The translations under genes and the position numbers were made by a program. A model generated the notes under the pieces. That model worked only from the letters and a program-made list of their open reading frames with translations, ran no database searches and had not been told where the DNA came from. Shown piece after piece: positions 1 to 64,000 of a stretch of DNA of 64,000 bases (its first letter is position 1; the number at the start of each line of letters is the position of its first letter). The stretch is from Hyunsoonleella aquatilis (GTDB lineage: Bacteria > Bacteroidota > Bacteroidia > Flavobacteriales > Flavobacteriaceae). The DNA is taken from positions 186,001 to 250,000 of the forward strand of contig NZ_JACNMF010000003.1 of NCBI RefSeq assembly GCF_014270105.1, given 5' to 3'.

Positions 1-93
1 ATTGAAAGTTCTGGTTTTACTGCTGGAGTTTACATCGTTAAGGCTTTTTCAGATATTAATAAAGAATACTATACTAAACTTGTCATAAAATAG
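1..93 (+). CDS. C-terminal end of a T9SS-secreted protein (5' part outside window)
   Basis: Frame 1 is open from the first base to a TAG at 91-93 and encodes 30 residues. The pattern, SGFTAGVYIVKA followed by a terminal TKLVIK, matches the end of the T9SS type A sorting domains on the next three genes. It is therefore the tail of a secreted protein whose body lies upstream. Only 16 bases separate it from the next start codon, so it is probably co-transcribed with the two BNR_4 genes. Its catalytic identity cannot be seen. Confidence 0.8.
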   Translation: MESSGFTAGVYIVKAFSDINKEYYTKLVIK

Positions 94-109
94 ACATCAA
101 CAAAACATT

Positions 110-2524
110 ATGAAATTAAGAGAGATTTTATTACTGATTTTGACAATATTACCTGTAATCTCAAATGCTCAGGTAGTATTTGAAAAAGAAGTTAAAATTA
201 CAGACATAGCCCTACATTTTGATGGTGTAAAAGTGACCTCAGAGGATGCTCCAAACTCAACTTCAGGTTACGATTACGCTTTTGGCCCTCAAATATCAGC
301 TCATGGAGATTGCATATTTACTTATAAGCATTTTGTTTTTATGACTTGGTATAAAGGCGGTAAGGCTAACAGGAACATGATGCTAACACGTTACAATACG
401 GAAACAGGAAGTATGAAAACTATTGAGTTCCCCCACAGGCATACTGGTTGGCGTAATGTTTGGTATATTGGGGAATCTCATAACACAATTGGTATAGGAG
501 TTAGTCCTTTGGATGGGACCATTCATTTACTTTTTGATATGCATGCCTATACTAGAACTAGACCTTCTGATGGAAGTTTGAGTGATGATTATTTCAGGTA
601 TTCATATTCAAAAAAAAATGCAGCTGAAGTTCCTGATAATGAATTTACGCTGGATCAATTTATAAAAGACAGCAATGACGATTACACGCATCTTAGTTTA
701 AACGGTGTAGAAAATCATGGTGCGTTTTCAGAATTTACATATCCTCAGTTTTTTTTAAATACTCAAGGAGATTTGTTTTTTTCTATGAGAAAAGGATCAA
801 GTCCTAATGGAGGTTATCATTTTGCTAAATATGATGCTAATACATCTACTTGGTCAAATTTTATAAAATTTGCAGATAAAAATGCAAAAAATTTTGGTGA
901 ACCATACAATTGGGGAATGTATGGTAGATTACAATTTGTTGGAGGGAAAATAGGTATTGGTTTTCAGAAAAGGTCATCAAATACCAACGATAGATACTTG
1001 TATCAAAATGGGTTTTATTTTGCATATTCTGATGACCAAAGTGGACAAACTGGATGGAAAAACTATCAAGGAGAAAGCTTTACAACACCACTTCGTGATG
1101 CAGATAAAATTTTAGTCTATGAACCTGGAGATTTAGTAACAACTACCAAAAAAAATCAAGTATACATGGTTGGTAGTTTTGACTGGACAATTACAGACAG
1201 AGGTGATGTACATATTATAGGTAGAGTAAGAGATGATGAAAATAATATTACTAAAAATGTGCATACTTTTAAAAAAGCTGGAGATACAGAATTTACTACC
1301 TCTACCGACTTTATAGGAGGGAATCGTTTATTTACCTCTGGAAACAATATTTATATGATTAGATTAAATTCAGGTAGAATTTATATAGAACAATCTTTGG
1401 GAGGTACTAATAACTTTAGAAAAGTTTATGAAGCAACTTCAGGGAAACAATTTAGTCATGGTAGAGCTTATGTAAGTAATGGTAAGCTCTATTATTATAT
1501 GATGGAACAATCTACTGGAGATCAAAGGCCATTGTATTTGCATATCATAGATTTAGGTATAGACAATAGTCCATTTCAAGTATCTTTAATATCTCCTGTA
1601 AATGATGAGAGTTATGAAGTAGATAAACCGTTAGAAATTTCAGCTGAAGCATTTAATGATAATGGCAGCATTTCTAAAGTGGAATTTCTTATTAATAATC
1701 AAGTGATTGAAGAAGATTCAACAAGTCCATATACCATAAATTACACACCAGAAACAGAAGGAACATATACTATAAAAGCAATTGCTTATGATGAAAATAA
1801 TGCATCAGTTTCATCTCAAGAAATTAATATAGAAGTTTTTAGACGAAATGCTAATGATTTATCAGGTGATATTTATAGAATTAAAAATTTGGCTACTGGT
1901 AAATATTTAACATCTTCAGGTTCAAGTATCATAACAAGTGATTCCGGAGAAGGCTCAGACAAAGAATGGCAATTTGTAAAGGCTGAAGTTGCGGGGTTCG
2001 ATTATTATAACATAGATAGCGAAGTAAAAGGAACTATAAGGTTTAAAGGAGGGTCGGCAGGTGAATTGGTAAGCACCAATTTTGGAGCCCCTAATCAAGC
2101 GGTAGATAAAATATGGACTATTATTGTTAACGGTGATGGTAGTTTTAGTTTTGAGACAAAAAATCTTAATAGGTATTTATATCATGAGGCGGACGGTACA
2201 GTAATGCATTCTACTAAAACAGATGATAGAAGCAAATGGATGGCGGAGTCCACTACTTTAAGTGTTGATGAAAATGATTTACAAACCTCTTCTGTCAAAA
2301 TATTCCCCAATCCTGCACAAGATAAATTTACGATTGTATTTGAGGGTTTAAATAGAGCTACCGTAACTATTAGTAATATTTTAGGTAAAGTAATTTATTC
2401 AAAGATTACTGAAAAAGACCGAATAGAGTTGTCTAAAACAGAAGGCTTTTCTTCAGGACTGTACATTGTTCAAGTGAAGGGGCTTAATGGGGCAATTGTA
2501 AATAAGAAGCTCGTTGTTAAATAG
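110..2524 (+). CDS. Secreted BNR_4 beta-propeller enzyme (rhamnose-uronate lyase/hydrolase superfamily) with ricin-like trefoil and T9SS tail
   Basis: This 804-residue protein has a signal peptide (about 1-20, cut before QVVF) and a BNR_4-type seven-bladed propeller (about 21-480). An Ig-like domain follows (about 486-578), then a ricin-type beta-trefoil (about 583-720, with YNIDS and DDRSKW motifs) and a T9SS sorting domain (about 728-804). Visible propeller motifs are AHGDC, the DGTIHLLFDMH blade and TYPQFF. Known enzymes in the BNR_4 superfamily are GH145 rhamnosidases, PL42 Rha-GlcA lyases and PL24/PL25 ulvan lyases, all of which cut bonds between rhamnose and uronic acid. Lyase and hydrolase cannot be told apart by eye. 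The gene is in an operon with the tail upstream and the larger homologue 12 bases downstream. Confidence 0.75.
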   Translation: MKLREILLLILTILPVISNAQVVFEKEVKITDIALHFDGVKVTSEDAPNSTSGYDYAFGPQISAHGDCIFTYKHFVFMTWYKGGKANRNMMLTRYNTETGSMKTIEFPHRHTGWRNVWYIGESHNTIGIGVSPLDGTIHLLFDMHAYTRTRPSDGSLSDDYFRYSYSKKNAAEVPDNEFTLDQFIKDSNDDYTHLSLNGVENHGAFSEFTYPQFFLNTQGDLFFSMRKGSSPNGGYHFAKYDANTSTWSNFIKFADKNAKNFGEPYNWGMYGRLQFVGGKIGIGFQKRSSNTNDRYLYQNGFYFAYSDDQSGQTGWKNYQGESFTTPLRDADKILVYEPGDLVTTTKKNQVYMVGSFDWTITDRGDVHIIGRVRDDENNITKNVHTFKKAGDTEFTTSTDFIGGNRLFTSGNNIYMIRLNSGRIYIEQSLGGTNNFRKVYEATSGKQFSHGRAYVSNGKLYYYMMEQSTGDQRPLYLHIIDLGIDNSPFQVSLISPVNDESYEVDKPLEISAEAFNDNGSISKVEFLINNQVIEEDSTSPYTINYTPETEGTYTIKAIAYDENNASVSSQEINIEVFRRNANDLSGDIYRIKNLATGKYLTSSGSSIITSDSGEGSDKEWQFVKAEVAGFDYYNIDSEVKGTIRFKGGSAGELVSTNFGAPNQAVDKIWTIIVNGDGSFSFETKNLNRYLYHEADGTVMHSTKTDDRSKWMAESTTLSVDENDLQTSSVKIFPNPAQDKFTIVFEGLNRATVTISNILGKVIYSKITEKDRIELSKTEGFSSGLYIVQVKGLNGAIVNKKLVVK

Positions 2525-2536
2525 ATAAAATAAATT

Positions 2537-5500
2537 ATGAATACGGTTTCAAAATTATCCTATATGATAAATGGATGGAAAGTTTTTGGCTTGTTGATTA
2601 TTATAAGCTCAATAAATGTAACTGCACAAGTTACTTTTATAGAAAATACAGTCGTTACCAACGAAGCCTTATACTTCTGGAAAGCCGATGATCCAAAACC
2701 TTACCATTATGGGGCAAGTATAAACCCTCATGGAAATTGTATGAAAGTATCCAATGGTTATGTGTTTTATACTTGGTACCGAGGTGGGTGGGCAGACCGT
2801 ACGTTAATGGTGTCTCGAAAGAAAATAGGCGAGGGGAACTGGGTTCACGTCGCATTACCTGCTAAAATGAGTTTGGTAGGGGGCAAAGGAGATACCCATT
2901 TAACCACAAACATTGGAATTTGTCCTATTGATGGGACTGTGCATTTAATGTTCGACCATCATAACGAAGATTTAAACTATATCAGGTCCAAAAAGAATAT
3001 AGCATACGGTCCTGATAGTGATTTTACGGCGGCCAACTTTCTTCCCCAGCAAGATTACCTAATCCCAGGGAAAAAAGTAACTGGTGTTACCTACCCGGAT
3101 CTGTTTAATAACGACCTAGGAGAAATGTATTTTGAAAGACGATTGGGGTCTGCCGTTGGAGGTGATATCATAATGACTTATTATAATGGCGACACTTGGT
3201 CTAATGAAGTCAAAATTATCCAGGGAAGAGGGGCTGAAGTAACCCAGGGAGAGCGTAATTTTTGCTATGGGAGTGCTTATTTTCTAAATGGGAAGTTTTA
3301 CTATACCTATTCACCAAGATGGGCGGAATCGCCAACAAGATTGAACGAGGGTGTTTATGTGATGGAGTTGGGTTCGCGTATGGACAGTCAGGCGACTACT
3401 TTAGATGGAAAAAGTTACCCATTGCCCATTATAGACCATGCGCCCTTTATTATCGCTGATCCCCGTAGCGTGCCGGATAATGCAGGTTGGGCAGGAGGAC
3501 CGCAACTAGCCATTTCCCCTAAAAATGATATATATCTGTATCAAAAACCTAAAGGCACAAATGCTTATAATTACCTCAGAAAACAAAACGAAACAGAATT
3601 TACTGAGGATAGAAACAAAGGATCTTTAGGGGTGTTTTATGGTAATCGTATGTATAAATTTAATCTATCCGGAGGTAATTTTGTCATCACGAGTGCGTTG
3701 GCGGGAACTTATGATTGGCGCGAGGATTACAGAACGAGCGTTGGAATAAATGATAGAAAGAGTATAACCATTATGGATGATGGGACTATTGCCGTGGTAT
3801 TTAGTGAAGCCGTAAATAGTGCTACCGTACCAATTCACTGCTTTGTGTTTCAATTGACCAAAGAGGAATATACATCGCAAACCATAAGTTTTGATCCCAT
3901 TTCAGATAAGACCGAGGGTGATGCAAATTTTGCATTAAGTGCAACTGCAAGTTCTGGGTTACCAGTATCTTACAGGTCTTCAGATACCAGTATTGCCCGT
4001 ATTGTGAATGGAAACGAAGTACAAATTATGGGTGCGGGCTCGTGCGATATTGTTGCAAGTCAAAAAGGCAACGGTACTTATGATGAGGCTGCAGAGGTGT
4101 CTCAAACTTTAGTGGTAAATGCCAATGCTTCAAAGTCAAATCAAATTATTACGTTCAGTTTAAATCCAAATACATATACTTGGGGAAACCCAGACCAAGA
4201 GTTGAACGCCACAGTAAGTTCTGGTTTGCCGGTGCAATATGAAAGTACAAATACAGATGTTGCCATTATTGTAGATGGAAAAATACAAGTAAAGCGTTCA
4301 GGAACAACAACCATAAACGCGTTACAGCCTGGCGATCCTACCTATAATGCGGCACCTATTGTTGGTCATGAATATACAGTGCCAATACGCCAACAGGTTA
4401 TTAATTTTGAGGCCATTACCGCGGTTACCTCAGGAGATCCGGCTTTTAATTTAGATGCAACAAGTAATAACCCAGATGCAAACCTCAGATTTCTTTGCCC
4501 AAATAATCAGGTAGCTGTGGTTTGGGATGACCAAGTACGGCAGATTTTAGGAGCGGGTACTGCTACAATAACAGTTTCTGATACAGGAAATGATTATTTT
4601 ACGTCTGCACAAGCTTCTCGAACAATAACCGTTAATCCTAAAACTCATCAAATACCTTCAACAATTGAGGCTGAGTATTACACTTCAAAAAGTGGTGTAA
4701 ATGTAACTAGATGGAGTAATACAGTATTTTATCTGAATTCGTGGAATGTCAATGATTTTGCAGAATACACTATAAACGTGCCTGAAGATGGTACCTACGA
4801 GATTGAGGTCTTTGCGGCATCCCCTGGGAGCACTAAAAAACTTAAGATAATGAATGGGGCAACACAACTAGCCTCTGTGTCACTTACCAAAACCCCTAAT
4901 TTAACAAACTTTAAAGGGACTAAAGTGAATGTTATGCTTCAAAAAGGGGTGCAGAATATTAAGGTTGTAGGAGAGGTAGGTGGTTTCAATTACGACAAAA
5001 TGAAAATCTCGGGAGGGCCTGGTGGCGGTGGTGGAGGTGATGATGAAGGTGTTTACAAACTAGTAAATGTTGCAACCGGAAAATATCTGGGTGCCGGTGG
5101 AAATTCTGCAGGACCTGTAATTATGCATGATACCGGGGAAACGACGGACAGAAAATGGACTTTTGTTAAAGTAAACTTTGAGGGGGCCGACTATTATAAT
5201 ATTGATAGTCAGCAGAATGGTATATTACGTGCTACAGGTCAAAACTTTACCGCTGGTGCTTATCTCGTAGTAAGTACAACTAAAGAGCCACCTGCAACCA
5301 CTGGACATACCGATAAAATATGGACCATACATTACGATGAGTTTGAAGACACTTATAGGTTTGAGGCCAAAAGCAACGGCAGGTTTTTATATCATGATAC
5401 TGATGGTAATTGTTATAACTATATTGTTGACGAAACCGATGAGAGAAGCCAGTGGCAAGTTGTGGGTACTGGCGGGCCATTGCTAAGTGCAAAAAATAAC

Positions 5501-5746
5501 GAATTAAAAATTCCTTCTTTAAAGGTGTATCCAAACCCAGCGCAAGATAAATTTACAATAGCATTTAAAAACATAAATGTTGCAAAAGTTGCTATTTACA
5601 ATATTTTGGGTAAGGTAGTATATGAGAAATTCACTAAGAACTACGACAAGCTTGAAGTTGATAACGATTTTGAATCAGGTGTTTACTTAGTGAAAACCTT
5701 TTCTGAAGACAACCGTGTGTTTCATTCCAAGTTGATTGTAAAATAA
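2537..5746 (+). CDS. Large secreted BNR_4 propeller enzyme with Ig-like repeats, CBM6-like module, trefoil and T9SS tail
   Basis: This 1069-residue protein is a divergent paralogue of the gene before it. Order: signal peptide (about 1-30), BNR_4 propeller (about 31-450; NPHGNC, GDTHLTTNIGICPIDGTVHL, TYPDLF), three Ig-like repeats (about 453-705, each around a SGLPV or similar strand), a CBM6-like jelly roll starting at IEAEYY (about 708-825), a Gly-rich linker, a ricin-like trefoil (about 840-985) and a T9SS domain (about 995-1069). The expected role is surface or extracellular cleavage of rhamnose-uronic acid bonds in the polymer, with two glycan-binding modules holding the substrate. The propeller assignment is firm. 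Exact activity (PL24/25/42 or GH145 type) is inferred from the superfamily only. Confidence 0.75.
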   Translation: MNTVSKLSYMINGWKVFGLLIIISSINVTAQVTFIENTVVTNEALYFWKADDPKPYHYGASINPHGNCMKVSNGYVFYTWYRGGWADRTLMVSRKKIGEGNWVHVALPAKMSLVGGKGDTHLTTNIGICPIDGTVHLMFDHHNEDLNYIRSKKNIAYGPDSDFTAANFLPQQDYLIPGKKVTGVTYPDLFNNDLGEMYFERRLGSAVGGDIIMTYYNGDTWSNEVKIIQGRGAEVTQGERNFCYGSAYFLNGKFYYTYSPRWAESPTRLNEGVYVMELGSRMDSQATTLDGKSYPLPIIDHAPFIIADPRSVPDNAGWAGGPQLAISPKNDIYLYQKPKGTNAYNYLRKQNETEFTEDRNKGSLGVFYGNRMYKFNLSGGNFVITSALAGTYDWREDYRTSVGINDRKSITIMDDGTIAVVFSEAVNSATVPIHCFVFQLTKEEYTSQTISFDPISDKTEGDANFALSATASSGLPVSYRSSDTSIARIVNGNEVQIMGAGSCDIVASQKGNGTYDEAAEVSQTLVVNANASKSNQIITFSLNPNTYTWGNPDQELNATVSSGLPVQYESTNTDVAIIVDGKIQVKRSGTTTINALQPGDPTYNAAPIVGHEYTVPIRQQVINFEAITAVTSGDPAFNLDATSNNPDANLRFLCPNNQVAVVWDDQVRQILGAGTATITVSDTGNDYFTSAQASRTITVNPKTHQIPSTIEAEYYTSKSGVNVTRWSNTVFYLNSWNVNDFAEYTINVPEDGTYEIEVFAASPGSTKKLKIMNGATQLASVSLTKTPNLTNFKGTKVNVMLQKGVQNIKVVGEVGGFNYDKMKISGGPGGGGGGDDEGVYKLVNVATGKYLGAGGNSAGPVIMHDTGETTDRKWTFVKVNFEGADYYNIDSQQNGILRATGQNFTAGAYLVVSTTKEPPATTGHTDKIWTIHYDEFEDTYRFEAKSNGRFLYHDTDGNCYNYIVDETDERSQWQVVGTGGPLLSAKNNELKIPSLKVYPNPAQDKFTIAFKNINVAKVAIYNILGKVVYEKFTKNYDKLEVDNDFESGVYLVKTFSEDNRVFHSKLIVK

Positions 5747-5830
5747 CTTTTTATCATTAGCTAACGTTTGGTTGTTGTAACTCGATGATTTTGATGAAAA
5801 TCCGACGGGTACAGCAAATTCATGACAGTT

Positions 5831-5875
5831 CAGGACAGCGCAGGATAGTCTATTGCGCTATATTTAATAAATTTA
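5831..5875 (+). promoter_or_regulatory. Regulon promoter P1 (paired CAGGAY boxes plus -7 box)
   Basis: CAGGAC at 5831 and CAGGAT at 5841 are 10 bp apart. A -7-like TAAATTTA begins at 5868, exactly 27 bp after the second box starts. The start codon of the next gene is 53 bp beyond the -7 box. This is the clearest paired example of the architecture shared by eleven promoters in the window. Confidence 0.78.
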
Positions 5876-5920
5876 CATGCTATTTAATTAAAAATCAGCA
5901 AATTAAATATTAATACTGCT

Positions 5921-7903
5921 ATGAAAAAAATTACTTTTAAATCCATCTTATTTTTAGTTTTAGCGTTATGCTCAATGAGTATAACAGCGCAAGGCGTACT
6001 CCCTTCTAGTGACACTTTCAGATTGAGAAATGTGGAAACAGGGTTATTTTTAACCGATGCAGGTGCGAGCGCACAACCTGTTACCATGACGAATTTAGAT
6101 GAAGACGATATAAGTACCCATTGGACGTTTATAGAAAGTGGGGCATTTTATAATATAGATAATAAGGATGGCAGTGCTGGGATATTGCGTGCTCCAGGAA
6201 TGGGTGGTCCAGGTGGGCCTTATGTAGTTTTAAGTACTGGTACAACAACAAGTTCTGGCGATAAAATATGGACGATAGAACATAACGCAACCGATGATAC
6301 TTATAGATTTCAATCTGGCACAAGTAGTAGATACATGTATCACGAGCTAGATGGAACCGTAACCCATATTCCAGTTGCTGCAACAGACGACAGAAGCAAT
6401 TGGGAACTCGTTCCTTATGTACAAGATGAGGTAGAGCCAGCTCCAGATGAAGATACAAATCCAGATTTATCCTGTCCATCCTCAGATGAATTTAGAAATG
6501 CTACAAGAACATCATCAGATTTACTAAACCCAGTTAATGTAGGCACTATTGATGATCGTACTTGTTATGCAGATTACTCAGAATTTGATCTTTATGGAAA
6601 AACTTGGGGCGTTTATAATATTACAGATGGTTCAAATCATTTGGATACAAATGGTTTGCAGCCTAGAATAGAACGTTCCTTACCTAGATCCCAAGAAACA
6701 GGTGTTGGGAGTTACGCAAGGTTTACAGGAACATTTAGGATTTTAGAAGTAGGTGAAACAGGTAATTCTAATACAGAAGGTACCTATATAGCGCAAGCCA
6801 AAGGAAAGCATGATTTAAATCTTGAACCGGGGGGATCTCCAGATCCGGCAATTTGTTTGTTTTTGGCTAAGCCTGTTATGGGCACAGGAATAAACGCTGG
6901 TAAACAAGTGGCATTTGATATTTATGCCGAGCGTATCACAGTACGTGGTGGAGAAGGCCCTGATAGGGAAGAAGAATTCATAGTTACTGTAGATAAAGAT
7001 GAGGAAATTGACTTTGTATTAGATGTAGGTTTCGCAGAAGATCCAACCGATCCTACCAAGAAAATCCACTATTGTAATGCTTCATTTAATGGAATCGAAG
7101 AAAATTGGAATATTCCAAACCCTGAAGCAGGACTAGAATCCGGTATTAGATACGGCGTATATAGAGTTAGAGGTGGTAGAGCACAAACGAGATGGGCCAA
7201 TACAACGTACCAGAAGGTAGAAGTTGTGGATTCAGGAAATGCTCCGGATGGTATTTATAGATTCAAAAATCTAGCTACAGGCAAGTATTTAAGGGATGCA
7301 GGTGATGGTTCAATTATAGCAAGTGATTCTGGTGTGGGTTCAGACAAAGAATGGCAATTTGTAGCGGTTCCAGGTACTAGTTATTATAATATTGATAGCC
7401 AGGGCCCCAGAAAAATTATAAGACATACAGGTGCTTTTCAGTTGGTTGGCACCAATATTTCAGCACCAAATGGTACTAATGATAAGTTGTGGGATGTTAT
7501 TCTTAACGGAGATGGGAGCTATAGTTTTGAAGCCATTGCTAAGAATGGAAGATTGTTATACCATGATGTAGACAATTCTATGGTAATTTCCACCAATACA
7601 GATGACAGAAGTAAATGGATTTTAGAATCTACAACTTTAAGTAGTTCTGGTCCAGAATTAAAAACCTCTTCAATAAAAATATACCCTAATCCAGCGAACG
7701 ACAGGTTTACAATTGCATTTAAAAACATAAGCAATATTGAGGGTGTAGAAATTTATAGCATTTTAGGAAAACGCGTTTATCAAAATGAGTTCAATGGAAG
7801 TGATTTGGTGGTTGAAAGCGCTAATTTTAAAGCAGGTGTTTACTTAGTAAAAGCTCTGGCAGATGATAATAAAGTGTATCATACAAAACTGGTTATTGAA
7901 TAG
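5921..7903 (+). CDS. Secreted putative beta-jelly-roll polysaccharide lyase flanked by two ricin-like trefoils, T9SS
   Basis: This 660-residue protein has a signal peptide (about 1-23), a ricin-like trefoil (about 27-165), a central domain (about 180-430), a second trefoil (about 445-580) and a T9SS sorting domain (about 590-660). The central domain starts at a CPSSDEF motif and ends with a [12 protein letters not shown] strand. It has the length and strand pattern of jelly-roll lyases such as PL7, and the context makes PL28 (ulvan lyase) the leading guess. I cannot confirm the family by eye. The trefoils are closely similar to those of the two preceding proteins, which points to a common binding target. 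The gene is monocistronic: it has its own promoter P1 and a strong terminator after it. Confidence 0.55.
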
Positions 7904-7932
7904 AATAAAATTAGAGCTATAAGAAGTTATAG

Positions 7933-7968
7933 AAAAGCCAGAAACAAATTTGTTTCTGGCTTTTTTTA
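7933..7968 (+). terminator. Rho-independent terminator after the trefoil/lyase gene
   Basis: A perfect inverted repeat (arms AAAAGCCAGAAACAAA and its complement, almost no loop) spans 7933-7964 and runs into a T-rich tract. It lies 30 bases after the stop codon and separates that gene from promoter P2. Confidence 0.85.
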
Positions 7969-7977
7969 TTTTGTAAA

Positions 7978-8022
7978 CAGGACAAAACAGGATGGTTTAT
8001 AAAGGGTATCTTTTTAAATTTC
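7978..8022 (+). promoter_or_regulatory. Regulon promoter P2
   Basis: CAGGAC at 7978, CAGGAT at 7988 (10 bp apart) and TAAATTTC at 8015 (27 bp after the second box) form the shared architecture. The ATG of the Tat-exported enzyme is 30 bp after the -7 box start. Confidence 0.78.
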
Positions 8023-8044
8023 ATGAAGCATAAAAATATACTAA

Positions 8045-9958
8045 ATGAAACGACGCAACTTTATACAGTTATCTACACTAGCAGGTGCTGGTTTATCATT
8101 GCCAATGGCAGGATTACTAAATGCCTGTGAAAGCCATCCAGAACACTCTTTAGAATTTAAAAACCTAATCACAAGTTTGTTAAAAGATTGGAGTGATGGC
8201 ATGTTAAAAGTACAAATTAACAATCCGTCAAATTTAGAGGAACATGGTGCTTTAGGTTGCCCTTCGTGTTCCCATATTCACGGGCGATGTATGGATGCTG
8301 TTTATCCTTTTCTGTTTATGGCGGACAAAACTGGCGATGAAAAGTATATAGAAGGTGCTAAATTGGTAATGCTTTGGGCAGAAAATAATGTCTCGCAGGA
8401 AGATGGCTCATGGACCGTTATCAAAAATCCAAAATCATGGAAAGGCATTACCGTGTTTGGAGCCATCGCGTTAGCAGAAGCTCTGCATTACCATGGTCAT
8501 GTTTTAGACGAAGCAACACGTAAGGCGTGGACAGAACGATTAGATAAAGCTGGACAATACATTTATGATACATTTACAATAGACTTTACTAATATTAACT
8601 ATCCAGGAACAGCAGTTTACGGGCTTAATTTGATAGGCAATGTTTTAAATAGAGATGATTTTAAAGCCAAGGGTAAAACATTAGCTTCTCAAGTAAAAGC
8701 CTATTTTACACCAAACGAAGGCTTGTTATTTGGAGAGTGCAAAAAAAGTTCCAGCAAATTAAGCGAAAAAGGGTTGCATGGCGTAGATTTAGGATATAAT
8801 GTAGAGGAAACCTTAAATAGCTTGGTCATGTATGCGCTTAAGGAAAAGGATGATGAACTTTTACAAATCTTAACTAAATCTTTAAATAGTCATTTAGAAT
8901 TTATGTTACCAGACGGTGCTTGGGATAACAGTTGGGGTAACCGCATGTACAAGTGGAGTTATTGGGGAAGTAGAACTTGTGATGGGAGCCAACCAGCATT
9001 TGGAATGATGGCACATATAAATCCTGCATTTGGAACAGCGGCCGTAAAAAATACAGAATTATTGCAACGATGTACAGCAGACGGTTTAATTCATGGAGGC
9101 CCTGGTTTTATCGAAGCTGAAATTCCTCCCTGCGTACACCATACGTTTACACATGCTAAACCTTTGGCCGCATTGTTAGACCATTGGGATCATTTGCCAG
9201 AAATTAATAAAAATTCGGCATTACCCAGAACAACAGCAGACGGTGTAAAACATTTTAAAGATTTAGATGTGTTTTTGTTTGCAAGAGGAGATTGGAGAGG
9301 AACTGTAAGTGCTTATGATGCAGAATACCATTATAAAGATGACTATCGTCAAGCTTCAGGTGCCGCTATAGGCGTTTTATATCATAATAGAGTTGGTTTG
9401 TTATGTGCCGCCAGTATGGCGCAATATTATTTAGTAGAGAAAAACAATCAGCAACCGCAACCGGGTAAGGATATTTGTTTAACACCCCGTATTGAAACGT
9501 TTAAGGATGATGTCTGGTTCACTAACTTATACGATTTACCTGCAACTGTGACTTCAAAAGATGAAAACGGAACTATAGAGTTGATGGCAGATGTAAAACT
9601 TAAAAACGGTGATAGAAAGACAGTTGAAGGGACTGCTTCAAACTTTGATATTATTTATAAAAGTAATGCAGATCAAACAAATATCCTTGTAAAAACAGAT
9701 GAGAAAATTACAGCACCAACAGCATTTGTTTTGCCCATAGTTTCTCCAAACAATGAAGCGGTAACCCATATCAGCGAAACTGAAATTACGATTCAAAAGC
9801 CTGAAGGATTAGTAACAATTAAAGCCAACGCACCAATTAAAATGAAAGAAATTGAAGGTGAAAGAACCTTTAATATGGTCCCGGGGGTAGAGGCTTTACC
9901 GTTTGAAATCTTTTTTGAAGAAACAAATGAGTTAGAAATAACACTATTAGTAAGTTAA
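8045..9958 (+). CDS. Tat-exported lipoprotein, probable (alpha/alpha)6-toroid polysaccharide lyase or hydrolase
   Basis: This 637-residue protein begins with a twin-arginine motif (KRRNFIQL) and a lipobox ending at Cys28 (LLNAC), so it is probably folded before export and lipid-anchored. Residues about 40-390 are helix-rich with aromatic repeats typical of an (alpha/alpha)6 toroid. They include a striking Cys/His cluster near residue 75 (CPSC followed by HGRC) and a conserved-looking NYPGTAVYG stretch. The C-terminal 230 residues look like a beta-sandwich. This layout resembles heparinase II/III-type lyases, but no named family is recognised with confidence. The gene has its own promoter (P2) and is convergent with the AraC gene, with one base between their stops. 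In a rhamnose/uronate PUL a lyase role is plausible. Confidence 0.5.
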   Translation: MKRRNFIQLSTLAGAGLSLPMAGLLNACESHPEHSLEFKNLITSLLKDWSDGMLKVQINNPSNLEEHGALGCPSCSHIHGRCMDAVYPFLFMADKTGDEKYIEGAKLVMLWAENNVSQEDGSWTVIKNPKSWKGITVFGAIALAEALHYHGHVLDEATRKAWTERLDKAGQYIYDTFTIDFTNINYPGTAVYGLNLIGNVLNRDDFKAKGKTLASQVKAYFTPNEGLLFGECKKSSSKLSEKGLHGVDLGYNVEETLNSLVMYALKEKDDELLQILTKSLNSHLEFMLPDGAWDNSWGNRMYKWSYWGSRTCDGSQPAFGMMAHINPAFGTAAVKNTELLQRCTADGLIHGGPGFIEAEIPPCVHHTFTHAKPLAALLDHWDHLPEINKNSALPRTTADGVKHFKDLDVFLFARGDWRGTVSAYDAEYHYKDDYRQASGAAIGVLYHNRVGLLCAASMAQYYLVEKNNQQPQPGKDICLTPRIETFKDDVWFTNLYDLPATVTSKDENGTIELMADVKLKNGDRKTVEGTASNFDIIYKSNADQTNILVKTDEKITAPTAFVLPIVSPNNEAVTHISETEITIQKPEGLVTIKANAPIKMKEIEGERTFNMVPGVEALPFEIFFEETNELEITLLVS

Positions 9959-9959
9959 C

Positions 9960-10835
9960 TTAATATACTGACTTTCTGAATTTTCCCGGAGAGATGCCTG
10001 TTTTGCGCTTAAAGAGCCTGTTGAAATAATAATCCGACTCAAAACCAAGTTCAAAGGCGATTTCCTTTTGGGATTTGGTGGTATTTAAAAGCAGTTCCTT
10101 AGATTTCTCAATTTTTAAAAGAAGATGGTACTGCAACGGGGAAAGCCCTGTTTGCTTCTTAAAGTCGATTCTGAATTTGGAATAGCTAACTCCCAAGCTA
10201 ACAGCTATTTTTGTCAAATCAATAGTATGATTCATATTATTGTACATTATGCTTTTGGCTTTGGACACCATGGAGTTAACGCTTTCAATATTATTGCCTC
10301 CGCTTTTAATGTTGTATAAACCTGCCATGAGCTGCATGCAGATACCAGAAGCTACCCGTTGATACCCATAAGCCTCCTCATCAAATAGTTTGAAAAGCGA
10401 ATTAAAATGATTTAAAATAAAAGGCTTGTTGCATTTGGAGATAACAGGTGCACTCGAATTAAAAAAGCCATTTGATAGAAGCTGAGACGCGACCTGTCCA
10501 GAAAAGCCGACCCATCTTTCTGTCCAACCCACACTTTTTTTAGGCTTATAGCGATGCCATACCCCTGGGAACAACAAAAACACATCACCGTCGCTTACCT
10601 TAATCTTTCCAGTAGATTTACTTTCAAAAACGCCTTCGCCCTTGGTAATGAGTACCACGTGAAATTCATTTAAAACGCGACCCTTGTCCCAAGTAAAAAT
10701 GTATTGATCTGGATGATCTTTTGAGGGGTATTCCGAGTGTTTTTCAATAACATTTCGTCCTAAATTATTGATGTAAAATCCCCAACTTTTATCATTATCA
10801 GTAACTATTTGATATTTTCGGTATCTATTTTTCAT
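9960..10835 (-). CDS. AraC-family transcriptional regulator with cupin-like sensor domain
   Basis: This 291-residue protein has an N-terminal cupin-like effector domain (about 20-150, with FPGVWHRYKP at its end) and a C-terminal AraC DNA-binding domain (about 190-288). The DNA-binding domain has two helix-turn-helix units: LTKIAVSLGVSYSKF and KEIAFELGFESDYYFNRLF. No signal peptide is present, so it is cytoplasmic. It is divergent from the large GH78 operon and is the only transcription regulator in the window; no HTCS or ECF sigma/anti-sigma pair is visible. AraC DNA-binding domains contact two major grooves about 10 bp apart, which matches the paired boxes found at eleven promoters, so it is the best local candidate for their activator. 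Its own promoter lacks the paired boxes. The ligand is probably rhamnose or a derivative (inference). Confidence 0.85.
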   Translation of the reverse strand: MKNRYRKYQIVTDNDKSWGFYINNLGRNVIEKHSEYPSKDHPDQYIFTWDKGRVLNEFHVVLITKGEGVFESKSTGKIKVSDGDVFLLFPGVWHRYKPKKSVGWTERWVGFSGQVASQLLSNGFFNSSAPVISKCNKPFILNHFNSLFKLFDEEAYGYQRVASGICMQLMAGLYNIKSGGNNIESVNSMVSKAKSIMYNNMNHTIDLTKIAVSLGVSYSKFRIDFKKQTGLSPLQYHLLLKIEKSKELLLNTTKSQKEIAFELGFESDYYFNRLFKRKTGISPGKFRKSVY

Positions 10836-10931
10836 ATCATTTTGTGCAACTAATATATCAATTTGTTAATTGTTTTTGATAAGAAAATAAAAGAAATTTA
10901 CATCATCTAGATTAGAATAATTGTAGGCATA

Positions 10932-10976
10932 CAGGTTTCAGCATGATGCATTTGTAAAAGTTTTTTTCTAATTTAT
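10932..10976 (+). promoter_or_regulatory. Regulon promoter P3 (degenerate boxes)
   Basis: CAGGTT at 10932 and CATGAT at 10942 are 10 bp apart, and TAATTTAT starts at 10969, 27 bp after the second box. The hexamers are weaker than in other copies but the spacing is exact. It lies in the AraC/GH78 divergent region and drives the 11010-23865 operon. Confidence 0.6.
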
Positions 10977-11009
10977 AGATCACACTAACAAAACTAAACT
11001 TCCTAAAAA

Positions 11010-14000
11010 ATGAAAATTACACCTATCACCACTAGGTTTTCATCACTTGTAATAATTATTGCATTTTTTTCATTGGTGTCGTGCAAGCCTTCTCCAATTA
11101 CTATTGAAGAATTGAAGTGCGAATACCTTACTAATCCTTTAGGAATTGATAATTTGAATCCTAGATTTAGTTGGATTATGGTTGACGCTGAGAAATCCCG
11201 AGGGCAAAAGCAAACCGCTTACCAAGTTTTAGTCGCTAGTAGTTTAGAGCAATTAAATACTGATGTAGGAGACGTGTGGGATTCTGGTAAAATAAAGTCA
11301 AACCAATCGATAAATAATCGTTACCAAGGAAAATCTTTAGAATCTTCAAAACACTATTTCTGGAAGGTGAAAATTTGGGACACTTCTGGTTTGGAATCCC
11401 GTTGGAGCGAGGTGGCCAATTTTTCAATGGGCTTATTGAACCCAGAAGATTGGAAAGGAGAATGGATTTATAAAGAAGATCAAAATAAAAAAGACCACAA
11501 TTGGTATAGAAAAAATGTGTCGTTAGATGAAGCACCGCAATCAGCCTATATTCATGTGGCATCTTTTGGGTATCATGAATTGTACGTGAATGGTAACAAA
11601 GTTGTTGATGGCGTTATGAATCCCGTAAATTCCTTTTTCAAAAAGCGCTTACCATATCTAACCTATGATATAAAAGACTATTTAGAAGATGGGGATAATG
11701 TAATAGGCATTTGGCACGCCGCCGGCTGGGCAAGATGGGGACGCGTAAAAGATTATTTCGATCCGCCTTTTGTATTTAAAGCTCAGGCTAATATTGATAT
11801 GGGTGAAGGCACTATTACATTAGTTTCAGACGCTTCATGGAAATGTAAAAAAAGCTACAGTTCTTATCATAGTTCTTGGGATATATTGGATTTTGGTGGT
11901 GAAATTATTGACGAACGTTTACGTGAAGACGATTGGAATACCGCTGAGTATGATGACAGTAATTGGGCAAATGCTGTTGTTTTTGATGAGGCAGAAATGC
12001 AGGATGTTGATGTGGCCGATATTAATTTAGGTCCAAAAGGAGCAATTAGAGCACCAAGTACTGACGCTAATCCGCCCACAAGTAAAATTACAGCGACCTT
12101 AAGTTCGCAAATGGTAGAGCCCCAAGTAAAATTTAAAGAAGTAACACCTATTGATGTTACCAAAAACGAGGAAGGCCATTATGTGATTGATATGGGTGAA
12201 AATTACACTGGCTATTTCGAAATGAACCTGTTTAATGGTAAAGCAGGTGATACCGTTACCTTTGAAATTGCTGATCATAAAGAGGTTTCTACATCTTGGG
12301 AACAGCGCAGTAAATATATTTATGATGAAACCGGAATGGGTCATTTTACCAATAGATTTAATCTTGCAGGAGGGCGTTATGTAACCGTTTATGGTATTAA
12401 TTATAAACCCGAATTAAAAGATATTAAAGGTTATGTTATTACCAACAATCGTAAACAAATTAGTCAATTTGAAAGTTCAAGTGAGTTGTTAAACAAGATT
12501 TATCAAGTAAATCTAAATACCTATATCGCCAATACCATAGATGGTATTTTGGTAGATTGCCCTCATCGTGAACGCCGTGGTTGGGGAGAAGTTACGGTAG
12601 CGGCTATGTACGGAGACGCACTACCTAATTTTGAAAGTGGCGCTTACATGATGCAATATGCACAATTTATGCAAGATGCTCAGGCAGATGATGGTAAAAT
12701 GCGTGCCGTTATTAATGGTGACGATTTTGAGTTTTTAATGTGGATGGCCAACAGCCCAATTACTATTTGGGAAACCTACCGAATGTTGGGCGACAAGCAA
12801 CTATTGGAAAATCATTATCCAACATTAAAAAAATGGATGCAGTGGTTGTATGAACATTCTAATTATGATACCCAAGATGCCTTGAAAATAGGTGAACGCG
12901 GTACGTTGGAATTCCCTGGTTTAGGTGATTGGTGTACCCCAAGAGGTAATTTTTGGACGTCGAGTAATTCTCCAGAATCGGAACATTTCAATAATTGTGT
13001 CTATGCTTTTATGTTAGAATCGGCTTTGGAAATTGCAAAAACCCTCAATAAGGAGGACGATGTAAAACTGTTTTCAGACCGTTTAGAAGTACAACGAAAC
13101 GCTACGCATAAAAAGATATATGATGAGCAAACTGGTAAATATGGCGAAGGACACCAGGTTAATCAAGCATTTGCGTTGCTCTCTGGCGTAACTCCCGAAT
13201 CTGAAAAACAAAAGGTTTATGATAACTTGGTAGATCAAGTGCTATATAAATTTCCTTACTACGATACAGGTAGTTCTGGGCAGGCACTTTACACGCGTTA
13301 TTTTATAGAGCATGGGGAGCGTATGGATTTAATTTATGAATTGTTAAAAGATAAACGCCACCCGAGTTATGGGTATTTTTTAGAGCAAGGAAAAACCGTG
13401 TGGCCAGAACGTTGGTCAGCAATCGGGAACAGTCAAATACACACTTGCTATACTGGCATTGGCGGGTATTTTATTAAAGGTTTTGCAGGTGTCAGACCAG
13501 ACCCGGAACATCCGGGGATGCAACAATTTGTAGTGAAACCTGCTCCTGTTGGTGATTTAACCTATGTAAATGCAAGTTATCAATCGCCTTACGGTGAGGT
13601 TGTTTCAAATTGGAAAATTACTGATGAAACAGCAACGTTTCATATTGAAATTCCTGTAAACACTTCTGCTAAGATTTATATTCCAGCAAATGAAAAAGAA
13701 TCTGTTTTTGAAGGTGAAATTCATGCTGAAAAGTCCGATGGTATAAGATATATTAATTCTGAGAAAAGCGATGCAGTTGGTAATTATATCATTTTTGAAG
13801 TTGCATCAGGTGTGTATAATTTTGAAGTTTCTGAATTACCAAAAGTAACCTATCCAGAGCCTTTGAATATACCTGATAATTTAGCATTAATAGGTCGAAT
13901 GAATGCGTCTTCAATGACTATCGATTCTGAGAAATTACCGCTTTTTGAGGCCTTTAGGGCAAACGATAAAAACCTAGAGACGCACTGGAAAGCAAACACA

Positions 14001-14267
14001 AAATTTAAAGAATGGCTAGAAATAGAATGGTTTAAACAGCAGACTTTTAATAATATAGTTATTCAGGAAGAAGGTGACAATATTTTGAGTTACAAAATTC
14101 AATATTTAGAAAATGGTAATTGGAAGGATGTAGCTAGTAATTCTAGTTTAGGCTCAAATAAGAGTCATGAATTTGATGCTGTAACTTCTACAAAATGTAG
14201 AATATATATAAACAGCTCTAAGGATAAGCCAGCCATTTCAGAATTTAAAATCTTTCATTCAAAATGA
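11010..14267 (+). CDS. GH78 alpha-L-rhamnosidase lipoprotein with C-terminal F5/8-type domain
   Basis: This 1085-residue protein has a lipobox at Cys25 (SLVSC) and the GH78 layout: an Fn3-like N-terminal domain (about 35-140), a jelly-roll domain (about 150-330), a further beta domain, an (alpha/alpha)6 catalytic domain (about 480-830) and a C-terminal beta domain. A discoidin/F5_8-type module (about 960-1085) follows. The catalytic-region motif is D516-CPHRE-RRGWGE527 and the proposed base is in VWPERW (Glu800). The metal/acid-region motif is one residue shorter than the usual GW-x-GD. It should remove terminal alpha-L-rhamnose in the periplasm. It is a close paralogue of the gene at 19209, and first gene of the operon under P3. 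Confidence 0.88.
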   Translation: MKITPITTRFSSLVIIIAFFSLVSCKPSPITIEELKCEYLTNPLGIDNLNPRFSWIMVDAEKSRGQKQTAYQVLVASSLEQLNTDVGDVWDSGKIKSNQSINNRYQGKSLESSKHYFWKVKIWDTSGLESRWSEVANFSMGLLNPEDWKGEWIYKEDQNKKDHNWYRKNVSLDEAPQSAYIHVASFGYHELYVNGNKVVDGVMNPVNSFFKKRLPYLTYDIKDYLEDGDNVIGIWHAAGWARWGRVKDYFDPPFVFKAQANIDMGEGTITLVSDASWKCKKSYSSYHSSWDILDFGGEIIDERLREDDWNTAEYDDSNWANAVVFDEAEMQDVDVADINLGPKGAIRAPSTDANPPTSKITATLSSQMVEPQVKFKEVTPIDVTKNEEGHYVIDMGENYTGYFEMNLFNGKAGDTVTFEIADHKEVSTSWEQRSKYIYDETGMGHFTNRFNLAGGRYVTVYGINYKPELKDIKGYVITNNRKQISQFESSSELLNKIYQVNLNTYIANTIDGILVDCPHRERRGWGEVTVAAMYGDALPNFESGAYMMQYAQFMQDAQADDGKMRAVINGDDFEFLMWMANSPITIWETYRMLGDKQLLENHYPTLKKWMQWLYEHSNYDTQDALKIGERGTLEFPGLGDWCTPRGNFWTSSNSPESEHFNNCVYAFMLESALEIAKTLNKEDDVKLFSDRLEVQRNATHKKIYDEQTGKYGEGHQVNQAFALLSGVTPESEKQKVYDNLVDQVLYKFPYYDTGSSGQALYTRYFIEHGERMDLIYELLKDKRHPSYGYFLEQGKTVWPERWSAIGNSQIHTCYTGIGGYFIKGFAGVRPDPEHPGMQQFVVKPAPVGDLTYVNASYQSPYGEVVSNWKITDETATFHIEIPVNTSAKIYIPANEKESVFEGEIHAEKSDGIRYINSEKSDAVGNYIIFEVASGVYNFEVSELPKVTYPEPLNIPDNLALIGRMNASSMTIDSEKLPLFEAFRANDKNLETHWKANTKFKEWLEIEWFKQQTFNNIVIQEEGDNILSYKIQYLENGNWKDVASNSSLGSNKSHEFDAVTSTKCRIYINSSKDKPAISEFKIFHSK

Positions 14268-14291
14268 AATTGAAAGTGTTAATACCTTGAT

Positions 14292-16823
14292 ATGAAAAAC
14301 ATTAACGTGTATTCAATTCTATTATTTGTCTTTGGGGCAATATATTTATTATTTGCTCAGGGAACAGGTGCTTTAATTGCATCCCAGATCGTTGGTGAAA
14401 TTGACAAAAAGCATGAAGACGTCAAAGTTTTAATCAATTGGGAAAATGCAAAGTGGATTGGCTACACCAAAGACAATCGGCCGGAGGAATGGGCGGCGAG
14501 AGATTTGGTGCGCAACCAGCCACCTATTAATATTAATACTTGGGAGCCAACTGAGGAAGACTTGAAAGTAATCCGACGGAAAACGCATCCATCCGTGCTT
14601 TTAAGAAAATCTTTTTCAATTTCTAAAGAGATTGCATCGGCGCAAATTGCTGTTTGTGGACTAGGGCTTTATGAGCTGTATTTAAACGGTAAAAAAGTGG
14701 GAGACCGTGTACTTGACCCAGCTCAAACCTCATACGACAAGCGGGCTTTTTATGTGCGTCATGATATTACAGAAGCGATTGGTAAAAACAATAGTTTGGG
14801 ATTAATGTTGGGCAATGGGTTTTATGGGCAAAATATGGCATTTTGGCCAGGACTTGCTTATGGAAAACCCAGAGCAATTTTGGTACTAAATATCCTCTAT
14901 AAAGACGGGACTAAAGAACAAATTGTAACCGATGAAAGCTGGAAGGCACATAGTAGCCCTATTCTTTTTGATAATATTTACTTAGGTGAAACTTATGATG
15001 CACGAGCTGAGTTGAGCGATTGGAGTACCTTTAAGTTTGATGATACCTCATGGGAAACCGCAGAAATCATGAAAGCACCAACACAAAATTTAGTGGAGCA
15101 GGATTTAGAACCCATGCGAAAGATTAGAGCAGTTAAACCTATAGCTGTATGGAAAGCAGAAAAGGGTTGGATATTAGATATGGGTCAAAACATGACAGGT
15201 TGGTTGGCCATTTCTGTAAAAGAAAAAGAAGGTACTGTTGTAAAAATGCGTTTTGCTGAACATCTCATGCCCGATAAACAAAATATAGACCCCGCATCTA
15301 CTGGAATTCACGTGACTGGAAATACGCAAACCGATGTGTATATCTGTAAAGGTGATGGGGTTGAAACCTGGGAACCTCGTTTTACCTATCATGCCTTTCG
15401 ATATGTTCAAATTGAAGGGTTAAGTGGAACGCCAGATTTAAGTCAATTTACGGGTTGGCTGGTACGAACAGATGCAGAACGTATAGGAACTTTTAAATCT
15501 TCAGACCCACTAATAAACAAGTTTTACGACGTGTCAATGTGGACTATCGAAGATAATATTCAAGGGTTGTTGAGTGATTGTCCGCACCGCGAGCGTTGTG
15601 CTTGGATGGGTGATGCTTATGTGGTGGCTGAAGCAGCTAGTTTTAATTTTGATTTAAAACGCTTGTGGCAAAAAACATCTTCAGATATGCAAACAGTTTT
15701 AGGGGTTTCTAAAGCACATTTTAAAGACCCTTTTCCTTATGATTCGCGCGCGCCATCTAATATTTCCGTTGGAAAACGGCTCTGTTTACAAGCGCGACCG
15801 GATTGGGGAGCTGCGACTATTATGGTACCATGGTTTTCGTATGTGTATTATGGCGATAAGACTATTATTGAAGGCGCTTGGGATATGATGGAAGGTTGGA
15901 TGGCTTATCTGGATGAAAAGGTACAAGAAGATGGGATTATTAATGGCGGATTTGGTGATTGGTGTCCTCCAGGAGGTAATCCAGAAATGGATACACCACC
16001 CGCATTAACGTCAACTGCATTGTATTATCAGTCTTTAGTATCTATGGGAAAAATGGCATTGGTGTTGGATAAGAAAGAAGTTGCCAATAGTTATGCTGAA
16101 AAAGCGAAATTGCTCAAAAAGGCTTTTAATCAAACTTTTTTTAATGTAGAAGCGAAGTCATATGGTTCTCAAACAGGTAATGCCTTTGCCTTGTATTCAG
16201 GTTTGGTTCCTGAAGGTTTAGGGCAGTTGGTTGCCGATAATTTGGCAAATCTTATTATGAAGGATAAAAACGGGCATTACAGTACGGGCATTTTTGGGCA
16301 TCGCCCGTTATACACCATATTAAATGATTACGGGCATGATGCTGTGACAAAGCACTTATGGAGTATTACCGATTATCCGAGTTTAGGATTTATGACCGAG
16401 GAACACGATTTAACCGTATGGCCAGAGGGTGTTAGCAATTGGGATAAAAATGAGCGGTATTATAGACATTCGTTTAATCACCCTATGCAAAGTGGGTTCG
16501 CCGCTTCATTACACGAAAGTTTAGGCGGTATAAGACCTGACGAAGATTTTCCGGGATTTGAGCGATTTATTTTAAGGCCAACTTTTTTATCGGGCTTGCA
16601 ATGGTGTGAAGTTGCTCATAAATCGCCCAGAGGTAAAATTGAAAGTTCTTGGAGAAAAAATAATGGCCAAATTGAATGGTTGGTTTCTGTTCCACAAACG
16701 TCAACAGCCATGGTGCAATTGCCTCATTTTAAAGCGAAACAGATTTTATTAAACAATGAAAGTGTTACAAACAATACATTCAAATTGAAATCAGGAAAAC
16801 ATGTAGTAACTATTAATTTTTAG
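14292..16823 (+). CDS. GH78 alpha-L-rhamnosidase
   Basis: This 843-residue secreted protein has a signal peptide (about 1-23). It lacks the Fn3-like N-terminal domain of its neighbours. The beta-sandwich region begins near residue 50 (AKWIG) and contains the GH78 signature LGLYELYLNGKKVGD and an LGNGFYGQN strand. The toroid domain carries the canonical acid motif D429-CPHRE-RCAWMGD441 and a C-terminal LTVWPEG glutamate. It is expected to hydrolyse alpha-L-rhamnosides, probably on oligosaccharides in the periplasm. The gene begins 24 bases after the upstream GH78 stop and sits inside the five-gene operon. Sequence divergence from the flanking GH78 paralogues suggests a different aglycone. Confidence 0.88.
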   Translation: MKNINVYSILLFVFGAIYLLFAQGTGALIASQIVGEIDKKHEDVKVLINWENAKWIGYTKDNRPEEWAARDLVRNQPPININTWEPTEEDLKVIRRKTHPSVLLRKSFSISKEIASAQIAVCGLGLYELYLNGKKVGDRVLDPAQTSYDKRAFYVRHDITEAIGKNNSLGLMLGNGFYGQNMAFWPGLAYGKPRAILVLNILYKDGTKEQIVTDESWKAHSSPILFDNIYLGETYDARAELSDWSTFKFDDTSWETAEIMKAPTQNLVEQDLEPMRKIRAVKPIAVWKAEKGWILDMGQNMTGWLAISVKEKEGTVVKMRFAEHLMPDKQNIDPASTGIHVTGNTQTDVYICKGDGVETWEPRFTYHAFRYVQIEGLSGTPDLSQFTGWLVRTDAERIGTFKSSDPLINKFYDVSMWTIEDNIQGLLSDCPHRERCAWMGDAYVVAEAASFNFDLKRLWQKTSSDMQTVLGVSKAHFKDPFPYDSRAPSNISVGKRLCLQARPDWGAATIMVPWFSYVYYGDKTIIEGAWDMMEGWMAYLDEKVQEDGIINGGFGDWCPPGGNPEMDTPPALTSTALYYQSLVSMGKMALVLDKKEVANSYAEKAKLLKKAFNQTFFNVEAKSYGSQTGNAFALYSGLVPEGLGQLVADNLANLIMKDKNGHYSTGIFGHRPLYTILNDYGHDAVTKHLWSITDYPSLGFMTEEHDLTVWPEGVSNWDKNERYYRHSFNHPMQSGFAASLHESLGGIRPDEDFPGFERFILRPTFLSGLQWCEVAHKSPRGKIESSWRKNNGQIEWLVSVPQTSTAMVQLPHFKAKQILLNNESVTNNTFKLKSGKHVVTINF

Positions 16824-16868
16824 TAGAATATTGCTTTAATTGAATTATAATTTTTTAATGACTGTAAA

Positions 16869-19202
16869 ATGTTTGTGAAGTATTTAAAATCAAACCACAG
16901 TATTTATCTGCTTATCTGCTTAGTTTTAACTACAACAACTTGGGCAACGGAAGTCATCAATTTACAATGTAACGGACAGATAAATCCAACGGGTATTATT
17001 GAAGCAAGACCAGAGTTTAGCTGGACGTTTGTTGGCGATGCCAATAGCCCGAAACAGGGTGGCTATCGTATTATGATGGCAACCTCAATTGAGAAACTAA
17101 AATATCCAGATATTTGGGATACAGGACCAACGAGCACTTCAGAAACTGGTCCATTCAAATATTGTGGAGAACCTCTTAAACCAGGTCAGCGCGTGTATTG
17201 GAAGGTAACTGCTTGGGGAAATAACAGAGGCGTAACCCACAGTGAACCGGCATGGTTTGAAATGGGCAATATTGAAAATCCTGAAACGTCCTTTCAGCCT
17301 CATGTCTTTTCTAAAAAAGACGGCGTTGTACAAATACTGTTAGATGGGAATGACAACGGACGTACTTTTGAAGGTATTGGTGGAGTGAGCGCGGGGGCTT
17401 CTACAGATTTGTTGTATGATTATGAAGACCCTATTCGCGGTCAAATACTCGATATTTTGTTTAAGCCCAAATTTGGTGCTGGGTTTCAACACTTAAAAGT
17501 AGAAATGGGCGGTGGCGAAAACTCCACTTGTGGATCGGAGCCTTCGCATGCCATTACGCGTAATGAGTTGAAGAATCCTGTATCTCGAGGGTATGAATTT
17601 TGGTTAATGAAAGAAGCCCGAAATCGAAACCCTAAAGTTATCCTGGAATATTTACCGTGGAGTTTTCCATACTATTTAAAGCCCAATATTTTTACGGCAG
17701 AATCTGCTGAATACTTTGTCTCTTTTCTCGATGTTGCTAAAAAACAATGGGATATGGATATTGATTGGGTGGCGGCGGCCGAAAACGAAAATTATACCGA
17801 TAGGGATTGGCTTGTTAACCATGTACGTCCATTGTTGGATTCCAGGGGCTACAAAAATGTAAAAATTCAAGGGCCAGATGATAATAGTGGCGATTGGAAA
17901 ATATTCAACGAATTTGAAAATGATAAGGCCTTTGATGATGTTGTTGAAGCCGTAGGCTATCATTATGTTACGGGGCGGGAATTCAATGACAATATGGTTG
18001 ATGGTCGAGGACGGCCCACTACGGAAAAAGCTAAAAAGACAGGTAAACCCTTATGGGCAAGTGAGGATTGGAGCTGGACGGGAAAAGATTGGGGTGGTGC
18101 CGGCGCATTAAATTTGGCTCGTATTTACAATAAATTTTATATCCGTGATAGGATTACAAAATCTTTAATTTGGGCACCAATAGGATCTATTTATAAATCG
18201 GTAACCTGGGACAAGGCTGGTGCTATGAAAGCCAACAGCCCTTGGAGCGGTTACTATGAGGTGTGGCCAACTATTTGGGCAACAGCCCACACTACACAGT
18301 TTGCAGAACCTCATACGTGGAAGTACTTAAACAGTGCTTGCGGACTTTTTGATGGTGCCACCTATAAAGGTAGTTGCGTCGCGTTAAAGGAGAAAGATGG
18401 TTCCAATTGGAGTATAGTTATTTGTACGGAAACCAAAGAGGATATTGAGATTAAAATTGCAGATGGCCTGTCATTGGGTACTGTCAATATTTGGAAATCT
18501 GATGAAAACGAACAGTTTGTGCAACAAGAATCCATAACGCCTGAAAATGGAGTGTTAAAATTGTCATTGGATTCTAAATGTATTTACTCATTGACCACGA
18601 CCACGGGACAACAAAAAGGAACTTATAACATTCCAGAAGAACAGGCATTTCCTTTTCCTTATTTCGAAGATTATGAAGATCGTAAAGCAGGAGATCTTCC
18701 TAAGTATCACTCCGATCAAACAGGAAGTTTTGAAATAGCTTCAAAAGAAGATGGTTCACAATGTTTAAAACAGATTGTTCCAGAACAGGGCTATGACTGG
18801 ATGCGCGTTTATAGACGTTCGAACATCAAACCAAATACTCTAATTGGTGATGTGAATTGGAAAAACTATACCTGTAGTGCTGATGTGTTTATTAAAGGTG
18901 GTAACGTGGAATTAGGAGGTCGAGTAACAACCAGTTATTTGAAGGGCTATCGTTTTCAACTGTCTAAAAATGGCGAATGGAAACTAATGTTTCATAAAAA
19001 GGAACTAGAAAGTGGTAGGATGAAAAAATTTAATGGAGATACATGGCATAACCTTCAGCTTACATTTCAGGATAATATCTTAGAAGCTTTTGTTGATGGA
19101 AAATCAATTACTAAGCTATCGAACGCAAAGCATGAAGGGTATGTGATGCTTGCAAGTTCTTACGATGAAAATCTTTTTGATAATTTGAAAATAACAGAAT
19201 AG
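16869..19202 (+). CDS. GH59-like beta-galactosidase/galactocerebrosidase-family enzyme with a GH78-type N-terminal domain
   Basis: This 777-residue protein has a signal peptide (about 1-26) and an Fn3-like domain (about 27-133) clearly related to the N-terminal domain of the GH78 neighbours (ARPEFSW, GYRIMMATS, YWKVTAWG). A GH59-type TIM barrel and beta domain follow (about 150-600), then a LamG/DUF1080-like C-terminal domain (about 610-777). GH59 hallmarks are FEGIGGVSAGAST, YWLMKEA-like FWLMKEA, NPKVILEYLPWSFP, acid/base in AAENEN (Glu305 or Glu307) and nucleophile in ASED (Glu399). Characterised GH59 enzymes are galactosylceramidases/beta-galactosidases, so the substrate here is probably a beta-galactoside or related sugar in the glycan (inference). 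It lies 45 bases after one GH78 and 6 before another. Confidence 0.75.
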   Translation: MFVKYLKSNHSIYLLICLVLTTTTWATEVINLQCNGQINPTGIIEARPEFSWTFVGDANSPKQGGYRIMMATSIEKLKYPDIWDTGPTSTSETGPFKYCGEPLKPGQRVYWKVTAWGNNRGVTHSEPAWFEMGNIENPETSFQPHVFSKKDGVVQILLDGNDNGRTFEGIGGVSAGASTDLLYDYEDPIRGQILDILFKPKFGAGFQHLKVEMGGGENSTCGSEPSHAITRNELKNPVSRGYEFWLMKEARNRNPKVILEYLPWSFPYYLKPNIFTAESAEYFVSFLDVAKKQWDMDIDWVAAAENENYTDRDWLVNHVRPLLDSRGYKNVKIQGPDDNSGDWKIFNEFENDKAFDDVVEAVGYHYVTGREFNDNMVDGRGRPTTEKAKKTGKPLWASEDWSWTGKDWGGAGALNLARIYNKFYIRDRITKSLIWAPIGSIYKSVTWDKAGAMKANSPWSGYYEVWPTIWATAHTTQFAEPHTWKYLNSACGLFDGATYKGSCVALKEKDGSNWSIVICTETKEDIEIKIADGLSLGTVNIWKSDENEQFVQQESITPENGVLKLSLDSKCIYSLTTTTGQQKGTYNIPEEQAFPFPYFEDYEDRKAGDLPKYHSDQTGSFEIASKEDGSQCLKQIVPEQGYDWMRVYRRSNIKPNTLIGDVNWKNYTCSADVFIKGGNVELGGRVTTSYLKGYRFQLSKNGEWKLMFHKKELESGRMKKFNGDTWHNLQLTFQDNILEAFVDGKSITKLSNAKHEGYVMLASSYDENLFDNLKITE

Positions 19203-19208
19203 TAAAAA

Positions 19209-22200
19209 ATGAAAAGAGGCATTTCAATTTTTCTGAGTTTAGCATTAGTGATAATCACTTTAAGTAGTTGTAAACCTTCATCGGTAAAACTTACTGATTT
19301 GCGTTGTGAGTATCGCACAGATCCATTAGGTATTGAAAATGCAAGTCCAAGATTAAGTTGGAAATTGGTGGATGAAACGGCAACTAGAGGACAAAAGCAG
19401 ACCGCTTATCAAATACTTGTGGCCAGTAATTTGGATAATCTAAACAATAACACCGGAGACCTCTGGGATTCTGGTAAAGTAAAATCTAATCAATCGGTAA
19501 ATAATACCTATCAAGGAGCACCTTTAGCCTCTGCAAAACAATATTACTGGAAAGTAAAAATTTGGGATAAAGGTGGTGCTGTTTCAAATTGGAGTGATCC
19601 TGCTTCATTTTCTATGGGCTTGTTAAACCAATCTGACTGGAAAGGCGATTGGATTATGAAACCAGACCAGAAAAAGACAGACCATAACTGGTACAGAAAG
19701 AATTTCGAATTAAAAGAAAATCCTTCCTCAGCATTTGTATTTGTAGGTTCTTTCGGTTATCACGAATTGTATGTAAATGGTGAAAAAATTACGGATAATG
19801 TGTTGAACCCTGTGTCTTCATACATGAAAAAACGGATTCCATATCTCACTTATGATGTATCGGATAAATTGAAAAAAGGCGATAACGTCATTGCGATATG
19901 GCATGCTGCAGGTTGGTCAAGATGGCGACGCATAAGGGAATACCGAAACATTCCTTTTGTGTTTAAAGCGCAGGCCGAAATTGTTGTTGGAGACGAGAAT
20001 ATCACTTTAAAAACGGATACCTCTTGGAAAACCAAAAAAAGCCATTCCGAATATTATGGAGACTGGGACATTCTACGATTTGGTGGCGAAACTATTGACG
20101 ATAGAAAAAGGGAGGACGATTGGAACACTGCCGAGTACGACGATACAGATTGGACAAATGCCACCGTTTACAATCATGAAGAATTAAACAAAAAAATACC
20201 CGAGGGCAATAATATAAGTTTTGCACTAAATAGCAATAAAGACAGGGAGGTGCGGGCATTATATGGGCCAATAACGGCCCAATTAAGTGCGCAAATGGTT
20301 GAACCCCAGGTTAAATTTGAAGAAATAAAACCTGTAGCTGTTAGAAATAACAAAGATGGCACCTATCGCATAGATATGGGGAGAAATTATACTGGATTTT
20401 TTGAGATAGATCTTAAAAACGGCGTTGAAGGCGATTCTGTTCTTTTTGAAATAAGCGACCAAAAAGAGGTGGTAATGAATTGGAATCAAAAGAGCAAATA
20501 CATTTTCGGGAAATCTGGAAAGGGTAAATTTACCAACCGTTTTAATGTTGCCGGTGGAAGGTATATAACCGTTTATGGTTTAAAAACTGAACTAAGGATT
20601 TACGATGCAAAAGGCTATGTAGTAACCAACAATAGAAAACAAATAAGCCAATTTGAATCTTCTGATATGTTACTTAATAGGATTTACAAAGTAAACCTCG
20701 ATACATACTTGGCCAATACCATGGATGGTATTTTGGTAGATTGCCCACACCGGGAAAGGCGTGGCTGGGGAGAAGTAACTGTTGCGGCAATGTACGGGGA
20801 TGCCCTGCCTAATTATGAAAGTGGCGCCTACATGGACCAATATTTACAATATACAAGGGATGCGCAATTTGAGGATGGAAAAATACGCGCGGTTATTAAT
20901 GAAGAAGACCGTCCGTTTTTAATGTGGAAGGCCAATAGCCCATTGACCGTATGGGAAACCTATAGAATGTTGGGCGATAAAAAAGTATTGGAGGATAATT
21001 ATGAGTCTATGACAAAATGGATGACATGGCTGTATAACAATTCTAATTACGAAACAGGAGGAGCACTAAAAGCGGGAGAGCAAGGGCAAAGACAATTTCC
21101 AGGTTTAGGCGATTGGTGTACACCACGAGGTAATTTTTGGACGAGCAGTAACTCGCCAGAAGCACTTCATTTTAACAATTGCTTATATGCCTTTATGTTA
21201 GAAAACGCGCAAAATATTGCCACAGTACTGGGCAAAACAGAAGATGCAAAACAATATGCACAGCGTTTAAAAGTACAACGCAAAGCAGCACACAAACTGT
21301 CCTATAATCCAGAAACAGGTACTTATGGTAATGGGCAACAGGTAGATCAAGCCTTTGCACTGTTAGCAGGTGTTACACCAGAATCTGAAAAGAAAAGAGT
21401 AGAAGCGAACTTAACAGATAACGTATTATATAAATTTCCATATTACGATACAGGAAGCTCTGGACAAGCACTGTACACCAGATATTTTACCGAATACGCG
21501 GAGCGTATGGATTTAATTCACGAATTACTAAAAGACAAACACCACCCAAGCTATGGTTACTTTTTAGAGCAAGGTAAAACGGTATGGCCAGAGCGCTGGT
21601 CAGCCATAGGGAATAGTCAAATACACACGTGTTACACGGGTATTGGGGGATATTTTATTAAAGGTTTTGGTGGCATTCGCCCTAATCCAGAACAATTGGG
21701 CATGCAACACATGGTTATTAAACCAACTCCAGTAAAAGATTTAGAGTATACCAATACATCTTACCAATCTATGTACGGTAATGTAGTTGTGAATTGGAAA
21801 AAAGAGGATGGCGGTGCGGTATTTCATTTAGAAATTCCTGTGAACACTACCGCAAAAGTATATTTACCTGCAAATAGTAAAGATGACATAAGCGAGGGAG
21901 GACAATTAGCTGAAGGTTCAGAGGGTATCAGGTACATAGGTAGCGAAAAAAGTGAAGCGGTAGGTAATAACATCATTTACAATGTTACGTCAGGAATGTA
22001 TGATTTTAAGGTAAGCGAACTTCCAAAAACACAAATACCGGACCCGATAAACACTTCTGAAAATCTAGCAACCATGGGCAGGATGAATGCTTCTTCCATG
22101 TTTATCGAAACAGAAAAACTTCCTGGTTTCGAAGCGTTTAAGGCAAATGATGAAAACGAAGAAACTAGATGGCTTGCCAATGGCACCAAAAATCAATATT

Positions 22201-22445
22201 TAGAAGTAGAATGGGTGAAACCCCAAACCTTTAGCAAAGTGGTTATTGATGAACAAGGACAGAATATTTCAAAATATACCATTGAATATTTTGAAAATGA
22301 TGAATGGGTTATTTTGGCCAATGGTACAAAACGTGGTGCTAACAAAGAACATTTTTTTGAGGCGGTAACTTCTAATAAGTGTAGGATATTCATTGAAGAA
22401 GCTGATGAAGCTCCATCGATTAAAGAAATTAAAATTTTTAAATAA
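19209..22445 (+). CDS. GH78 alpha-L-rhamnosidase lipoprotein, paralogue of the operon's first gene
   Basis: This 1078-residue lipoprotein (Cys21, TLSSC) is alignable over its full length with the product of 11010-14267. It has the same Fn3-like N-terminus, jelly roll, toroid with VDCPHRERRGWGE, the VWPERW base motif and a C-terminal F5_8-type module (about 955-1078). Both share the shortened RRGWGE motif, so they form one subgroup. The pair flanks the second GH78 and the GH59 gene, which suggests an old duplication inside the operon followed by divergence. Likely role: periplasmic removal of alpha-L-rhamnose with a slightly different linkage or sulfation preference from its paralogue (inference). 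Confidence 0.88.
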   Translation: MKRGISIFLSLALVIITLSSCKPSSVKLTDLRCEYRTDPLGIENASPRLSWKLVDETATRGQKQTAYQILVASNLDNLNNNTGDLWDSGKVKSNQSVNNTYQGAPLASAKQYYWKVKIWDKGGAVSNWSDPASFSMGLLNQSDWKGDWIMKPDQKKTDHNWYRKNFELKENPSSAFVFVGSFGYHELYVNGEKITDNVLNPVSSYMKKRIPYLTYDVSDKLKKGDNVIAIWHAAGWSRWRRIREYRNIPFVFKAQAEIVVGDENITLKTDTSWKTKKSHSEYYGDWDILRFGGETIDDRKREDDWNTAEYDDTDWTNATVYNHEELNKKIPEGNNISFALNSNKDREVRALYGPITAQLSAQMVEPQVKFEEIKPVAVRNNKDGTYRIDMGRNYTGFFEIDLKNGVEGDSVLFEISDQKEVVMNWNQKSKYIFGKSGKGKFTNRFNVAGGRYITVYGLKTELRIYDAKGYVVTNNRKQISQFESSDMLLNRIYKVNLDTYLANTMDGILVDCPHRERRGWGEVTVAAMYGDALPNYESGAYMDQYLQYTRDAQFEDGKIRAVINEEDRPFLMWKANSPLTVWETYRMLGDKKVLEDNYESMTKWMTWLYNNSNYETGGALKAGEQGQRQFPGLGDWCTPRGNFWTSSNSPEALHFNNCLYAFMLENAQNIATVLGKTEDAKQYAQRLKVQRKAAHKLSYNPETGTYGNGQQVDQAFALLAGVTPESEKKRVEANLTDNVLYKFPYYDTGSSGQALYTRYFTEYAERMDLIHELLKDKHHPSYGYFLEQGKTVWPERWSAIGNSQIHTCYTGIGGYFIKGFGGIRPNPEQLGMQHMVIKPTPVKDLEYTNTSYQSMYGNVVVNWKKEDGGAVFHLEIPVNTTAKVYLPANSKDDISEGGQLAEGSEGIRYIGSEKSEAVGNNIIYNVTSGMYDFKVSELPKTQIPDPINTSENLATMGRMNASSMFIETEKLPGFEAFKANDENEETRWLANGTKNQYLEVEWVKPQTFSKVVIDEQGQNISKYTIEYFENDEWVILANGTKRGANKEHFFEAVTSNKCRIFIEEADEAPSIKEIKIFK

Positions 22446-22455
22446 ATATTAGTAG

Positions 22456-23865
22456 ATGAAAGTAGGATTATTTGGTATCGGATTAGATACCTATTGGCCT
22501 CAGTTTGAAGGCCTGTTAGAACGATTAGAAGGCTATCAACAACAAATAGCGGATAAAATGGAAGGCTTTGGTGCCGAAGTAGTTAATGTAGGTTTGGTAG
22601 ACTCTCCAGAGGTAGCTAGGGAAAAGGCAAAAGTGTTAAAGACGGAAGACGTCAATGTGCTGTTTTTATATGTATCTACTTATGCACTGTCATCTACGGT
22701 CTTGCCGGTAGTTCAAAAACTCAAATGCCCAACCATTATCTTAAACATTCAGCCAGTTGCGGCGATAGATTATGAAAGTTTTAATAAACTCGGAGACCGG
22801 GGTACTATGACCGGTGAGTGGTTGGCCCATTGTCAAGCCTGTTCCGTACCGGAATTGGCTAATGTCTTTAACCGTTCGGGGATAGATTATGAATTTGTAA
22901 CCGGTTATTTAGACGAGCCAGCCGTTTGGGATGACATCCAAGATTGGATTGACGCGGCCAAAGTGGCTAAAATTATGAACAGTAATCGTTTAGGGGTTCT
23001 GGGGAATTACTATTGCGGTATGCTGGATGTATATGCCGATTTAACCAAGCAGTCGGCGGCTTTTGGTACACATATTGAAATTTTAGAAATGTGCGAGGTC
23101 AAAAAATATCGAGATGCTGTAACCGAGTCAGAGACGGAAGAAAAAATAGCTGAATTCCGAAGTACTTTCGAAGTTATTGATGCCTGTGGGCAATCTGAAC
23201 TAGTGCGTGCCGCAAAAACCTCCATAGCTCTAGATAAATTGGTTGAAAACCATAATCTGGGTTCCATGGCTTATTACTATGAAGGCGAAACGGCCAACGA
23301 ATACGAAAATATAGTTACTTCTGTCATCGCAGGTAACACGCTTCTAACAGGGAAAAATATCCCTGTGGCTGGTGAGTATGAAGTTAAAAACGCTCAAGCT
23401 ATGAAAATCATGGATGCCTTTGGCGTTGGTGGGTCGTTCTCAGAATTTTATGCAATGGATTTTAATGATGATATCGTGATGCTTGGACACGATGGTCCAG
23501 CACATTTTGCTATTGCCGAAGGAAAAGTACAGTTGGTCCCACTTCCGGTATATCATGGTAAACCAGGAAAAGGCTTGTCTATCCAAATGACGGTGCAACA
23601 TGGCCCAGTGACTTTATTGTCAGTTGTAGAAGGTAAAGACGATGTGTTTTTGTTAGTCGCAGAGGGTGAATCTGTAGAAGGTCCTGTATTGCATATTGGT
23701 AATACCAATAGCCGTTACCGTTTTTCTATTGGTGCCAGAGCTTTTATGAACGAATGGTCTAAACAAGGGCCATCACATCATTGTGCTATTGGCGTTGGGC
23801 ATATTGCCAATAAAATTGACAAATTAGGGAGTTTATTGAATTTAAGAGTGGTTAGGGTTTGTTAA
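22456..23865 (+). CDS. L-arabinose isomerase-like sugar isomerase (AraA/FucI superfamily)
   Basis: This 469-residue cytoplasmic protein has no signal peptide and the length and fold pattern of bacterial L-arabinose isomerase. The four metal ligands of AraA can be matched by eye: Glu307 (VAGEYE), Glu330 (GSFSEF), His345 (MLGHDG) and His441 or His442 (SHHCAIG). It should interconvert an aldose and a ketose with Mn2+. Its place as the last gene of a rhamnosidase operon, 10 bases after GH78, suggests the substrate is a PUL product: L-rhamnose, L-arabinose, L-fucose or a related sugar. Substrate cannot be read from sequence, so no symbol is given. It is followed by a probable terminator. Confidence 0.8.
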   Translation: MKVGLFGIGLDTYWPQFEGLLERLEGYQQQIADKMEGFGAEVVNVGLVDSPEVAREKAKVLKTEDVNVLFLYVSTYALSSTVLPVVQKLKCPTIILNIQPVAAIDYESFNKLGDRGTMTGEWLAHCQACSVPELANVFNRSGIDYEFVTGYLDEPAVWDDIQDWIDAAKVAKIMNSNRLGVLGNYYCGMLDVYADLTKQSAAFGTHIEILEMCEVKKYRDAVTESETEEKIAEFRSTFEVIDACGQSELVRAAKTSIALDKLVENHNLGSMAYYYEGETANEYENIVTSVIAGNTLLTGKNIPVAGEYEVKNAQAMKIMDAFGVGGSFSEFYAMDFNDDIVMLGHDGPAHFAIAEGKVQLVPLPVYHGKPGKGLSIQMTVQHGPVTLLSVVEGKDDVFLLVAEGESVEGPVLHIGNTNSRYRFSIGARAFMNEWSKQGPSHHCAIGVGHIANKIDKLGSLLNLRVVRVC

Positions 23866-23919
23866 TTTTAATTAAATCAACCATTTTGGCTAAGATGTCA
23901 GGTCGGTTATAAGTTTCGC

Positions 23920-23966
23920 AAAAGGACTTACTTTAGCTAAGTCATAATGATGCAATAAGTCTTTTT
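23920..23966 (+). terminator. Probable terminator ending the 11010-23865 operon
   Basis: AAAAGGACTTA at 23920-23930 can pair with TAAGTCTTTTT at 23956-23966 with one bulged G and a 25-base loop, and the second arm ends in a T run. The long loop lowers confidence. Confidence 0.5.
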
Positions 23967-24065
23967 GTTTAGGCTTGTAAAAGATGGGTGTCTAGCTGCA
24001 GTACAAGAAGGTATGACCTCTTGATTAAAAAACTGTTTATGTTTATGTATTCTAATTTTATTTTC

Positions 24066-24110
24066 CATGACATTACGGGATGATTAAAAAGCATATTAGA
24101 GTTAATTTTA
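24066..24110 (+). promoter_or_regulatory. Regulon promoter P4
   Basis: CATGAC at 24066 and CGGGAT at 24076 are 10 bp apart. TAATTTTA starts at 24103, 27 bp after the second box. The leader to the first ATG is long (92 bp from the -7 box start). It should drive the five-gene 24195-33821 operon. Confidence 0.62.
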
Positions 24111-24194
24111 ACAACTCCAATGAATCAAAAAGTAGTTTTACCCCAATGTTTTTTAATATCAACAAGACTTAAATTGAATATCAAATAGAATAAT

Positions 24195-25283
24195 ATGCGT
24201 TTACAGTTTTGTTTTCTGGTGGTTATGGCTTTTGGTTTTGATGCTCAACAATCACATGCCCAATCCAATCGTGATACCATTTACCCAATCTTTCAATTTC
24301 CACAACACAAAATGCCTCGAATAGATGGGGACTTTTCAGATTGGAATCTAGTTCCAGGGAATTTCGCCATAGGCTTAGACCAAATGAAAGAATCTATTAA
24401 TGGTATAGGTTTTAATCTAGATGCTACCGATTTGGATATCTCGGTTAAAGTAGGTTGGGTAAAAGACCTGAATCGATTGTACTTTTTTTTAGAGGTTTTT
24501 GATGATTTCTGGGAATTTGAACGACTCGATATTAAGCAAGACATTTTTGAATTGGTTATAGATGCAGATGTTTCCGGAGGTAATTTTATAAAAAAGTGGA
24601 ACGCAAATAAAAAAAGGATACCTATTGAAGAATTGCACTTTAGAGGGCATGGGGCACATGCGCAAAACTACCACATTTTTATACCTGCAGTGAATAAAGA
24701 CTGGGCTATGATTTGGGGAAATACCCCTTGGATTAAAGACTTTCCGTATGCCAATGCATCTTATAAACATGATTTAAAACAAGGTGAACCTGGTACACTT
24801 AAAATGGAATTTTGGATAACACCATTTGATTATGCCGCTGTTGAGGGTATTAATAGTTCTGCAGTTTCAACCTTGAAAGAGAATGAAATTATTGCTATGT
24901 CTTGGAGCGTTCTCGACTATGATGACGATAACAAGGAAAGAAAGGATTTTATAAACCTAGCACATAATATTAAAATGATTCATGATGGCGATTTTATGAA
25001 TCATTTCAGGTTAATGCCTTTATCAAAGGCGTTAAAACCAGAAATACAAGCAAATTGGTCTTTTGTTGAGGTTGATAGAGATAGGCGTGTTTTTGCTTTT
25101 AAAGATGAATCTGTGGGTGATATTGAAAAGTGGACTTGGGATTTTGGGGATGGAACAACCTCTAATGGACAAAACCCTGTACATCAATACAGTACTTCGG
25201 GGCACTGGACGGTTGTACTCACGGTTGAAAATAAAGACGGTAAGTCCATACGCTCTAAAGTCTGGGACGTGGTTACGAAATAG
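24195..25283 (+). CDS. Secreted CBM9-like (DOMON-type) sugar-binding protein with C-terminal PKD domain
   Basis: This 362-residue protein has a signal peptide (about 1-23). A CBM9-like beta-sandwich (about 35-270) begins with PRIDGDFSDW, a typical opening of this family, and includes YFFLEVFDD. The C-terminal PKD domain (about 280-362) has the WTWDFGDGTTSNGQNP signature. No catalytic residues and no T9SS tail are seen. It most likely binds the glycan or its oligosaccharides in the periplasm or at the cell surface. It is first gene of the operon under P4, 37 bases before a GH78 gene. Its exact ligand is unknown. Confidence 0.7.
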   Translation: MRLQFCFLVVMAFGFDAQQSHAQSNRDTIYPIFQFPQHKMPRIDGDFSDWNLVPGNFAIGLDQMKESINGIGFNLDATDLDISVKVGWVKDLNRLYFFLEVFDDFWEFERLDIKQDIFELVIDADVSGGNFIKKWNANKKRIPIEELHFRGHGAHAQNYHIFIPAVNKDWAMIWGNTPWIKDFPYANASYKHDLKQGEPGTLKMEFWITPFDYAAVEGINSSAVSTLKENEIIAMSWSVLDYDDDNKERKDFINLAHNIKMIHDGDFMNHFRLMPLSKALKPEIQANWSFVEVDRDRRVFAFKDESVGDIEKWTWDFGDGTTSNGQNPVHQYSTSGHWTVVLTVENKDGKSIRSKVWDVVTK

Positions 25284-25320
25284 GTTGAATTAGTACCATA
25301 ATCAAGAATATAAAACAAGA

Positions 25321-27693
25321 ATGAGAATAAAATTTAAATACCACAAAGTTATATTTCTATTATTAATGGCTATTGTGTCTTCAGCTTCGGTGTTTGCTAG
25401 TAAGCCTAATTGGCAAGATGCAAAATGGATATGGCAAGAAAAAGACGGACCAGCAAATACTTGGGTGGCGTTTCGAAAATCATTCAATCTTAACGAAATA
25501 CCAGAGCAAGCTTTCGCAAATATTGCTGTAGATACCAAATATTGGCTCTGGGTTAATGGTAAAATGGTTTTGTTTGAAGGTGGTTTGGCAAGAGGAGCTG
25601 CACCAAACACAAACTATTACGATGAAGTTAATTTAAAGTCGTATTTAAAAGAAGGAAAAAATACCATTGCTATTTTGGTTTGGTATTGGGGTAGAACCCG
25701 AAAAGTGCATGATGACAGTGGTAAAGGAGGGCTTTTATTTCATGCTAATCTAGGAAAACAACGACTCGTTTCTAATGCAGATTGGAAAATGAAAGTTCAT
25801 CAAGCTTACGACTCAAAAAGCGGTGGTGGTGGAGGTAGTGCCAATCGAGTCAATGCTTACAATGTAAAATTTGACGCCCAAAAAAGTTTAGGTGATTGGT
25901 CAGATAATGCTTGGTACACTAGTAATTACGATGATAAAAATTGGTACAAACCAATTGTAAAAGGTAATGCCAATGGTAAACCTTGGGGAGCTTTAGTAAA
26001 AAGAGCAATTCCTCAATGGAATGATAGAGGTTTGGTAAACTATACATCTCTTACACTAGAATCTAATAAGGAGAAGATTAATCTACCATTTACCAATACA
26101 ACAGATTCTTCACTTGTAATTCGTGCTAAATTACCTTTCAACCAGCAAATAACGCCATATTTAAAAGTAAATAGTAAGGCAGGAAAAACCATTGTAGCAG
26201 ACATGGATAATCCATTTAATATGCTAAAGGGTACTTACATAACAAAAGATGGTGTACAGGAATTTGAAAGTTATTCTTGGATTAATGGTCATTTTGTAGA
26301 CTACACAATTCCTGCAGGAGTAGAAGTGTTAGAACTAAAATACAGATGGACAGGTGTTGGTGAAATGACTGGAACATTTGAAACTAGTGATCCTTATTTT
26401 ACACGCTTATGGTGGATGGCTCGAAATACGTTATATGTCTGTGCTAGAAATAATTATATGGACTGTCCAGATAGAGAACGTGGTTTATGGATTGGTGATG
26501 TTGCAGACCAAACAGGGGCTGTTTTTTATACATTGGATGAACCAGGGCGTTTATTATTGAAAAAAGGAATTGATAATACCATTGCTTACAGGGCAGGAGA
26601 TACAATTCAAGGGTTAGCACCTGGTTTTGGTGCGTATCGTGGAAAAAGTAGTGAACTAACAGGGCAAAGTTTACAATACATAGATCAAGGTATTTGGCAA
26701 TACTATTACAACACAGGAGATAAAGCCACGCTTGAAAATGCATATCCAGCCGTTTTCAATTATTTAAAGTTGTGGGATATGCAAGAAAATGGTTTGCCAA
26801 AGCATAGAAAAGGGTATGCAAACTGGGTAGATTGGGGGATAGATACAGATCCTGTAGCAACAAATGTGGTGTTGTATTTTATGGCGTTACAATCCGCTAA
26901 AAAAGTGGCAGTAGCATTAGGAAAAACGAAAGATATTACTTGGTATGATGCACGTATTACAAGTATCAAAGCTAATTTTGAAAAAGAATATTGGCAAGGG
27001 AATCGTTATGGGTCTAAAAATAAAGTTATAGAAGAACGCGTAAGTGCCTTAGCTATTATTAGTGGATTAGCTAAAAAAGAACACTATACTATTTTAGTAG
27101 ATAGCGTTTTAGTTCCTGTAAAAAAGTCAAGTCCACACATGGAATGGATAGCTGAAGAAGCGATTATGATTACAGGGCAATACGATAAAGGATTACAGCG
27201 TATGAAAGACCGTTATCAAGAGCAAGTAAATAAGGAGTGGCTAAGTACTTTGTATGAAAAGTTTTTACCAAAATTACGAGGTACCTACAACCATGCTTGG
27301 AATGCGCCAAACTATGTCCTTTCAAGATACATTGCAGGTATAAAAGCAACAGATGTGGCTTGGGCTACTTATGAAGTAAAACCAAATTTAGCACATATGA
27401 CTTCTGTAAAACAGATTGTACCTTCTGTAAAAGGAGGCATTACTGTAGAAGTTGATAAAACAGAAAACAACTACAAATTAAATTTAATCTCTCCAGAAAA
27501 AACCACAGCTACTGTTTATATTCCTAAAGAGGGGAAAGAAATAGTAAAGATTTTAGTAAATGGTAAAAATGTTTGGAGAAAAAATAAGTTAAAAAAACAA
27601 TTAGAAGGATTTGATTTTAAGAGTGAAAATGATGAGTTTTTAGTTTTTCAGATTAAACCAGGTACATGGCAGTTAACTGCTTCTTATCAATAA
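25321..27693 (+). CDS. GH78-type alpha-L-rhamnosidase (divergent)
   Basis: This 790-residue secreted protein has a signal peptide (about 1-27). N-terminal beta domains (about 30-345) start with AKWIWQ and contain WLWVNGK. The toroid domain (about 350-690) has the acid motif D381-CPDRE-RGLWIGD393, in which the usual His of CPHRE is Asp. A C-terminal beta domain follows. It has no Fn3-like or discoidin module and is the shortest GH78 in the window. Expected activity is exo-alpha-L-rhamnosidase. The gene sits between the CBM9/PKD protein and a GH106 rhamnosidase (15 bases), so two rhamnosidase folds are co-expressed. Confidence 0.8.
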   Translation: MRIKFKYHKVIFLLLMAIVSSASVFASKPNWQDAKWIWQEKDGPANTWVAFRKSFNLNEIPEQAFANIAVDTKYWLWVNGKMVLFEGGLARGAAPNTNYYDEVNLKSYLKEGKNTIAILVWYWGRTRKVHDDSGKGGLLFHANLGKQRLVSNADWKMKVHQAYDSKSGGGGGSANRVNAYNVKFDAQKSLGDWSDNAWYTSNYDDKNWYKPIVKGNANGKPWGALVKRAIPQWNDRGLVNYTSLTLESNKEKINLPFTNTTDSSLVIRAKLPFNQQITPYLKVNSKAGKTIVADMDNPFNMLKGTYITKDGVQEFESYSWINGHFVDYTIPAGVEVLELKYRWTGVGEMTGTFETSDPYFTRLWWMARNTLYVCARNNYMDCPDRERGLWIGDVADQTGAVFYTLDEPGRLLLKKGIDNTIAYRAGDTIQGLAPGFGAYRGKSSELTGQSLQYIDQGIWQYYYNTGDKATLENAYPAVFNYLKLWDMQENGLPKHRKGYANWVDWGIDTDPVATNVVLYFMALQSAKKVAVALGKTKDITWYDARITSIKANFEKEYWQGNRYGSKNKVIEERVSALAIISGLAKKEHYTILVDSVLVPVKKSSPHMEWIAEEAIMITGQYDKGLQRMKDRYQEQVNKEWLSTLYEKFLPKLRGTYNHAWNAPNYVLSRYIAGIKATDVAWATYEVKPNLAHMTSVKQIVPSVKGGITVEVDKTENNYKLNLISPEKTTATVYIPKEGKEIVKILVNGKNVWRKNKLKKQLEGFDFKSENDEFLVFQIKPGTWQLTASYQ

Positions 27694-27708
27694 TTTAATA
27701 ACATAATT

Positions 27709-30700
27709 ATGAAGAAATTAATAGCACTTATTTGTTTATTTCTGTTTTTAACTGGATGTAGTAACTCTGAAAATTATGAGATTATTAAATCTAATTTCAT
27801 CAACCCAACAGAAGACAATAACCTTTGGTGCTATTGGTATTGGATTAATGATGATATTTCTAAAGACGGCATTACCAAAGATTTAGAGGCGATGAAAAAA
27901 GCAGGAATTGGTGGTGCTTTAATCGGTAATATTAACCCGGCTCATAAAGATGGAAAAGTGCCGATGTTGAGCGAAGATTGGTGGAATCACATGGTACATG
28001 CTGTAGAAGAAGGCAAACGTATTGGTGTAGATATTGGTATTTTCAATTGTCCTGGTTGGAGCCAGAGTGGTGGCCCTTGGGTAGATTATACCAAGGCTAT
28101 GCGTTATTTAACTTTTAGTGAAACAAAAGTTGAGGGAGGTAAAGCGTTAACATTATCATTAAAAAAACCAAAAGAAAAGTTTCAAGACACACATACCTTT
28201 GCGTTCAAATCTTCAGATGTTGCAAAACGAAACACACAATCTATTCCTACAAAAATTACTGCTAACTGGAACGATGTTGATGTAAGTGTTCTGTCTGATG
28301 GCAACAAGGAGGCAGACACCAGCTTTAAACCAAAAAAAGGAGAGCCTTTAGAAATTAGTTTTGACCTTGCTGAACCGATTACAGCACGTTCTATAACTAT
28401 CATACCAAGTAAGGCTTTTAAGTGCAACATGTCTTTAATTGCTGTGGTTGATGGTAAAGAGAAATTGGTAAAAGAATTTCAGTTTGACCGTTTTCGCATT
28501 ACACCAAACGTAGCATCTATTGAAACAGGTGATTTCGCAACGGTTTTACCAGAAACGAAGGCCGGTAAATTTATTTTAAAATGCACCAGTTTTGGAACTA
28601 AAGGTACGGGTTATGGATTCGCTGAAATAAACATTTCTGAAGCTCCTGTACTGGATAAATACATAGAGAAACAATTAGGTAAAATGCATTCTACACCAAA
28701 ACCTGATTGGGACACCTACATTTTTGGAAGACAAGAAGCACTGAAAGACAAGAGTTTTACAGTTAACCCAGATGAGGTTATCGATTTGAGTGATAAATTA
28801 GACGAAAATGGCGTTCTTAATTGGGATGCACCAGAGGGGAATTGGACGATTATGCGAATGGGAATGACACCAACAGGTACAAAAAATGCGCCTGCTGCCC
28901 CTCAGGGTGTAGGTTATGAAATCGATAAAATGAATAGTGGTTTGGCACAATATCATTTCGATAACTTTGTAGGTGAATTTTTAAAACGTATTCCTGAAGA
29001 AAGCAAATCTGCCTTTAAATATGTTGTGGCAGATAGCTACGAACAAGGCTCTCAAAACTGGACAGATGGTTATGAAGTAAAGTTCAAAGAAAAGTACGGA
29101 TATGACCCTGTACCATTTTTACCAGTGCTTTCTGGTAGAATTGTAGGAAGTGTTGAACTTTCTGAGCGTTTTCTCTGGGATTTACGTCGTTCTATCGCCG
29201 ATGATGTGGCTTACGAATATGTTGGAGGTCTTAAAAAAGCAAGTAACAAACACAACTTGAAAACCTGGTTAGAGAATTACGGACATTGGGGGTTTCCTAG
29301 TGAATTTATGATGTATGGTGGCCAATCTGATTTAATTGCTGGGGAGTTTTGGAATGAAGGAACATTGGGTAATATCGAATGTAAAGCATCTTCTTCTACA
29401 GCACATACGTACGGAAAACCAATCACTTCTGCGGAAGCATTTACTTCATCAAGAAGAGCATATTTAAGACATCCTGCAATGCTTAAAAAACGAGGCGATT
29501 GGTCGTTAACAGAAGGTATCAATCACTTTGTTTTGCATTTGTACATTCAGCAACCAGATGATAATAGAAAACCAGGAATGAATGCTTGGTTTGGTACGGA
29601 ATTCAATCGTCACAATACTTGGTTTAGTCAGGCAGACACTTACTTTGATTATTTGCGTCGTTGTCAATACTTATTACAACAAGGAAAGTATGTGGCAGAT
29701 GTCTGTTATTTTATTGGGGAAGATGCACCTATTATGACTGGAGGTAGAATACCAGAAATTCCAAAAGGCTATTCTTATGATTATATTAACGCAGAGGTAA
29801 TTTTGAATAGACTTACAGTTAAGGATGGTCGTTTTGTATTGCCAGATGGCATGAGTTATAAAGTGATGGTATTGCCACCTTTTAAAACCATGCGTCCAGA
29901 ATTATTAACCAAATTGGAACAATTAGTTGCACAAGGAGGAGTAATTTTAGGACAAAAACCAGAAAAATCGCCAAGTTTAGAAAACTATCCAGCAAGTGAT
30001 AAGATTGTGAAAGATTTGGCAAATAAAATGTGGAATGCCAATTATGTAGATGGTAAAATGAAAGCAATTTATGGAAAAGGAAAAATTTGGGATGGATACG
30101 AATTATCTGAAGTTTTTACCGAACTAAACTTAGCTAAAGATGTTGATGTTTCAGAGGATGCACCAGTACTTTGGATACATAGAAATATGCCAGGTATGGA
30201 TGTTTATTTCATATCAAACCAAAGTGATGAGACATTAGATGTTGCTCCAATTTTTAGAACAGATAAAAGTTTAAAACCACAACTGTGGAATGCCTTAACT
30301 GGAGAAATGAGAGCTTTACCTGAGTATGAAATAACTCCAACTGGAATTAAAGTGCCATTGCAATTTAAAGGAGCTCAAAGTTGGTTTATTGTTTTTAGTG
30401 AAGAAGCTAAAACCGATAAAGGTCTTAATTTTCCAGAATACAAACCTTTAGTAATATTAGATAAAGATTTTAAAGTCGATTTTCAAAATAAAGAGATTGG
30501 ACCAAAAGAAACCCTTGTGTTTAACAAGCTACAAGATTGGTCAACTTCAGAAAATGAACAAATAAAATTCTATTCAGGTACAGCAACATATACCAAAAAT
30601 TTTACAATTGAAGAACTTCCTGAGAATCAAGAAATGTACATCAATTTAGGAAAAGTATCAGTGATGGCGAAAGTGAAATTAAATGGAAAAGATGTTGGAG

Positions 30701-30930
30701 GTGTATGGATGGCTCCTTACCGATTAAACATTTCAGAAGCTATCAAAAAAGGGGAAAACAAACTAGAAATAGAAGTAGTAAATCTATGGAGAAATCAATT
30801 GATAAAAGACAAACAAAAACCAAAAGAAGAAAAATATACTTGGTTGGTTATTGATGATATTAAACCAAACTCAAAATTACAGGAATCAGGATTGCTAGGG
30901 CCTGTGGTTATTGAGTCTATTCAGTATTGA
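27709..30930 (+). CDS. GH106 alpha-L-rhamnosidase lipoprotein
   Basis: This 1073-residue lipoprotein (Cys17, LTGC) has the GH106 opening: NLWCYWYWINDDISKDGI, a GIGGALIGNI strand and IGIFNCPGWSQSGGPW. Further on are DSYEQGSQNWTDG, typical of the family's TIM-barrel active site, and a C-terminal GH2-like galactose-binding jelly roll (about 950-1073, with VKLNGKDVGGVWMAPYR). GH106 enzymes remove alpha-L-rhamnose from complex pectic and algal glycans. It lies 15 bases after a GH78 gene and 25 before a sulfatase. Lipid anchoring suggests a periplasmic or surface location. Confidence 0.88.
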   Translation: MKKLIALICLFLFLTGCSNSENYEIIKSNFINPTEDNNLWCYWYWINDDISKDGITKDLEAMKKAGIGGALIGNINPAHKDGKVPMLSEDWWNHMVHAVEEGKRIGVDIGIFNCPGWSQSGGPWVDYTKAMRYLTFSETKVEGGKALTLSLKKPKEKFQDTHTFAFKSSDVAKRNTQSIPTKITANWNDVDVSVLSDGNKEADTSFKPKKGEPLEISFDLAEPITARSITIIPSKAFKCNMSLIAVVDGKEKLVKEFQFDRFRITPNVASIETGDFATVLPETKAGKFILKCTSFGTKGTGYGFAEINISEAPVLDKYIEKQLGKMHSTPKPDWDTYIFGRQEALKDKSFTVNPDEVIDLSDKLDENGVLNWDAPEGNWTIMRMGMTPTGTKNAPAAPQGVGYEIDKMNSGLAQYHFDNFVGEFLKRIPEESKSAFKYVVADSYEQGSQNWTDGYEVKFKEKYGYDPVPFLPVLSGRIVGSVELSERFLWDLRRSIADDVAYEYVGGLKKASNKHNLKTWLENYGHWGFPSEFMMYGGQSDLIAGEFWNEGTLGNIECKASSSTAHTYGKPITSAEAFTSSRRAYLRHPAMLKKRGDWSLTEGINHFVLHLYIQQPDDNRKPGMNAWFGTEFNRHNTWFSQADTYFDYLRRCQYLLQQGKYVADVCYFIGEDAPIMTGGRIPEIPKGYSYDYINAEVILNRLTVKDGRFVLPDGMSYKVMVLPPFKTMRPELLTKLEQLVAQGGVILGQKPEKSPSLENYPASDKIVKDLANKMWNANYVDGKMKAIYGKGKIWDGYELSEVFTELNLAKDVDVSEDAPVLWIHRNMPGMDVYFISNQSDETLDVAPIFRTDKSLKPQLWNALTGEMRALPEYEITPTGIKVPLQFKGAQSWFIVFSEEAKTDKGLNFPEYKPLVILDKDFKVDFQNKEIGPKETLVFNKLQDWSTSENEQIKFYSGTATYTKNFTIEELPENQEMYINLGKVSVMAKVKLNGKDVGGVWMAPYRLNISEAIKKGENKLEIEVVNLWRNQLIKDKQKPKEEKYTWLVIDDIKPNSKLQESGLLGPVVIESIQY

Positions 30931-30955
30931 TTTGAAAATAAATTAGAAACTATTC

Positions 30956-32404
30956 ATGAAACCCAAAATAGCAACTTTTAGTATCCTTTTGATTACCTTA
31001 ATATCTATCATTGTAGGTTGCAAGAAAAAACAAGTGGTAGAAAATAAAGAGGCGATTGAAAATCTACAAGTAGCCACAAAACCAAACATCATTTTTATTC
31101 TAGCAGACGATTTGGGCTATGGCGATGTAGGCTTTAATGGACAGGACAAAATAAATACCCCAAACATTGATAGGCTAGCTGAAAATGGTATGATTTTTAC
31201 TAATCATTACACAGGGTCTTCTGTTTGTGGGCCTTCTAGAGCTGTTTTGATGACAGGTAAACATACAGGTCATAGCACTGTAAGAGGAAATCCGAGATGG
31301 ACAGCAAGTGGTACTCCAGTAGATTTGGATGATAAAGACGTTACTGTTGCAGAAGAATTGAAACGCGCAGGTTATACCACAGGAATTGTCGGCAAATGGG
31401 GGCTTGCAGAAAACTTAACCGATGGTGTGCCTAATAAACAAGGTTTTGATTATTTCTACGGATTTAACCAACACTCTCCTGCGCATCATTATTACCCCAA
31501 TACTATTTTTGAAAATGAAACCGAGTTAACCTTAGATGGAAACGACCCTCAAAATAAAAAGGGACAGCACATCCATTATTTAATTTCAGAAAAGGCAACG
31601 GAATTTGTTAATAGAAATCATGAAGTACCTTTCTTTCTCTATGTGTCATATACCATCCCGCATTTTGAGCTAACTATTCCAGAGGAAGAAAAAGAACAAT
31701 ACAAAAACTTGGGGTGGCCAAAGCGAAAAATGACACCAGGGCATTATCGTCATGATGAAGATGGCCACATTACCTATGCAGCAATGGTATCTACTATGGA
31801 TAGAGATATTGGAAATCTATTAAAACAACTAGAAAAGTTAGGTGTAGCTGATAATACCTTAATTGTTTTTACTAGTGATAACGGACACGAATATGACGAT
31901 TTAAAAAATGAGTTTTTTAATAGTAATGGCGATTTTCAAGGACATAAGCGCGATTTGTATGAAGGTGGTATTCGCACCCCTTTTGTAGCTTATTGGCCAA
32001 ATACAATTAAAGCAGGTTCAACAACCAATCATATTTCTGCTTTTTGGGATTTTTTACCCACAGCTTGCGAGCTGGCTGGTATACAACCTTCTGATAAAAT
32101 TGATGGTGTTTCTTATGCACCTACACTTTTAGGAAATGATAATCAGCAACAAAAACACAGTTATTTGTATTGGGAGTTTAATGAAAGACAAGGGCCTATT
32201 CAAGCGGTTAGAAAGGACAATTGGAAAGCTGTAAAATTCGATAAAAAACCTGTTGAATTATATGATTTAAGTAATGATATAGGCGAGCAAAATAATATTG
32301 CAGAACAGCATCCGGAAAAGGCAAATGAGCTATTACATTTTATCAACAATTCTAGAACAGAACATCCGGAGTTTCCTTTGATAAAAAAGACGTTTAAAAA
32401 ATAA
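30956..32404 (+). CDS. S1-family sulfatase lipoprotein
   Basis: This 482-residue arylsulfatase-type enzyme has a lipobox at Cys22 (IVGC). The formylglycine site is C91-GPSR with the following LMTGK. The Ca2+-binding aspartates are in ADDLGYGD (51-52) and FTSDNGHE, and GKWGLA matches the family's GKWH-like strand. It should remove sulfate esters from oligosaccharides in the periplasm, after Cys-to-formylglycine conversion by a maturase not encoded here. It is fourth gene of its operon and followed after 19 bases by another sulfatase. The S1 subfamily and sulfated position cannot be assigned by eye. Confidence 0.9.
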   Translation: MKPKIATFSILLITLISIIVGCKKKQVVENKEAIENLQVATKPNIIFILADDLGYGDVGFNGQDKINTPNIDRLAENGMIFTNHYTGSSVCGPSRAVLMTGKHTGHSTVRGNPRWTASGTPVDLDDKDVTVAEELKRAGYTTGIVGKWGLAENLTDGVPNKQGFDYFYGFNQHSPAHHYYPNTIFENETELTLDGNDPQNKKGQHIHYLISEKATEFVNRNHEVPFFLYVSYTIPHFELTIPEEEKEQYKNLGWPKRKMTPGHYRHDEDGHITYAAMVSTMDRDIGNLLKQLEKLGVADNTLIVFTSDNGHEYDDLKNEFFNSNGDFQGHKRDLYEGGIRTPFVAYWPNTIKAGSTTNHISAFWDFLPTACELAGIQPSDKIDGVSYAPTLLGNDNQQQKHSYLYWEFNERQGPIQAVRKDNWKAVKFDKKPVELYDLSNDIGEQNNIAEQHPEKANELLHFINNSRTEHPEFPLIKKTFKK

Positions 32405-32423
32405 TCATTGACATCACTGAAAT

Positions 32424-33821
32424 ATGAGAATACATCTAATATTATTCACTTTTTTGATTACCTCGATTAGCTCTTGTAATAGCCAATCCAGTCGAAAGCA
32501 AAATACCAAACTCAATATCGTTATCATAAATGTGGACGATATGGGGTGGAGAGATGTTGGTTTTATGGGAAGTGAATACTACGAAACTCCCAATATAGAT
32601 TACCTGTCTAGTTTAGGAATGGTGTTTACTAACGGCTATGCATCTGCCTCTAATTGTGCGCCAAGTAGAGCTAATTTAATGACAGGGCAATGGGCGCCAC
32701 GTCACGGTATTTATACGGTTAGCCCTTCAACACGGGGTAAGTCTGAAGATAGAAAACTAATTCCTATAAAAAATACTCATACTTTATCACCAAAACACAA
32801 AATATTACCTCAGATTTTACGAGCAAACGGATACCTTACCTGTCATGCAGGGAAGTGGCATTTAAGTGATAACCCTCTAGAATATGGTTTTGATGTGAAT
32901 ATTGGCGGAAGTCATGCGGGACTACCCAGAAGCTATTATCCACCATATAAAAATGTGAAGATAGAAAAAGGCAATAGCCAATATTTGACAGATTTGGTAA
33001 TGGAAAATGCTTTAAAGTTTGTAGATACCGTTCAGAAACCATTTTATTTGAACTATTCGCCTTATGCAGTTCATGTGCCTATTATGGCAGTAGACAGTAT
33101 TGTACCTAAATATGAAAAAAAATCACCTTGGCAAGGTCAAGGTAATCCTGAGTATGCTTCAATGATAGATAATCTAGATAGGAATATTGGGTTACTCATC
33201 AATAAGTTGAAAGAAAGAAATCTTTTTGAGAATACACTCATTGTTTTTACTTCAGACAATGGCGGTTTGTATGGAATTACGAAACAAAAACCATTAAGAG
33301 CAGGAAAAGGGAGCTATTATGAAGGTGGTATTAGAGAGCCTTTTTTCTTTGTGTTGAATGGTAAGATTCAGCCGAATATAAAGAGTGAAGTCCCCATAAC
33401 GAATTTAGATGTTTTTCCAACAGTATTGTTATATGCAGGTATTGATGCTAGCTCGCTTCAATTGGATGGTAATAATTTAGCACCCGTTTTAGAAAAAGAA
33501 GTAGAAGTTTTTGAACGTCCTTTATTTTGGCATTTTCCAATTTACTTACAAGCCTATAATGTAAATGACAATGAAAATAGAGACTCTTTATTTAGAACAC
33601 GACCAGGTTCTGTAATACGAAAAGGCGATTGGAAATTGCACTATTATTTTGAAGATGACGGGGTAGAATTGTACAATTTATCTGAAGATATTGGAGAACA
33701 AAATAATCTTTCAGAAACAAATCCAAAAAAGAAAGAAGAGTTACTTAACGATTTAAAAAAATGGTGGGCAGAAACGAAAGCGCCTATACCTAAAACTAAA
33801 AATCCCGAATTCGAAAACTAA
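32424..33821 (+). CDS. S1-family sulfatase lipoprotein
   Basis: This 465-residue enzyme has a lipobox at Cys18 (SISSC). The formylglycine motif is C78-APSR followed by NLMTGQ. Metal-binding motifs are NVDDMGWRD and FTSDNGGL, and AGKWHL is present. It should hydrolyse a sulfate ester on PUL-derived oligosaccharides in the periplasm. It closes the P4 operon. Its C-terminal 45 residues match the surviving tail of the collapsed sulfatase gene at 36787-37008 (EQNNL, NP-x-KK, ETxAPI, NPEF), so that pseudogene derives from a close paralogue. Confidence 0.9.
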   Translation: MRIHLILFTFLITSISSCNSQSSRKQNTKLNIVIINVDDMGWRDVGFMGSEYYETPNIDYLSSLGMVFTNGYASASNCAPSRANLMTGQWAPRHGIYTVSPSTRGKSEDRKLIPIKNTHTLSPKHKILPQILRANGYLTCHAGKWHLSDNPLEYGFDVNIGGSHAGLPRSYYPPYKNVKIEKGNSQYLTDLVMENALKFVDTVQKPFYLNYSPYAVHVPIMAVDSIVPKYEKKSPWQGQGNPEYASMIDNLDRNIGLLINKLKERNLFENTLIVFTSDNGGLYGITKQKPLRAGKGSYYEGGIREPFFFVLNGKIQPNIKSEVPITNLDVFPTVLLYAGIDASSLQLDGNNLAPVLEKEVEVFERPLFWHFPIYLQAYNVNDNENRDSLFRTRPGSVIRKGDWKLHYYFEDDGVELYNLSEDIGEQNNLSETNPKKKEELLNDLKKWWAETKAPIPKTKNPEFEN

Positions 33822-33850
33822 GTTTCAATAATATTGAAAACATTAATTCA

Positions 33851-33895
33851 CAGGATATTACAGGATGTTAATTCTATCAAAAAGAATTAACTTTG
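33851..33895 (+). promoter_or_regulatory. Regulon promoter P5 (two perfect CAGGAT boxes)
   Basis: CAGGAT occurs at 33851 and again at 33861, and a perfect -7 box TAACTTTG starts at 33888, 27 bp after the second. The ATG of the GH39-like gene is 29 bp from the -7 box start. This is the cleanest copy of the array. Confidence 0.85.
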
Positions 33896-33916
33896 AGAAA
33901 GTAAAATCGGTATTAA

Positions 33917-36475
33917 ATGATAAATATTCTGAACTTCATAAAGAAATATGTTTTTATTTTATTGAGTTTTACTTGGGTTACTTTCATGCAAAGTCAAGTA
34001 AAATTATCGACTGATTTTACAAGTGAAAGTGATAAAAGGCTCCCAATTCATAATGTATGGAATACAGCTAACAGAATAAGTCCACGAAATGGATCAAATA
34101 TTCGAACAGGTCTTAAAATGAATATTGTGAGAATGATTGGGGGAATCAATAAAGTTGTAAATGGCGTGGCGCAAAAAGATTTGGATTATGACCCATGCAT
34201 ATATGACTCTATTAAGAATAAATATGTTTATAGATGGGATCCTCTAATAGATAGACTTAATAAAGTAGTTAACTCGCAAACCGAAATTTTGCAAATTGCT
34301 TTAGATCAACCACCATGGGCTTTTCAGCATGGTTATACTTTTATTCAGGAAGGTACAAGAGATAATGTAAATTTCAGAGAAAATGAAAGAATATCCGTTT
34401 ATGGCAATTCTTTGCCACCTGCTAATAAAGATGCCTATCACGATTTTATAAAAGCATTAATGACCAAATTGGTGGAAACCTATGGTGAGGAAAAGGTTTT
34501 ATCATGGCGTTTTAGAGTTGGTTCGGAAATTGAAACTCCAGATCACTGGTATGGTACCAAACAAGACTTTATAGAACACTTTGCAAATACTGAAAGTGCA
34601 GTACGATCTATTTTACCAAATGCAAAAGTTGGATTACATACAAGAAATCCAGGTTTCTTATATAAAAATGGTACCATTTTAAACTATAAAGGAGAACCTT
34701 ATGCTTCTTTCATTGAAGGGCTAATTGATTACAATCACGCTAATAATATAAAGTGTGATTTTTGGGGATTATCAGATTACATTGTTATAGGTAATAGTAA
34801 TTTAAGAGACATGAATGGCAAATACACCAAAAATTTTGCACCTCTTATCAATAATCCTAAATGGAATCCCGAAACGTCAATAGATATTATGGAGTACAAA
34901 ACTGTAACCACTATGAATGGTGCAGATGGGAAAGGAACAATTGGTTGTGAAACCACGCATAGAGAAATTGTAGAATTGATTTTTGCGAATACTTTTTATA
35001 AAAATAAAGACAAAGGTCTAGAACATATTTACAGATGGGGCAATAGAACAGGTAGTGAAGACCCTGATGCTATAAAAGAATTAAATAAGATGATTGATCT
35101 AGTTCGTTATGAAACTAGCATATCTGGGAATCCCAATACATCAACAAATGAGTTGGATGCTATCTTTGCCAAAAAAGAATCCGAAAGTGAGTTTGATGTT
35201 TTGATATATAATTATAACAGTAGCGCACTTAGTTATAGAGATAATGAAAATGTAGATGTTTCTTTTTTTACAGATTTACCCGTTGGAACAACATTATACT
35301 GCAGAAGCAAACCTTATGGGAAAGAGAATAACAAGCTTCAGAATTTTTTAATCAATAATTCGAACCACGTAATGAGTGGTTTTGATGAGAAAGGAGCTCC
35401 GGATCGTACTTTAACAGAAGAAGGTTACACAGCGTATCAAAATTATGAAAACCCAAACCCTCATCAATTTACAGAATGGAAAAGCCTTACTACTAAAGAA
35501 CGAAATGATGGTAAATCTGGATCTGAAGTTAAAATGTCAACTGAAATTGGGTCTTTTGCTTTTGAGAAATTCGAATTCAGACTGGAATCAGCTTTTGTTA
35601 AGGCAATAACTCCAGCAAACTATGTTTGGACTTCTACGGAAGACTTTTCAGCTTGGTTCGCCGTTAAAGGAGGGATGACCATAAATACAGATAATGATAA
35701 ATTAAATGTTGCTTTTTCTTCGGAATCTTCTTGGCCTACGATAGCAATAAATAATCTGAATTTAGATGCCAGCCTTTATGGTACTTTAAGAATTGTGGTT
35801 AAGAATAATACCGATAAACCTGATCTTCAAATGTTTCCGAATGCCTCAGGGGCAAGTTCTAAGACAGGTAGAAAAAAAGAAACTGTACCCAATGACAACC
35901 AATGGCATACCTTAGATTTTGATTTAATTAATTGGAGATTATGGACAGGCACTATCAATGAATTTGAATTTTATAACAACTTTAGTTCAGGAAGTATTGT
36001 TTTTGATAGTATTGAGTTTATACCTAAAAATCCTACTACCCACACCATAACACTTAGTAAAGAAGGGCAAGGACTTTTAAACTATAGTAGTGGTACTGCA
36101 CTTAATGGGCAAGAATTTAGTTTAAATGCTATTGCAAATGAAGGTTGGAAATTTGAAGGTTGGGAAGGCGATATTATCAGTACAGATAATCCATTAGCAA
36201 TAACAGTAACGTCAGATATGAATATCAAAGCAGTATTTTCGAATGATCAATTATCTGTTGATAAGAATAATACACAAAAATTTATTGTATTTCCGAATCC
36301 TAGTGATAATGGTGTGTTTCAATTAAAAAGTCAAACACCTCAAAGTTGGAAAGTATATGCTATTACTGGAAAAAAAATATCTGAAGGAAAAGGGCGTGTT
36401 ATTGACATTTCCTCTTTTGCCAGAGGAATGTATATCTTAAAAGTCAATAATTCTTTTATCAAATTACTGTATTAA
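33917..36475 (+). CDS. Secreted GH39-like glycosidase with InlB-type repeat and T9SS tail
   Basis: This 852-residue protein has a signal-peptide-like N-terminus (about 1-27) and a clan GH-A barrel resembling GH39 (about 30-500). The acid/base candidate is Glu204 in WRFRVGSE, and the nucleophile candidate is in DIMEYK. Next come a beta-sandwich (about 570-705), an InlB-like divergent repeat (about 710-780, WKFEGWEGD) and a T9SS sorting domain (about 785-852). GH39 enzymes are beta-xylosidases or iduronidases, and both activities would fit an ulvan-like glycan. The residue before the acid/base Glu is Ser where clan GH-A normally has Asn. The gene is monocistronic under P5. Confidence 0.68.
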   Translation: MINILNFIKKYVFILLSFTWVTFMQSQVKLSTDFTSESDKRLPIHNVWNTANRISPRNGSNIRTGLKMNIVRMIGGINKVVNGVAQKDLDYDPCIYDSIKNKYVYRWDPLIDRLNKVVNSQTEILQIALDQPPWAFQHGYTFIQEGTRDNVNFRENERISVYGNSLPPANKDAYHDFIKALMTKLVETYGEEKVLSWRFRVGSEIETPDHWYGTKQDFIEHFANTESAVRSILPNAKVGLHTRNPGFLYKNGTILNYKGEPYASFIEGLIDYNHANNIKCDFWGLSDYIVIGNSNLRDMNGKYTKNFAPLINNPKWNPETSIDIMEYKTVTTMNGADGKGTIGCETTHREIVELIFANTFYKNKDKGLEHIYRWGNRTGSEDPDAIKELNKMIDLVRYETSISGNPNTSTNELDAIFAKKESESEFDVLIYNYNSSALSYRDNENVDVSFFTDLPVGTTLYCRSKPYGKENNKLQNFLINNSNHVMSGFDEKGAPDRTLTEEGYTAYQNYENPNPHQFTEWKSLTTKERNDGKSGSEVKMSTEIGSFAFEKFEFRLESAFVKAITPANYVWTSTEDFSAWFAVKGGMTINTDNDKLNVAFSSESSWPTIAINNLNLDASLYGTLRIVVKNNTDKPDLQMFPNASGASSKTGRKKETVPNDNQWHTLDFDLINWRLWTGTINEFEFYNNFSSGSIVFDSIEFIPKNPTTHTITLSKEGQGLLNYSSGTALNGQEFSLNAIANEGWKFEGWEGDIISTDNPLAITVTSDMNIKAVFSNDQLSVDKNNTQKFIVFPNPSDNGVFQLKSQTPQSWKVYAITGKKISEGKGRVIDISSFARGMYILKVNNSFIKLLY

Positions 36476-36696
36476 AAAAGGTAAGCAAAAAGAAAAAATA
36501 TTCAATTAATTCCGAAACCCACTAATAGAAGTAATGGCATTTGTTCGTTAGTAGCAGAATGCGAATAAAGTACGAGTAAGGACTTGATATCCGAATAGAA
36601 ATAAGACGCCTATAACGTATAAAAATTGAGTATCAACAGATCGGGAAAGTAATTTTAGATTAAAAGTAAAAGGTAAATTTATTTTCTTTTCGATAT

Positions 36697-36741
36697 CCCG
36701 AGAGTACAGGATAAACTTTTTAACAGAGCCTAATATTTTTA
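36697..36741 (+). promoter_or_regulatory. Regulon promoter P6
   Basis: CAGGAT at 36707 (within GAGAGTACAGGATA) is preceded 10 bp upstream by a poor half-box (CCCGAG). TATTTTTA starts at 36734, 27 bp after the main box. It now drives the sulfatase remnant and, behind it, RhaT, a sulfatase and the enolase-superfamily gene. Confidence 0.68.
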
Positions 36742-36786
36742 TGTTTTAGCCCGAGTTTTAAATGTATTTCTAATAATATCATCCCA

Positions 36787-37008
36787 ATGATCAAAAAACA
36801 AATTCTATTCCTCTTTACTTTTTTAACTGTTTTAATGGCTTCTTGTAGAAAAAACGCTTCGGCTAAAGATATTATAGAACAAAATAATTTGGCATCTTTA
36901 AATCCAGCAAAAAAGTAGGAATTGTTAGGTGAGTTAAAAAACAGGTGGAAGGAAACCGATGCGCCGATTCGAACGGAGTTAAATCCTGAATTTATTTCTG
37001 AAAATTAG
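36787..37008 (+). pseudogene. Internally deleted S1 sulfatase lipoprotein gene with in-frame stop
   Basis: An ATG at 36787 opens a lipoprotein signal (MIKKQILF to ASC, Cys19) followed by about eight residues. The frame then enters DIIEQNNL...NPAKK, a TAG stop at 36916, then ELLGELKNRWKETDAPI and NPEFISEN before a TAG at 37008. The second part aligns with the C-terminus of the sulfatase at 32424-33821. About 400 codons of core, including the formylglycine site, are gone, but signal and tail remain in one frame. This is the scar of an in-frame deletion plus a nonsense mutation. The promoter P6 in front is intact, so transcription probably still serves RhaT downstream. Confidence 0.85.
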
Positions 37009-37037
37009 ATTTTAATCATGATAAATCGATAAAAATT

Positions 37038-38090
37038 ATGCAAGCAATATTAGGAGTATTATTTCATTCATTAGGAGGTGTAGCGGCAGGCAGTTTTTAT
37101 ATGCCTTACAATAAAGTAAAGGGATGGGCCTGGGAATCCTACTGGATGGTAGGTGGGGTTATGTCTTGGTTAATTGTACCTCCAATAGCAGCGTATTTAA
37201 CCGTGCCCGGATTTGCTGAAATCATAGCATCCAGTTCAGGAACCATTATAGGTTTTACCTTTTTAATGGGGCTTCTTTGGGGCGTTGGTGGTTTATCTTA
37301 TGGTTTAGGCATTCGTTATTTGGGCATGTCTTTAGGGAACTCTGTTGTGCTTGGGTTTTGTGCGGCTTTTGGGGCATTAGTGCCTTCTGTTTATTATAAT
37401 TTCGTTCCTACGGATGGCAAAACATCGTTTACGGAAATGCTTTCTTCCTCGGGAGGAAGAATAGTTTTTGTAGGCGTTTTGGTTTGTTTGCTGGGTATAG
37501 TTATTTCGGGTAAAGCTGGTATGATGAAAGAGGGCGAGCTGTCAGAGGAAGAAAAAAAGAAAACTGTGAGTGAGTTTAATTTGGTAAAAGGGCTTATTGT
37601 TGCCACGCTATCAGGAATTTTAAGTGCTTTTTTTAGTTTTGGAATTGAAGCAGGGAAACCGTTGGCTGATGCCGCTGTGGTTGCGGGATATGACCATTTA
37701 TACGCTAATAATGTAACTTTTGTGGTCATACTTTGGGGTGGACTTGTTACTAATTTGGTTTGGACAACTATACTAAGTCTTAAAAACAAATCATATAGGG
37801 ATTTTATGAATACCAATACCCCTATAAAAAACAATTTACTGTTTTCAGCTTTGGCCGGAACCATCTGGTTTTTACAATTTTTCTTTTACGGTATGGGCGA
37901 GAGCAAACTTGGAAGTGGTGCTAGTTCTTGGATATTACACATGTCCACTATTATTTTAACCGCTAATTTTTGGGGTATTTACCGTAAGGAATGGCATGGA
38001 GTGGCTAGTAAAACCAAATGGACAATTACTGCTGGTATCACAGTAATTCTATTATCCGTAGTATTGGTTGGAATAGGCAATTCGTTATAA
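37038..38090 (+). CDS. rhaT: L-rhamnose/H+ symporter RhaT
   Basis: This 350-residue integral membrane protein has about ten hydrophobic segments. It matches the RhaT family from its first residues (AILGVLFHSLGGVAAGSFYMPY, broken here as AILGVLFHSLGG then AAGSFYMPY) through GVGGLSYGLGIRYLGMSLG to the C-terminal helices. It should import L-rhamnose with protons across the inner membrane. Its presence strongly supports rhamnose as the main released monosaccharide. It starts 29 bases after the sulfatase remnant and probably depends on promoter P6. A sulfatase gene follows after 78 bases. Confidence 0.92.
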   Translation: MQAILGVLFHSLGGVAAGSFYMPYNKVKGWAWESYWMVGGVMSWLIVPPIAAYLTVPGFAEIIASSSGTIIGFTFLMGLLWGVGGLSYGLGIRYLGMSLGNSVVLGFCAAFGALVPSVYYNFVPTDGKTSFTEMLSSSGGRIVFVGVLVCLLGIVISGKAGMMKEGELSEEEKKKTVSEFNLVKGLIVATLSGILSAFFSFGIEAGKPLADAAVVAGYDHLYANNVTFVVILWGGLVTNLVWTTILSLKNKSYRDFMNTNTPIKNNLLFSALAGTIWFLQFFFYGMGESKLGSGASSWILHMSTIILTANFWGIYRKEWHGVASKTKWTITAGITVILLSVVLVGIGNSL

Positions 38091-38168
38091 CTTTAAATTT
38101 AAATATGGAGGTTTAACTTATTGATTTATAGTATATTTTAAATAATTAAAACGTGATTTTAATTTATC

Positions 38169-39626
38169 ATGGAACAAATAAAAAAGCAGTGCATATTATT
38201 TTTCGTAGTAGTGTGTTTATTCTCATGTAGAAGCAAAACAAGTGAGGAAAAGATTGTAGTCCAAAAACCCAACCTACTCTTTATTTTTGCAGACCAATAC
38301 AGACAGGCCTCATTAGGTTTTTTAAATGAAGACCCTGTGTACACTCCAAACTTAGATAAGCTTGCAAAAGAAGGCGTTTTTTTTAGTGAAGCCGTGTCAA
38401 ACAACCCATTATGTAGTCCGTATAGAGCCATGTTGATGACGGGGCGATATTCACTATCCACTGGAGTCGTAGAAAATTGTAACTCCCAAAGAACAGAATT
38501 TGGGAACTATTTAAAGAAGAGTGAAGTTTGTATTTCAGATGTTTTAGTGGCCAATGGCTATAGTGCGGGATATGTAGGTAAGTGGCATTTAGATGGTCCA
38601 GAACCTACACCACCAGATGTAAAACGGGTTTGGGATACGTGGTGTCCTCCAGATAGAAGACATGGGTTCTCGTTTTGGTATGCTTATGGAACACATAACA
38701 GGCATAATGCGCCTTATTATTGGACTACAAATGCTAAAGAAGATGAAAAAACATACATCAAAAAATGGTCAGCAGAACATGAGGCTGATGTTATTATAGA
38801 TTATTTAGATATTACTGAGAATCAGCGAAAAAGTAAAGAACCATTTGCCTTATTTTGGTCTATCAATCCTCCACATACACCGTTTACACAAGTGCCAGAA
38901 CGTTACAAAAAACGCTATGAAGGAATGGATTATAAGGAAGTGTTAAACAGACCCAATGTTCAGTTTAAAGATAATTATGAGTTAAAAAGAGGAGACCATG
39001 GTGTTGAAAAACGTTTGAATCAAGCTAAAGATTATTTTGCATCTGTAAATGGTGTAGATGACCAAATAGGTCGTGTTATTAAAAAATTAAAAGAGAAAGG
39101 GCTTTATGAAAATACTATTATTGTGTTTTCGGCAGACCATGGAGAAATGTTAGGGAGCCAAGGCTTAATGCATAAAAACGTATGGTTTAAAGAGGCGTAT
39201 GATATTCCTTTTATTGTGCATTATCCGAAGAAATTAAAACCCAAAACAGAAGATTTGTTGATTTCGGTTCCAGATTATATGCCAACACTTTTAGGGTTAA
39301 TGGATTTAAAGACTGAAATTCCTAAAGCTGTTGAAGGTGTGGATTATTCTGATGTTTTCTTCGATAAAGAAGTCATTCGTCCAGAAAAACAGTTGTATTT
39401 TGCTGGTAAAAGTTTTGCGTCAAAAGGCGATGCCAGAGGTTTTAGAACCAAAGATTATACCTATGCTGTGGTTAAACATGAAAATGGTGATAAGTTTCAT
39501 TATCTCTATCATGATGCCGAAGATCCGTATCAAATGACCAATATTTGGGGTGAAAATGCTGAGCTTGACCATAAGATGGAAACAGAATTAACTGAATTAT
39601 TAACCTCAATGAATGATCCTTGGTAA
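38169..39626 (+). CDS. S1-family sulfatase lipoprotein with CSPYR active-site motif
   Basis: This 485-residue lipoprotein (Cys20, LFSC) has the formylglycine motif C82-SPYR followed by AMLMTGR. The fourth position is Tyr rather than the usual Ser or Ala, and the metal motif at the N-terminus is ADQYR rather than ADD. Other hallmarks are GKWHLDG and FSADHGEM. These features fit a choline-sulfatase-like branch of S1 seen in many marine Bacteroidota (inference). It should desulfate oligosaccharides in the periplasm. It lies between RhaT and the enolase-superfamily gene. Confidence 0.88.
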   Translation: MEQIKKQCILFFVVVCLFSCRSKTSEEKIVVQKPNLLFIFADQYRQASLGFLNEDPVYTPNLDKLAKEGVFFSEAVSNNPLCSPYRAMLMTGRYSLSTGVVENCNSQRTEFGNYLKKSEVCISDVLVANGYSAGYVGKWHLDGPEPTPPDVKRVWDTWCPPDRRHGFSFWYAYGTHNRHNAPYYWTTNAKEDEKTYIKKWSAEHEADVIIDYLDITENQRKSKEPFALFWSINPPHTPFTQVPERYKKRYEGMDYKEVLNRPNVQFKDNYELKRGDHGVEKRLNQAKDYFASVNGVDDQIGRVIKKLKEKGLYENTIIVFSADHGEMLGSQGLMHKNVWFKEAYDIPFIVHYPKKLKPKTEDLLISVPDYMPTLLGLMDLKTEIPKAVEGVDYSDVFFDKEVIRPEKQLYFAGKSFASKGDARGFRTKDYTYAVVKHENGDKFHYLYHDAEDPYQMTNIWGENAELDHKMETELTELLTSMNDPW

Positions 39627-39640
39627 ACTAAATTAGTGAA

Positions 39641-40864
39641 ATGAAAACAAACCGTCGAAATTTTATAAAAGGTATCTCAAGTGTTGGGTTATTCAGTTTA
39701 TCCTATCCTTTATTATCATCTTGTATCAGTGATAAAGACGTATTGACTGAGAAAATCACAAAAATTGAATTTTACCAATACAATATCAATATCCCACGCT
39801 ATTTTTCCTTTGGTACATGGTTAAATCGTCAGCATATATTCATGAAAATTAGTGTAGGCGATTACTATGGCTGGTCCGAAATTCCTGCTTCTAGAAATAA
39901 TCCCGACGTCGATTTGAGTCCTTGGGTACAATATGTAAAACAATTTAAAGGCTTAAGTGTTTTAGAAGCGCAAAAGTTATTGCAATCCCAACAAGTTAAA
40001 GGATCAAAAACATCTTTTAAATATTTAGAATTAATGGACATGGGTTTGCTCGATTTGGCCGGTCGTTTGCAAAATAAGCCTTCAATAGAATTATTGGATT
40101 TACATGAAAAAGGAGCAGTACCTGGCTTGTATTGTATTCTGCATAAAGATGAAAACAAAGTGCGTGAAGAAGCCGAAAAAAGTCTTGAACAGAATCTTGG
40201 GCATCACATGAAATTTAAAATGTATGGTGATGTTGAGGTTGACTTGAAGTTATTGCGAATTATTCGCGAGGTTTTAGGTGATGATGCAGTAGTGATTTCT
40301 GATGTCAATAAAGGGTATAAGAAATGGAAATCGCTTGAAGAACTGGCTGAGATATTGAATACTTTCAAAGAGAATGGACTTAACGCTATAGAAGACCCTG
40401 CACCTTTAAGCACAGACCAATGGATTACACTCCAAAAAATGACAGGAGATTTAGACTTAATTCCAGATGCGCCCATGCGTCCAGCTTGGAATGGTGTAAA
40501 TAAACTCCAAAAAGGTATGGGGAGAATTATCAACTTACATCCTTCTACAATGGGAAGTTTTCATCATACATCTTTATTGGCAAAAAAGGTACATGATATT
40601 GGTGCAAAAGTAATGATAGGTGATGATAGTTTGGTAGGACCTGCATGTACCGCGTGGCAACAAATAGCTATTGGAGCCGGAGCCACTTGGGTTGAGGCTA
40701 TTGAGAAAGAAGAAGATTCAAAAGACTATTTAGCATGTGTTTTAAAATCGGCAACAACCAAAAGAAATGATGGCTATTTTACTCTCGATTCAAAATCGGG
40801 TTTTGGATTAGAGCTTGATGAAAAGCAACTAAAGCGCATTTGTAAACGGTATATCGAGGTCTAA
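39641..40864 (+). CDS. Tat-exported lipoprotein of the enolase (mandelate racemase/muconate lactonizing) superfamily
   Basis: This 407-residue protein has a twin-arginine motif (NRRNFIK) and a lipobox at Cys28 (LSSC). The enolase-superfamily fold follows: a capping domain (about 38-150) and a barrel with the KxK base motif (Lys191-Phe-Lys193). Metal-ligand candidates are Asp221 (ISDVN), Glu251 (AIEDP) and Asp276 (IPDAP), with a late GDDS loop (327-330). At the place where racemases of the family carry the second catalytic Lys (N-x-K) it has INLH (His300). Members are nearly always cytoplasmic, so export as a folded lipoprotein is unusual. A role on a periplasmic uronate, aldonate or oligosaccharide (dehydration, epimerisation or beta-elimination) is inferred. 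It is last in the P6 operon, 14 bases after a sulfatase. Confidence 0.75.
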   Translation: MKTNRRNFIKGISSVGLFSLSYPLLSSCISDKDVLTEKITKIEFYQYNINIPRYFSFGTWLNRQHIFMKISVGDYYGWSEIPASRNNPDVDLSPWVQYVKQFKGLSVLEAQKLLQSQQVKGSKTSFKYLELMDMGLLDLAGRLQNKPSIELLDLHEKGAVPGLYCILHKDENKVREEAEKSLEQNLGHHMKFKMYGDVEVDLKLLRIIREVLGDDAVVISDVNKGYKKWKSLEELAEILNTFKENGLNAIEDPAPLSTDQWITLQKMTGDLDLIPDAPMRPAWNGVNKLQKGMGRIINLHPSTMGSFHHTSLLAKKVHDIGAKVMIGDDSLVGPACTAWQQIAIGAGATWVEAIEKEEDSKDYLACVLKSATTKRNDGYFTLDSKSGFGLELDEKQLKRICKRYIEV

Positions 40865-40908
40865 ATTATTTAATTCTCATCATCTTTCTTAAATTAAAAT
40901 GTGATTTC

Positions 40909-40953
40909 CGTGAGAGTACAGGATATTTCTTAAAGAACACTTCACTACTTTCA
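40909..40953 (+). promoter_or_regulatory. Regulon promoter P7
   Basis: CAGGAT at 40919 sits in GAGAGTACAGGATA, the same 14-mer as P6, with a weak upstream half-box (CGTGAG at 40909). TACTTTCA starts at 40946, 27 bp after the main box. It drives the GH78-sulfatase-DUF1080 operon. Confidence 0.72.
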
Positions 40954-40986
40954 CCAGTATTTATTTGTAAAAGCAATTTCGTTAAA

Positions 40987-43842
40987 ATGAAAAAAAGTCA
41001 ATCCATTTTTTTTATCCTTTTATTGGTATTTTTAGGAATATCTTGTCAACGAGTTTCAACTTCTAAATCTTCTTTGTCTTTTGAAACATTATTAGTCAAT
41101 TCAAAGCAAAATCCAAAAACGATAGAAAGTCTTCAGCCTACTTTCTCTTGGATTGTAAATAGTAATGGTTTTGATAAATCCCAATCCGCATATCATATTC
41201 TGGTTGCCTCTTCAGAAGAAAAACTAAATGAAAATGACGCCGATATATGGAATTCTTCAAAAGTAATAAGTAACCAGTCTACTTATGTAAATTTTGAAGG
41301 AGAAGCGCTTGAAGCTCTGGAAAAGTACCATTGGAAAGTGAAAATTTGGGATGAAAATGAAGCATCTTCCAATTGGTCTGATGTGCAAACCTTTAAAATG
41401 GGATTATTGAATGAAAGTAATTGGGGAGACGCCAAATGGATTACACTAAACAAAGATACTAGAACTTCAGAACATCGCTTTAGAGATTATAAAACAGGGC
41501 GAATGGATGAACCAATGCCTGTAGCAGGTTTTCCTGCAAGTTATTTTAGAAAAGAGTTTAATGTTGAAAAGAACATTGGTAATGCTCAAGTTTACATTTG
41601 CGGTTTGGGCTATTACGAACTATTTTTAAATGGAGAAAAGGTGGGCGACCATGTGTTGGACCCTGCACCATCAAACTATGATAAGCAAGCCTATTATGTA
41701 AATTACGATATTACAGATGATTTAAAGTCAGGTAAAAATGCCTTCGGAATCAACTTAGGAAATGGGTTTTATGGGCAAAATATTTCTTGGAAAAATGACC
41801 CCGAGTCCGATAGAGATTTGGCTTTTGGACCACCAACAGTGCGCTGTTTGGTAAAACTAACATATACCGATGGTTCAACTAAAGGTTTTTATACAGACAA
41901 AAGTTGGAAAGAAGCTACAGGGCCAATCGTATTTAATAATATTTATGGTGGTGATACCTATGATGCTCGGTTTGAAATTGGTGATTGGGCTACGGTGGAT
42001 TACAACGATTCAGAATGGGGACATGCCAAGGAAGCTTTACCAAAGGTTAAAAAAATAAGTGTGAGTCAAATTCCACCAATTAAGAAACTTCAAGAGTTTG
42101 AACCTCAAAAGGTGTTTAAAGGTTCTGATGGAGAATGGATTGTAGATTTTGGACAAAACATTGCGGGTTGGATTAAGTTAAATGTAAAGGAAAAAGAAGG
42201 ACAGCTTATTGAAGTGATTACCACAGAAGCCTTGTTAACCGATGGAAGCGATATTTACCCAGGTTCTACTGGTGGTGGCGCTAATGGTATGCCTCAATTG
42301 TACGAGTACATCTGTAAAGGAGATGGTTTGGAGTCTTGGGAACCAAAATTTAGTTATCACGGTTTTAGGTTTGCGAAAGTAAAAGGCGTTTCAACAAAGC
42401 CAGACGCCAATATGATAAAGGCGGTTTTAGTAGCAACAGATATCCAAGAAAAAGGCAGTTTTACATCATCTGATGAACTGTTTAATAAAATGCATAGCAT
42501 TAGTAAATGGACGATTGTCGATAACATTCACGGTATCCCAGAAGATTGTCCACATCGGGAAAAATGCGGTTGGTTAGGTGATGCACACGCATTTTGTGAG
42601 TATGCATTGTATAACTACGATATGTACGATTTCTATAAAAAATATATGGAAGATATCCGCACGCAAATGCGACCAACAAAGGGACATAATAATCCTGAAT
42701 TAAAATATCCGGTGCCTACCATGATTGCTCCAGGGAAACGTACTTCTACTTATGCAAAAATAGATTGGGGAATAGCTACCATGTATTTACCATGGTATAA
42801 TTACAAGTTTTATGGAGATGATGCCATTGTATTAGAATATTATGATGCTATGAAAGGTTTAACGGATTTCTACTTAAACTTTAAAGGCGAGAACGGTATT
42901 ATGCAAGACGGTATGGGCGATTGGTGTCCGCCACGTTGGGATAGAAGACTCAATCCAAGTGCTATGGAATGCGACCCCATAATTTCGGCAAACGCCTATT
43001 TTTATGATGTGTTAGGGATTATGGAGCGATTTGCTAAAATGAACAATGATGCAGATTATGAAGTAAAAATGAAGCAAGAAAAAGAAGCATTAAAAACCGC
43101 ATTTAACAAAGAATTTTTGGTTGACATTCCAGAAACAAATCACAAATGGTATCAAAGTCAGACTGCTACTGTTCAAGCATTACAATTTGGAATTGTCCCA
43201 GAATATGAAATTGAAACTGTGGTAAACGGATTGGTGCATAATATTGTTGAAGTTAAAGGCGGACATCACTCTACGGGTATCCATGGAAACAGATACATTT
43301 ACACGGTATTGTCTAAATATGGAAAAGCAGATTTAGCTTATGATATTCTAACCACACCTGATTTTCCAAGTCAAGCTTATGTTATGAATTCTGGCTTTAC
43401 CACATGGCCAGAACGTCAGTTCGTATGGGAGGAGATGGAAGGTCCAACCAATTCCTTGAATCACCCGATGCATACAGGTTTTGCTACTTATTTTTATGAG
43501 AGTTTAGGTGGAATTCAAACATCTACCGAAAAAACAGGTTTTAAAGAGTTTATTGTAAATCCGCAGTTCCCATCTCAAATAACAAGTACATCGGTGGAAG
43601 TGCCAACGCCGTACGGAACTATCGCCAATAAATGGACGTTAAAAGAGAACATGTTTAATATGAACCTTAAAGTGCCATTTAATACAAAAGCTAAAATTGT
43701 CCTCACCCCATCAGAGCTTGAAAGCTTAAAAATAAATGGCAAAACTATTTCAGCATTTAAACAAAATAATGCAATTGAAATATCGAAAGGAGTTACAACC
43801 CTGGGTTCAGGCAATTATCAAATAGAATATATAAAAAGTTAG
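40987..43842 (+). CDS. GH78 alpha-L-rhamnosidase lipoprotein
   Basis: This 951-residue lipoprotein (Cys20, GISC) has an Fn3-like N-terminal domain (about 32-140), a jelly roll with the LGYYELFLNGEKVGD signature and an LGNGFYGQN strand. The toroid carries DCPHREKCGWLGD and the base motif TTWPERQ. A C-terminal beta domain ends the protein. There is no discoidin module. In domain content it lies between the 14292 GH78 (canonical acid motif) and the two large paralogues (Fn3-like domain). It should cleave alpha-L-rhamnose from oligosaccharides in the periplasm. It is first gene of the P7 operon, 14 bases before a sulfatase. Confidence 0.88.
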   Translation: MKKSQSIFFILLLVFLGISCQRVSTSKSSLSFETLLVNSKQNPKTIESLQPTFSWIVNSNGFDKSQSAYHILVASSEEKLNENDADIWNSSKVISNQSTYVNFEGEALEALEKYHWKVKIWDENEASSNWSDVQTFKMGLLNESNWGDAKWITLNKDTRTSEHRFRDYKTGRMDEPMPVAGFPASYFRKEFNVEKNIGNAQVYICGLGYYELFLNGEKVGDHVLDPAPSNYDKQAYYVNYDITDDLKSGKNAFGINLGNGFYGQNISWKNDPESDRDLAFGPPTVRCLVKLTYTDGSTKGFYTDKSWKEATGPIVFNNIYGGDTYDARFEIGDWATVDYNDSEWGHAKEALPKVKKISVSQIPPIKKLQEFEPQKVFKGSDGEWIVDFGQNIAGWIKLNVKEKEGQLIEVITTEALLTDGSDIYPGSTGGGANGMPQLYEYICKGDGLESWEPKFSYHGFRFAKVKGVSTKPDANMIKAVLVATDIQEKGSFTSSDELFNKMHSISKWTIVDNIHGIPEDCPHREKCGWLGDAHAFCEYALYNYDMYDFYKKYMEDIRTQMRPTKGHNNPELKYPVPTMIAPGKRTSTYAKIDWGIATMYLPWYNYKFYGDDAIVLEYYDAMKGLTDFYLNFKGENGIMQDGMGDWCPPRWDRRLNPSAMECDPIISANAYFYDVLGIMERFAKMNNDADYEVKMKQEKEALKTAFNKEFLVDIPETNHKWYQSQTATVQALQFGIVPEYEIETVVNGLVHNIVEVKGGHHSTGIHGNRYIYTVLSKYGKADLAYDILTTPDFPSQAYVMNSGFTTWPERQFVWEEMEGPTNSLNHPMHTGFATYFYESLGGIQTSTEKTGFKEFIVNPQFPSQITSTSVEVPTPYGTIANKWTLKENMFNMNLKVPFNTKAKIVLTPSELESLKINGKTISAFKQNNAIEISKGVTTLGSGNYQIEYIKS

Positions 43843-43856
43843 TTTAGTTTTAGGGA

Positions 43857-45449
43857 ATGAAATATGTAAAATCACTATTGTTATCCCTAGTTGTTATGAT
43901 TGGGCTTAGCTGTAAAAATGATAACTCTCGATCAGTTTTACCATCTAAAAAGCCAAACATCCTATTTATTTTAGTTGACGATTTGGGCTATCACGATTTA
44001 GGCGTTACGGGTAGTACCTTTTACGAAACGCCCAACGTAGATATACTGGCAACCGAAGGTGTGATGTTTACCAATGGTTACGCCTCTAGCAGGGTTTGTA
44101 GTCCTTCAAGAGCAAGCATTATGACAGGGAAATTTACCGCACGCCATGGTATTACCGATTGGATTGGTGCAAAAGCGGGAGAGGCGTGGCGCTCAAGAAA
44201 CCGTCATGATGAATTATTACCAGCCAATTATGTGATGCAATTACCTAAGGACGACATTACCATAGCCGAAGCTTTTAAGGAGCAAGGCTATAAAACTTTT
44301 TTTGCAGGAAAATGGCATTTAGGAGGCATAGGTTCGCATCCTGAAGATCATGGCTTCGATATTAATATTGCGGGCATTGATGCCGGTTCTCCAAGAGGTG
44401 GTTTTTTTTCACCTTGGAACAATCCAAAATTGCCCAACAAGCAAAAAGGAGAAAATTTAACCTTGCGTTTAGCCAATGAAACGGCAGATTTTATATCCAA
44501 ACATAAAGACACTACATTTTTTGCCTTTTTATCCTTTTATGCGGTGCATGCACCCATTCAAACTACAAAAACCAAATGGGATAAATACAGAAACAAAGCC
44601 GATAGTTTGGGTATTGCAAAAACGGGATACCAAATGGAACGTGTATTGCCCATTCGCACAGTACAGGATAATCCCATTTACGGTGGTTTGGTAGAAACTA
44701 TGGATGATGCTGTGGGCATCGTTTTAAAAGCATTAAAAGACAACGGTCTTGACGATAATACCATTGTTGTATTTACCTCAGATAATGGAGGGGTAGCATC
44801 GGGAGACCATTATGCTACCAGTAATTTACCTTTGCGGGGAGGTAAAGGTTATCAATGGGAAGGGGGTATAAAAGAACCGTTTTTTATTAAAGTGCCTTGG
44901 TTAAGAAATATAAAGTTCTCTGCTGTGCCAGTGGTGAGTACGGATTTATATCCTACTCTTTTAGATTTAGCAAATCTGCCACTAAAACAAGAACAGCATA
45001 TTGATGGTATGAGCTTAAAACCCCTGCTTGAAGGCAAAGATATAGATGCAAACAGGCCATTATTTTGGCACTATCCACATTATGGAAATCAAGGAGGTGA
45101 ACCCTCTTCAATCATTCAAAAAGATGGCTGGAAACTCATTCATTATTGGGAAGATGGGCGTGAGGAACTTTTTAAACTCCCATCCAAAGAAAAGGATAAT
45201 CAGAATGTAGTTGCTCAACACCCAGAAATCGCCAAAAATTTAAGCGATCAATTACTGACTTGGTTAAAGGAAGTAAATGCACAATATCCAACCACGGATG
45301 CAGAATTTAATCCAGATAAACGAAAAATACGTTTGCAAAAGCTTGTAAACGAAAAATTGCCAAATTTAGAAAAACAAAGGCTGGAAGTATTATCTCCAGA
45401 TTTTAAACCCAACAAAAACTGGTGGGGAAGTCAGATAACCGTTGATTAA
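43857..45449 (+). CDS. S1-family sulfatase lipoprotein
   Basis: This 530-residue lipoprotein (Cys19, GLSC) has the formylglycine motif C81-SPSR followed by ASIMTGK. The metal motifs are VDDLGYHD and FTSDNGGV, and AGKWHLGG is present. It is the longest of the four intact sulfatases, with an extra C-terminal 60 residues rich in Lys and Leu. It removes sulfate esters in the periplasm. It is second in the P7 operon. The S1 subfamily is not assigned. Confidence 0.9.
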   Translation: MKYVKSLLLSLVVMIGLSCKNDNSRSVLPSKKPNILFILVDDLGYHDLGVTGSTFYETPNVDILATEGVMFTNGYASSRVCSPSRASIMTGKFTARHGITDWIGAKAGEAWRSRNRHDELLPANYVMQLPKDDITIAEAFKEQGYKTFFAGKWHLGGIGSHPEDHGFDINIAGIDAGSPRGGFFSPWNNPKLPNKQKGENLTLRLANETADFISKHKDTTFFAFLSFYAVHAPIQTTKTKWDKYRNKADSLGIAKTGYQMERVLPIRTVQDNPIYGGLVETMDDAVGIVLKALKDNGLDDNTIVVFTSDNGGVASGDHYATSNLPLRGGKGYQWEGGIKEPFFIKVPWLRNIKFSAVPVVSTDLYPTLLDLANLPLKQEQHIDGMSLKPLLEGKDIDANRPLFWHYPHYGNQGGEPSSIIQKDGWKLIHYWEDGREELFKLPSKEKDNQNVVAQHPEIAKNLSDQLLTWLKEVNAQYPTTDAEFNPDKRKIRLQKLVNEKLPNLEKQRLEVLSPDFKPNKNWWGSQITVD

Positions 45450-45459
45450 TTTTTAAGTG

Positions 45460-46233
45460 ATGAAAGGTATTTATATTTCTTATTTAAGTGTTTTATTGGT
45501 TGGTGTTCTCGTTGCTTGCGGAACAAAATCCAAAAAGAAAGACGATAATAAAAATGAATTTATTTCAATTTTTAATGGTGAAAACTTAGAGGGCTGGGAA
45601 GGAGACCCAACATACTGGCGTGTTGAAAATGGCATATTAGTAGGCGAAGTTACTCCAGAGACTATTTTAAAACGCAATTCATTTATCATTTACCAAAAAG
45701 AGCAACCTGAAAATTTTGAATTAAAACTGGAATATAGAGTTTCAGAATCTGGAAACAGCGGTGTCAATTACAGAAGCGAAATTATTGAAGGTGTGCCTTT
45801 TGCTTTAAGAGGCTATCAGTGCGATATTGATGGTAAAAATAAATATACAGGTCAGAATTACGAAGAAAAAAAGCGTACCACATTGGCTTATATGGGGGAA
45901 AAGGTAAACATTCCGCAGATGCCCGATAGCATTCCTAAAACTAACCTTCGTAGAAACGTAAAAAAGAACTGCTGGCAAACAAGAAAGGTTGTGGAATCTT
46001 TGGAAACAATACCACAATTAAAATCGTACATTAAATCAAACGACTGGAATAGGGTTCACCTAAAGGTAAACGGAAATAAAATGCAACATTTTGTGAATGG
46101 CGTTTTAATGAGCGAAGTAACCGATTTAGATACAATAAACAGGTCTTTAAAAGGATATATTGGTGTGCAGGTTCATGTTGGGCCTCCCATGAAAATTGAA
46201 TACAAAGATATAAAGCTGAAGGTTTTGAAATAA
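45460..46233 (+). CDS. DUF1080 (3-keto-disaccharide hydrolase-type) lipoprotein
   Basis: This 257-residue lipoprotein has a lipobox at Cys20 (VLVAC). A LamG-like jelly roll (about 38-257) begins with ISIFNGENLEGWEG, the DUF1080 signature, and includes SGNSGVNYRSE and DWNRVHLKVNG. Some members cleave 3-keto-glycosides or bind glycans. The ATG at 45460 is preferred to a GTG one codon earlier. It lies ten bases after the sulfatase and probably in the P7 operon. Whether it is catalytic here is unknown. Confidence 0.75.
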   Translation: MKGIYISYLSVLLVGVLVACGTKSKKKDDNKNEFISIFNGENLEGWEGDPTYWRVENGILVGEVTPETILKRNSFIIYQKEQPENFELKLEYRVSESGNSGVNYRSEIIEGVPFALRGYQCDIDGKNKYTGQNYEEKKRTTLAYMGEKVNIPQMPDSIPKTNLRRNVKKNCWQTRKVVESLETIPQLKSYIKSNDWNRVHLKVNGNKMQHFVNGVLMSEVTDLDTINRSLKGYIGVQVHVGPPMKIEYKDIKLKVLK

Positions 46234-46389
46234 AATTGACATACTGGTTTTGAGGCATATACAGGTATCAATTTTCTAAATTCACTTAAATTTTGCGTAA
46301 ATTATTTAGTTAATGCAAGACAGATAATAGTTTTCTGCTCTATAAATATTGAACTTTGAGATGTATTGCTTAAAATATTCTTTAAAAAG

Positions 46390-48093
46390 ATGAAAACTAT
46401 GAGAAAAAGAAAGTTTGGAATAGTTCTACTTCTTTGTGCATTTACCATATTCTACTCGTGCTCAAAGGCAGAAGATGTTCAAGAAGTTATTATGGAAAAA
46501 CCTGATCCGGTTGACCCTGAAGAGCCCGAAGAACCTGAAAACCCACAAGAACCTGGAGGTATAGATGAAAGTGATGTTGATCCTAACCAGTTGGTAACAA
46601 TTAATACAGGTGCTGTGGTTGCGCCATTTCATAATTTCTGGTCAACACGCCCCATGATTAACCAAACGCGTTTTAGTGCCTCTGGTTTTAGAAACTCAAT
46701 AATCCCCATAAAAGATTATGTAAAAAGCTATAATCTAGTTAGAACTATGGGGGGTAGAACAGATAACCGAAATATGTTTTATCAGGGTGTGGATGCCTCG
46801 GGTAATATTATCACAGATTTTAGCGATTTACTTACTAATATGCGCGATTTTATGAGTACTGGTTTTAAACCAAGAATTGTACTTAGTAAAGTGCCTTGGG
46901 AAATGGTTGAAAACAAAGTGGTAAATACTTACGGAAATACAAGTCCTCCGGATAATTACGACCATTGGAGGCAATACGTAAATGCGTTCTTAACTGCACT
47001 TGTAAACGAGTTTGGAATAAATGAAGTAAAAACATGGCGGTTTAGAGTAAGTACGGAACCCAATTATACACCCAACCACTGGAATGGAACCATGGAAGAT
47101 TACTTTAAGCACTATGATATTACAGTTGATGAGGTTTTAAAAGTAATTCCTGATGCAATTATAGGGCCAGGTAATATGCTAACTGAGTCTAGTGCAGCAA
47201 AATTTACAACAGAGTTAATTGATCATTGTGCAACAGGAACAAACTATGCAACAGGGGAAATGGGAACAAAAATGGATTTCTTTTCAATCTCTTACTACGA
47301 GAGAGTAAGTCGAAATACGGTATCGCTTCCAGACAAAATTCGACAATATAGAGACAAATTGAACAGTATTCCTAAATTTTCAGACATTCCATTGGATATT
47401 CAAGAGTTTGGTGTGCTTCGTGGTGATAATAATGTAAGAGGCTTAAGTTTATCAGATGCAACCGAACTTGGCGCCAGTTGGTATGCAACCGTAGCAGATA
47501 TGGTTAATGAATACAGAATTAGTGAAGTTTATGACTGGGGTATGGAGATAGAAGACAGTGATTTGCCTCAAGCCAGAAAAAATGTGATGCGTATGTTGCA
47601 AAAAATGGAGGATGGTAATAGGCTGGATGCCGTAGATAATTTAAACGGTTACGCTGGGGTTATACCAGTAGTAAAAGGCGACATCGTTTATTTGTTGGTT
47701 TACAACCACAATCCATCAAGAACGAGTACAGCAACACGTACCATATATCCTAAATTGGAAGGTGGTGTGATTGCCAGTGGAACAACGTGGAAAATGAATG
47801 AATGGACGGTGGACAAAAACCATGGTGTTATGATGCGCGAGCTATATAAAGATGTAAGAAATGCAGGTGTAAGTGAAAAAACTGATGGACGAATTTATGG
47901 TAACAGGCCTTCTGATAGGTTTGAAGATGGTTGGAAAAATGTGCTAAACGCCAATTTATCTAAATACACAGATTTGGCAAGATTACCTCAAACCATGACA
48001 GATTCTCTTGTCGGTAAAAGAAATGGAAGTTTGATACTCAAGGTTGATTTAGAGGCTCATGGTGTCAAATTGATAGAACTCATTCCAGAATAG
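46390..48093 (+). CDS. GH39-like glycosidase lipoprotein
   Basis: This 567-residue lipoprotein starts at the ATG at 46390; an in-frame TTG at 46366 gives a longer but poorer signal. The lipobox is FYSC, followed by a Pro/Glu-rich linker (PEEPEEPENPQEP). The barrel resembles the GH39-like protein at 33917: acid/base Glu in WRFRVSTEPNYTPNHW and nucleophile Glu in LDIQEFGV. The residue before the acid/base is Thr rather than the usual Asn. A beta-sandwich follows. The likely role is exo-action on xylosides or uronides (inference). It lies 156 bases after the DUF1080 gene. No paired boxes with correct spacing are seen in front, so readthrough from P7 or another promoter is possible. Confidence 0.68.
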   Translation: MKTMRKRKFGIVLLLCAFTIFYSCSKAEDVQEVIMEKPDPVDPEEPEEPENPQEPGGIDESDVDPNQLVTINTGAVVAPFHNFWSTRPMINQTRFSASGFRNSIIPIKDYVKSYNLVRTMGGRTDNRNMFYQGVDASGNIITDFSDLLTNMRDFMSTGFKPRIVLSKVPWEMVENKVVNTYGNTSPPDNYDHWRQYVNAFLTALVNEFGINEVKTWRFRVSTEPNYTPNHWNGTMEDYFKHYDITVDEVLKVIPDAIIGPGNMLTESSAAKFTTELIDHCATGTNYATGEMGTKMDFFSISYYERVSRNTVSLPDKIRQYRDKLNSIPKFSDIPLDIQEFGVLRGDNNVRGLSLSDATELGASWYATVADMVNEYRISEVYDWGMEIEDSDLPQARKNVMRMLQKMEDGNRLDAVDNLNGYAGVIPVVKGDIVYLLVYNHNPSRTSTATRTIYPKLEGGVIASGTTWKMNEWTVDKNHGVMMRELYKDVRNAGVSEKTDGRIYGNRPSDRFEDGWKNVLNANLSKYTDLARLPQTMTDSLVGKRNGSLILKVDLEAHGVKLIELIPE

Positions 48094-48114
48094 AAACCAA
48101 ACTAACTTTTGAAA

Positions 48115-49536
48115 ATGCAACAAACAAAAATCCAAACAGAAAAAGTAGTTCTTTTTCTGTTTTTTAGCTTATGCACGTTAACCCTTTTTAGCCAAATTAA
48201 ACACGGACTTCGTGACGATTTGGGCAGACATGTTATTCCACGTGGTTTTGTAGTAAATACAAACGACCATAAAGGCGAGGTATTTTTCAATAGCGACGAC
48301 TATGCCCGTATGGTAAGAATGGGGGCAAACTATCAAGTCATTCGTTTAGAACTTGGAAAGCTAAGCGAATTTCCAGGTGGAAAACTTGAACCCAACTATT
48401 TAAAAAAACTGGACACCCTCGTGGCTTTAGGAAAGCACCACGACATCAAAACGGTATTTAAAATGACCGTGTACGGCGTTGATGCCTTTATATGGGAAGA
48501 TTTTTGGCTTAACAAAAAAAATGAATACGAAACTTACATTGATGCATGGAAAGTCATCTGGGAGCGATACGCCAATAATAAAGCGGTTGTAGGATATGAT
48601 GTGGTAAACGAACCACGAAAACTCACCATGGATATTTCGTACAATCAGTTGACAAAAAAGTACTTAATTCCGCTATATCAAAAAATTATTGATGAAAGTC
48701 AGAAAATAAATGCCGATAAAAAGATTTTGATTCAATCCATTTTTATGAATAAAGGGGAAGGCATCGATAATAATCAGTATGCTGAAATTACTGCGCCTAT
48801 AAACCGTAAAAATGTTGTGTTTGCACCTCATATTTATCAAAGTAAAATTGATTTTATAAAACCCGTCATGGATCGTTTTGATAGGGAATCCGATCTGTTA
48901 AACGCTCCAATTCTCATTGGGGAATGGGGTTTTCCAACATTTGCTAAAACGGATACCTTAATAAGTGGTAGGTTAGGGCAATTGGAATACAGGGAGCTTT
49001 ACATCAAAACTGCCGAGGTTTTTGATAGAATGGGTGTAGGCTCTATTAAAGCATGGTTTTTGGGTAACCGAAGTATGCAACATTTTTTGGCAGGAGGTCC
49101 CTCAACTTGGGCAATTTTTAGCGATAGTACCGATGCAGGAACTGTTGAGCGCAAATATATAACAGATGTAATCTCAAGGCCATTTCCGCAAACCGTGGCA
49201 GGTGATATTCGGTCCTTCTTTTTCAATCATGCTACTAGAACTTTAAATGTCAACTTCAAACCAAATAATAAACAGGGTGCTTCCAAAATTTTTATTGGAG
49301 CCAATAGACACTATCCTGATGGTTTTTCGGTTTTAATCGACGATGAGGTCGTGTTGTACCATAATCCCATAAAAAATGTTGGGTTGGAAGTTTATAAAGC
49401 TCCAGAACGGTTTGATATTTCTAACTTTATTTGGGATGAAAAAACGCAAAAGCTATTTATATTAAAATGGCCTGAATCACAAGAAAATATGAGTTTTCGA
49501 ATCGTACCCGGTATTCGAAACTTCAAGAAGGATTAG
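48115..49536 (+). CDS. GH5-family glycosidase, endoglycoceramidase-like architecture
   Basis: This 473-residue protein starts at the ATG at 48115 rather than a TTG two codons upstream. It has a signal peptide (about 1-27, ending FSQ). The GH5 barrel (about 28-370) has the acid/base Glu166 in DVVNEPR and the nucleophile Glu270 in LIGEWGF. A C-terminal beta domain (about 385-473) resembles the one that follows the barrel in endoglycoceramidase-type GH5 enzymes. The substrate is unknown: a beta-glycoside within the PUL glycan is more likely than a glycolipid. It follows the GH39-like gene by 21 bases and is probably co-transcribed with it. Confidence 0.75.
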   Translation: MQQTKIQTEKVVLFLFFSLCTLTLFSQIKHGLRDDLGRHVIPRGFVVNTNDHKGEVFFNSDDYARMVRMGANYQVIRLELGKLSEFPGGKLEPNYLKKLDTLVALGKHHDIKTVFKMTVYGVDAFIWEDFWLNKKNEYETYIDAWKVIWERYANNKAVVGYDVVNEPRKLTMDISYNQLTKKYLIPLYQKIIDESQKINADKKILIQSIFMNKGEGIDNNQYAEITAPINRKNVVFAPHIYQSKIDFIKPVMDRFDRESDLLNAPILIGEWGFPTFAKTDTLISGRLGQLEYRELYIKTAEVFDRMGVGSIKAWFLGNRSMQHFLAGGPSTWAIFSDSTDAGTVERKYITDVISRPFPQTVAGDIRSFFFNHATRTLNVNFKPNNKQGASKIFIGANRHYPDGFSVLIDDEVVLYHNPIKNVGLEVYKAPERFDISNFIWDEKTQKLFILKWPESQENMSFRIVPGIRNFKKD

Positions 49537-49652
49537 ACTTTTAAGATAGGCTCTTGTTTGTCAGAAACATATAAGGCTTCTATGTGAAGAAAAACCACCA
49601 TAATTTAGTCGGAACGATTAAATGAGCTATTTATCGAATTTTTGTTGCAAGG

Positions 49653-49697
49653 CAGTATAGTTCAGGATATCTTTTAGTGAATTCTGGTTTAATTTCA
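49653..49697 (+). promoter_or_regulatory. Regulon promoter P8
   Basis: CAGTAT at 49653 and CAGGAT at 49663 are 10 bp apart, and TAATTTCA starts at 49690, 27 bp after the second box. An in-frame GTG at 49677 lies inside this promoter and cannot be the start. The ATG at 49713 is 23 bp after the -7 box start, implying a short leader. Confidence 0.75.
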
Positions 49698-49712
49698 GCA
49701 AAAATTATAGCT

Positions 49713-52673
49713 ATGGCTCAGAATACTAGATGCAGATTACAATCATTTAGAGGAGTAATTCTTTTAATATTTGTATTCGCCTGCTGTTCAAAATCCTACG
49801 GACAGGAATATCCGTTTACTCTGCCGAATGATATAACTGCCTCCTTAAACGTGGATACGGATGATACGGAGCCATTCAATAACAAAATAATAGGCTATAA
49901 TATTCAAGGGTTTGACACCCAACTTCAAAAAGATTTTATAAACCTTGTGGATCCCGTAACTATTCGTTTCCCTCATGGGGTTTGGGCCAATTTTTACCAA
50001 TGGCAAACCGATGGCTATCAAGACGATGCCTTCGATAATAGAGACCATGAGGAAGCATTACAAACTTTCGTGTGCTGTATCACCGGAGATATTGATGGTA
50101 TTGCAGAATTAAACACGCAAAAAAAGAATAGAACAGGAGGAGAGGGTTATGATATGATGTGGACTTACTCCATCAATTTTGACGATGGTGCTAGCAGTGT
50201 GGCCAGGGCTCAAAAAGATATAGGTTTAGGTTTGGAAGTTAAAGCAATAGAATTAGGAAATGAACATTTTTGGAGGGGACAACGTTCATTAAGAACTGAA
50301 ACTCCAGAAATGTATTTATCGGCCGCTTCAGAGGTTTCTGGTGCACTTAAGGCCGAATTTCCTGATATTAAATTATCATTGCCTTTAAGTTGGAGAAGAA
50401 CTCATGAAGGATATAATAATACGGTAAAAGGCGACGGTAGCTTTTTCGATGCCATTACCATTCACAAATATATGGGGTCAGATCCTGATGTGCCTGGAGA
50501 AAGTAACAATGCTTACTCAGCTTTATTGACTTCAAAATTAGAACTGGCCGAGGATGTAAATTGGGTACGGACTTTTGCTCCTGGAAAACCGGTTTGGTTA
50601 ACCGAGTGGGGCGTTTCTGCAGGTGACAATGTTCATGGGGGGGCTTGCCTTGGATTGGCAGACGTATTTATGTTTATGGCTGAAAACCAAGATATTTATG
50701 AACGCGCCAACTGGTTTAGTTTTAATCGGGTTTTAAATGCCATGGTGGTGGTTGGGAGCAATAGAGAACCTGTGTACCCACTACAAAAAAGAGGCTATCT
50801 GTCCACTTATGAAATCATTCAGGATGTATTTAGAGATGCTACCTTGTTGAATGGTACCGTCACGTCTTCTGCACAATTAACGGTTTCGCGAGGCTCTGTA
50901 AATGCAGTAAATGCCAGAGCAACTACCAATGAATTTGGTGAAACTAAAGTGGTAGCCGTAAACCTTACGGACAAACCTGTCACTTTTGAATTAAAGTTTG
51001 ATGATGTGGTGTATTCCAGATCTTTTAAGCACGAGGCACTGATATTTGATAATTTGGGTGAAGTAGATCCGATAGATTATTTTACGGATCCGTTGCAATT
51101 GGTTAAGGAAGGAACTGGTACAATTACATTACCGCCACTATCGGTAAGTAAAATTTCAGAAATTTATTTTGACGAGTCCATACACTTAATTGCTGGTACA
51201 ATTGAGGCCGAAGATTATAAAGACGGAGGTGAAGGCGTTGGCTTTTCAGATACAACTGCCGACAATACATTGAGTCCAGGCATTGATACCGATGGAGTAG
51301 ATGTGGGGACGGATACCGGTATCACTTACGTTGGCGATACCCAAAATGGCGAATGGTTAAAATATGATGTCAATGTTTTAAACACCGATGATTACGATTT
51401 TGAGTTTGTTTACGCCTCTGCAACTGCAGGAGCTTTGGTGAGTATAGAGATTGACGATGTTGTTGTTTTCGATAACTTTTCATTGCCACAAACGGCAGGT
51501 GCTACCGATTTTCAAACCGCTACTAGATTAACTATCCCATTAACAAAAGGCTTGCATGAGTTGAAACTCAATGTGCAGAACGGGGGATTTAATTTAGATA
51601 AGATCAATGTGTTGGCGGTTCCAATTATAGAAGCACCAATGTTTGTAACGCCGAATGATTTGGACAATATTGAACCAGGGAATTCTATTGAGGTTGAAGC
51701 TTCTACAACCAGCGCACCCGAGAACATTGCCAGTATGGAACTTTTTGTAAATGACGTTTTGGTGCGAAGTGTTGCCTCGGCGCCGTTCACATGGGGATAT
51801 TCTGGACAAAATGATTCGCTACTAGAAAATATTGTTGAAGGTACCTATAATTTAAAATTAGTTTTGACAGATGATAGAGGCAGAACTAAGGAAAGCACAA
51901 TTATAGTGACAAGCACAAATTATCCAACAAGGCCGTTTTCAGGAACAGCCCATTTAGTTCCCGGGGTTATTCAAACTGAGGATTACGATTTAGGAGGTTC
52001 AGGATTGGCGTTTTTTGATTCTTCCGTAGGCAATTCCGGGGGTGCCTATCGTACCGAAACGGGCGATGACGTTGATATTGCATTAGGCGGTACAGGATTT
52101 GTAACAACAGGGGTAAGCGGTAACGAATATACAAGATATACCATAAACGTCACAGAAAGCGGACGCTACGAAATGTTGGTAAATTATGCCACCTTTTCCA
52201 GTAATTCAAAACCTTTTCAGGCCTACCTATTGCCAAAAGATTTGTCATCATCGGAATTGTTGTTTTCTGCCCCAAATGGCTCAACAGCTGATGGAATTAG
52301 ACAAATTACCGGAGGTGGTGATTTTCAGGATTACACATCGGATGAATTTGATTTGGAAAGTGGACTTTGGGTTTTGGAGTTAAAAATCCCGAGTGGTGGT
52401 GCAGGTCCTAGGTATGACTATGTCACTTTAAACCGACTGGGAAGTTTAAGTGTTGACGAATTTGGATTTAATAACGACTTCAAAGTGTACCCAATACCCA
52501 GCAGTGATGGAAGATTTAATTTAAGTAAACCTAAAATATGGACAGTGTATTCATTGTTAGGAAGAAAAATAGCCCAAGGCAATGGGCATACCGTGGATAT
52601 CTCAAAATACTCCAAAGGGATATATATTTTACGGACAGATGAAGGAATAATTAAAAAGTTGCTTTACAATTAG
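49713..52673 (+). CDS. Secreted clan GH-A glycosidase with two CBM6-like modules, Ig-like domain and T9SS tail
   Basis: This 986-residue protein has a signal peptide (about 1-30, ending SYG). The TIM barrel and beta domain (about 35-485) have the acid/base candidate Glu184 in IELGNEHFW and the nucleophile candidate Glu298 in VWLTEWG. A CBM6-like module (about 490-640, beginning AGTIEAEDY), an Ig-like domain (about 645-735), a second CBM6-like module (about 745-905, GVIQTEDYDLGG) and a T9SS domain (about 915-986) follow. The barrel resembles GH51/GH79/GH30-type enzymes but I cannot name a family. Two binding modules and secretion suggest an endo-acting enzyme on the polymer. It is alone under P8 and ends at a bidirectional terminator. 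Confidence 0.7.
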   Translation: MAQNTRCRLQSFRGVILLIFVFACCSKSYGQEYPFTLPNDITASLNVDTDDTEPFNNKIIGYNIQGFDTQLQKDFINLVDPVTIRFPHGVWANFYQWQTDGYQDDAFDNRDHEEALQTFVCCITGDIDGIAELNTQKKNRTGGEGYDMMWTYSINFDDGASSVARAQKDIGLGLEVKAIELGNEHFWRGQRSLRTETPEMYLSAASEVSGALKAEFPDIKLSLPLSWRRTHEGYNNTVKGDGSFFDAITIHKYMGSDPDVPGESNNAYSALLTSKLELAEDVNWVRTFAPGKPVWLTEWGVSAGDNVHGGACLGLADVFMFMAENQDIYERANWFSFNRVLNAMVVVGSNREPVYPLQKRGYLSTYEIIQDVFRDATLLNGTVTSSAQLTVSRGSVNAVNARATTNEFGETKVVAVNLTDKPVTFELKFDDVVYSRSFKHEALIFDNLGEVDPIDYFTDPLQLVKEGTGTITLPPLSVSKISEIYFDESIHLIAGTIEAEDYKDGGEGVGFSDTTADNTLSPGIDTDGVDVGTDTGITYVGDTQNGEWLKYDVNVLNTDDYDFEFVYASATAGALVSIEIDDVVVFDNFSLPQTAGATDFQTATRLTIPLTKGLHELKLNVQNGGFNLDKINVLAVPIIEAPMFVTPNDLDNIEPGNSIEVEASTTSAPENIASMELFVNDVLVRSVASAPFTWGYSGQNDSLLENIVEGTYNLKLVLTDDRGRTKESTIIVTSTNYPTRPFSGTAHLVPGVIQTEDYDLGGSGLAFFDSSVGNSGGAYRTETGDDVDIALGGTGFVTTGVSGNEYTRYTINVTESGRYEMLVNYATFSSNSKPFQAYLLPKDLSSSELLFSAPNGSTADGIRQITGGGDFQDYTSDEFDLESGLWVLELKIPSGGAGPRYDYVTLNRLGSLSVDEFGFNNDFKVYPIPSSDGRFNLSKPKIWTVYSLLGRKIAQGNGHTVDISKYSKGIYILRTDEGIIKKLLYN

Positions 52674-52693
52674 TAACTAGTCTTATACAAAAG

Positions 52694-52736
52694 AAAAAAA
52701 GGCCATGATAGCGTTATACAATCATGGCCTTTTTTA
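52694..52736. terminator. Bidirectional terminator between convergent genes
   Basis: AAAAAAAGGCCATGAT at 52694-52709 pairs with ATCATGGCCTTTTTT at 52721-52736 around an 11-base loop. The A run and T run serve as U-tracts for the minus and plus transcripts respectively. Confidence 0.88.
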
Positions 52737-52781
52737 TTTTTGTTAATAATTCAATATGAGCTAAGCTCAATCTTTATGAAA

Positions 52782-53660
52782 TTATTTTTTCTTCTTTTTG
52801 GAAGGCTCTGGATGACGCTCAATGTAACTTTCAAGAAGCGCTTTTACTACTTCCATACCGCCAGCCTCCAAGCCGTCGTTCACGTTAGCACCAGAAATCC
52901 AATATAATACCATACCTGCATCAGAACAGTCCCATTTTCCTTTTTGGAAATTAACGATATTGTCAACTTCAGCGAGGTTCCCGATAGTCCAAATTAATCG
53001 TATGCGCGGGTCGGCATGATTTTTTGCCCAATCCCATTTTTCGTGGTCTAACTTTAAATTGATATTCTGGTCAGGGATACGTACTTCTTCAATACCAAAA
53101 TCCAATATTTGTTGCCAAGTGTAAAAATCGCCTGCGTTATCGTTAGCAGGATGGTGGGTCACTACTTTAACAAATTTGTGTTTTTCCTTTGGCGTTTTTT
53201 GCAATGCCATACCAATAATATCTGGTTCCCCGGCTTCAATAATCCATAAAGGGTCGTCGGCAGTAGAGGCATTTATGGCCCAACACAAATCGTCAATGGT
53301 AGCTTCTTTTTGCCACATGGCATCATAAAATGTTAAATTTCCAAATCCTCCCCAGCGTCGTGCGATCATATCACAGGCTACCTGCATTAAATGGTGTCGT
53401 TCTTTTTCGGCCTGTTTAGAAATGCGATCATCCCTTACCAAATCACAACTATGCGAATAATGTACCAATCTGTCCTCTAAGCCACTGGCGCGCAATAAGG
53501 CAATAGTTACTGCAGTACCTCCCAAATCATCTGGGTCCGGAGAATTGCCATCCGCAACAACGGCTATTCTTCCTTTGGGTGGGTTTATAGTTTGGCCCCA
53601 AACCGGGCTACCAAAAGAAACTAACATAAAAAGTAATAATAATGATGATGTCCTATTCAT
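52782..53660 (-). CDS. Secreted nucleoside-hydrolase-like protein
   Basis: This 292-residue protein has a signal peptide (about 1-22, ending VWG). A Rossmann-like domain begins with RIAVVADGNSPDPDDLGGTA. The Asp cluster (DPDD) resembles the Ca2+/ribose-binding loop of nucleoside hydrolases and of DUF1593-type proteins. Other strands are LWIIEAGEPDIIGMAL and RIRLIWTIGN. The tail is Lys-rich (SKKKKK). It is transcribed away from SusC from its own regulon promoter (P11), so it is co-regulated with the glycan enzymes. The activity on a carbohydrate, if any, is unknown: an N-ribohydrolase, a glycosidase with the same fold or a binding role are all possible. Confidence 0.6.
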   Translation of the reverse strand: MNRTSSLLLLFMLVSFGSPVWGQTINPPKGRIAVVADGNSPDPDDLGGTAVTIALLRASGLEDRLVHYSHSCDLVRDDRISKQAEKERHHLMQVACDMIARRWGGFGNLTFYDAMWQKEATIDDLCWAINASTADDPLWIIEAGEPDIIGMALQKTPKEKHKFVKVVTHHPANDNAGDFYTWQQILDFGIEEVRIPDQNINLKLDHEKWDWAKNHADPRIRLIWTIGNLAEVDNIVNFQKGKWDCSDAGMVLYWISGANVNDGLEAGGMEVVKALLESYIERHPEPSKKKKK

Positions 53661-53721
53661 TTTTTAACATATAAAGATTTATATTTTTGATATCCATAAA
53701 GCATTGGCACTTCATAAGTTA

Positions 53722-53766
53722 TAAAACTAAGCCATACCGTCAATTATTTTGACCTGTGGTGTCCTG
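53722..53766 (-). promoter_or_regulatory. Regulon promoter P11 (minus strand)
   Basis: Read on the minus strand, CAGGAC starts at 53766 and CAGGTC at 53756, 10 bp apart. TAGTTTTA starts at 53729, 27 bp after the second box. The start codon is 69 bp from the -7 box start. It faces away from P9 in the same intergenic region. Confidence 0.72.
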
Positions 53767-53811
53767 TTTCTGGTAAAATATGTTTTAAATGATGATACAG
53801 CACAGCCCAGA

Positions 53812-53856
53812 ACGGGAAGTGCAGGATACGTGTTAAAATTTTAAGAAATACTTTAG
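53812..53856 (+). promoter_or_regulatory. Regulon promoter P9 (SusC/SusD operon)
   Basis: CAGGAT at 53822 has a weak upstream half-box (ACGGGA at 53812). TACTTTAG starts at 53849, 27 bp after the main box. The susC-like ATG is 44 bp from the -7 box start. Confidence 0.68.
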
Positions 53857-53892
53857 AAAACGAAAAATTAACTAATTTAAACTTCAAATTTT

Positions 53893-56800
53893 ATGAAATT
53901 AAAAACTAAACTAAATGAGACGCTCTATCTTAGAAAGGCTAAGTTGAGCATCATTTTGTTCTTTGCGTTTGCGGCAATGTCCTTTGCCCAAACCGTATCC
54001 GGAACTGTTTCTGCGGATGGCCAGCCCCTCCCGGGAGCAACCGTTTTGGTAAAAGGAACAACTACAGGAACTAGTACTGACTTTGACGGTAATTACACCA
54101 TTAATGCCGAAGCATCCAACACTCTTGTTTTTTCTTATGTAGGTTATTCTACAAAGGAGGTGCCAGTTGGTAATCAAACCGTAGTTAACGTAACACTAGA
54201 GCAGGACAATGCTTTGGATGAAGTGGTAGTAATTGGCTATGGTACGCAACGAAAGTCGGATTTAACTGGATCTGTATCTTCGGTGAGTGCTGAGGATATT
54301 ACTGCAGTTCCGGTTTCTAGGGTGGATCAAGCGCTACAAGGTAGAGCTTCTGGTGTTCAGGTAACACAGGTTAATGGTGCGCCAGGTGCGGGTACTGTAA
54401 TTAGAGTAAGAGGTGGTAATTCCATCACAGGAAGTAACGAGCCACTTTGGGTTATTGATGGTATTGTAGTAGGGACTAACTTCAACCTGAATAATATAAA
54501 CAGTAATGACATTAAATCTATTGAAATCTTAAAAGATGCTTCGTCTATTGCTATTTATGGGTCTAGAGGTGCCAATGGTGTAGTGTTAGTGACTACAAAA
54601 AATGGTAAAGGCGCAGGAACAGGAAAGCCAGAGGTATCAGTAAACCTTTATACAAGTTTACAAAGTGTTCCAGAACTACCAGATATGCTTTCTCAGAGGG
54701 AGCAAATAGCATATACTAACGAAAGTGCAAGATTTAGAGGGGTTACAGAGCCATTTCCAAACGATCCATCAACCTATCCTGACAACGATTGGTTTGATCT
54801 TTTAATGGATACCGCACCTATTTATAGTGCAGATGTCTCTATTTCCGGATCAACAGAAAACCTTAATTACTACAATTCTTTGAGCTATTTTAATCAAGAA
54901 GGTATTATTAAAAGTTCTGGTATTGAAAAGTTTATTTTTAGGTCTAATTTAGACTATACATTAAGTGAAAAGATAAAGGCTGGCTTTAGAATAAATTACT
55001 CTAGAATTAACAGGCAAAATGGTGTAGTTGGCTTTGGAAGTGCTTTTGGCACGCTTCCCACACAGCCTATTTTTAATGACGATGGAACCTATAATGGATT
55101 TAATGAAGTTGTAGGGGCGCCATTTACTAATCCGATAGCTGCCCTTGAGCAAAATACAAATGAAACACTGAGTAATAATTTGTTGGCAACTGCTTATTTA
55201 GAGTATAGTCCAATAGAAAATTTAATTATCCGTTCAACATTTAGCCCAGAAATCAATAATTCTAAGCAAAATAGATTTTTTTCCAGTCAAGCACCAAGTA
55301 ATCTTGCAATAGATGTGTTTAATGGTGGGTTTGCTAGTGTTGAAACAATATCTAGTATTGGTTGGAATAATGAAAATACGATTCAATACCAATTCGATGT
55401 AAATGAAGATCATAGTATAACGGCACTTGCCGGTGCTTCTTTTCAAAAGGTAGAGACGGAGACAGCTTTTGCGGAAGCATTAGGTATTTTTAGTGATGCC
55501 GCTGGGTTTAACAATTTAGGTTTTTCTGATCCCGCTAGGTCTGTAATCAGAAGTGATTATGATGGGTTCCAAATCGCCTCTTTCTTCGGAAGGATAAACT
55601 ATGCTTTTAAAGATAAATACCTGTTGACTTTAGTAGGCAGGTCAGATGGTAGTTCTCGTTTTGCTCCAGGTAACAAATATGAGTTTTATCCTTCTATAGC
55701 AGGTGCTTGGAAAATTTCAGAAGAGTCTTTTATGCAAAATCAGAATGTGTTCCAAGATTTGAAATTAAGAGCAAGTTGGGGTAAATCGGGAAACCAAGCC
55801 ATTGAAGCATACAGAACATTTGGTCTTCTAACAGAGGCAAATACAACTTTAGGAGGTAATGAATTAATAGGTTTAACGGTAGGTAGACCAGCCAACCCTA
55901 ATTTAAAGTGGGAAACCACAAGTTCTTATGATATTGCCTTAGAAGCATCCTTTTTTGGGGGTAAAGTGTTTACGGAGCTAAATTATTACTATAAGCAAAC
56001 AGATGACCTATTGTTAGATGTAACGATTCCTAGACAAACTGGTTTCACAAGTCAATTGCAAAATATTGGTTCTTTAGAAAATCAAGGGTGGGAATTACTT
56101 GTTAATTCTACTAATGTTAGTAACGCAAACTTTAGCTGGAGCTCTACGGTAACATTATCTGCTAATAGAAATAAGGTATTAGATTTAGGTGGGGCACAAT
56201 TTCAAGAAGTAGTAGTCGATGAAATTCTAGGGTCAGGTAATACACGTTTAATTGTTGGTCAACCTGTTCCTGTATATACAGGTGCTAGATATTTAGGAAC
56301 GTGGAAAAGTCAACAAGAAATTGATGATTCAGGATTTCTTGATAATGCCATTGTAGGAGGTGCAAGATTTGAAGACATAAGCGGGCCGAATGGGGTACCA
56401 GATGGTAGAATTTCGCAAGATGATTACGTGGTGTTAGGGGATCCCACGCCAGATTTAATTTTTGGATTTGAAAATAATTTCTCTTACAAGAATTGGGATT
56501 TATCCTTTTACTTTCAAGGGACTACAGGAAATGAAGTATTTAATTTAACCATGCGTAATAATTATTTTAACCGTGGTGAAACTACTAAATATGCTGATTT
56601 AGCAAACCGATGGATAGAAGGTGTTAATGAAACATCTGATATACCAAGAGCTGGACAAGATACTGTAACAGGTACACCTCCAAACTCCGAATACGTTGAA
56701 GATGGCTCGCATGTACGTCTTAAAACATTAAGATTAGCTTATAATGTGCCAACTAGTGACTGGGGATTAGATGGGATTAAAAATGCCACTATTTATTTTT

Positions 56801-56958
56801 CAGGAAATAATTTATTATTATTTTCAGATTTTAGGTTGATTGATCCAGAAGCTAGTAGATTTGGAAGAGACGGAATAGGTAATATAGCCCAAGGTTATCA
56901 TAATGGGTCATATCCAAACCCACGTGTTTTAACACTTGGCCTTAACTTAACATTTTAA
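53893..56958 (+). CDS. susC: SusC/RagA-type TonB-dependent outer-membrane receptor
   Basis: This 1021-residue protein has a signal peptide (about 1-32), a CarboxypepD_reg-like domain (about 34-110, GTVSADGQPLPGATVLVKG), a TonB-box region (ALDEVVVIGYGTQ), a plug (about 112-235) and a 22-strand beta-barrel ending in LNLTF. It imports oligosaccharides of the PUL glycan through the outer membrane with the SusD lid encoded 12 bases downstream. No N-terminal sigma-regulatory extension is present, so control is not by a FecR/ECF pair through this receptor. It is the only SusC in the window. The symbol denotes the family. Confidence 0.93.
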   Translation: MKLKTKLNETLYLRKAKLSIILFFAFAAMSFAQTVSGTVSADGQPLPGATVLVKGTTTGTSTDFDGNYTINAEASNTLVFSYVGYSTKEVPVGNQTVVNVTLEQDNALDEVVVIGYGTQRKSDLTGSVSSVSAEDITAVPVSRVDQALQGRASGVQVTQVNGAPGAGTVIRVRGGNSITGSNEPLWVIDGIVVGTNFNLNNINSNDIKSIEILKDASSIAIYGSRGANGVVLVTTKNGKGAGTGKPEVSVNLYTSLQSVPELPDMLSQREQIAYTNESARFRGVTEPFPNDPSTYPDNDWFDLLMDTAPIYSADVSISGSTENLNYYNSLSYFNQEGIIKSSGIEKFIFRSNLDYTLSEKIKAGFRINYSRINRQNGVVGFGSAFGTLPTQPIFNDDGTYNGFNEVVGAPFTNPIAALEQNTNETLSNNLLATAYLEYSPIENLIIRSTFSPEINNSKQNRFFSSQAPSNLAIDVFNGGFASVETISSIGWNNENTIQYQFDVNEDHSITALAGASFQKVETETAFAEALGIFSDAAGFNNLGFSDPARSVIRSDYDGFQIASFFGRINYAFKDKYLLTLVGRSDGSSRFAPGNKYEFYPSIAGAWKISEESFMQNQNVFQDLKLRASWGKSGNQAIEAYRTFGLLTEANTTLGGNELIGLTVGRPANPNLKWETTSSYDIALEASFFGGKVFTELNYYYKQTDDLLLDVTIPRQTGFTSQLQNIGSLENQGWELLVNSTNVSNANFSWSSTVTLSANRNKVLDLGGAQFQEVVVDEILGSGNTRLIVGQPVPVYTGARYLGTWKSQQEIDDSGFLDNAIVGGARFEDISGPNGVPDGRISQDDYVVLGDPTPDLIFGFENNFSYKNWDLSFYFQGTTGNEVFNLTMRNNYFNRGETTKYADLANRWIEGVNETSDIPRAGQDTVTGTPPNSEYVEDGSHVRLKTLRLAYNVPTSDWGLDGIKNATIYFSGNNLLLFSDFRLIDPEASRFGRDGIGNIAQGYHNGSYPNPRVLTLGLNLTF

Positions 56959-56970
56959 AAAAAATAAATT

Positions 56971-58578
56971 ATGAAAACAAAACGCATATTTTTATACGTC
57001 TTCATTATTTTCTCATGTTTTGCCTGTGAGAAATTTTTGGAAGAAGAACCAAGAGCACTTATCTCTCCAGAAACATTTTTAACATCTGCAACGGAGGCTG
57101 AGGCATTTAGAACAGGGTACTATGCCATTTTAAAGAATAATTCCATTTACGGACAAGTTGGATTAGATGTATTTTACGACAACGGAGCCGACATTATAGA
57201 ACCTAATAGGCAAGCAGGTTTCTTTGAGCCTATGGGTAATTATTCTCTGACGGAAGCATCTGCGGACGTATCTACTCAAAAAATGAGTGTGTCGGATACT
57301 TGGAAAGACCTATACAGGGTTATCTTAAATACAAATATTTTAATTAATAGAATTGCAGATAATGAAGCTATTTTGCAAGAAGCCAGAACAGACTTTATTG
57401 CGGATGCAAGGTTTGTTAGAGCTTTATGTTATTGGCATATTACAAATCTTTGGGGTGATGCGCCTTATTATACAGAGGTTCTTACGCTTGAAGAGATTAG
57501 TTCTTTGGGAAGAACAGATGAAGCCATAATAATAGAAGGTGTTTTAGAGGATTTAGAATTTGCACAAGCAAACCTTAAAGATTCTTATACTGGTGATGAT
57601 GCAGGAAGAGCTTCAAAATGGGCAGCTGCCTTGATTGAGGCAAAAATTCTTATGCAACAGCAAAAATGGCAAGAAGGTCTGGATAAATGTCTAGAGATTA
57701 TTAATCAATCGCCACATTCTTTATTGCCAACATATGCTGAAGTGTTTGACCCTAATAATGAATACAACGCTGAAATTATTTGGTCTTTAGATTTTGCCAA
57801 AGACATTATAGGGCAGTTCGAACTTGGTGTTCAAGATGCTGATGGGAACTTACCTAATTTTGCAAGAGATTCCAATGGAAACTGGAGACCAAGTATGTTT
57901 AATCCACGTTTAAGAGATGAGCCGCAAAATGCTGAAGATTTAGAACCTTTAAAGGATGCTTTGGCTGCCAATGGAGAGTCGTTTAATGGTACTGGACTTC
58001 AAATAGCATCAAAAGATTTTGCTGAGAAGTTCCCAATGAATGATTTAAGAAGACCTCTAAATGTTAACGACATGTACGAAGGTATTCAATTGAATCATAC
58101 GTATATGCCTAAGTTTATGAATTTGGACTTGGCAACGTCACCACGTTTCAACCATTCTGACAACAGACTGGTGTTCCGTATGGCTGATGTGCATTTGATG
58201 GCCGCTGAATGTGAGAATGAGCGTCCTGGTGGAAATCCAGATACTGCCTTCGAGTATATTAGGCCAATTAGAGAGCGTGCTTATGCTACCGTTGCAGAAG
58301 CCGAAGAAATACTTGGTTTAACTCAACAACAGTTCAGAGAAGCTATTTATGACGAGCGCAAATGGGAGTTAGCCGGAGAAGCTTGGAGAAGATATGACCT
58401 GATAAGATGGGGTATTTTATTTGATGTTGTTGAAGATCTAGAATACCGCTTCTGGACACCTGCGGCGAATATAGAACCTTGGCATGTAAAATTGCCGATT
58501 CCTTTACAAGAAATCATAAGCAATCCAGCACTATTGGAATCAGATCCAACTAATAATGGATATCGATCAGGAAATTAA
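56971..58578 (+). CDS. susD: SusD/RagB-type surface glycan-binding lipoprotein
   Basis: This 535-residue lipoprotein has its lipidation Cys at 19 (CFAC), followed by an acidic stretch (EKFLEEEP) that fits surface export. The TPR-rich SusD fold includes RFVRALCYWHITNLWGDAPY and, near the C-terminus, the ERKWELAGEAWRRYDLIRWG signature of the family. It binds imported oligosaccharides as the lid of the SusC channel. It is co-transcribed with the SusC-like gene under P9 and followed by a terminator. Ligand specificity cannot be read from sequence. The symbol denotes the family. Confidence 0.93.
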   Translation: MKTKRIFLYVFIIFSCFACEKFLEEEPRALISPETFLTSATEAEAFRTGYYAILKNNSIYGQVGLDVFYDNGADIIEPNRQAGFFEPMGNYSLTEASADVSTQKMSVSDTWKDLYRVILNTNILINRIADNEAILQEARTDFIADARFVRALCYWHITNLWGDAPYYTEVLTLEEISSLGRTDEAIIIEGVLEDLEFAQANLKDSYTGDDAGRASKWAAALIEAKILMQQQKWQEGLDKCLEIINQSPHSLLPTYAEVFDPNNEYNAEIIWSLDFAKDIIGQFELGVQDADGNLPNFARDSNGNWRPSMFNPRLRDEPQNAEDLEPLKDALAANGESFNGTGLQIASKDFAEKFPMNDLRRPLNVNDMYEGIQLNHTYMPKFMNLDLATSPRFNHSDNRLVFRMADVHLMAAECENERPGGNPDTAFEYIRPIRERAYATVAEAEEILGLTQQQFREAIYDERKWELAGEAWRRYDLIRWGILFDVVEDLEYRFWTPAANIEPWHVKLPIPLQEIISNPALLESDPTNNGYRSGN

Positions 58579-58608
58579 TATTAAGTTAGTTTTTTAGTTG
58601 TTTAGTTG

Positions 58609-58642
58609 AAAAGGCCGAAGACGAAAGTTTTCGGTCTTTTTT
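58609..58642 (+). terminator. Terminator after the SusC/SusD operon
   Basis: AAAAGGCCGAA at 58609-58619 pairs (one G-U pair) with TTCGGTCTTTT at 58630-58640, followed by more T residues, 30 bases after the SusD stop. Confidence 0.8.
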
Positions 58643-58650
58643 ATGAAACA

Positions 58651-58695
58651 CATGAGAGTTCAGGATATGATTAATCCAAATTTGTATTAGATTAG
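58651..58695 (+). promoter_or_regulatory. Regulon promoter P10
   Basis: CATGAG at 58651 and CAGGAT at 58661 (within GAGAGTTCAGGATA) are 10 bp apart. TAGATTAG starts at 58688, 27 bp after the main box. The GH3 ATG is 32 bp from the -7 box start. Confidence 0.75.
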
Positions 58696-58719
58696 TGGCT
58701 TAAATAATCTAGACTAAAA

Positions 58720-60882
58720 ATGAAACATTGCTTTTTACCCGTAATTTTAATTCTTACCTTTTTAATTAGTTGTAAGTCAGAAGAAAAAGAATCTGATAAA
58801 GACTCGATAAATAAGAAGGTTGAAGAGCTTCTAAGTCAAATGACTTTAGATGAAAAGATTGCAGAAATGACTCAGGATGCTCCGGCCAATGAAAGGCTTG
58901 GTATTCCTTATATGAAATACGGGGAAGCTCTTCATGGATTATGGCTTGTTCTTGATTATTATGGTAATACAACGGTGTATCCCCAAGCTATTGCTGCGGC
59001 TTCTACCTGGCAACCTGAGTTAGTCAAAAAAATGGCTTCTCAAACAGCATTAGAGGCACGTGCTTTGGGTGTTACACATTGCTATTCACCTAATTTAGAT
59101 GTTATTTCTGGAGATCCAAGATATGGTAGAGTTGAAGAATCGTATGGCGAAGACCCTTATTTGGTATCTAGAATGGGTGTTGCATTTATTCAAGGTTTAC
59201 AAGGTATGGGTGAGGAGCGATTTGATGAGAATCATGTGCTGGCAACAGCGAAGCACTTTATTGGATATCCTGAAAACCGACGTGGAATTAACGGAGGTTT
59301 TAGTGATATGTCTGAACGTAGATTAAGAGAAGTTTATTTACCACCTTTTGAGGCAGCTATAAAAGAAGCAAAAATTGGCTCTCTCATGCCAGGTCATCAA
59401 GATTATAATGGAGTTCCAAACCATATGAACACGTGGTTACTTAAGGATATTTTAAGAGATGAATTAGGTTTTGACGGTTTAATTGTTTCTGATAATAACG
59501 ATATTGCGAGGTTAGGAACCATGCATTTTATTGCTGAAACCAGAACTAAGTCAGCAATTTTAGGATTAAAAGCCGGAGTTGATATGGACTTAGTGATTGG
59601 AAAGATTGAGAAGTTAGCGGCATATAATACTAAAGTGTTGAAGGATACAATAACAAAGAACCCTGAATTGGAAAAGTATATTGACAAAGCAACATCTCGT
59701 ATTTTAACCGCAAAATATCAATTGGGTTTATTTGATACAGCACCAAAAGAGATTGACACAAAAACGGTATATGCAGGTAGAAAAGAACATCAAGAGTTTT
59801 CTTATGAAATGGCCAAAAAAGCAATCATTTTATTAAAGAATGATAATAATGTTTTGCCTTTAGATATTTCTAAAATTAAATCGTTAGCTGTAATTGGTCC
59901 AAATGCTCATGAAGAAAGACCTGCAAAAGGAACGTATTCTTTATTAGGAGGGTATTCTGGTTTACCACCATTTTATGTTTCTGCTTTAGATGGAATAAAA
60001 GCTAAAGTTGGAGATAAAGTAAAAATTAATTATGCAAAAGGTTGTGATTTATTAAGTAATTCTAAAGAAGGTTTTCCAGCGGCAATTGCAGCAGCCAAAA
60101 AGTCTGATGCAGTTGTTTTAGTAATTGGTGGGTCTAGAAAAACTTGTGGTGAAGGTGTAGATAGAGCCGATTTGGACTTATATGGTGTGCAGCAAGAGTT
60201 GGTAAAAGCAATCCATAAAACAGGTAAACCTGTTGTTGCTGTGTTAATTAATGGTAGGCCACTATCAATCAACTATGTTGCCGAAAATATTCCATCAATT
60301 TTAGAAACATGGTATTTAGGTATGCGTTCTGGAGATGCTATTGCAGATGCAATTTTTGGTGATGTGAATCCAGGAGGTAAGCTTACAGTATCTTTTCCAA
60401 GATCTGTAGGGCAGGTTCCTGTAACGTATTTAGAACGTCCAGATTTTATAGGTTCGGGCAAAGGCTTATTTAAAGATGCTGATAAATCACCATTATTTCC
60501 ATTTGGTCATGGTTTAAGTTACACCACTTTTGAATATGGTATCCCAAAACTTGAAAACAAGACAATTCCGGTAGATGGTTCCACAACTATTTCAGTGGAC
60601 ATTACCAATACCGGAGATAGAGAAGGTGATGAGGTGGTGCAAATGTATGTTCGTGATGATTATGCCTCGGTTGGGCGCTATTTAAAACTATTAAAAGGCT
60701 TCGAACGTATCACCTTAAAACCCGGCGAAACAAAAACCGTAAGCTTTAATTTGGGCTTTGACGAATTGAATATTTTGAACCAAGAAATGAAAAAAGTGGT
60801 TGAACCCGGAACTTTTACCATTTCAGTTGGGGCTTCCTCTGCGAATAAAGATTTGAAAACTGCTATATTAACAGTGAAATAA
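58720..60882 (+). CDS. GH3 beta-glycosidase lipoprotein (xylosidase/glucosidase type)
   Basis: This 720-residue lipoprotein (Cys18, LISC) has the GH3 layout: a TIM barrel (about 35-340), an alpha/beta sandwich (about 370-590) and a C-terminal Fn3-like domain (about 620-715, DITNTGDREGDEVVQMYV). Motifs include the AKHFIGY dyad and the nucleophile Asp258 in GLIVSDNND. The sequence SDNND departs from the common SDWG or SDCG. It most likely removes terminal beta-xylose or beta-glucose in the periplasm, which suits the xylose of ulvan (inference). It is first of two genes under P10; the next starts 19 bases later. Confidence 0.88.
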   Translation: MKHCFLPVILILTFLISCKSEEKESDKDSINKKVEELLSQMTLDEKIAEMTQDAPANERLGIPYMKYGEALHGLWLVLDYYGNTTVYPQAIAAASTWQPELVKKMASQTALEARALGVTHCYSPNLDVISGDPRYGRVEESYGEDPYLVSRMGVAFIQGLQGMGEERFDENHVLATAKHFIGYPENRRGINGGFSDMSERRLREVYLPPFEAAIKEAKIGSLMPGHQDYNGVPNHMNTWLLKDILRDELGFDGLIVSDNNDIARLGTMHFIAETRTKSAILGLKAGVDMDLVIGKIEKLAAYNTKVLKDTITKNPELEKYIDKATSRILTAKYQLGLFDTAPKEIDTKTVYAGRKEHQEFSYEMAKKAIILLKNDNNVLPLDISKIKSLAVIGPNAHEERPAKGTYSLLGGYSGLPPFYVSALDGIKAKVGDKVKINYAKGCDLLSNSKEGFPAAIAAAKKSDAVVLVIGGSRKTCGEGVDRADLDLYGVQQELVKAIHKTGKPVVAVLINGRPLSINYVAENIPSILETWYLGMRSGDAIADAIFGDVNPGGKLTVSFPRSVGQVPVTYLERPDFIGSGKGLFKDADKSPLFPFGHGLSYTTFEYGIPKLENKTIPVDGSTTISVDITNTGDREGDEVVQMYVRDDYASVGRYLKLLKGFERITLKPGETKTVSFNLGFDELNILNQEMKKVVEPGTFTISVGASSANKDLKTAILTVK

Positions 60883-60901
60883 AGGGTGTTGAAATAATAC
60901 T

Positions 60902-63529
60902 ATGAAGTGTTTTACTCTGATAAATCTAGTGCTTTTTTGCTGTGTAGTTTTACCAATTCAGGGAGTAGCACAATCTATCGAGAAGAACACCTTTATTCAG
61001 AATAATGAAATTACACTTATTGACAGAACTACACTTCAAGATAGTTTAGGCCCGGTTAACTATGGAAAACGCAATCTTATTCATGCCATAGAGGCATCAG
61101 GTGGAAAAATTAATAAAGTCCGGAATTCGCTAACCAATACAAAACCCTTAACCCTAGTAATTGGGGCTTTAGGTGACAGTCTTATTGGTGGATGGGTTGC
61201 TGATGAACCCAAGATAAAATTGAATAAGCCGGAGGGGGTTTTTTACCAATGGCGAAATACAAAGCAGGGAAGGGCATTAGTTGCAGGAGGTACAAACGCC
61301 ATAGGCCTAGCATACGCTTTAAATGAGCTTGCAGATCAAATAAAGTACAAAGGGCTCGATGCTTTAACCGAGATTGAAAATACTATTGAATATCCCGACA
61401 ACCAAGTACGGGGGCTGGATAAGTTTATAGCGAGTGAGCACGACGATACTTGGTTCTTTTCTGAGGACTATTGGGAATATTATTGTGGCAAGCTTGTTAA
61501 AAACCGCTTTAATAGGCTTACCTTGATTACGGGCTACAATGATGGCAAAAATCAGGAATTTATGATTCCTGTGTATCCTTACCTTTTTGATGTTCAGGGA
61601 TTTGAAGGGGTTAGTTTAATTGGGGAATACAAAAATTCTCCAACGCAGTATCTTAATCAGCTAAGGAAAATAGGCAAAACATGCCATGATTATGGGTTGG
61701 ACTTTGTTTTCGGTATTTGGGGGCATGGTAGGAGTGATGAATTAGTGTCTGGTTTACCCGAAGACGACACGGCATATACTACTTATTGCTCGAAAGGCAT
61801 GCTTGCGCTGTTGCAGAAAGTGCCAGAGATAGATGGCATTCAATTGCGTGTAAATTATGAGTCCGGCGTCGGAGGGTTTGGGAATACTGCAGACCATTTT
61901 TGGAAGGAAATCATCGACGCCATTGCCGTCAGCAATAGAGGGCAGAACAGGAAGGTTTTTTTGGACATAAGGGCAAAAGGCCTTACAAAGCCCATAAGGG
62001 AGTTTGTTTCTGAAACTGGATTAGATTTTAGTGTAACCAGTAAATATACTTGGGAGGGTGTTGGGTTGCCATACCATCCCATGGAAATGAGGAAGGGAGA
62101 GCTGACTATGTTGTACAACGTTGATAAACGGCAACGCTATGGTTACGCAGATTTTTTAAGCCATTCTCGCAATTTCGATTTTATTTATAGGTTATGGGGC
62201 GTTGGTACAATGCGCATGTTTACCTGGGCAGACCCCGACTATGCGCGCCGGTTTTCACAAAGCACTAGTTTTGGTAATGCCAAAGGATTTCAGGTAACGC
62301 CGCCATTGGGGAGAAAGCTAAATACCTGGCGTCTTTTCAAGGACGACACCATGGAATATTTCACTTGGGAAGATGAGCGCTATTGGGCATGGTATGTATT
62401 ATTTGGAAGGTTAGGGTATTCTAGCAATGTAAAACCTCAGGTTTGGGAGCGGGAATTCAAAGCACGTTACGACAAAGCCTATAAAAATGTTTTGAGCGCT
62501 TACAGATCGGCCAGTAAAGTATTGCCCTTAATTACGTCCTCACACCTTACATTTCATCCTGGCAATTATAACTGGGCTGAAATAGAGAGCGGAGGTGCGC
62601 TTTTCGTGGCACACAATGCCAATCCCTATTATATTCTGAAAAATAGAACCTATCAATCATCAGAACCGGGTGATCCGGGGCTTTTTTATAGTATAGAGGA
62701 TTATGTAAAAGATCAGTTGAAGGATAGTGTCAGGCCAAAAATTACTCCTGGGCAACTGGCAAAACGTTTCAGTATTTTGGCCAAAGATGTATTGCGTTCA
62801 TTAGATGGTATCCGCTTGGCAGATATACCTGAAGCTCATAAAAAGGAATTTATTACAAATGAAATTGATCTCAAAATTTTATCAAACCTAGCACAGTACC
62901 ATTCTTTTAAAATCAAAGCCGCTACGGACTTTTCATTTTATGAAGAAACGCAAAATAAGGGATATTTGAAGTCATCATTACAACAGATGTATAAGGCTAA
63001 AAGTTGTTGGGCTATCATTGACAGTTTGACAGAACAGCAATATTTTGAATCACCACGATTTTTGCATGACAATGGCTCGTGGAAAGGCCGGTTGGTTGAA
63101 ATAGATAAGGATATAAACAAAATAGAGGGCATTATTAAAGACCCCTCTGGAATAGCCACCTTGACCTATTGGAGAGAATTAGAATCGAAAAATGATGAAT
63201 TTGTTAAAAGTTTAAGGGCTTCTGTTCCTGGTGCGGTATCCTCCAAAGGTAAATTAGCCGTTGCTTTGCTTACTGGAGCGAGATTAGACGATTTCCAACA
63301 GCCAAAAGTACACTACAGAGAAGCAAATATGACCAAAGGTAAATTCAACGAACTGAATATGGAATGGGACGGCACAAAATATGTGGCCAAAATACCCATG
63401 GAAGTGTTGGATTCAAATTATGATGTACTATTATATTTTACGCTGTTGGATACTGATGGGGGGGTCATAGTCTACCCTGGCCTGTACAACGAAATACACA
63501 GCATGCCCTACTTCCATATTGAGAGGTGA
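60902..63529 (+). CDS. Unclassified large glycoside-hydrolase-like protein with GH67/GH20-type N-terminal domain
   Basis: This 875-residue secreted protein has a signal peptide (about 1-23). Residues about 30-155 resemble the alpha/beta N-terminal domain that precedes the barrel in GH67, GH20 and GH84 (ALVAGGTNAIGLAYALNELA). A barrel-like region (about 160-520) contains RFNRLTLITGYND, FVFGIWGHG, IDGIQLRVNYESG, KVFLDIRAKG and TMRMFTWADPDYA. A helical region and a C-terminal beta domain follow. The pattern is closest to alpha-glucuronidase-type enzymes, but the catalytic residues cannot be named and no CAZy family is claimed. A role on uronic acid side groups is plausible here. It is second and last gene under P10 and the last gene of the window. 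Confidence 0.5.
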   Translation: MKCFTLINLVLFCCVVLPIQGVAQSIEKNTFIQNNEITLIDRTTLQDSLGPVNYGKRNLIHAIEASGGKINKVRNSLTNTKPLTLVIGALGDSLIGGWVADEPKIKLNKPEGVFYQWRNTKQGRALVAGGTNAIGLAYALNELADQIKYKGLDALTEIENTIEYPDNQVRGLDKFIASEHDDTWFFSEDYWEYYCGKLVKNRFNRLTLITGYNDGKNQEFMIPVYPYLFDVQGFEGVSLIGEYKNSPTQYLNQLRKIGKTCHDYGLDFVFGIWGHGRSDELVSGLPEDDTAYTTYCSKGMLALLQKVPEIDGIQLRVNYESGVGGFGNTADHFWKEIIDAIAVSNRGQNRKVFLDIRAKGLTKPIREFVSETGLDFSVTSKYTWEGVGLPYHPMEMRKGELTMLYNVDKRQRYGYADFLSHSRNFDFIYRLWGVGTMRMFTWADPDYARRFSQSTSFGNAKGFQVTPPLGRKLNTWRLFKDDTMEYFTWEDERYWAWYVLFGRLGYSSNVKPQVWEREFKARYDKAYKNVLSAYRSASKVLPLITSSHLTFHPGNYNWAEIESGGALFVAHNANPYYILKNRTYQSSEPGDPGLFYSIEDYVKDQLKDSVRPKITPGQLAKRFSILAKDVLRSLDGIRLADIPEAHKKEFITNEIDLKILSNLAQYHSFKIKAATDFSFYEETQNKGYLKSSLQQMYKAKSCWAIIDSLTEQQYFESPRFLHDNGSWKGRLVEIDKDINKIEGIIKDPSGIATLTYWRELESKNDEFVKSLRASVPGAVSSKGKLAVALLTGARLDDFQQPKVHYREANMTKGKFNELNMEWDGTKYVAKIPMEVLDSNYDVLLYFTLLDTDGGVIVYPGLYNEIHSMPYFHIER

Positions 63530-63675
63530 GGGCTGGAGGCACATACTTTTCTTTGGTATCAAATTGGTGTTCGGCCCCAAAACCAGTATTAATTGAAGGT
63601 ATCAGCTGTAAGGTAAGTAGCCTTAGAAACTAGTTGCACCAAAAACCTCCAACCCAAAATAATTCTGACGCCTTA

Positions 63676-63699
63676 ATCACCTAGTCTTTTTTAGGTGAT
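63676..63699. repeat. Perfect 8-bp inverted repeat (hairpin)
   Basis: ATCACCTA at 63676-63683 is mirrored by TAGGTGAT at 63692-63699 with an 8-base T-rich loop. No T run follows on the plus strand, so it is not a clear intrinsic terminator for the gene 146 bases upstream. Confidence 0.55.
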
Positions 63700-63829
63700 A
63701 GCCAAAAACTTAGTAAACCTGATTTCGAGATCATTCAAATTAGTAACTTATAACTTAAATTAACGTGAGTTCGACGTATTATACATTTAAAACAGGGACC
63801 TCTCCTTTATTAATAATGAATATTGTTAT

Positions 63830-63902
63830 TTCGAGCAAGGGGAAACCACATACCAGTGAGATGTCTCGTCGCTTATGCTGCGCTCTGTCGACATGACAAA
63901 GC
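63830..63902. repeat. Possible flavobacterial intergenic repeat element
   Basis: The segment contains GTGAGATGTCTCGTCG, a GCTGCGCTCTGTCGAC core and ATGACAAAG. It looks like the short 'GAGAT-TCTCG ... CGAxATGACA' intergenic repeats common in flavobacterial genomes (from memory of such genomes). A second copy is not present in this window. Confidence 0.35.
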
Positions 63903-64000
63903 ATTGGTTTTTGTGTTTATAAGAGCGTGTGAGGTTAAATATAATATCAAACTTCTTAAGACAAGCGTTGCGTTTTCCTTTCGGAACACTCTGTTTGAAT

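Follow-up and report, generated by a model that had tools for sequence, protein, structure and literature searches.

What switches on the PUL genes of this 64-kb stretch of DNA (the window) together, and what reads the doubled sequence tag standing before so many of them? The first-pass annotation had listed eleven promoters in which paired CAGGAT-like hexamers precede a TAnnTT-type -7 box at an exact distance of 27 bp. Reading the sequence at each site bears this out in 11 of 11, with one correction: the positions printed for the sites mark the upstream hexamer and not the main one, which begins 10 bp downstream; TAnnTT thus starts 37 bp past the printed position and 27 bp past the second hexamer. 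The main hexamer is an exact CAGGAT at 8 of the 11 sites, with one mismatch at P3, one at P4 and two at P11; its partner, described as often weaker, indeed departs from CAGGAT by three bases at P6, three at P7 and four at P9.

Paired boxes and the 27-bp spacing

On the forward strand, the P1 operator CAGGACAGCGCAGGATAG (5831-5848; -7 box TAAATT, 5868-5873) lies upstream of a PL28 ulvan lyase gene (5921-7903) and has a third box, CATGAC, 10 bp further upstream. P2 (CAGGACAAAACAGGATGG, 7978-7995; TAAATT, 8015-8020) precedes a 637-aa gene (8045-9958) that gave no match in a Pfam search, and P3 (CAGGTTTCAGCATGATGC, 10932-10949; TAATTT, 10969-10974), the lowest scoring of the eleven, precedes a GH78 gene (11010-14267). 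P4 (CATGACATTACGGGATGA, 24066-24083; TAATTT, 24103-24108) stands before a PKD-domain gene (24195-25283), P5 (CAGGATATTACAGGATGT, 33851-33868; TAACTT, 33888-33893) before a GH39-like gene (33917-36475) and P7 (CGTGAGAGTACAGGATAT, 40909-40926; TACTTT, 40946-40951) before another GH78 gene (40987-43842); at P6 (CCCGAGAGTACAGGATAA, 36697-36714; TATTTT, 36734-36739), the ORF of RhaT (37038-38090) starts 298 bp downstream. P8 (CAGTATAGTTCAGGATAT, 49653-49670; TAATTT, 49690-49695) precedes a CBM6/CBM35 gene ending at 52673; the GTG start listed for it, at 49677, precedes the -7 box, and the true start must therefore lie after 49695. P9 (ACGGGAAGTGCAGGATAC, 53812-53829; TACTTT, 53849-53854) precedes a SusC-like gene (53893-56958) followed by SusD (56971-58578), and P10 (CATGAGAGTTCAGGATAT, 58651-58668; TAGATT, 58688-58693) a GH3 gene (58720-60882). 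P11, on the reverse strand (CAGGACACCACAGGTCAA, 53749-53766; TAGTTT, 53724-53729), faces a gene (52782-53660) without a match in Pfam or NCBIfam.

A matrix built from the eleven sites finds 11 matches in the window and none in each of 20 order-1 resamples, a comparison that is circular as the matrix comes from the same sites. Counted without it, 8 of 55 CAGGAY words in the window have TAnnTT at 27 bp, against a mean of 0.44 at other distances (Poisson 2.5e-8). In the held-out 116 kb of the same contig (C15) outside the window, the count is 16 of 120, with a mean of 1.37 and a maximum of 4 at other distances (Poisson 1.9e-12), and in 100 kb of control stretches it is 2 of 61 (mean 0.4, P 0.06). 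When the matrix ignores the -7 box, TAnnTT still lies at 27 bp in 95 of 129 operator hits (60 loci), compared with one at 26 bp and five at 28 bp; the next commonest distances, with several matches per site allowed, are 25 bp (14) and 5 bp (12). Of the 95 hits, 86 are followed on their own strand by an ORF start no more than 350 bp away, and the spacers of 111 operator promoters are all distinct.

The consensus is a direct repeat, CAGKAYAG-TA-CAGGAYAG, with a period of 10 bp. A palindrome reading was dropped after a hand check of the consensus, and the GntR-family palindrome NyGTNxACNy was not found in this direct repeat; nor does the 10-bp period agree with the 67/77-bp repeat distance of the SusR type. 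A partner repeat at 21 bp, sought upstream of 25 sites, showed no conservation there. Searching more generally for 8-mer tandem repeats of any sequence that have TAnnTT at 27 bp returned many hits that looked like chance, in the control stretches too, but also recovered the sites on contig C17, at C15:134664 and on contig C12.

Distribution and target genes

Across the genome, CAGGAT-N21-TAnnTT has 41 matches compared with 7 for the reversed pattern, and the stricter pair pattern CNNNNNANNNCAGGAYR-N20-TANNTT has 22 compared with 1; seven of these 22 are among the eleven window sites. The equal frequency at unrelated genes that had been named beforehand as counterevidence is not what the scan found: 20 of the 22 strict sites fall within one 188-kb stretch, C15:134.7-322.9 kb, one belongs to a second glycan cluster on contig C1 and one, on C12, stands upstream of a lone PL28 ulvan lyase gene. 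The concentration upstream of catabolic genes is supported, and the range of targets is wider than had been stated: besides PUL genes, the targets include central catabolism (rhamnose isomerase, FGGY kinase, aldolases, LldD, aldehyde dehydrogenase, LutAB) and a UxuA/KduI/UxaC operon, that is, L-rhamnose, lactate and uronate catabolism, and the operator recurs in other families. The sites define a rhamnose/ulvan regulon, more than a single PUL. Many of the ulvan genes share the tag, and it tracks one sugar-sensing regulator across relatives; the tag is therefore likely to control the entire rhamnose-eating programme.

The candidate regulator and its rivals

Judging from sequence, the likely binder of the operator is P0005, a GntR winged-helix protein with a LacI-type sugar domain, encoded outside the window at C15:307398-308471. 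The GntR domain (PF00392) is above cut-off in P0005-P0008, and the C-terminal sugar domain is predicted to have a LacI/PBP1 fold (Foldseek best E 2.6e-12, prob 1.00), an architecture that rests on prediction; Peripla_BP_3 exceeds the Pfam cut-off in three of four paralogs, P0005 itself staying below it (24.9 vs. 26.5 bits). This genome has four close paralogs, any of which might bind the operator.

Gene and operator co-occur: 43 of the 60 genomes that have a GntR ortholog (E<=1e-100) contain at least four strict sites, compared with 1 of 239 without an ortholog (genome table with 149 positive genomes), with a Fisher value of 8e-37 that overstates certainty, as genomes within a family are not independent. 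In a class-wide sample at the looser E<=1e-60, the counts are 8 of 33 vs. 0 of 352 (P 1.2e-9), and outside the family f1, 5 of 28 vs. 0 of 344 (P 1.7e-6). At the cut-off used for the family (E<=1e-100), the class-wide counts are only 4 of 7 vs. 4 of 378; the other four positives depend on relatives of 39-46% identity, and in one such genome, G635, the four hits did not look operator-like when judged by eye. There are exceptions on both sides: 17 of the 60 GntR-bearing genomes have fewer than four strict sites, close orthologs are lacking both in G231, which has four, and in six further genomes, which have three. Of 10 other genomes whose rha loci were retrieved, the loci having been chosen by their operator, 8 carry the ortholog no more than about 4 kb from the rha operon; in G110, a GntR fragment adjoins the operon and a full copy is 11 kb off, and in G115, the 20 kb fetched at the rha locus held no ortholog. 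Given this linkage, the same co-occurrence would be expected of any gene linked to rhamnose.

The window itself encodes an AraC-family protein (9960-10835, reverse strand; AraC_binding and HTH_18), whose gene sits inside the PUL; at the matrix threshold applied, this gene lacks an operator. Proteins of the AraC family make contact with two consecutive major grooves, all 12 genomes with an ortholog of at least 66% have at least four sites, and a 48% paralog adjoins the rha operon in G153. Such orthologs are, however, found in only 12 of 44 operator-rich genomes, and the motifs of the AraC-type RhaR in Bacteroides are direct repeats with a period of 21 and not 10 bp (PMC3870299, in the part available); with 32 of the 44 lacking it, we rejected this protein as the main regulator and find it very improbable that it binds the operator. 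The case is poorer still for a hybrid two-component system (HTCS) at C15:274731-278804, or its kin, which we rejected because 27 of the 44 operator-rich genomes, G132, G265, G070, G045, G268 and G212 among them, have no relative and only 17 have one. It carries an AraC-type DNA-binding domain, an operator lies directly past its gene at 278923, another HTCS adjoins the C1 cluster, and at least four sites are present in 17 of the 21 genomes that encode a relative at E<=1e-250; against this, the HTCS motifs of Bacteroides average a 21-bp period (PMC3878776, in part). An alternative (ECF) sigma factor, finally, could recognise CAGGAY and TAnnTT as the two elements of its promoter, and their exact distance does resemble a sigma promoter. 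Yet the usual ECF spacers are shorter than the 21 nt found here, and both the upstream repeat and the co-occurrence with GntR would be left without explanation. The second box is, moreover, of the sigma-A -7 type, TAnnTTTG (PMC9723704, in part), and we give a sigma factor next to no credence.

A GntR protein on direct repeats has precedents. Typical GntR operators are palindromes (PMC4494728, in part), and the direct repeats of NanR (TGGTATAW), NagQ (TGGTATT), FarR and the MocR-type GabR and TauR are a documented exception, similar to our case in combining a GntR winged helix with direct and not inverted repeats; in the MocR group, several proteins activate transcription (PMC4494728, PMC5320631, both in part). 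The sugar domain here is nevertheless of the LacI type and theirs of the FadR, HutC or aminotransferase types, and the 10-bp period is here combined with a -7 box 27 bp away, at tens of promoters over ~190 kb. The candidate shares its domain order, GntR and then LacI type, with Bacillus subtilis AraR, and the PDB sequence matches include 4egy, the DNA-binding domain of an "arabinose metabolism transcriptional repressor"; the sequence similarity to AraR is only remote, however, and AraR represses arabinose genes from palindromic operators. Among Bacteroides regulators, according to the parts of PMC3878776 and PMC3870299 available, RhaR likewise controls L-rhamnose catabolism but belongs to the AraC family, with a 21-bp period and a single target operon. 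In the former source, HTCS and SusR also use direct-repeat operators upstream of PUL operons but are membrane glycan sensors with repeats ~21 bp (HTCS) or 67/77 bp (SusR) apart, and FucR and ManR are GntR-family regulators of fucose or mannose catabolism, FucR having a single target operon (PMC3878776, in part). The literature searched, which covered few subscription papers, yielded no description of the operator or of a flavobacterial GntR rhamnose regulator.

Activation or repression at the -33 region

Our preferred reading, to which we assign a probability of about 63% as a whole, is that the paired boxes are a single tandem operator of 10-bp period, bound by the GntR/LacI-type regulator, which activates the rhamnose and ulvan genes upon sensing a sugar. 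Two winged-helix domains of the cytoplasmic protein would lie head-to-tail on the same DNA face, over the region that sigma-A would read as -33; on sensing L-rhamnose or an early catabolite, the protein would bring in RNA polymerase, or stabilise it, at the TAnnTT(TG) -7 box 27 bp downstream. Ulvan lyases, rhamnosidases, sulfatases, SusCD, RhaT, rhamnose catabolism, lactaldehyde/lactate oxidation and uronate catabolism would then be switched on jointly. We infer the direct binding, the identity of the inducer and the activating effect; the exact spacing and the overlap with -33 seem to favour activation. The -33 region is occupied by the main hexamer, and the operator has a fixed distance to the -7 box and one orientation, as in a class II activator-dependent sigma-A promoter. 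TTG appears at -33 in only 2 of the 111 operator promoters because the operator takes up these bases, and no clear TTG peak emerges there in 39 control promoters with TAnnTTTG from the same genome, a set too small to be informative; a replaced -33 contact is thus not demonstrable from sequence.

The literature searched says little on how marine Bacteroidota regulate the use of ulvan and other rhamnose-rich algal glycans, and generally credits the control of PULs to membrane sensors (HTCS, SusR, ECF systems). If our reading is true, one cytoplasmic sugar sensor commands ~27 promoters over ~190 kb and a gene on another contig, and the operator, which here pointed to the lone PL28 lyase, could help to predict rhamnose-glycan genes elsewhere. 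It would also allow the interplay of an activator with the unusual sigma-A promoter of Bacteroidota to be studied in a clean system.

Paralogs with another type of recognition helix suggest that tandem operators are a trait of the protein family, and they also bear on the direction of control. In 17 of 18 of these (the loci with an SRDT(V/I)(L/I)xA helix among 40 fetched), a tandem CTRGTAGG with a 10-bp period lies upstream of the paralog's own gene, compared with 0 of 360 shuffles, the word being derived from the same set. Its left end is 34-41 bp before TAnnTTTG in 15 of the 17 and 26 bp in 2, comparable to the CAGGAYAG operator (37 bp), and it points toward the gene in 7 and is reversed in 10. 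A contrast between "variable" CTRGTAGG spacing and rigid CAGGAYAG spacing had been considered as an argument for activation; in the recount, CTRGTAGG occupies nearly one place and chiefly the orientation differs, and the argument was therefore withdrawn and the odds shifted from activation toward repression.

The same GntR protein on the same operator could be a repressor that blocks RNA polymerase and is released when rhamnose is sensed. Repression is common among GntR and LacI-type regulators, and Zobellia is said, by the title of a report, to have a GntR repressor of alginate genes. The operators overlap the polymerase footprint, and the CTRGTAGG repeat of the sister subfamily, in nearly the same position, with a complete TAnnTTTG, before its own gene and in both orientations, is placed as the site of an autorepressor might be. 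A repressor has no need, however, of one exact distance and orientation, as seen in the 95 of 129 hits at precisely 27 bp and in promoters with 111 distinct spacers, and a complete TAnnTTTG is found in only 46 of the 111; we consider repression less likely than activation, though well ahead of the other regulators discussed.

A broader proposal, which we advance tentatively and with less than even odds, is that GntR/LacI-domain proteins form a Bacteroidota-wide class reading 10-bp direct repeats over the -33 of sigma-A promoters, with the recognition helix setting the word: SRDTVEKAY would read CAGGAYAG and SRDTVLMAF-like helices CTRGTAGG. The CAGGAYAG branch might then be a true activator that replaces the -33 contact at a rigid 27 bp, bringing polysaccharide loci, transport and monosaccharide catabolism under common control. 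Across 18 aligned relatives SRDTVE does not vary; these are 17 of the first 24 and L234, with L210 (a stop in its stretch), L221, L226, L230, L231, L233 and L236 left out.

Operator sequence and spacing

The arrangement that the first-pass annotation described for eleven promoters of the window (P1-P11), a pair of related hexamers with a 10-bp period and a TAnnTT box 27 bp after the second hexamer, was recovered in all eleven cases, except that the coordinates printed there belong to the upstream, usually weaker box and the main box starts 10 bp later. The spacing stands out even when the pair is disregarded and TAnnTT is simply counted at distances of 10-63 after each CAGGAY. In the window, 8 of 55 CAGGAY words have TAnnTT at 27 bp against a mean of 0.44 at other distances; in the 116 kb of contig C15 beyond the window, sequence outside the annotation's reading, the count is 16 of 120 (mean 1.37 at other distances; Poisson 1.9e-12), and in 100 kb of control stretches it is 2 of 61 (P 0.06). 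A matrix built from the 11 window sites found further strong sites over C15:153.8 to 322.8 kb. The logo from 25 sites, those 11 among them, reads CAnGAnAGTA-CAGGA(T/C)AG with little conservation upstream, and 111 operators with distinct spacers, picked by the matrix and by TAnnTT at 27 bp, give the consensus CAGKAYAGTACAGGAYAG; from both, we read the operator unit as CAGGAYAG repeated directly at a period of 10 bp. One operator-like site, at C15:183510 before a gene at 183598, has CAGGAT 27 bp before TAGTTT and its second box, CGGGAT, 10 bp downstream, not upstream.

Target genes

Across the 3.93-Mb H. aquatilis genome, the strict pair pattern occurs 22 times, compared with once for a reversed control, and the matches concentrate at PUL genes, as had been anticipated, and at further catabolic genes: 20 lie in C15:134.7-322.9 kb, and C1 and C12 have one each. 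By Pfam annotation, the window (C15:186001-250000 of genome G000) is an ulvan locus, encoding PL28 and PLH30-type lyase domains, GH78 and GH106 rhamnosidases, GH39 and GH3 glycosidases, sulfatases, SusC/SusD, RhaT and an AraC regulator. The C12 site was found by the pattern scan before its gene was annotated; its -7 box (TAATTTTG) stops 20 bp short of the start of a gene for a 311-aa PL28 ulvan lyase. The operator at C15:134664 heads an SDR-UxuA-KduI-DUF4861-UxaC-MFS gene row for uronate catabolism; that at C15:310053 precedes an aldolase-dehydrogenase fusion, L-rhamnose isomerase, FGGY kinase, aldolase, LldD and aldehyde dehydrogenase, and those at C15:322714 and C15:322819 precede LutA and LutB and a 464-aa gene without family match, respectively. 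Others stand before a sulfatase-GH78 fusion, GH106 genes, a sulfatase, a GFO/IDH/MocA oxidoreductase and BNR_4 lyase-like genes. The predicted target set is a rhamnose/ulvan regulon, from secreted lyases through to lactate oxidation; the earlier label of a PUL operator holds within the PUL but is too narrow, as targets extend to rhamnose, uronate and lactate catabolism.

Two window genes have no Pfam or NCBIfam match: that of P2 (8045-9958, 637 aa), whose promoter has near-identical counterparts, spacer included, in G145 (C5:340890) and G169 (C107:208990), and that of P11 (52782-53660, 292 aa), whose relative in G184 (217427-219442) has 671 aa and thus a different domain make-up. A second glycan cluster, C1:592966-613853, encodes a RhaT-like transporter, an L-fucose-dehydrogenase-like SDR, a fuconolactonase-like hydrolase, an HTCS and the GntR paralog P0008; its related sites, such as CATATTCGGCAGGATGG, also lie 27 bp from TAnnTT and differ in the upstream half.

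A GntR protein as candidate regulator

The candidate regulators in or near the cluster are the window AraC, an HTCS and GntR proteins with a periplasmic-binding-type domain. Among 299 family genomes, some are rich in the strict pattern and the rest stay close to background; 44 have at least 4 strict sites and are called operator-rich here. Twelve genomes have an AraC ortholog (at least 66% identity), all of them operator-rich, and 21 have an HTCS relative (E<=1e-250), 17 of them operator-rich; both proteins are unlikely as the operator's main reader, 32 and 27 of the 44 operator-rich genomes, respectively, having none. The GntR protein at C15:307398-308471 matches the distribution of the operator better than either: 43 of 60 genomes with an ortholog (E<=1e-100) are operator-rich, against 1 of 239 without. 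Seventeen carriers have fewer than 4 strict sites. G231 has 4 strict sites and a closest relative just 30% identical, and G246 has 3 and relatives 31-39% identical; five others, G019 among them, have 3 each and no close ortholog, and the four retested (G090, G101, G111 and G259) have no match at E<=1e-10. In 385 genomes sampled across the class, a relative at the looser E<=1e-60 is present in 33, including every one of the 8 that have at least 4 sites, and 5 of these 8 belong to families other than f1; at E<=1e-100, at least 4 sites occur in 4 of 7 carriers versus 4 of 378 non-carriers. The cut-offs differ by four genomes, with relatives 39-46% identical, and in one of these, G635, the hits are unlike operators.

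Linkage between the GntR gene and the rhamnose (rha) operon would by itself yield part of this association. At rha loci from 10 other genomes, selected by their operator, 8 have a GntR ortholog no more than about 4 kb from the operon; in G110, the operon is flanked by a fragment, with a full copy 11 kb off, and G115 has no ortholog in the 20 kb fetched there and one on its contig C11, a few kilobases from three operators. Using a matrix without the -7 box, we scanned 60 loci around GntR relatives from genera including Algibacter, Hyunsoonleella, Tamlana, Polaribacter, Arenibacter, Flavobacterium, Zobellia, Sinomicrobium, Salegentibacter, Echinicola and Rhodonellum. Among 129 operator matches, TAnnTT lies at 27 bp in 95, at 26 in 1 and at 28 in 5, the next peak being 25 bp with 14 (several matches per site counted); 48 of the 60 loci have a 27-bp operator, and 86 of the 95 have a same-strand ORF start within 350 bp downstream. 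Thirteen of the other 34 lack both an alternative -7 box close by and an ORF start. At four Flavobacterium loci (L204, L219, L220, L243), the site nearest the GntR gene is AAGGATAGTACAGGATAG with no TAnnTT at 27 bp, and the -7 box may be displaced by 1 bp.

In the AlphaFold2 model of the protein (mean pLDDT 88.5, pTM 0.70), the N-terminal part is a helical domain carrying a wing, and the remainder has Foldseek matches to LacI-family repressors; in an alignment of 18 relatives, the SRDTVE helix is invariant. Given the regulator's place at the rhamnose operon and its sugar-binding fold, the presumed inducer is L-rhamnose or an early product of its catabolism.

Mode of action and known regulators

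The exact distance, the single orientation and the position of the main box, 27 to 22 bp ahead of the -7 box, suggest that the operator is the site of an activator touching the polymerase where a -33 element would lie. Repression may be exerted from the same position, and a sister branch lends this some weight by placing its repeats similarly, ahead of complete TAnnTTTG boxes. There, GntR paralogs of another recognition-helix type have a CTRGTAGG tandem repeat with a 10-bp period 5' of their own gene in 17 of 18 cases, compared with 0 of 360 mononucleotide shuffles, a descriptive count since the word itself was derived from these loci; 7 repeats face the gene and 10 face away. Since their left end lies 34-41 bp before TAnnTTTG in 15 of 17 (26 bp in 2) and that of CAGGAYAG operators 37 bp, both branches place the repeat over the -33 region. 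Control promoters of H. aquatilis have no clear -33 TTG peak, and F. psychrophilum sigma-A motifs are, in the cited portion of the source, variations of TAnnTTTG (PMC9723704); with regard to the activator, we therefore only infer that the operator replaces a -33 element.

As far as the cited excerpts go, direct-repeat binding is a documented exception among GntR proteins (NanR, NagQ, FarR), and direct repeats are common in MocR-type members, several of which are activators (PMC4494728, PMC5320631). The 10-bp period of CAGGAYAG matches none of the systems in the corresponding excerpts on Bacteroides regulators, where rhamnose genes are under an AraC protein with a predicted 21-bp repeat period, and the repeats lie on average 21 bp apart in HTCS motifs and 67 or 77 bp apart in those of SusR (PMC3878776, PMC3870299). 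No description of the operator was found in the literature searched; we rate as new the operator plan and the unusually wide, position-locked promoter set, and a GntR/LacI-type sugar regulon as a known kind.

Just 5' of the GntR paralog gene on C17, at C17:61298, stands a tandem repeat of the CTRGTAGG kind, TAGTAGGG-TC-TAGTAGGT, whose word recurs 5' of that gene's relatives in other genomes. A GntR/LacI-type gene directly adjoins an HTCS gene in both clusters (C15:273505-278804 and C1:616077-621739), a pairing that may be functional.
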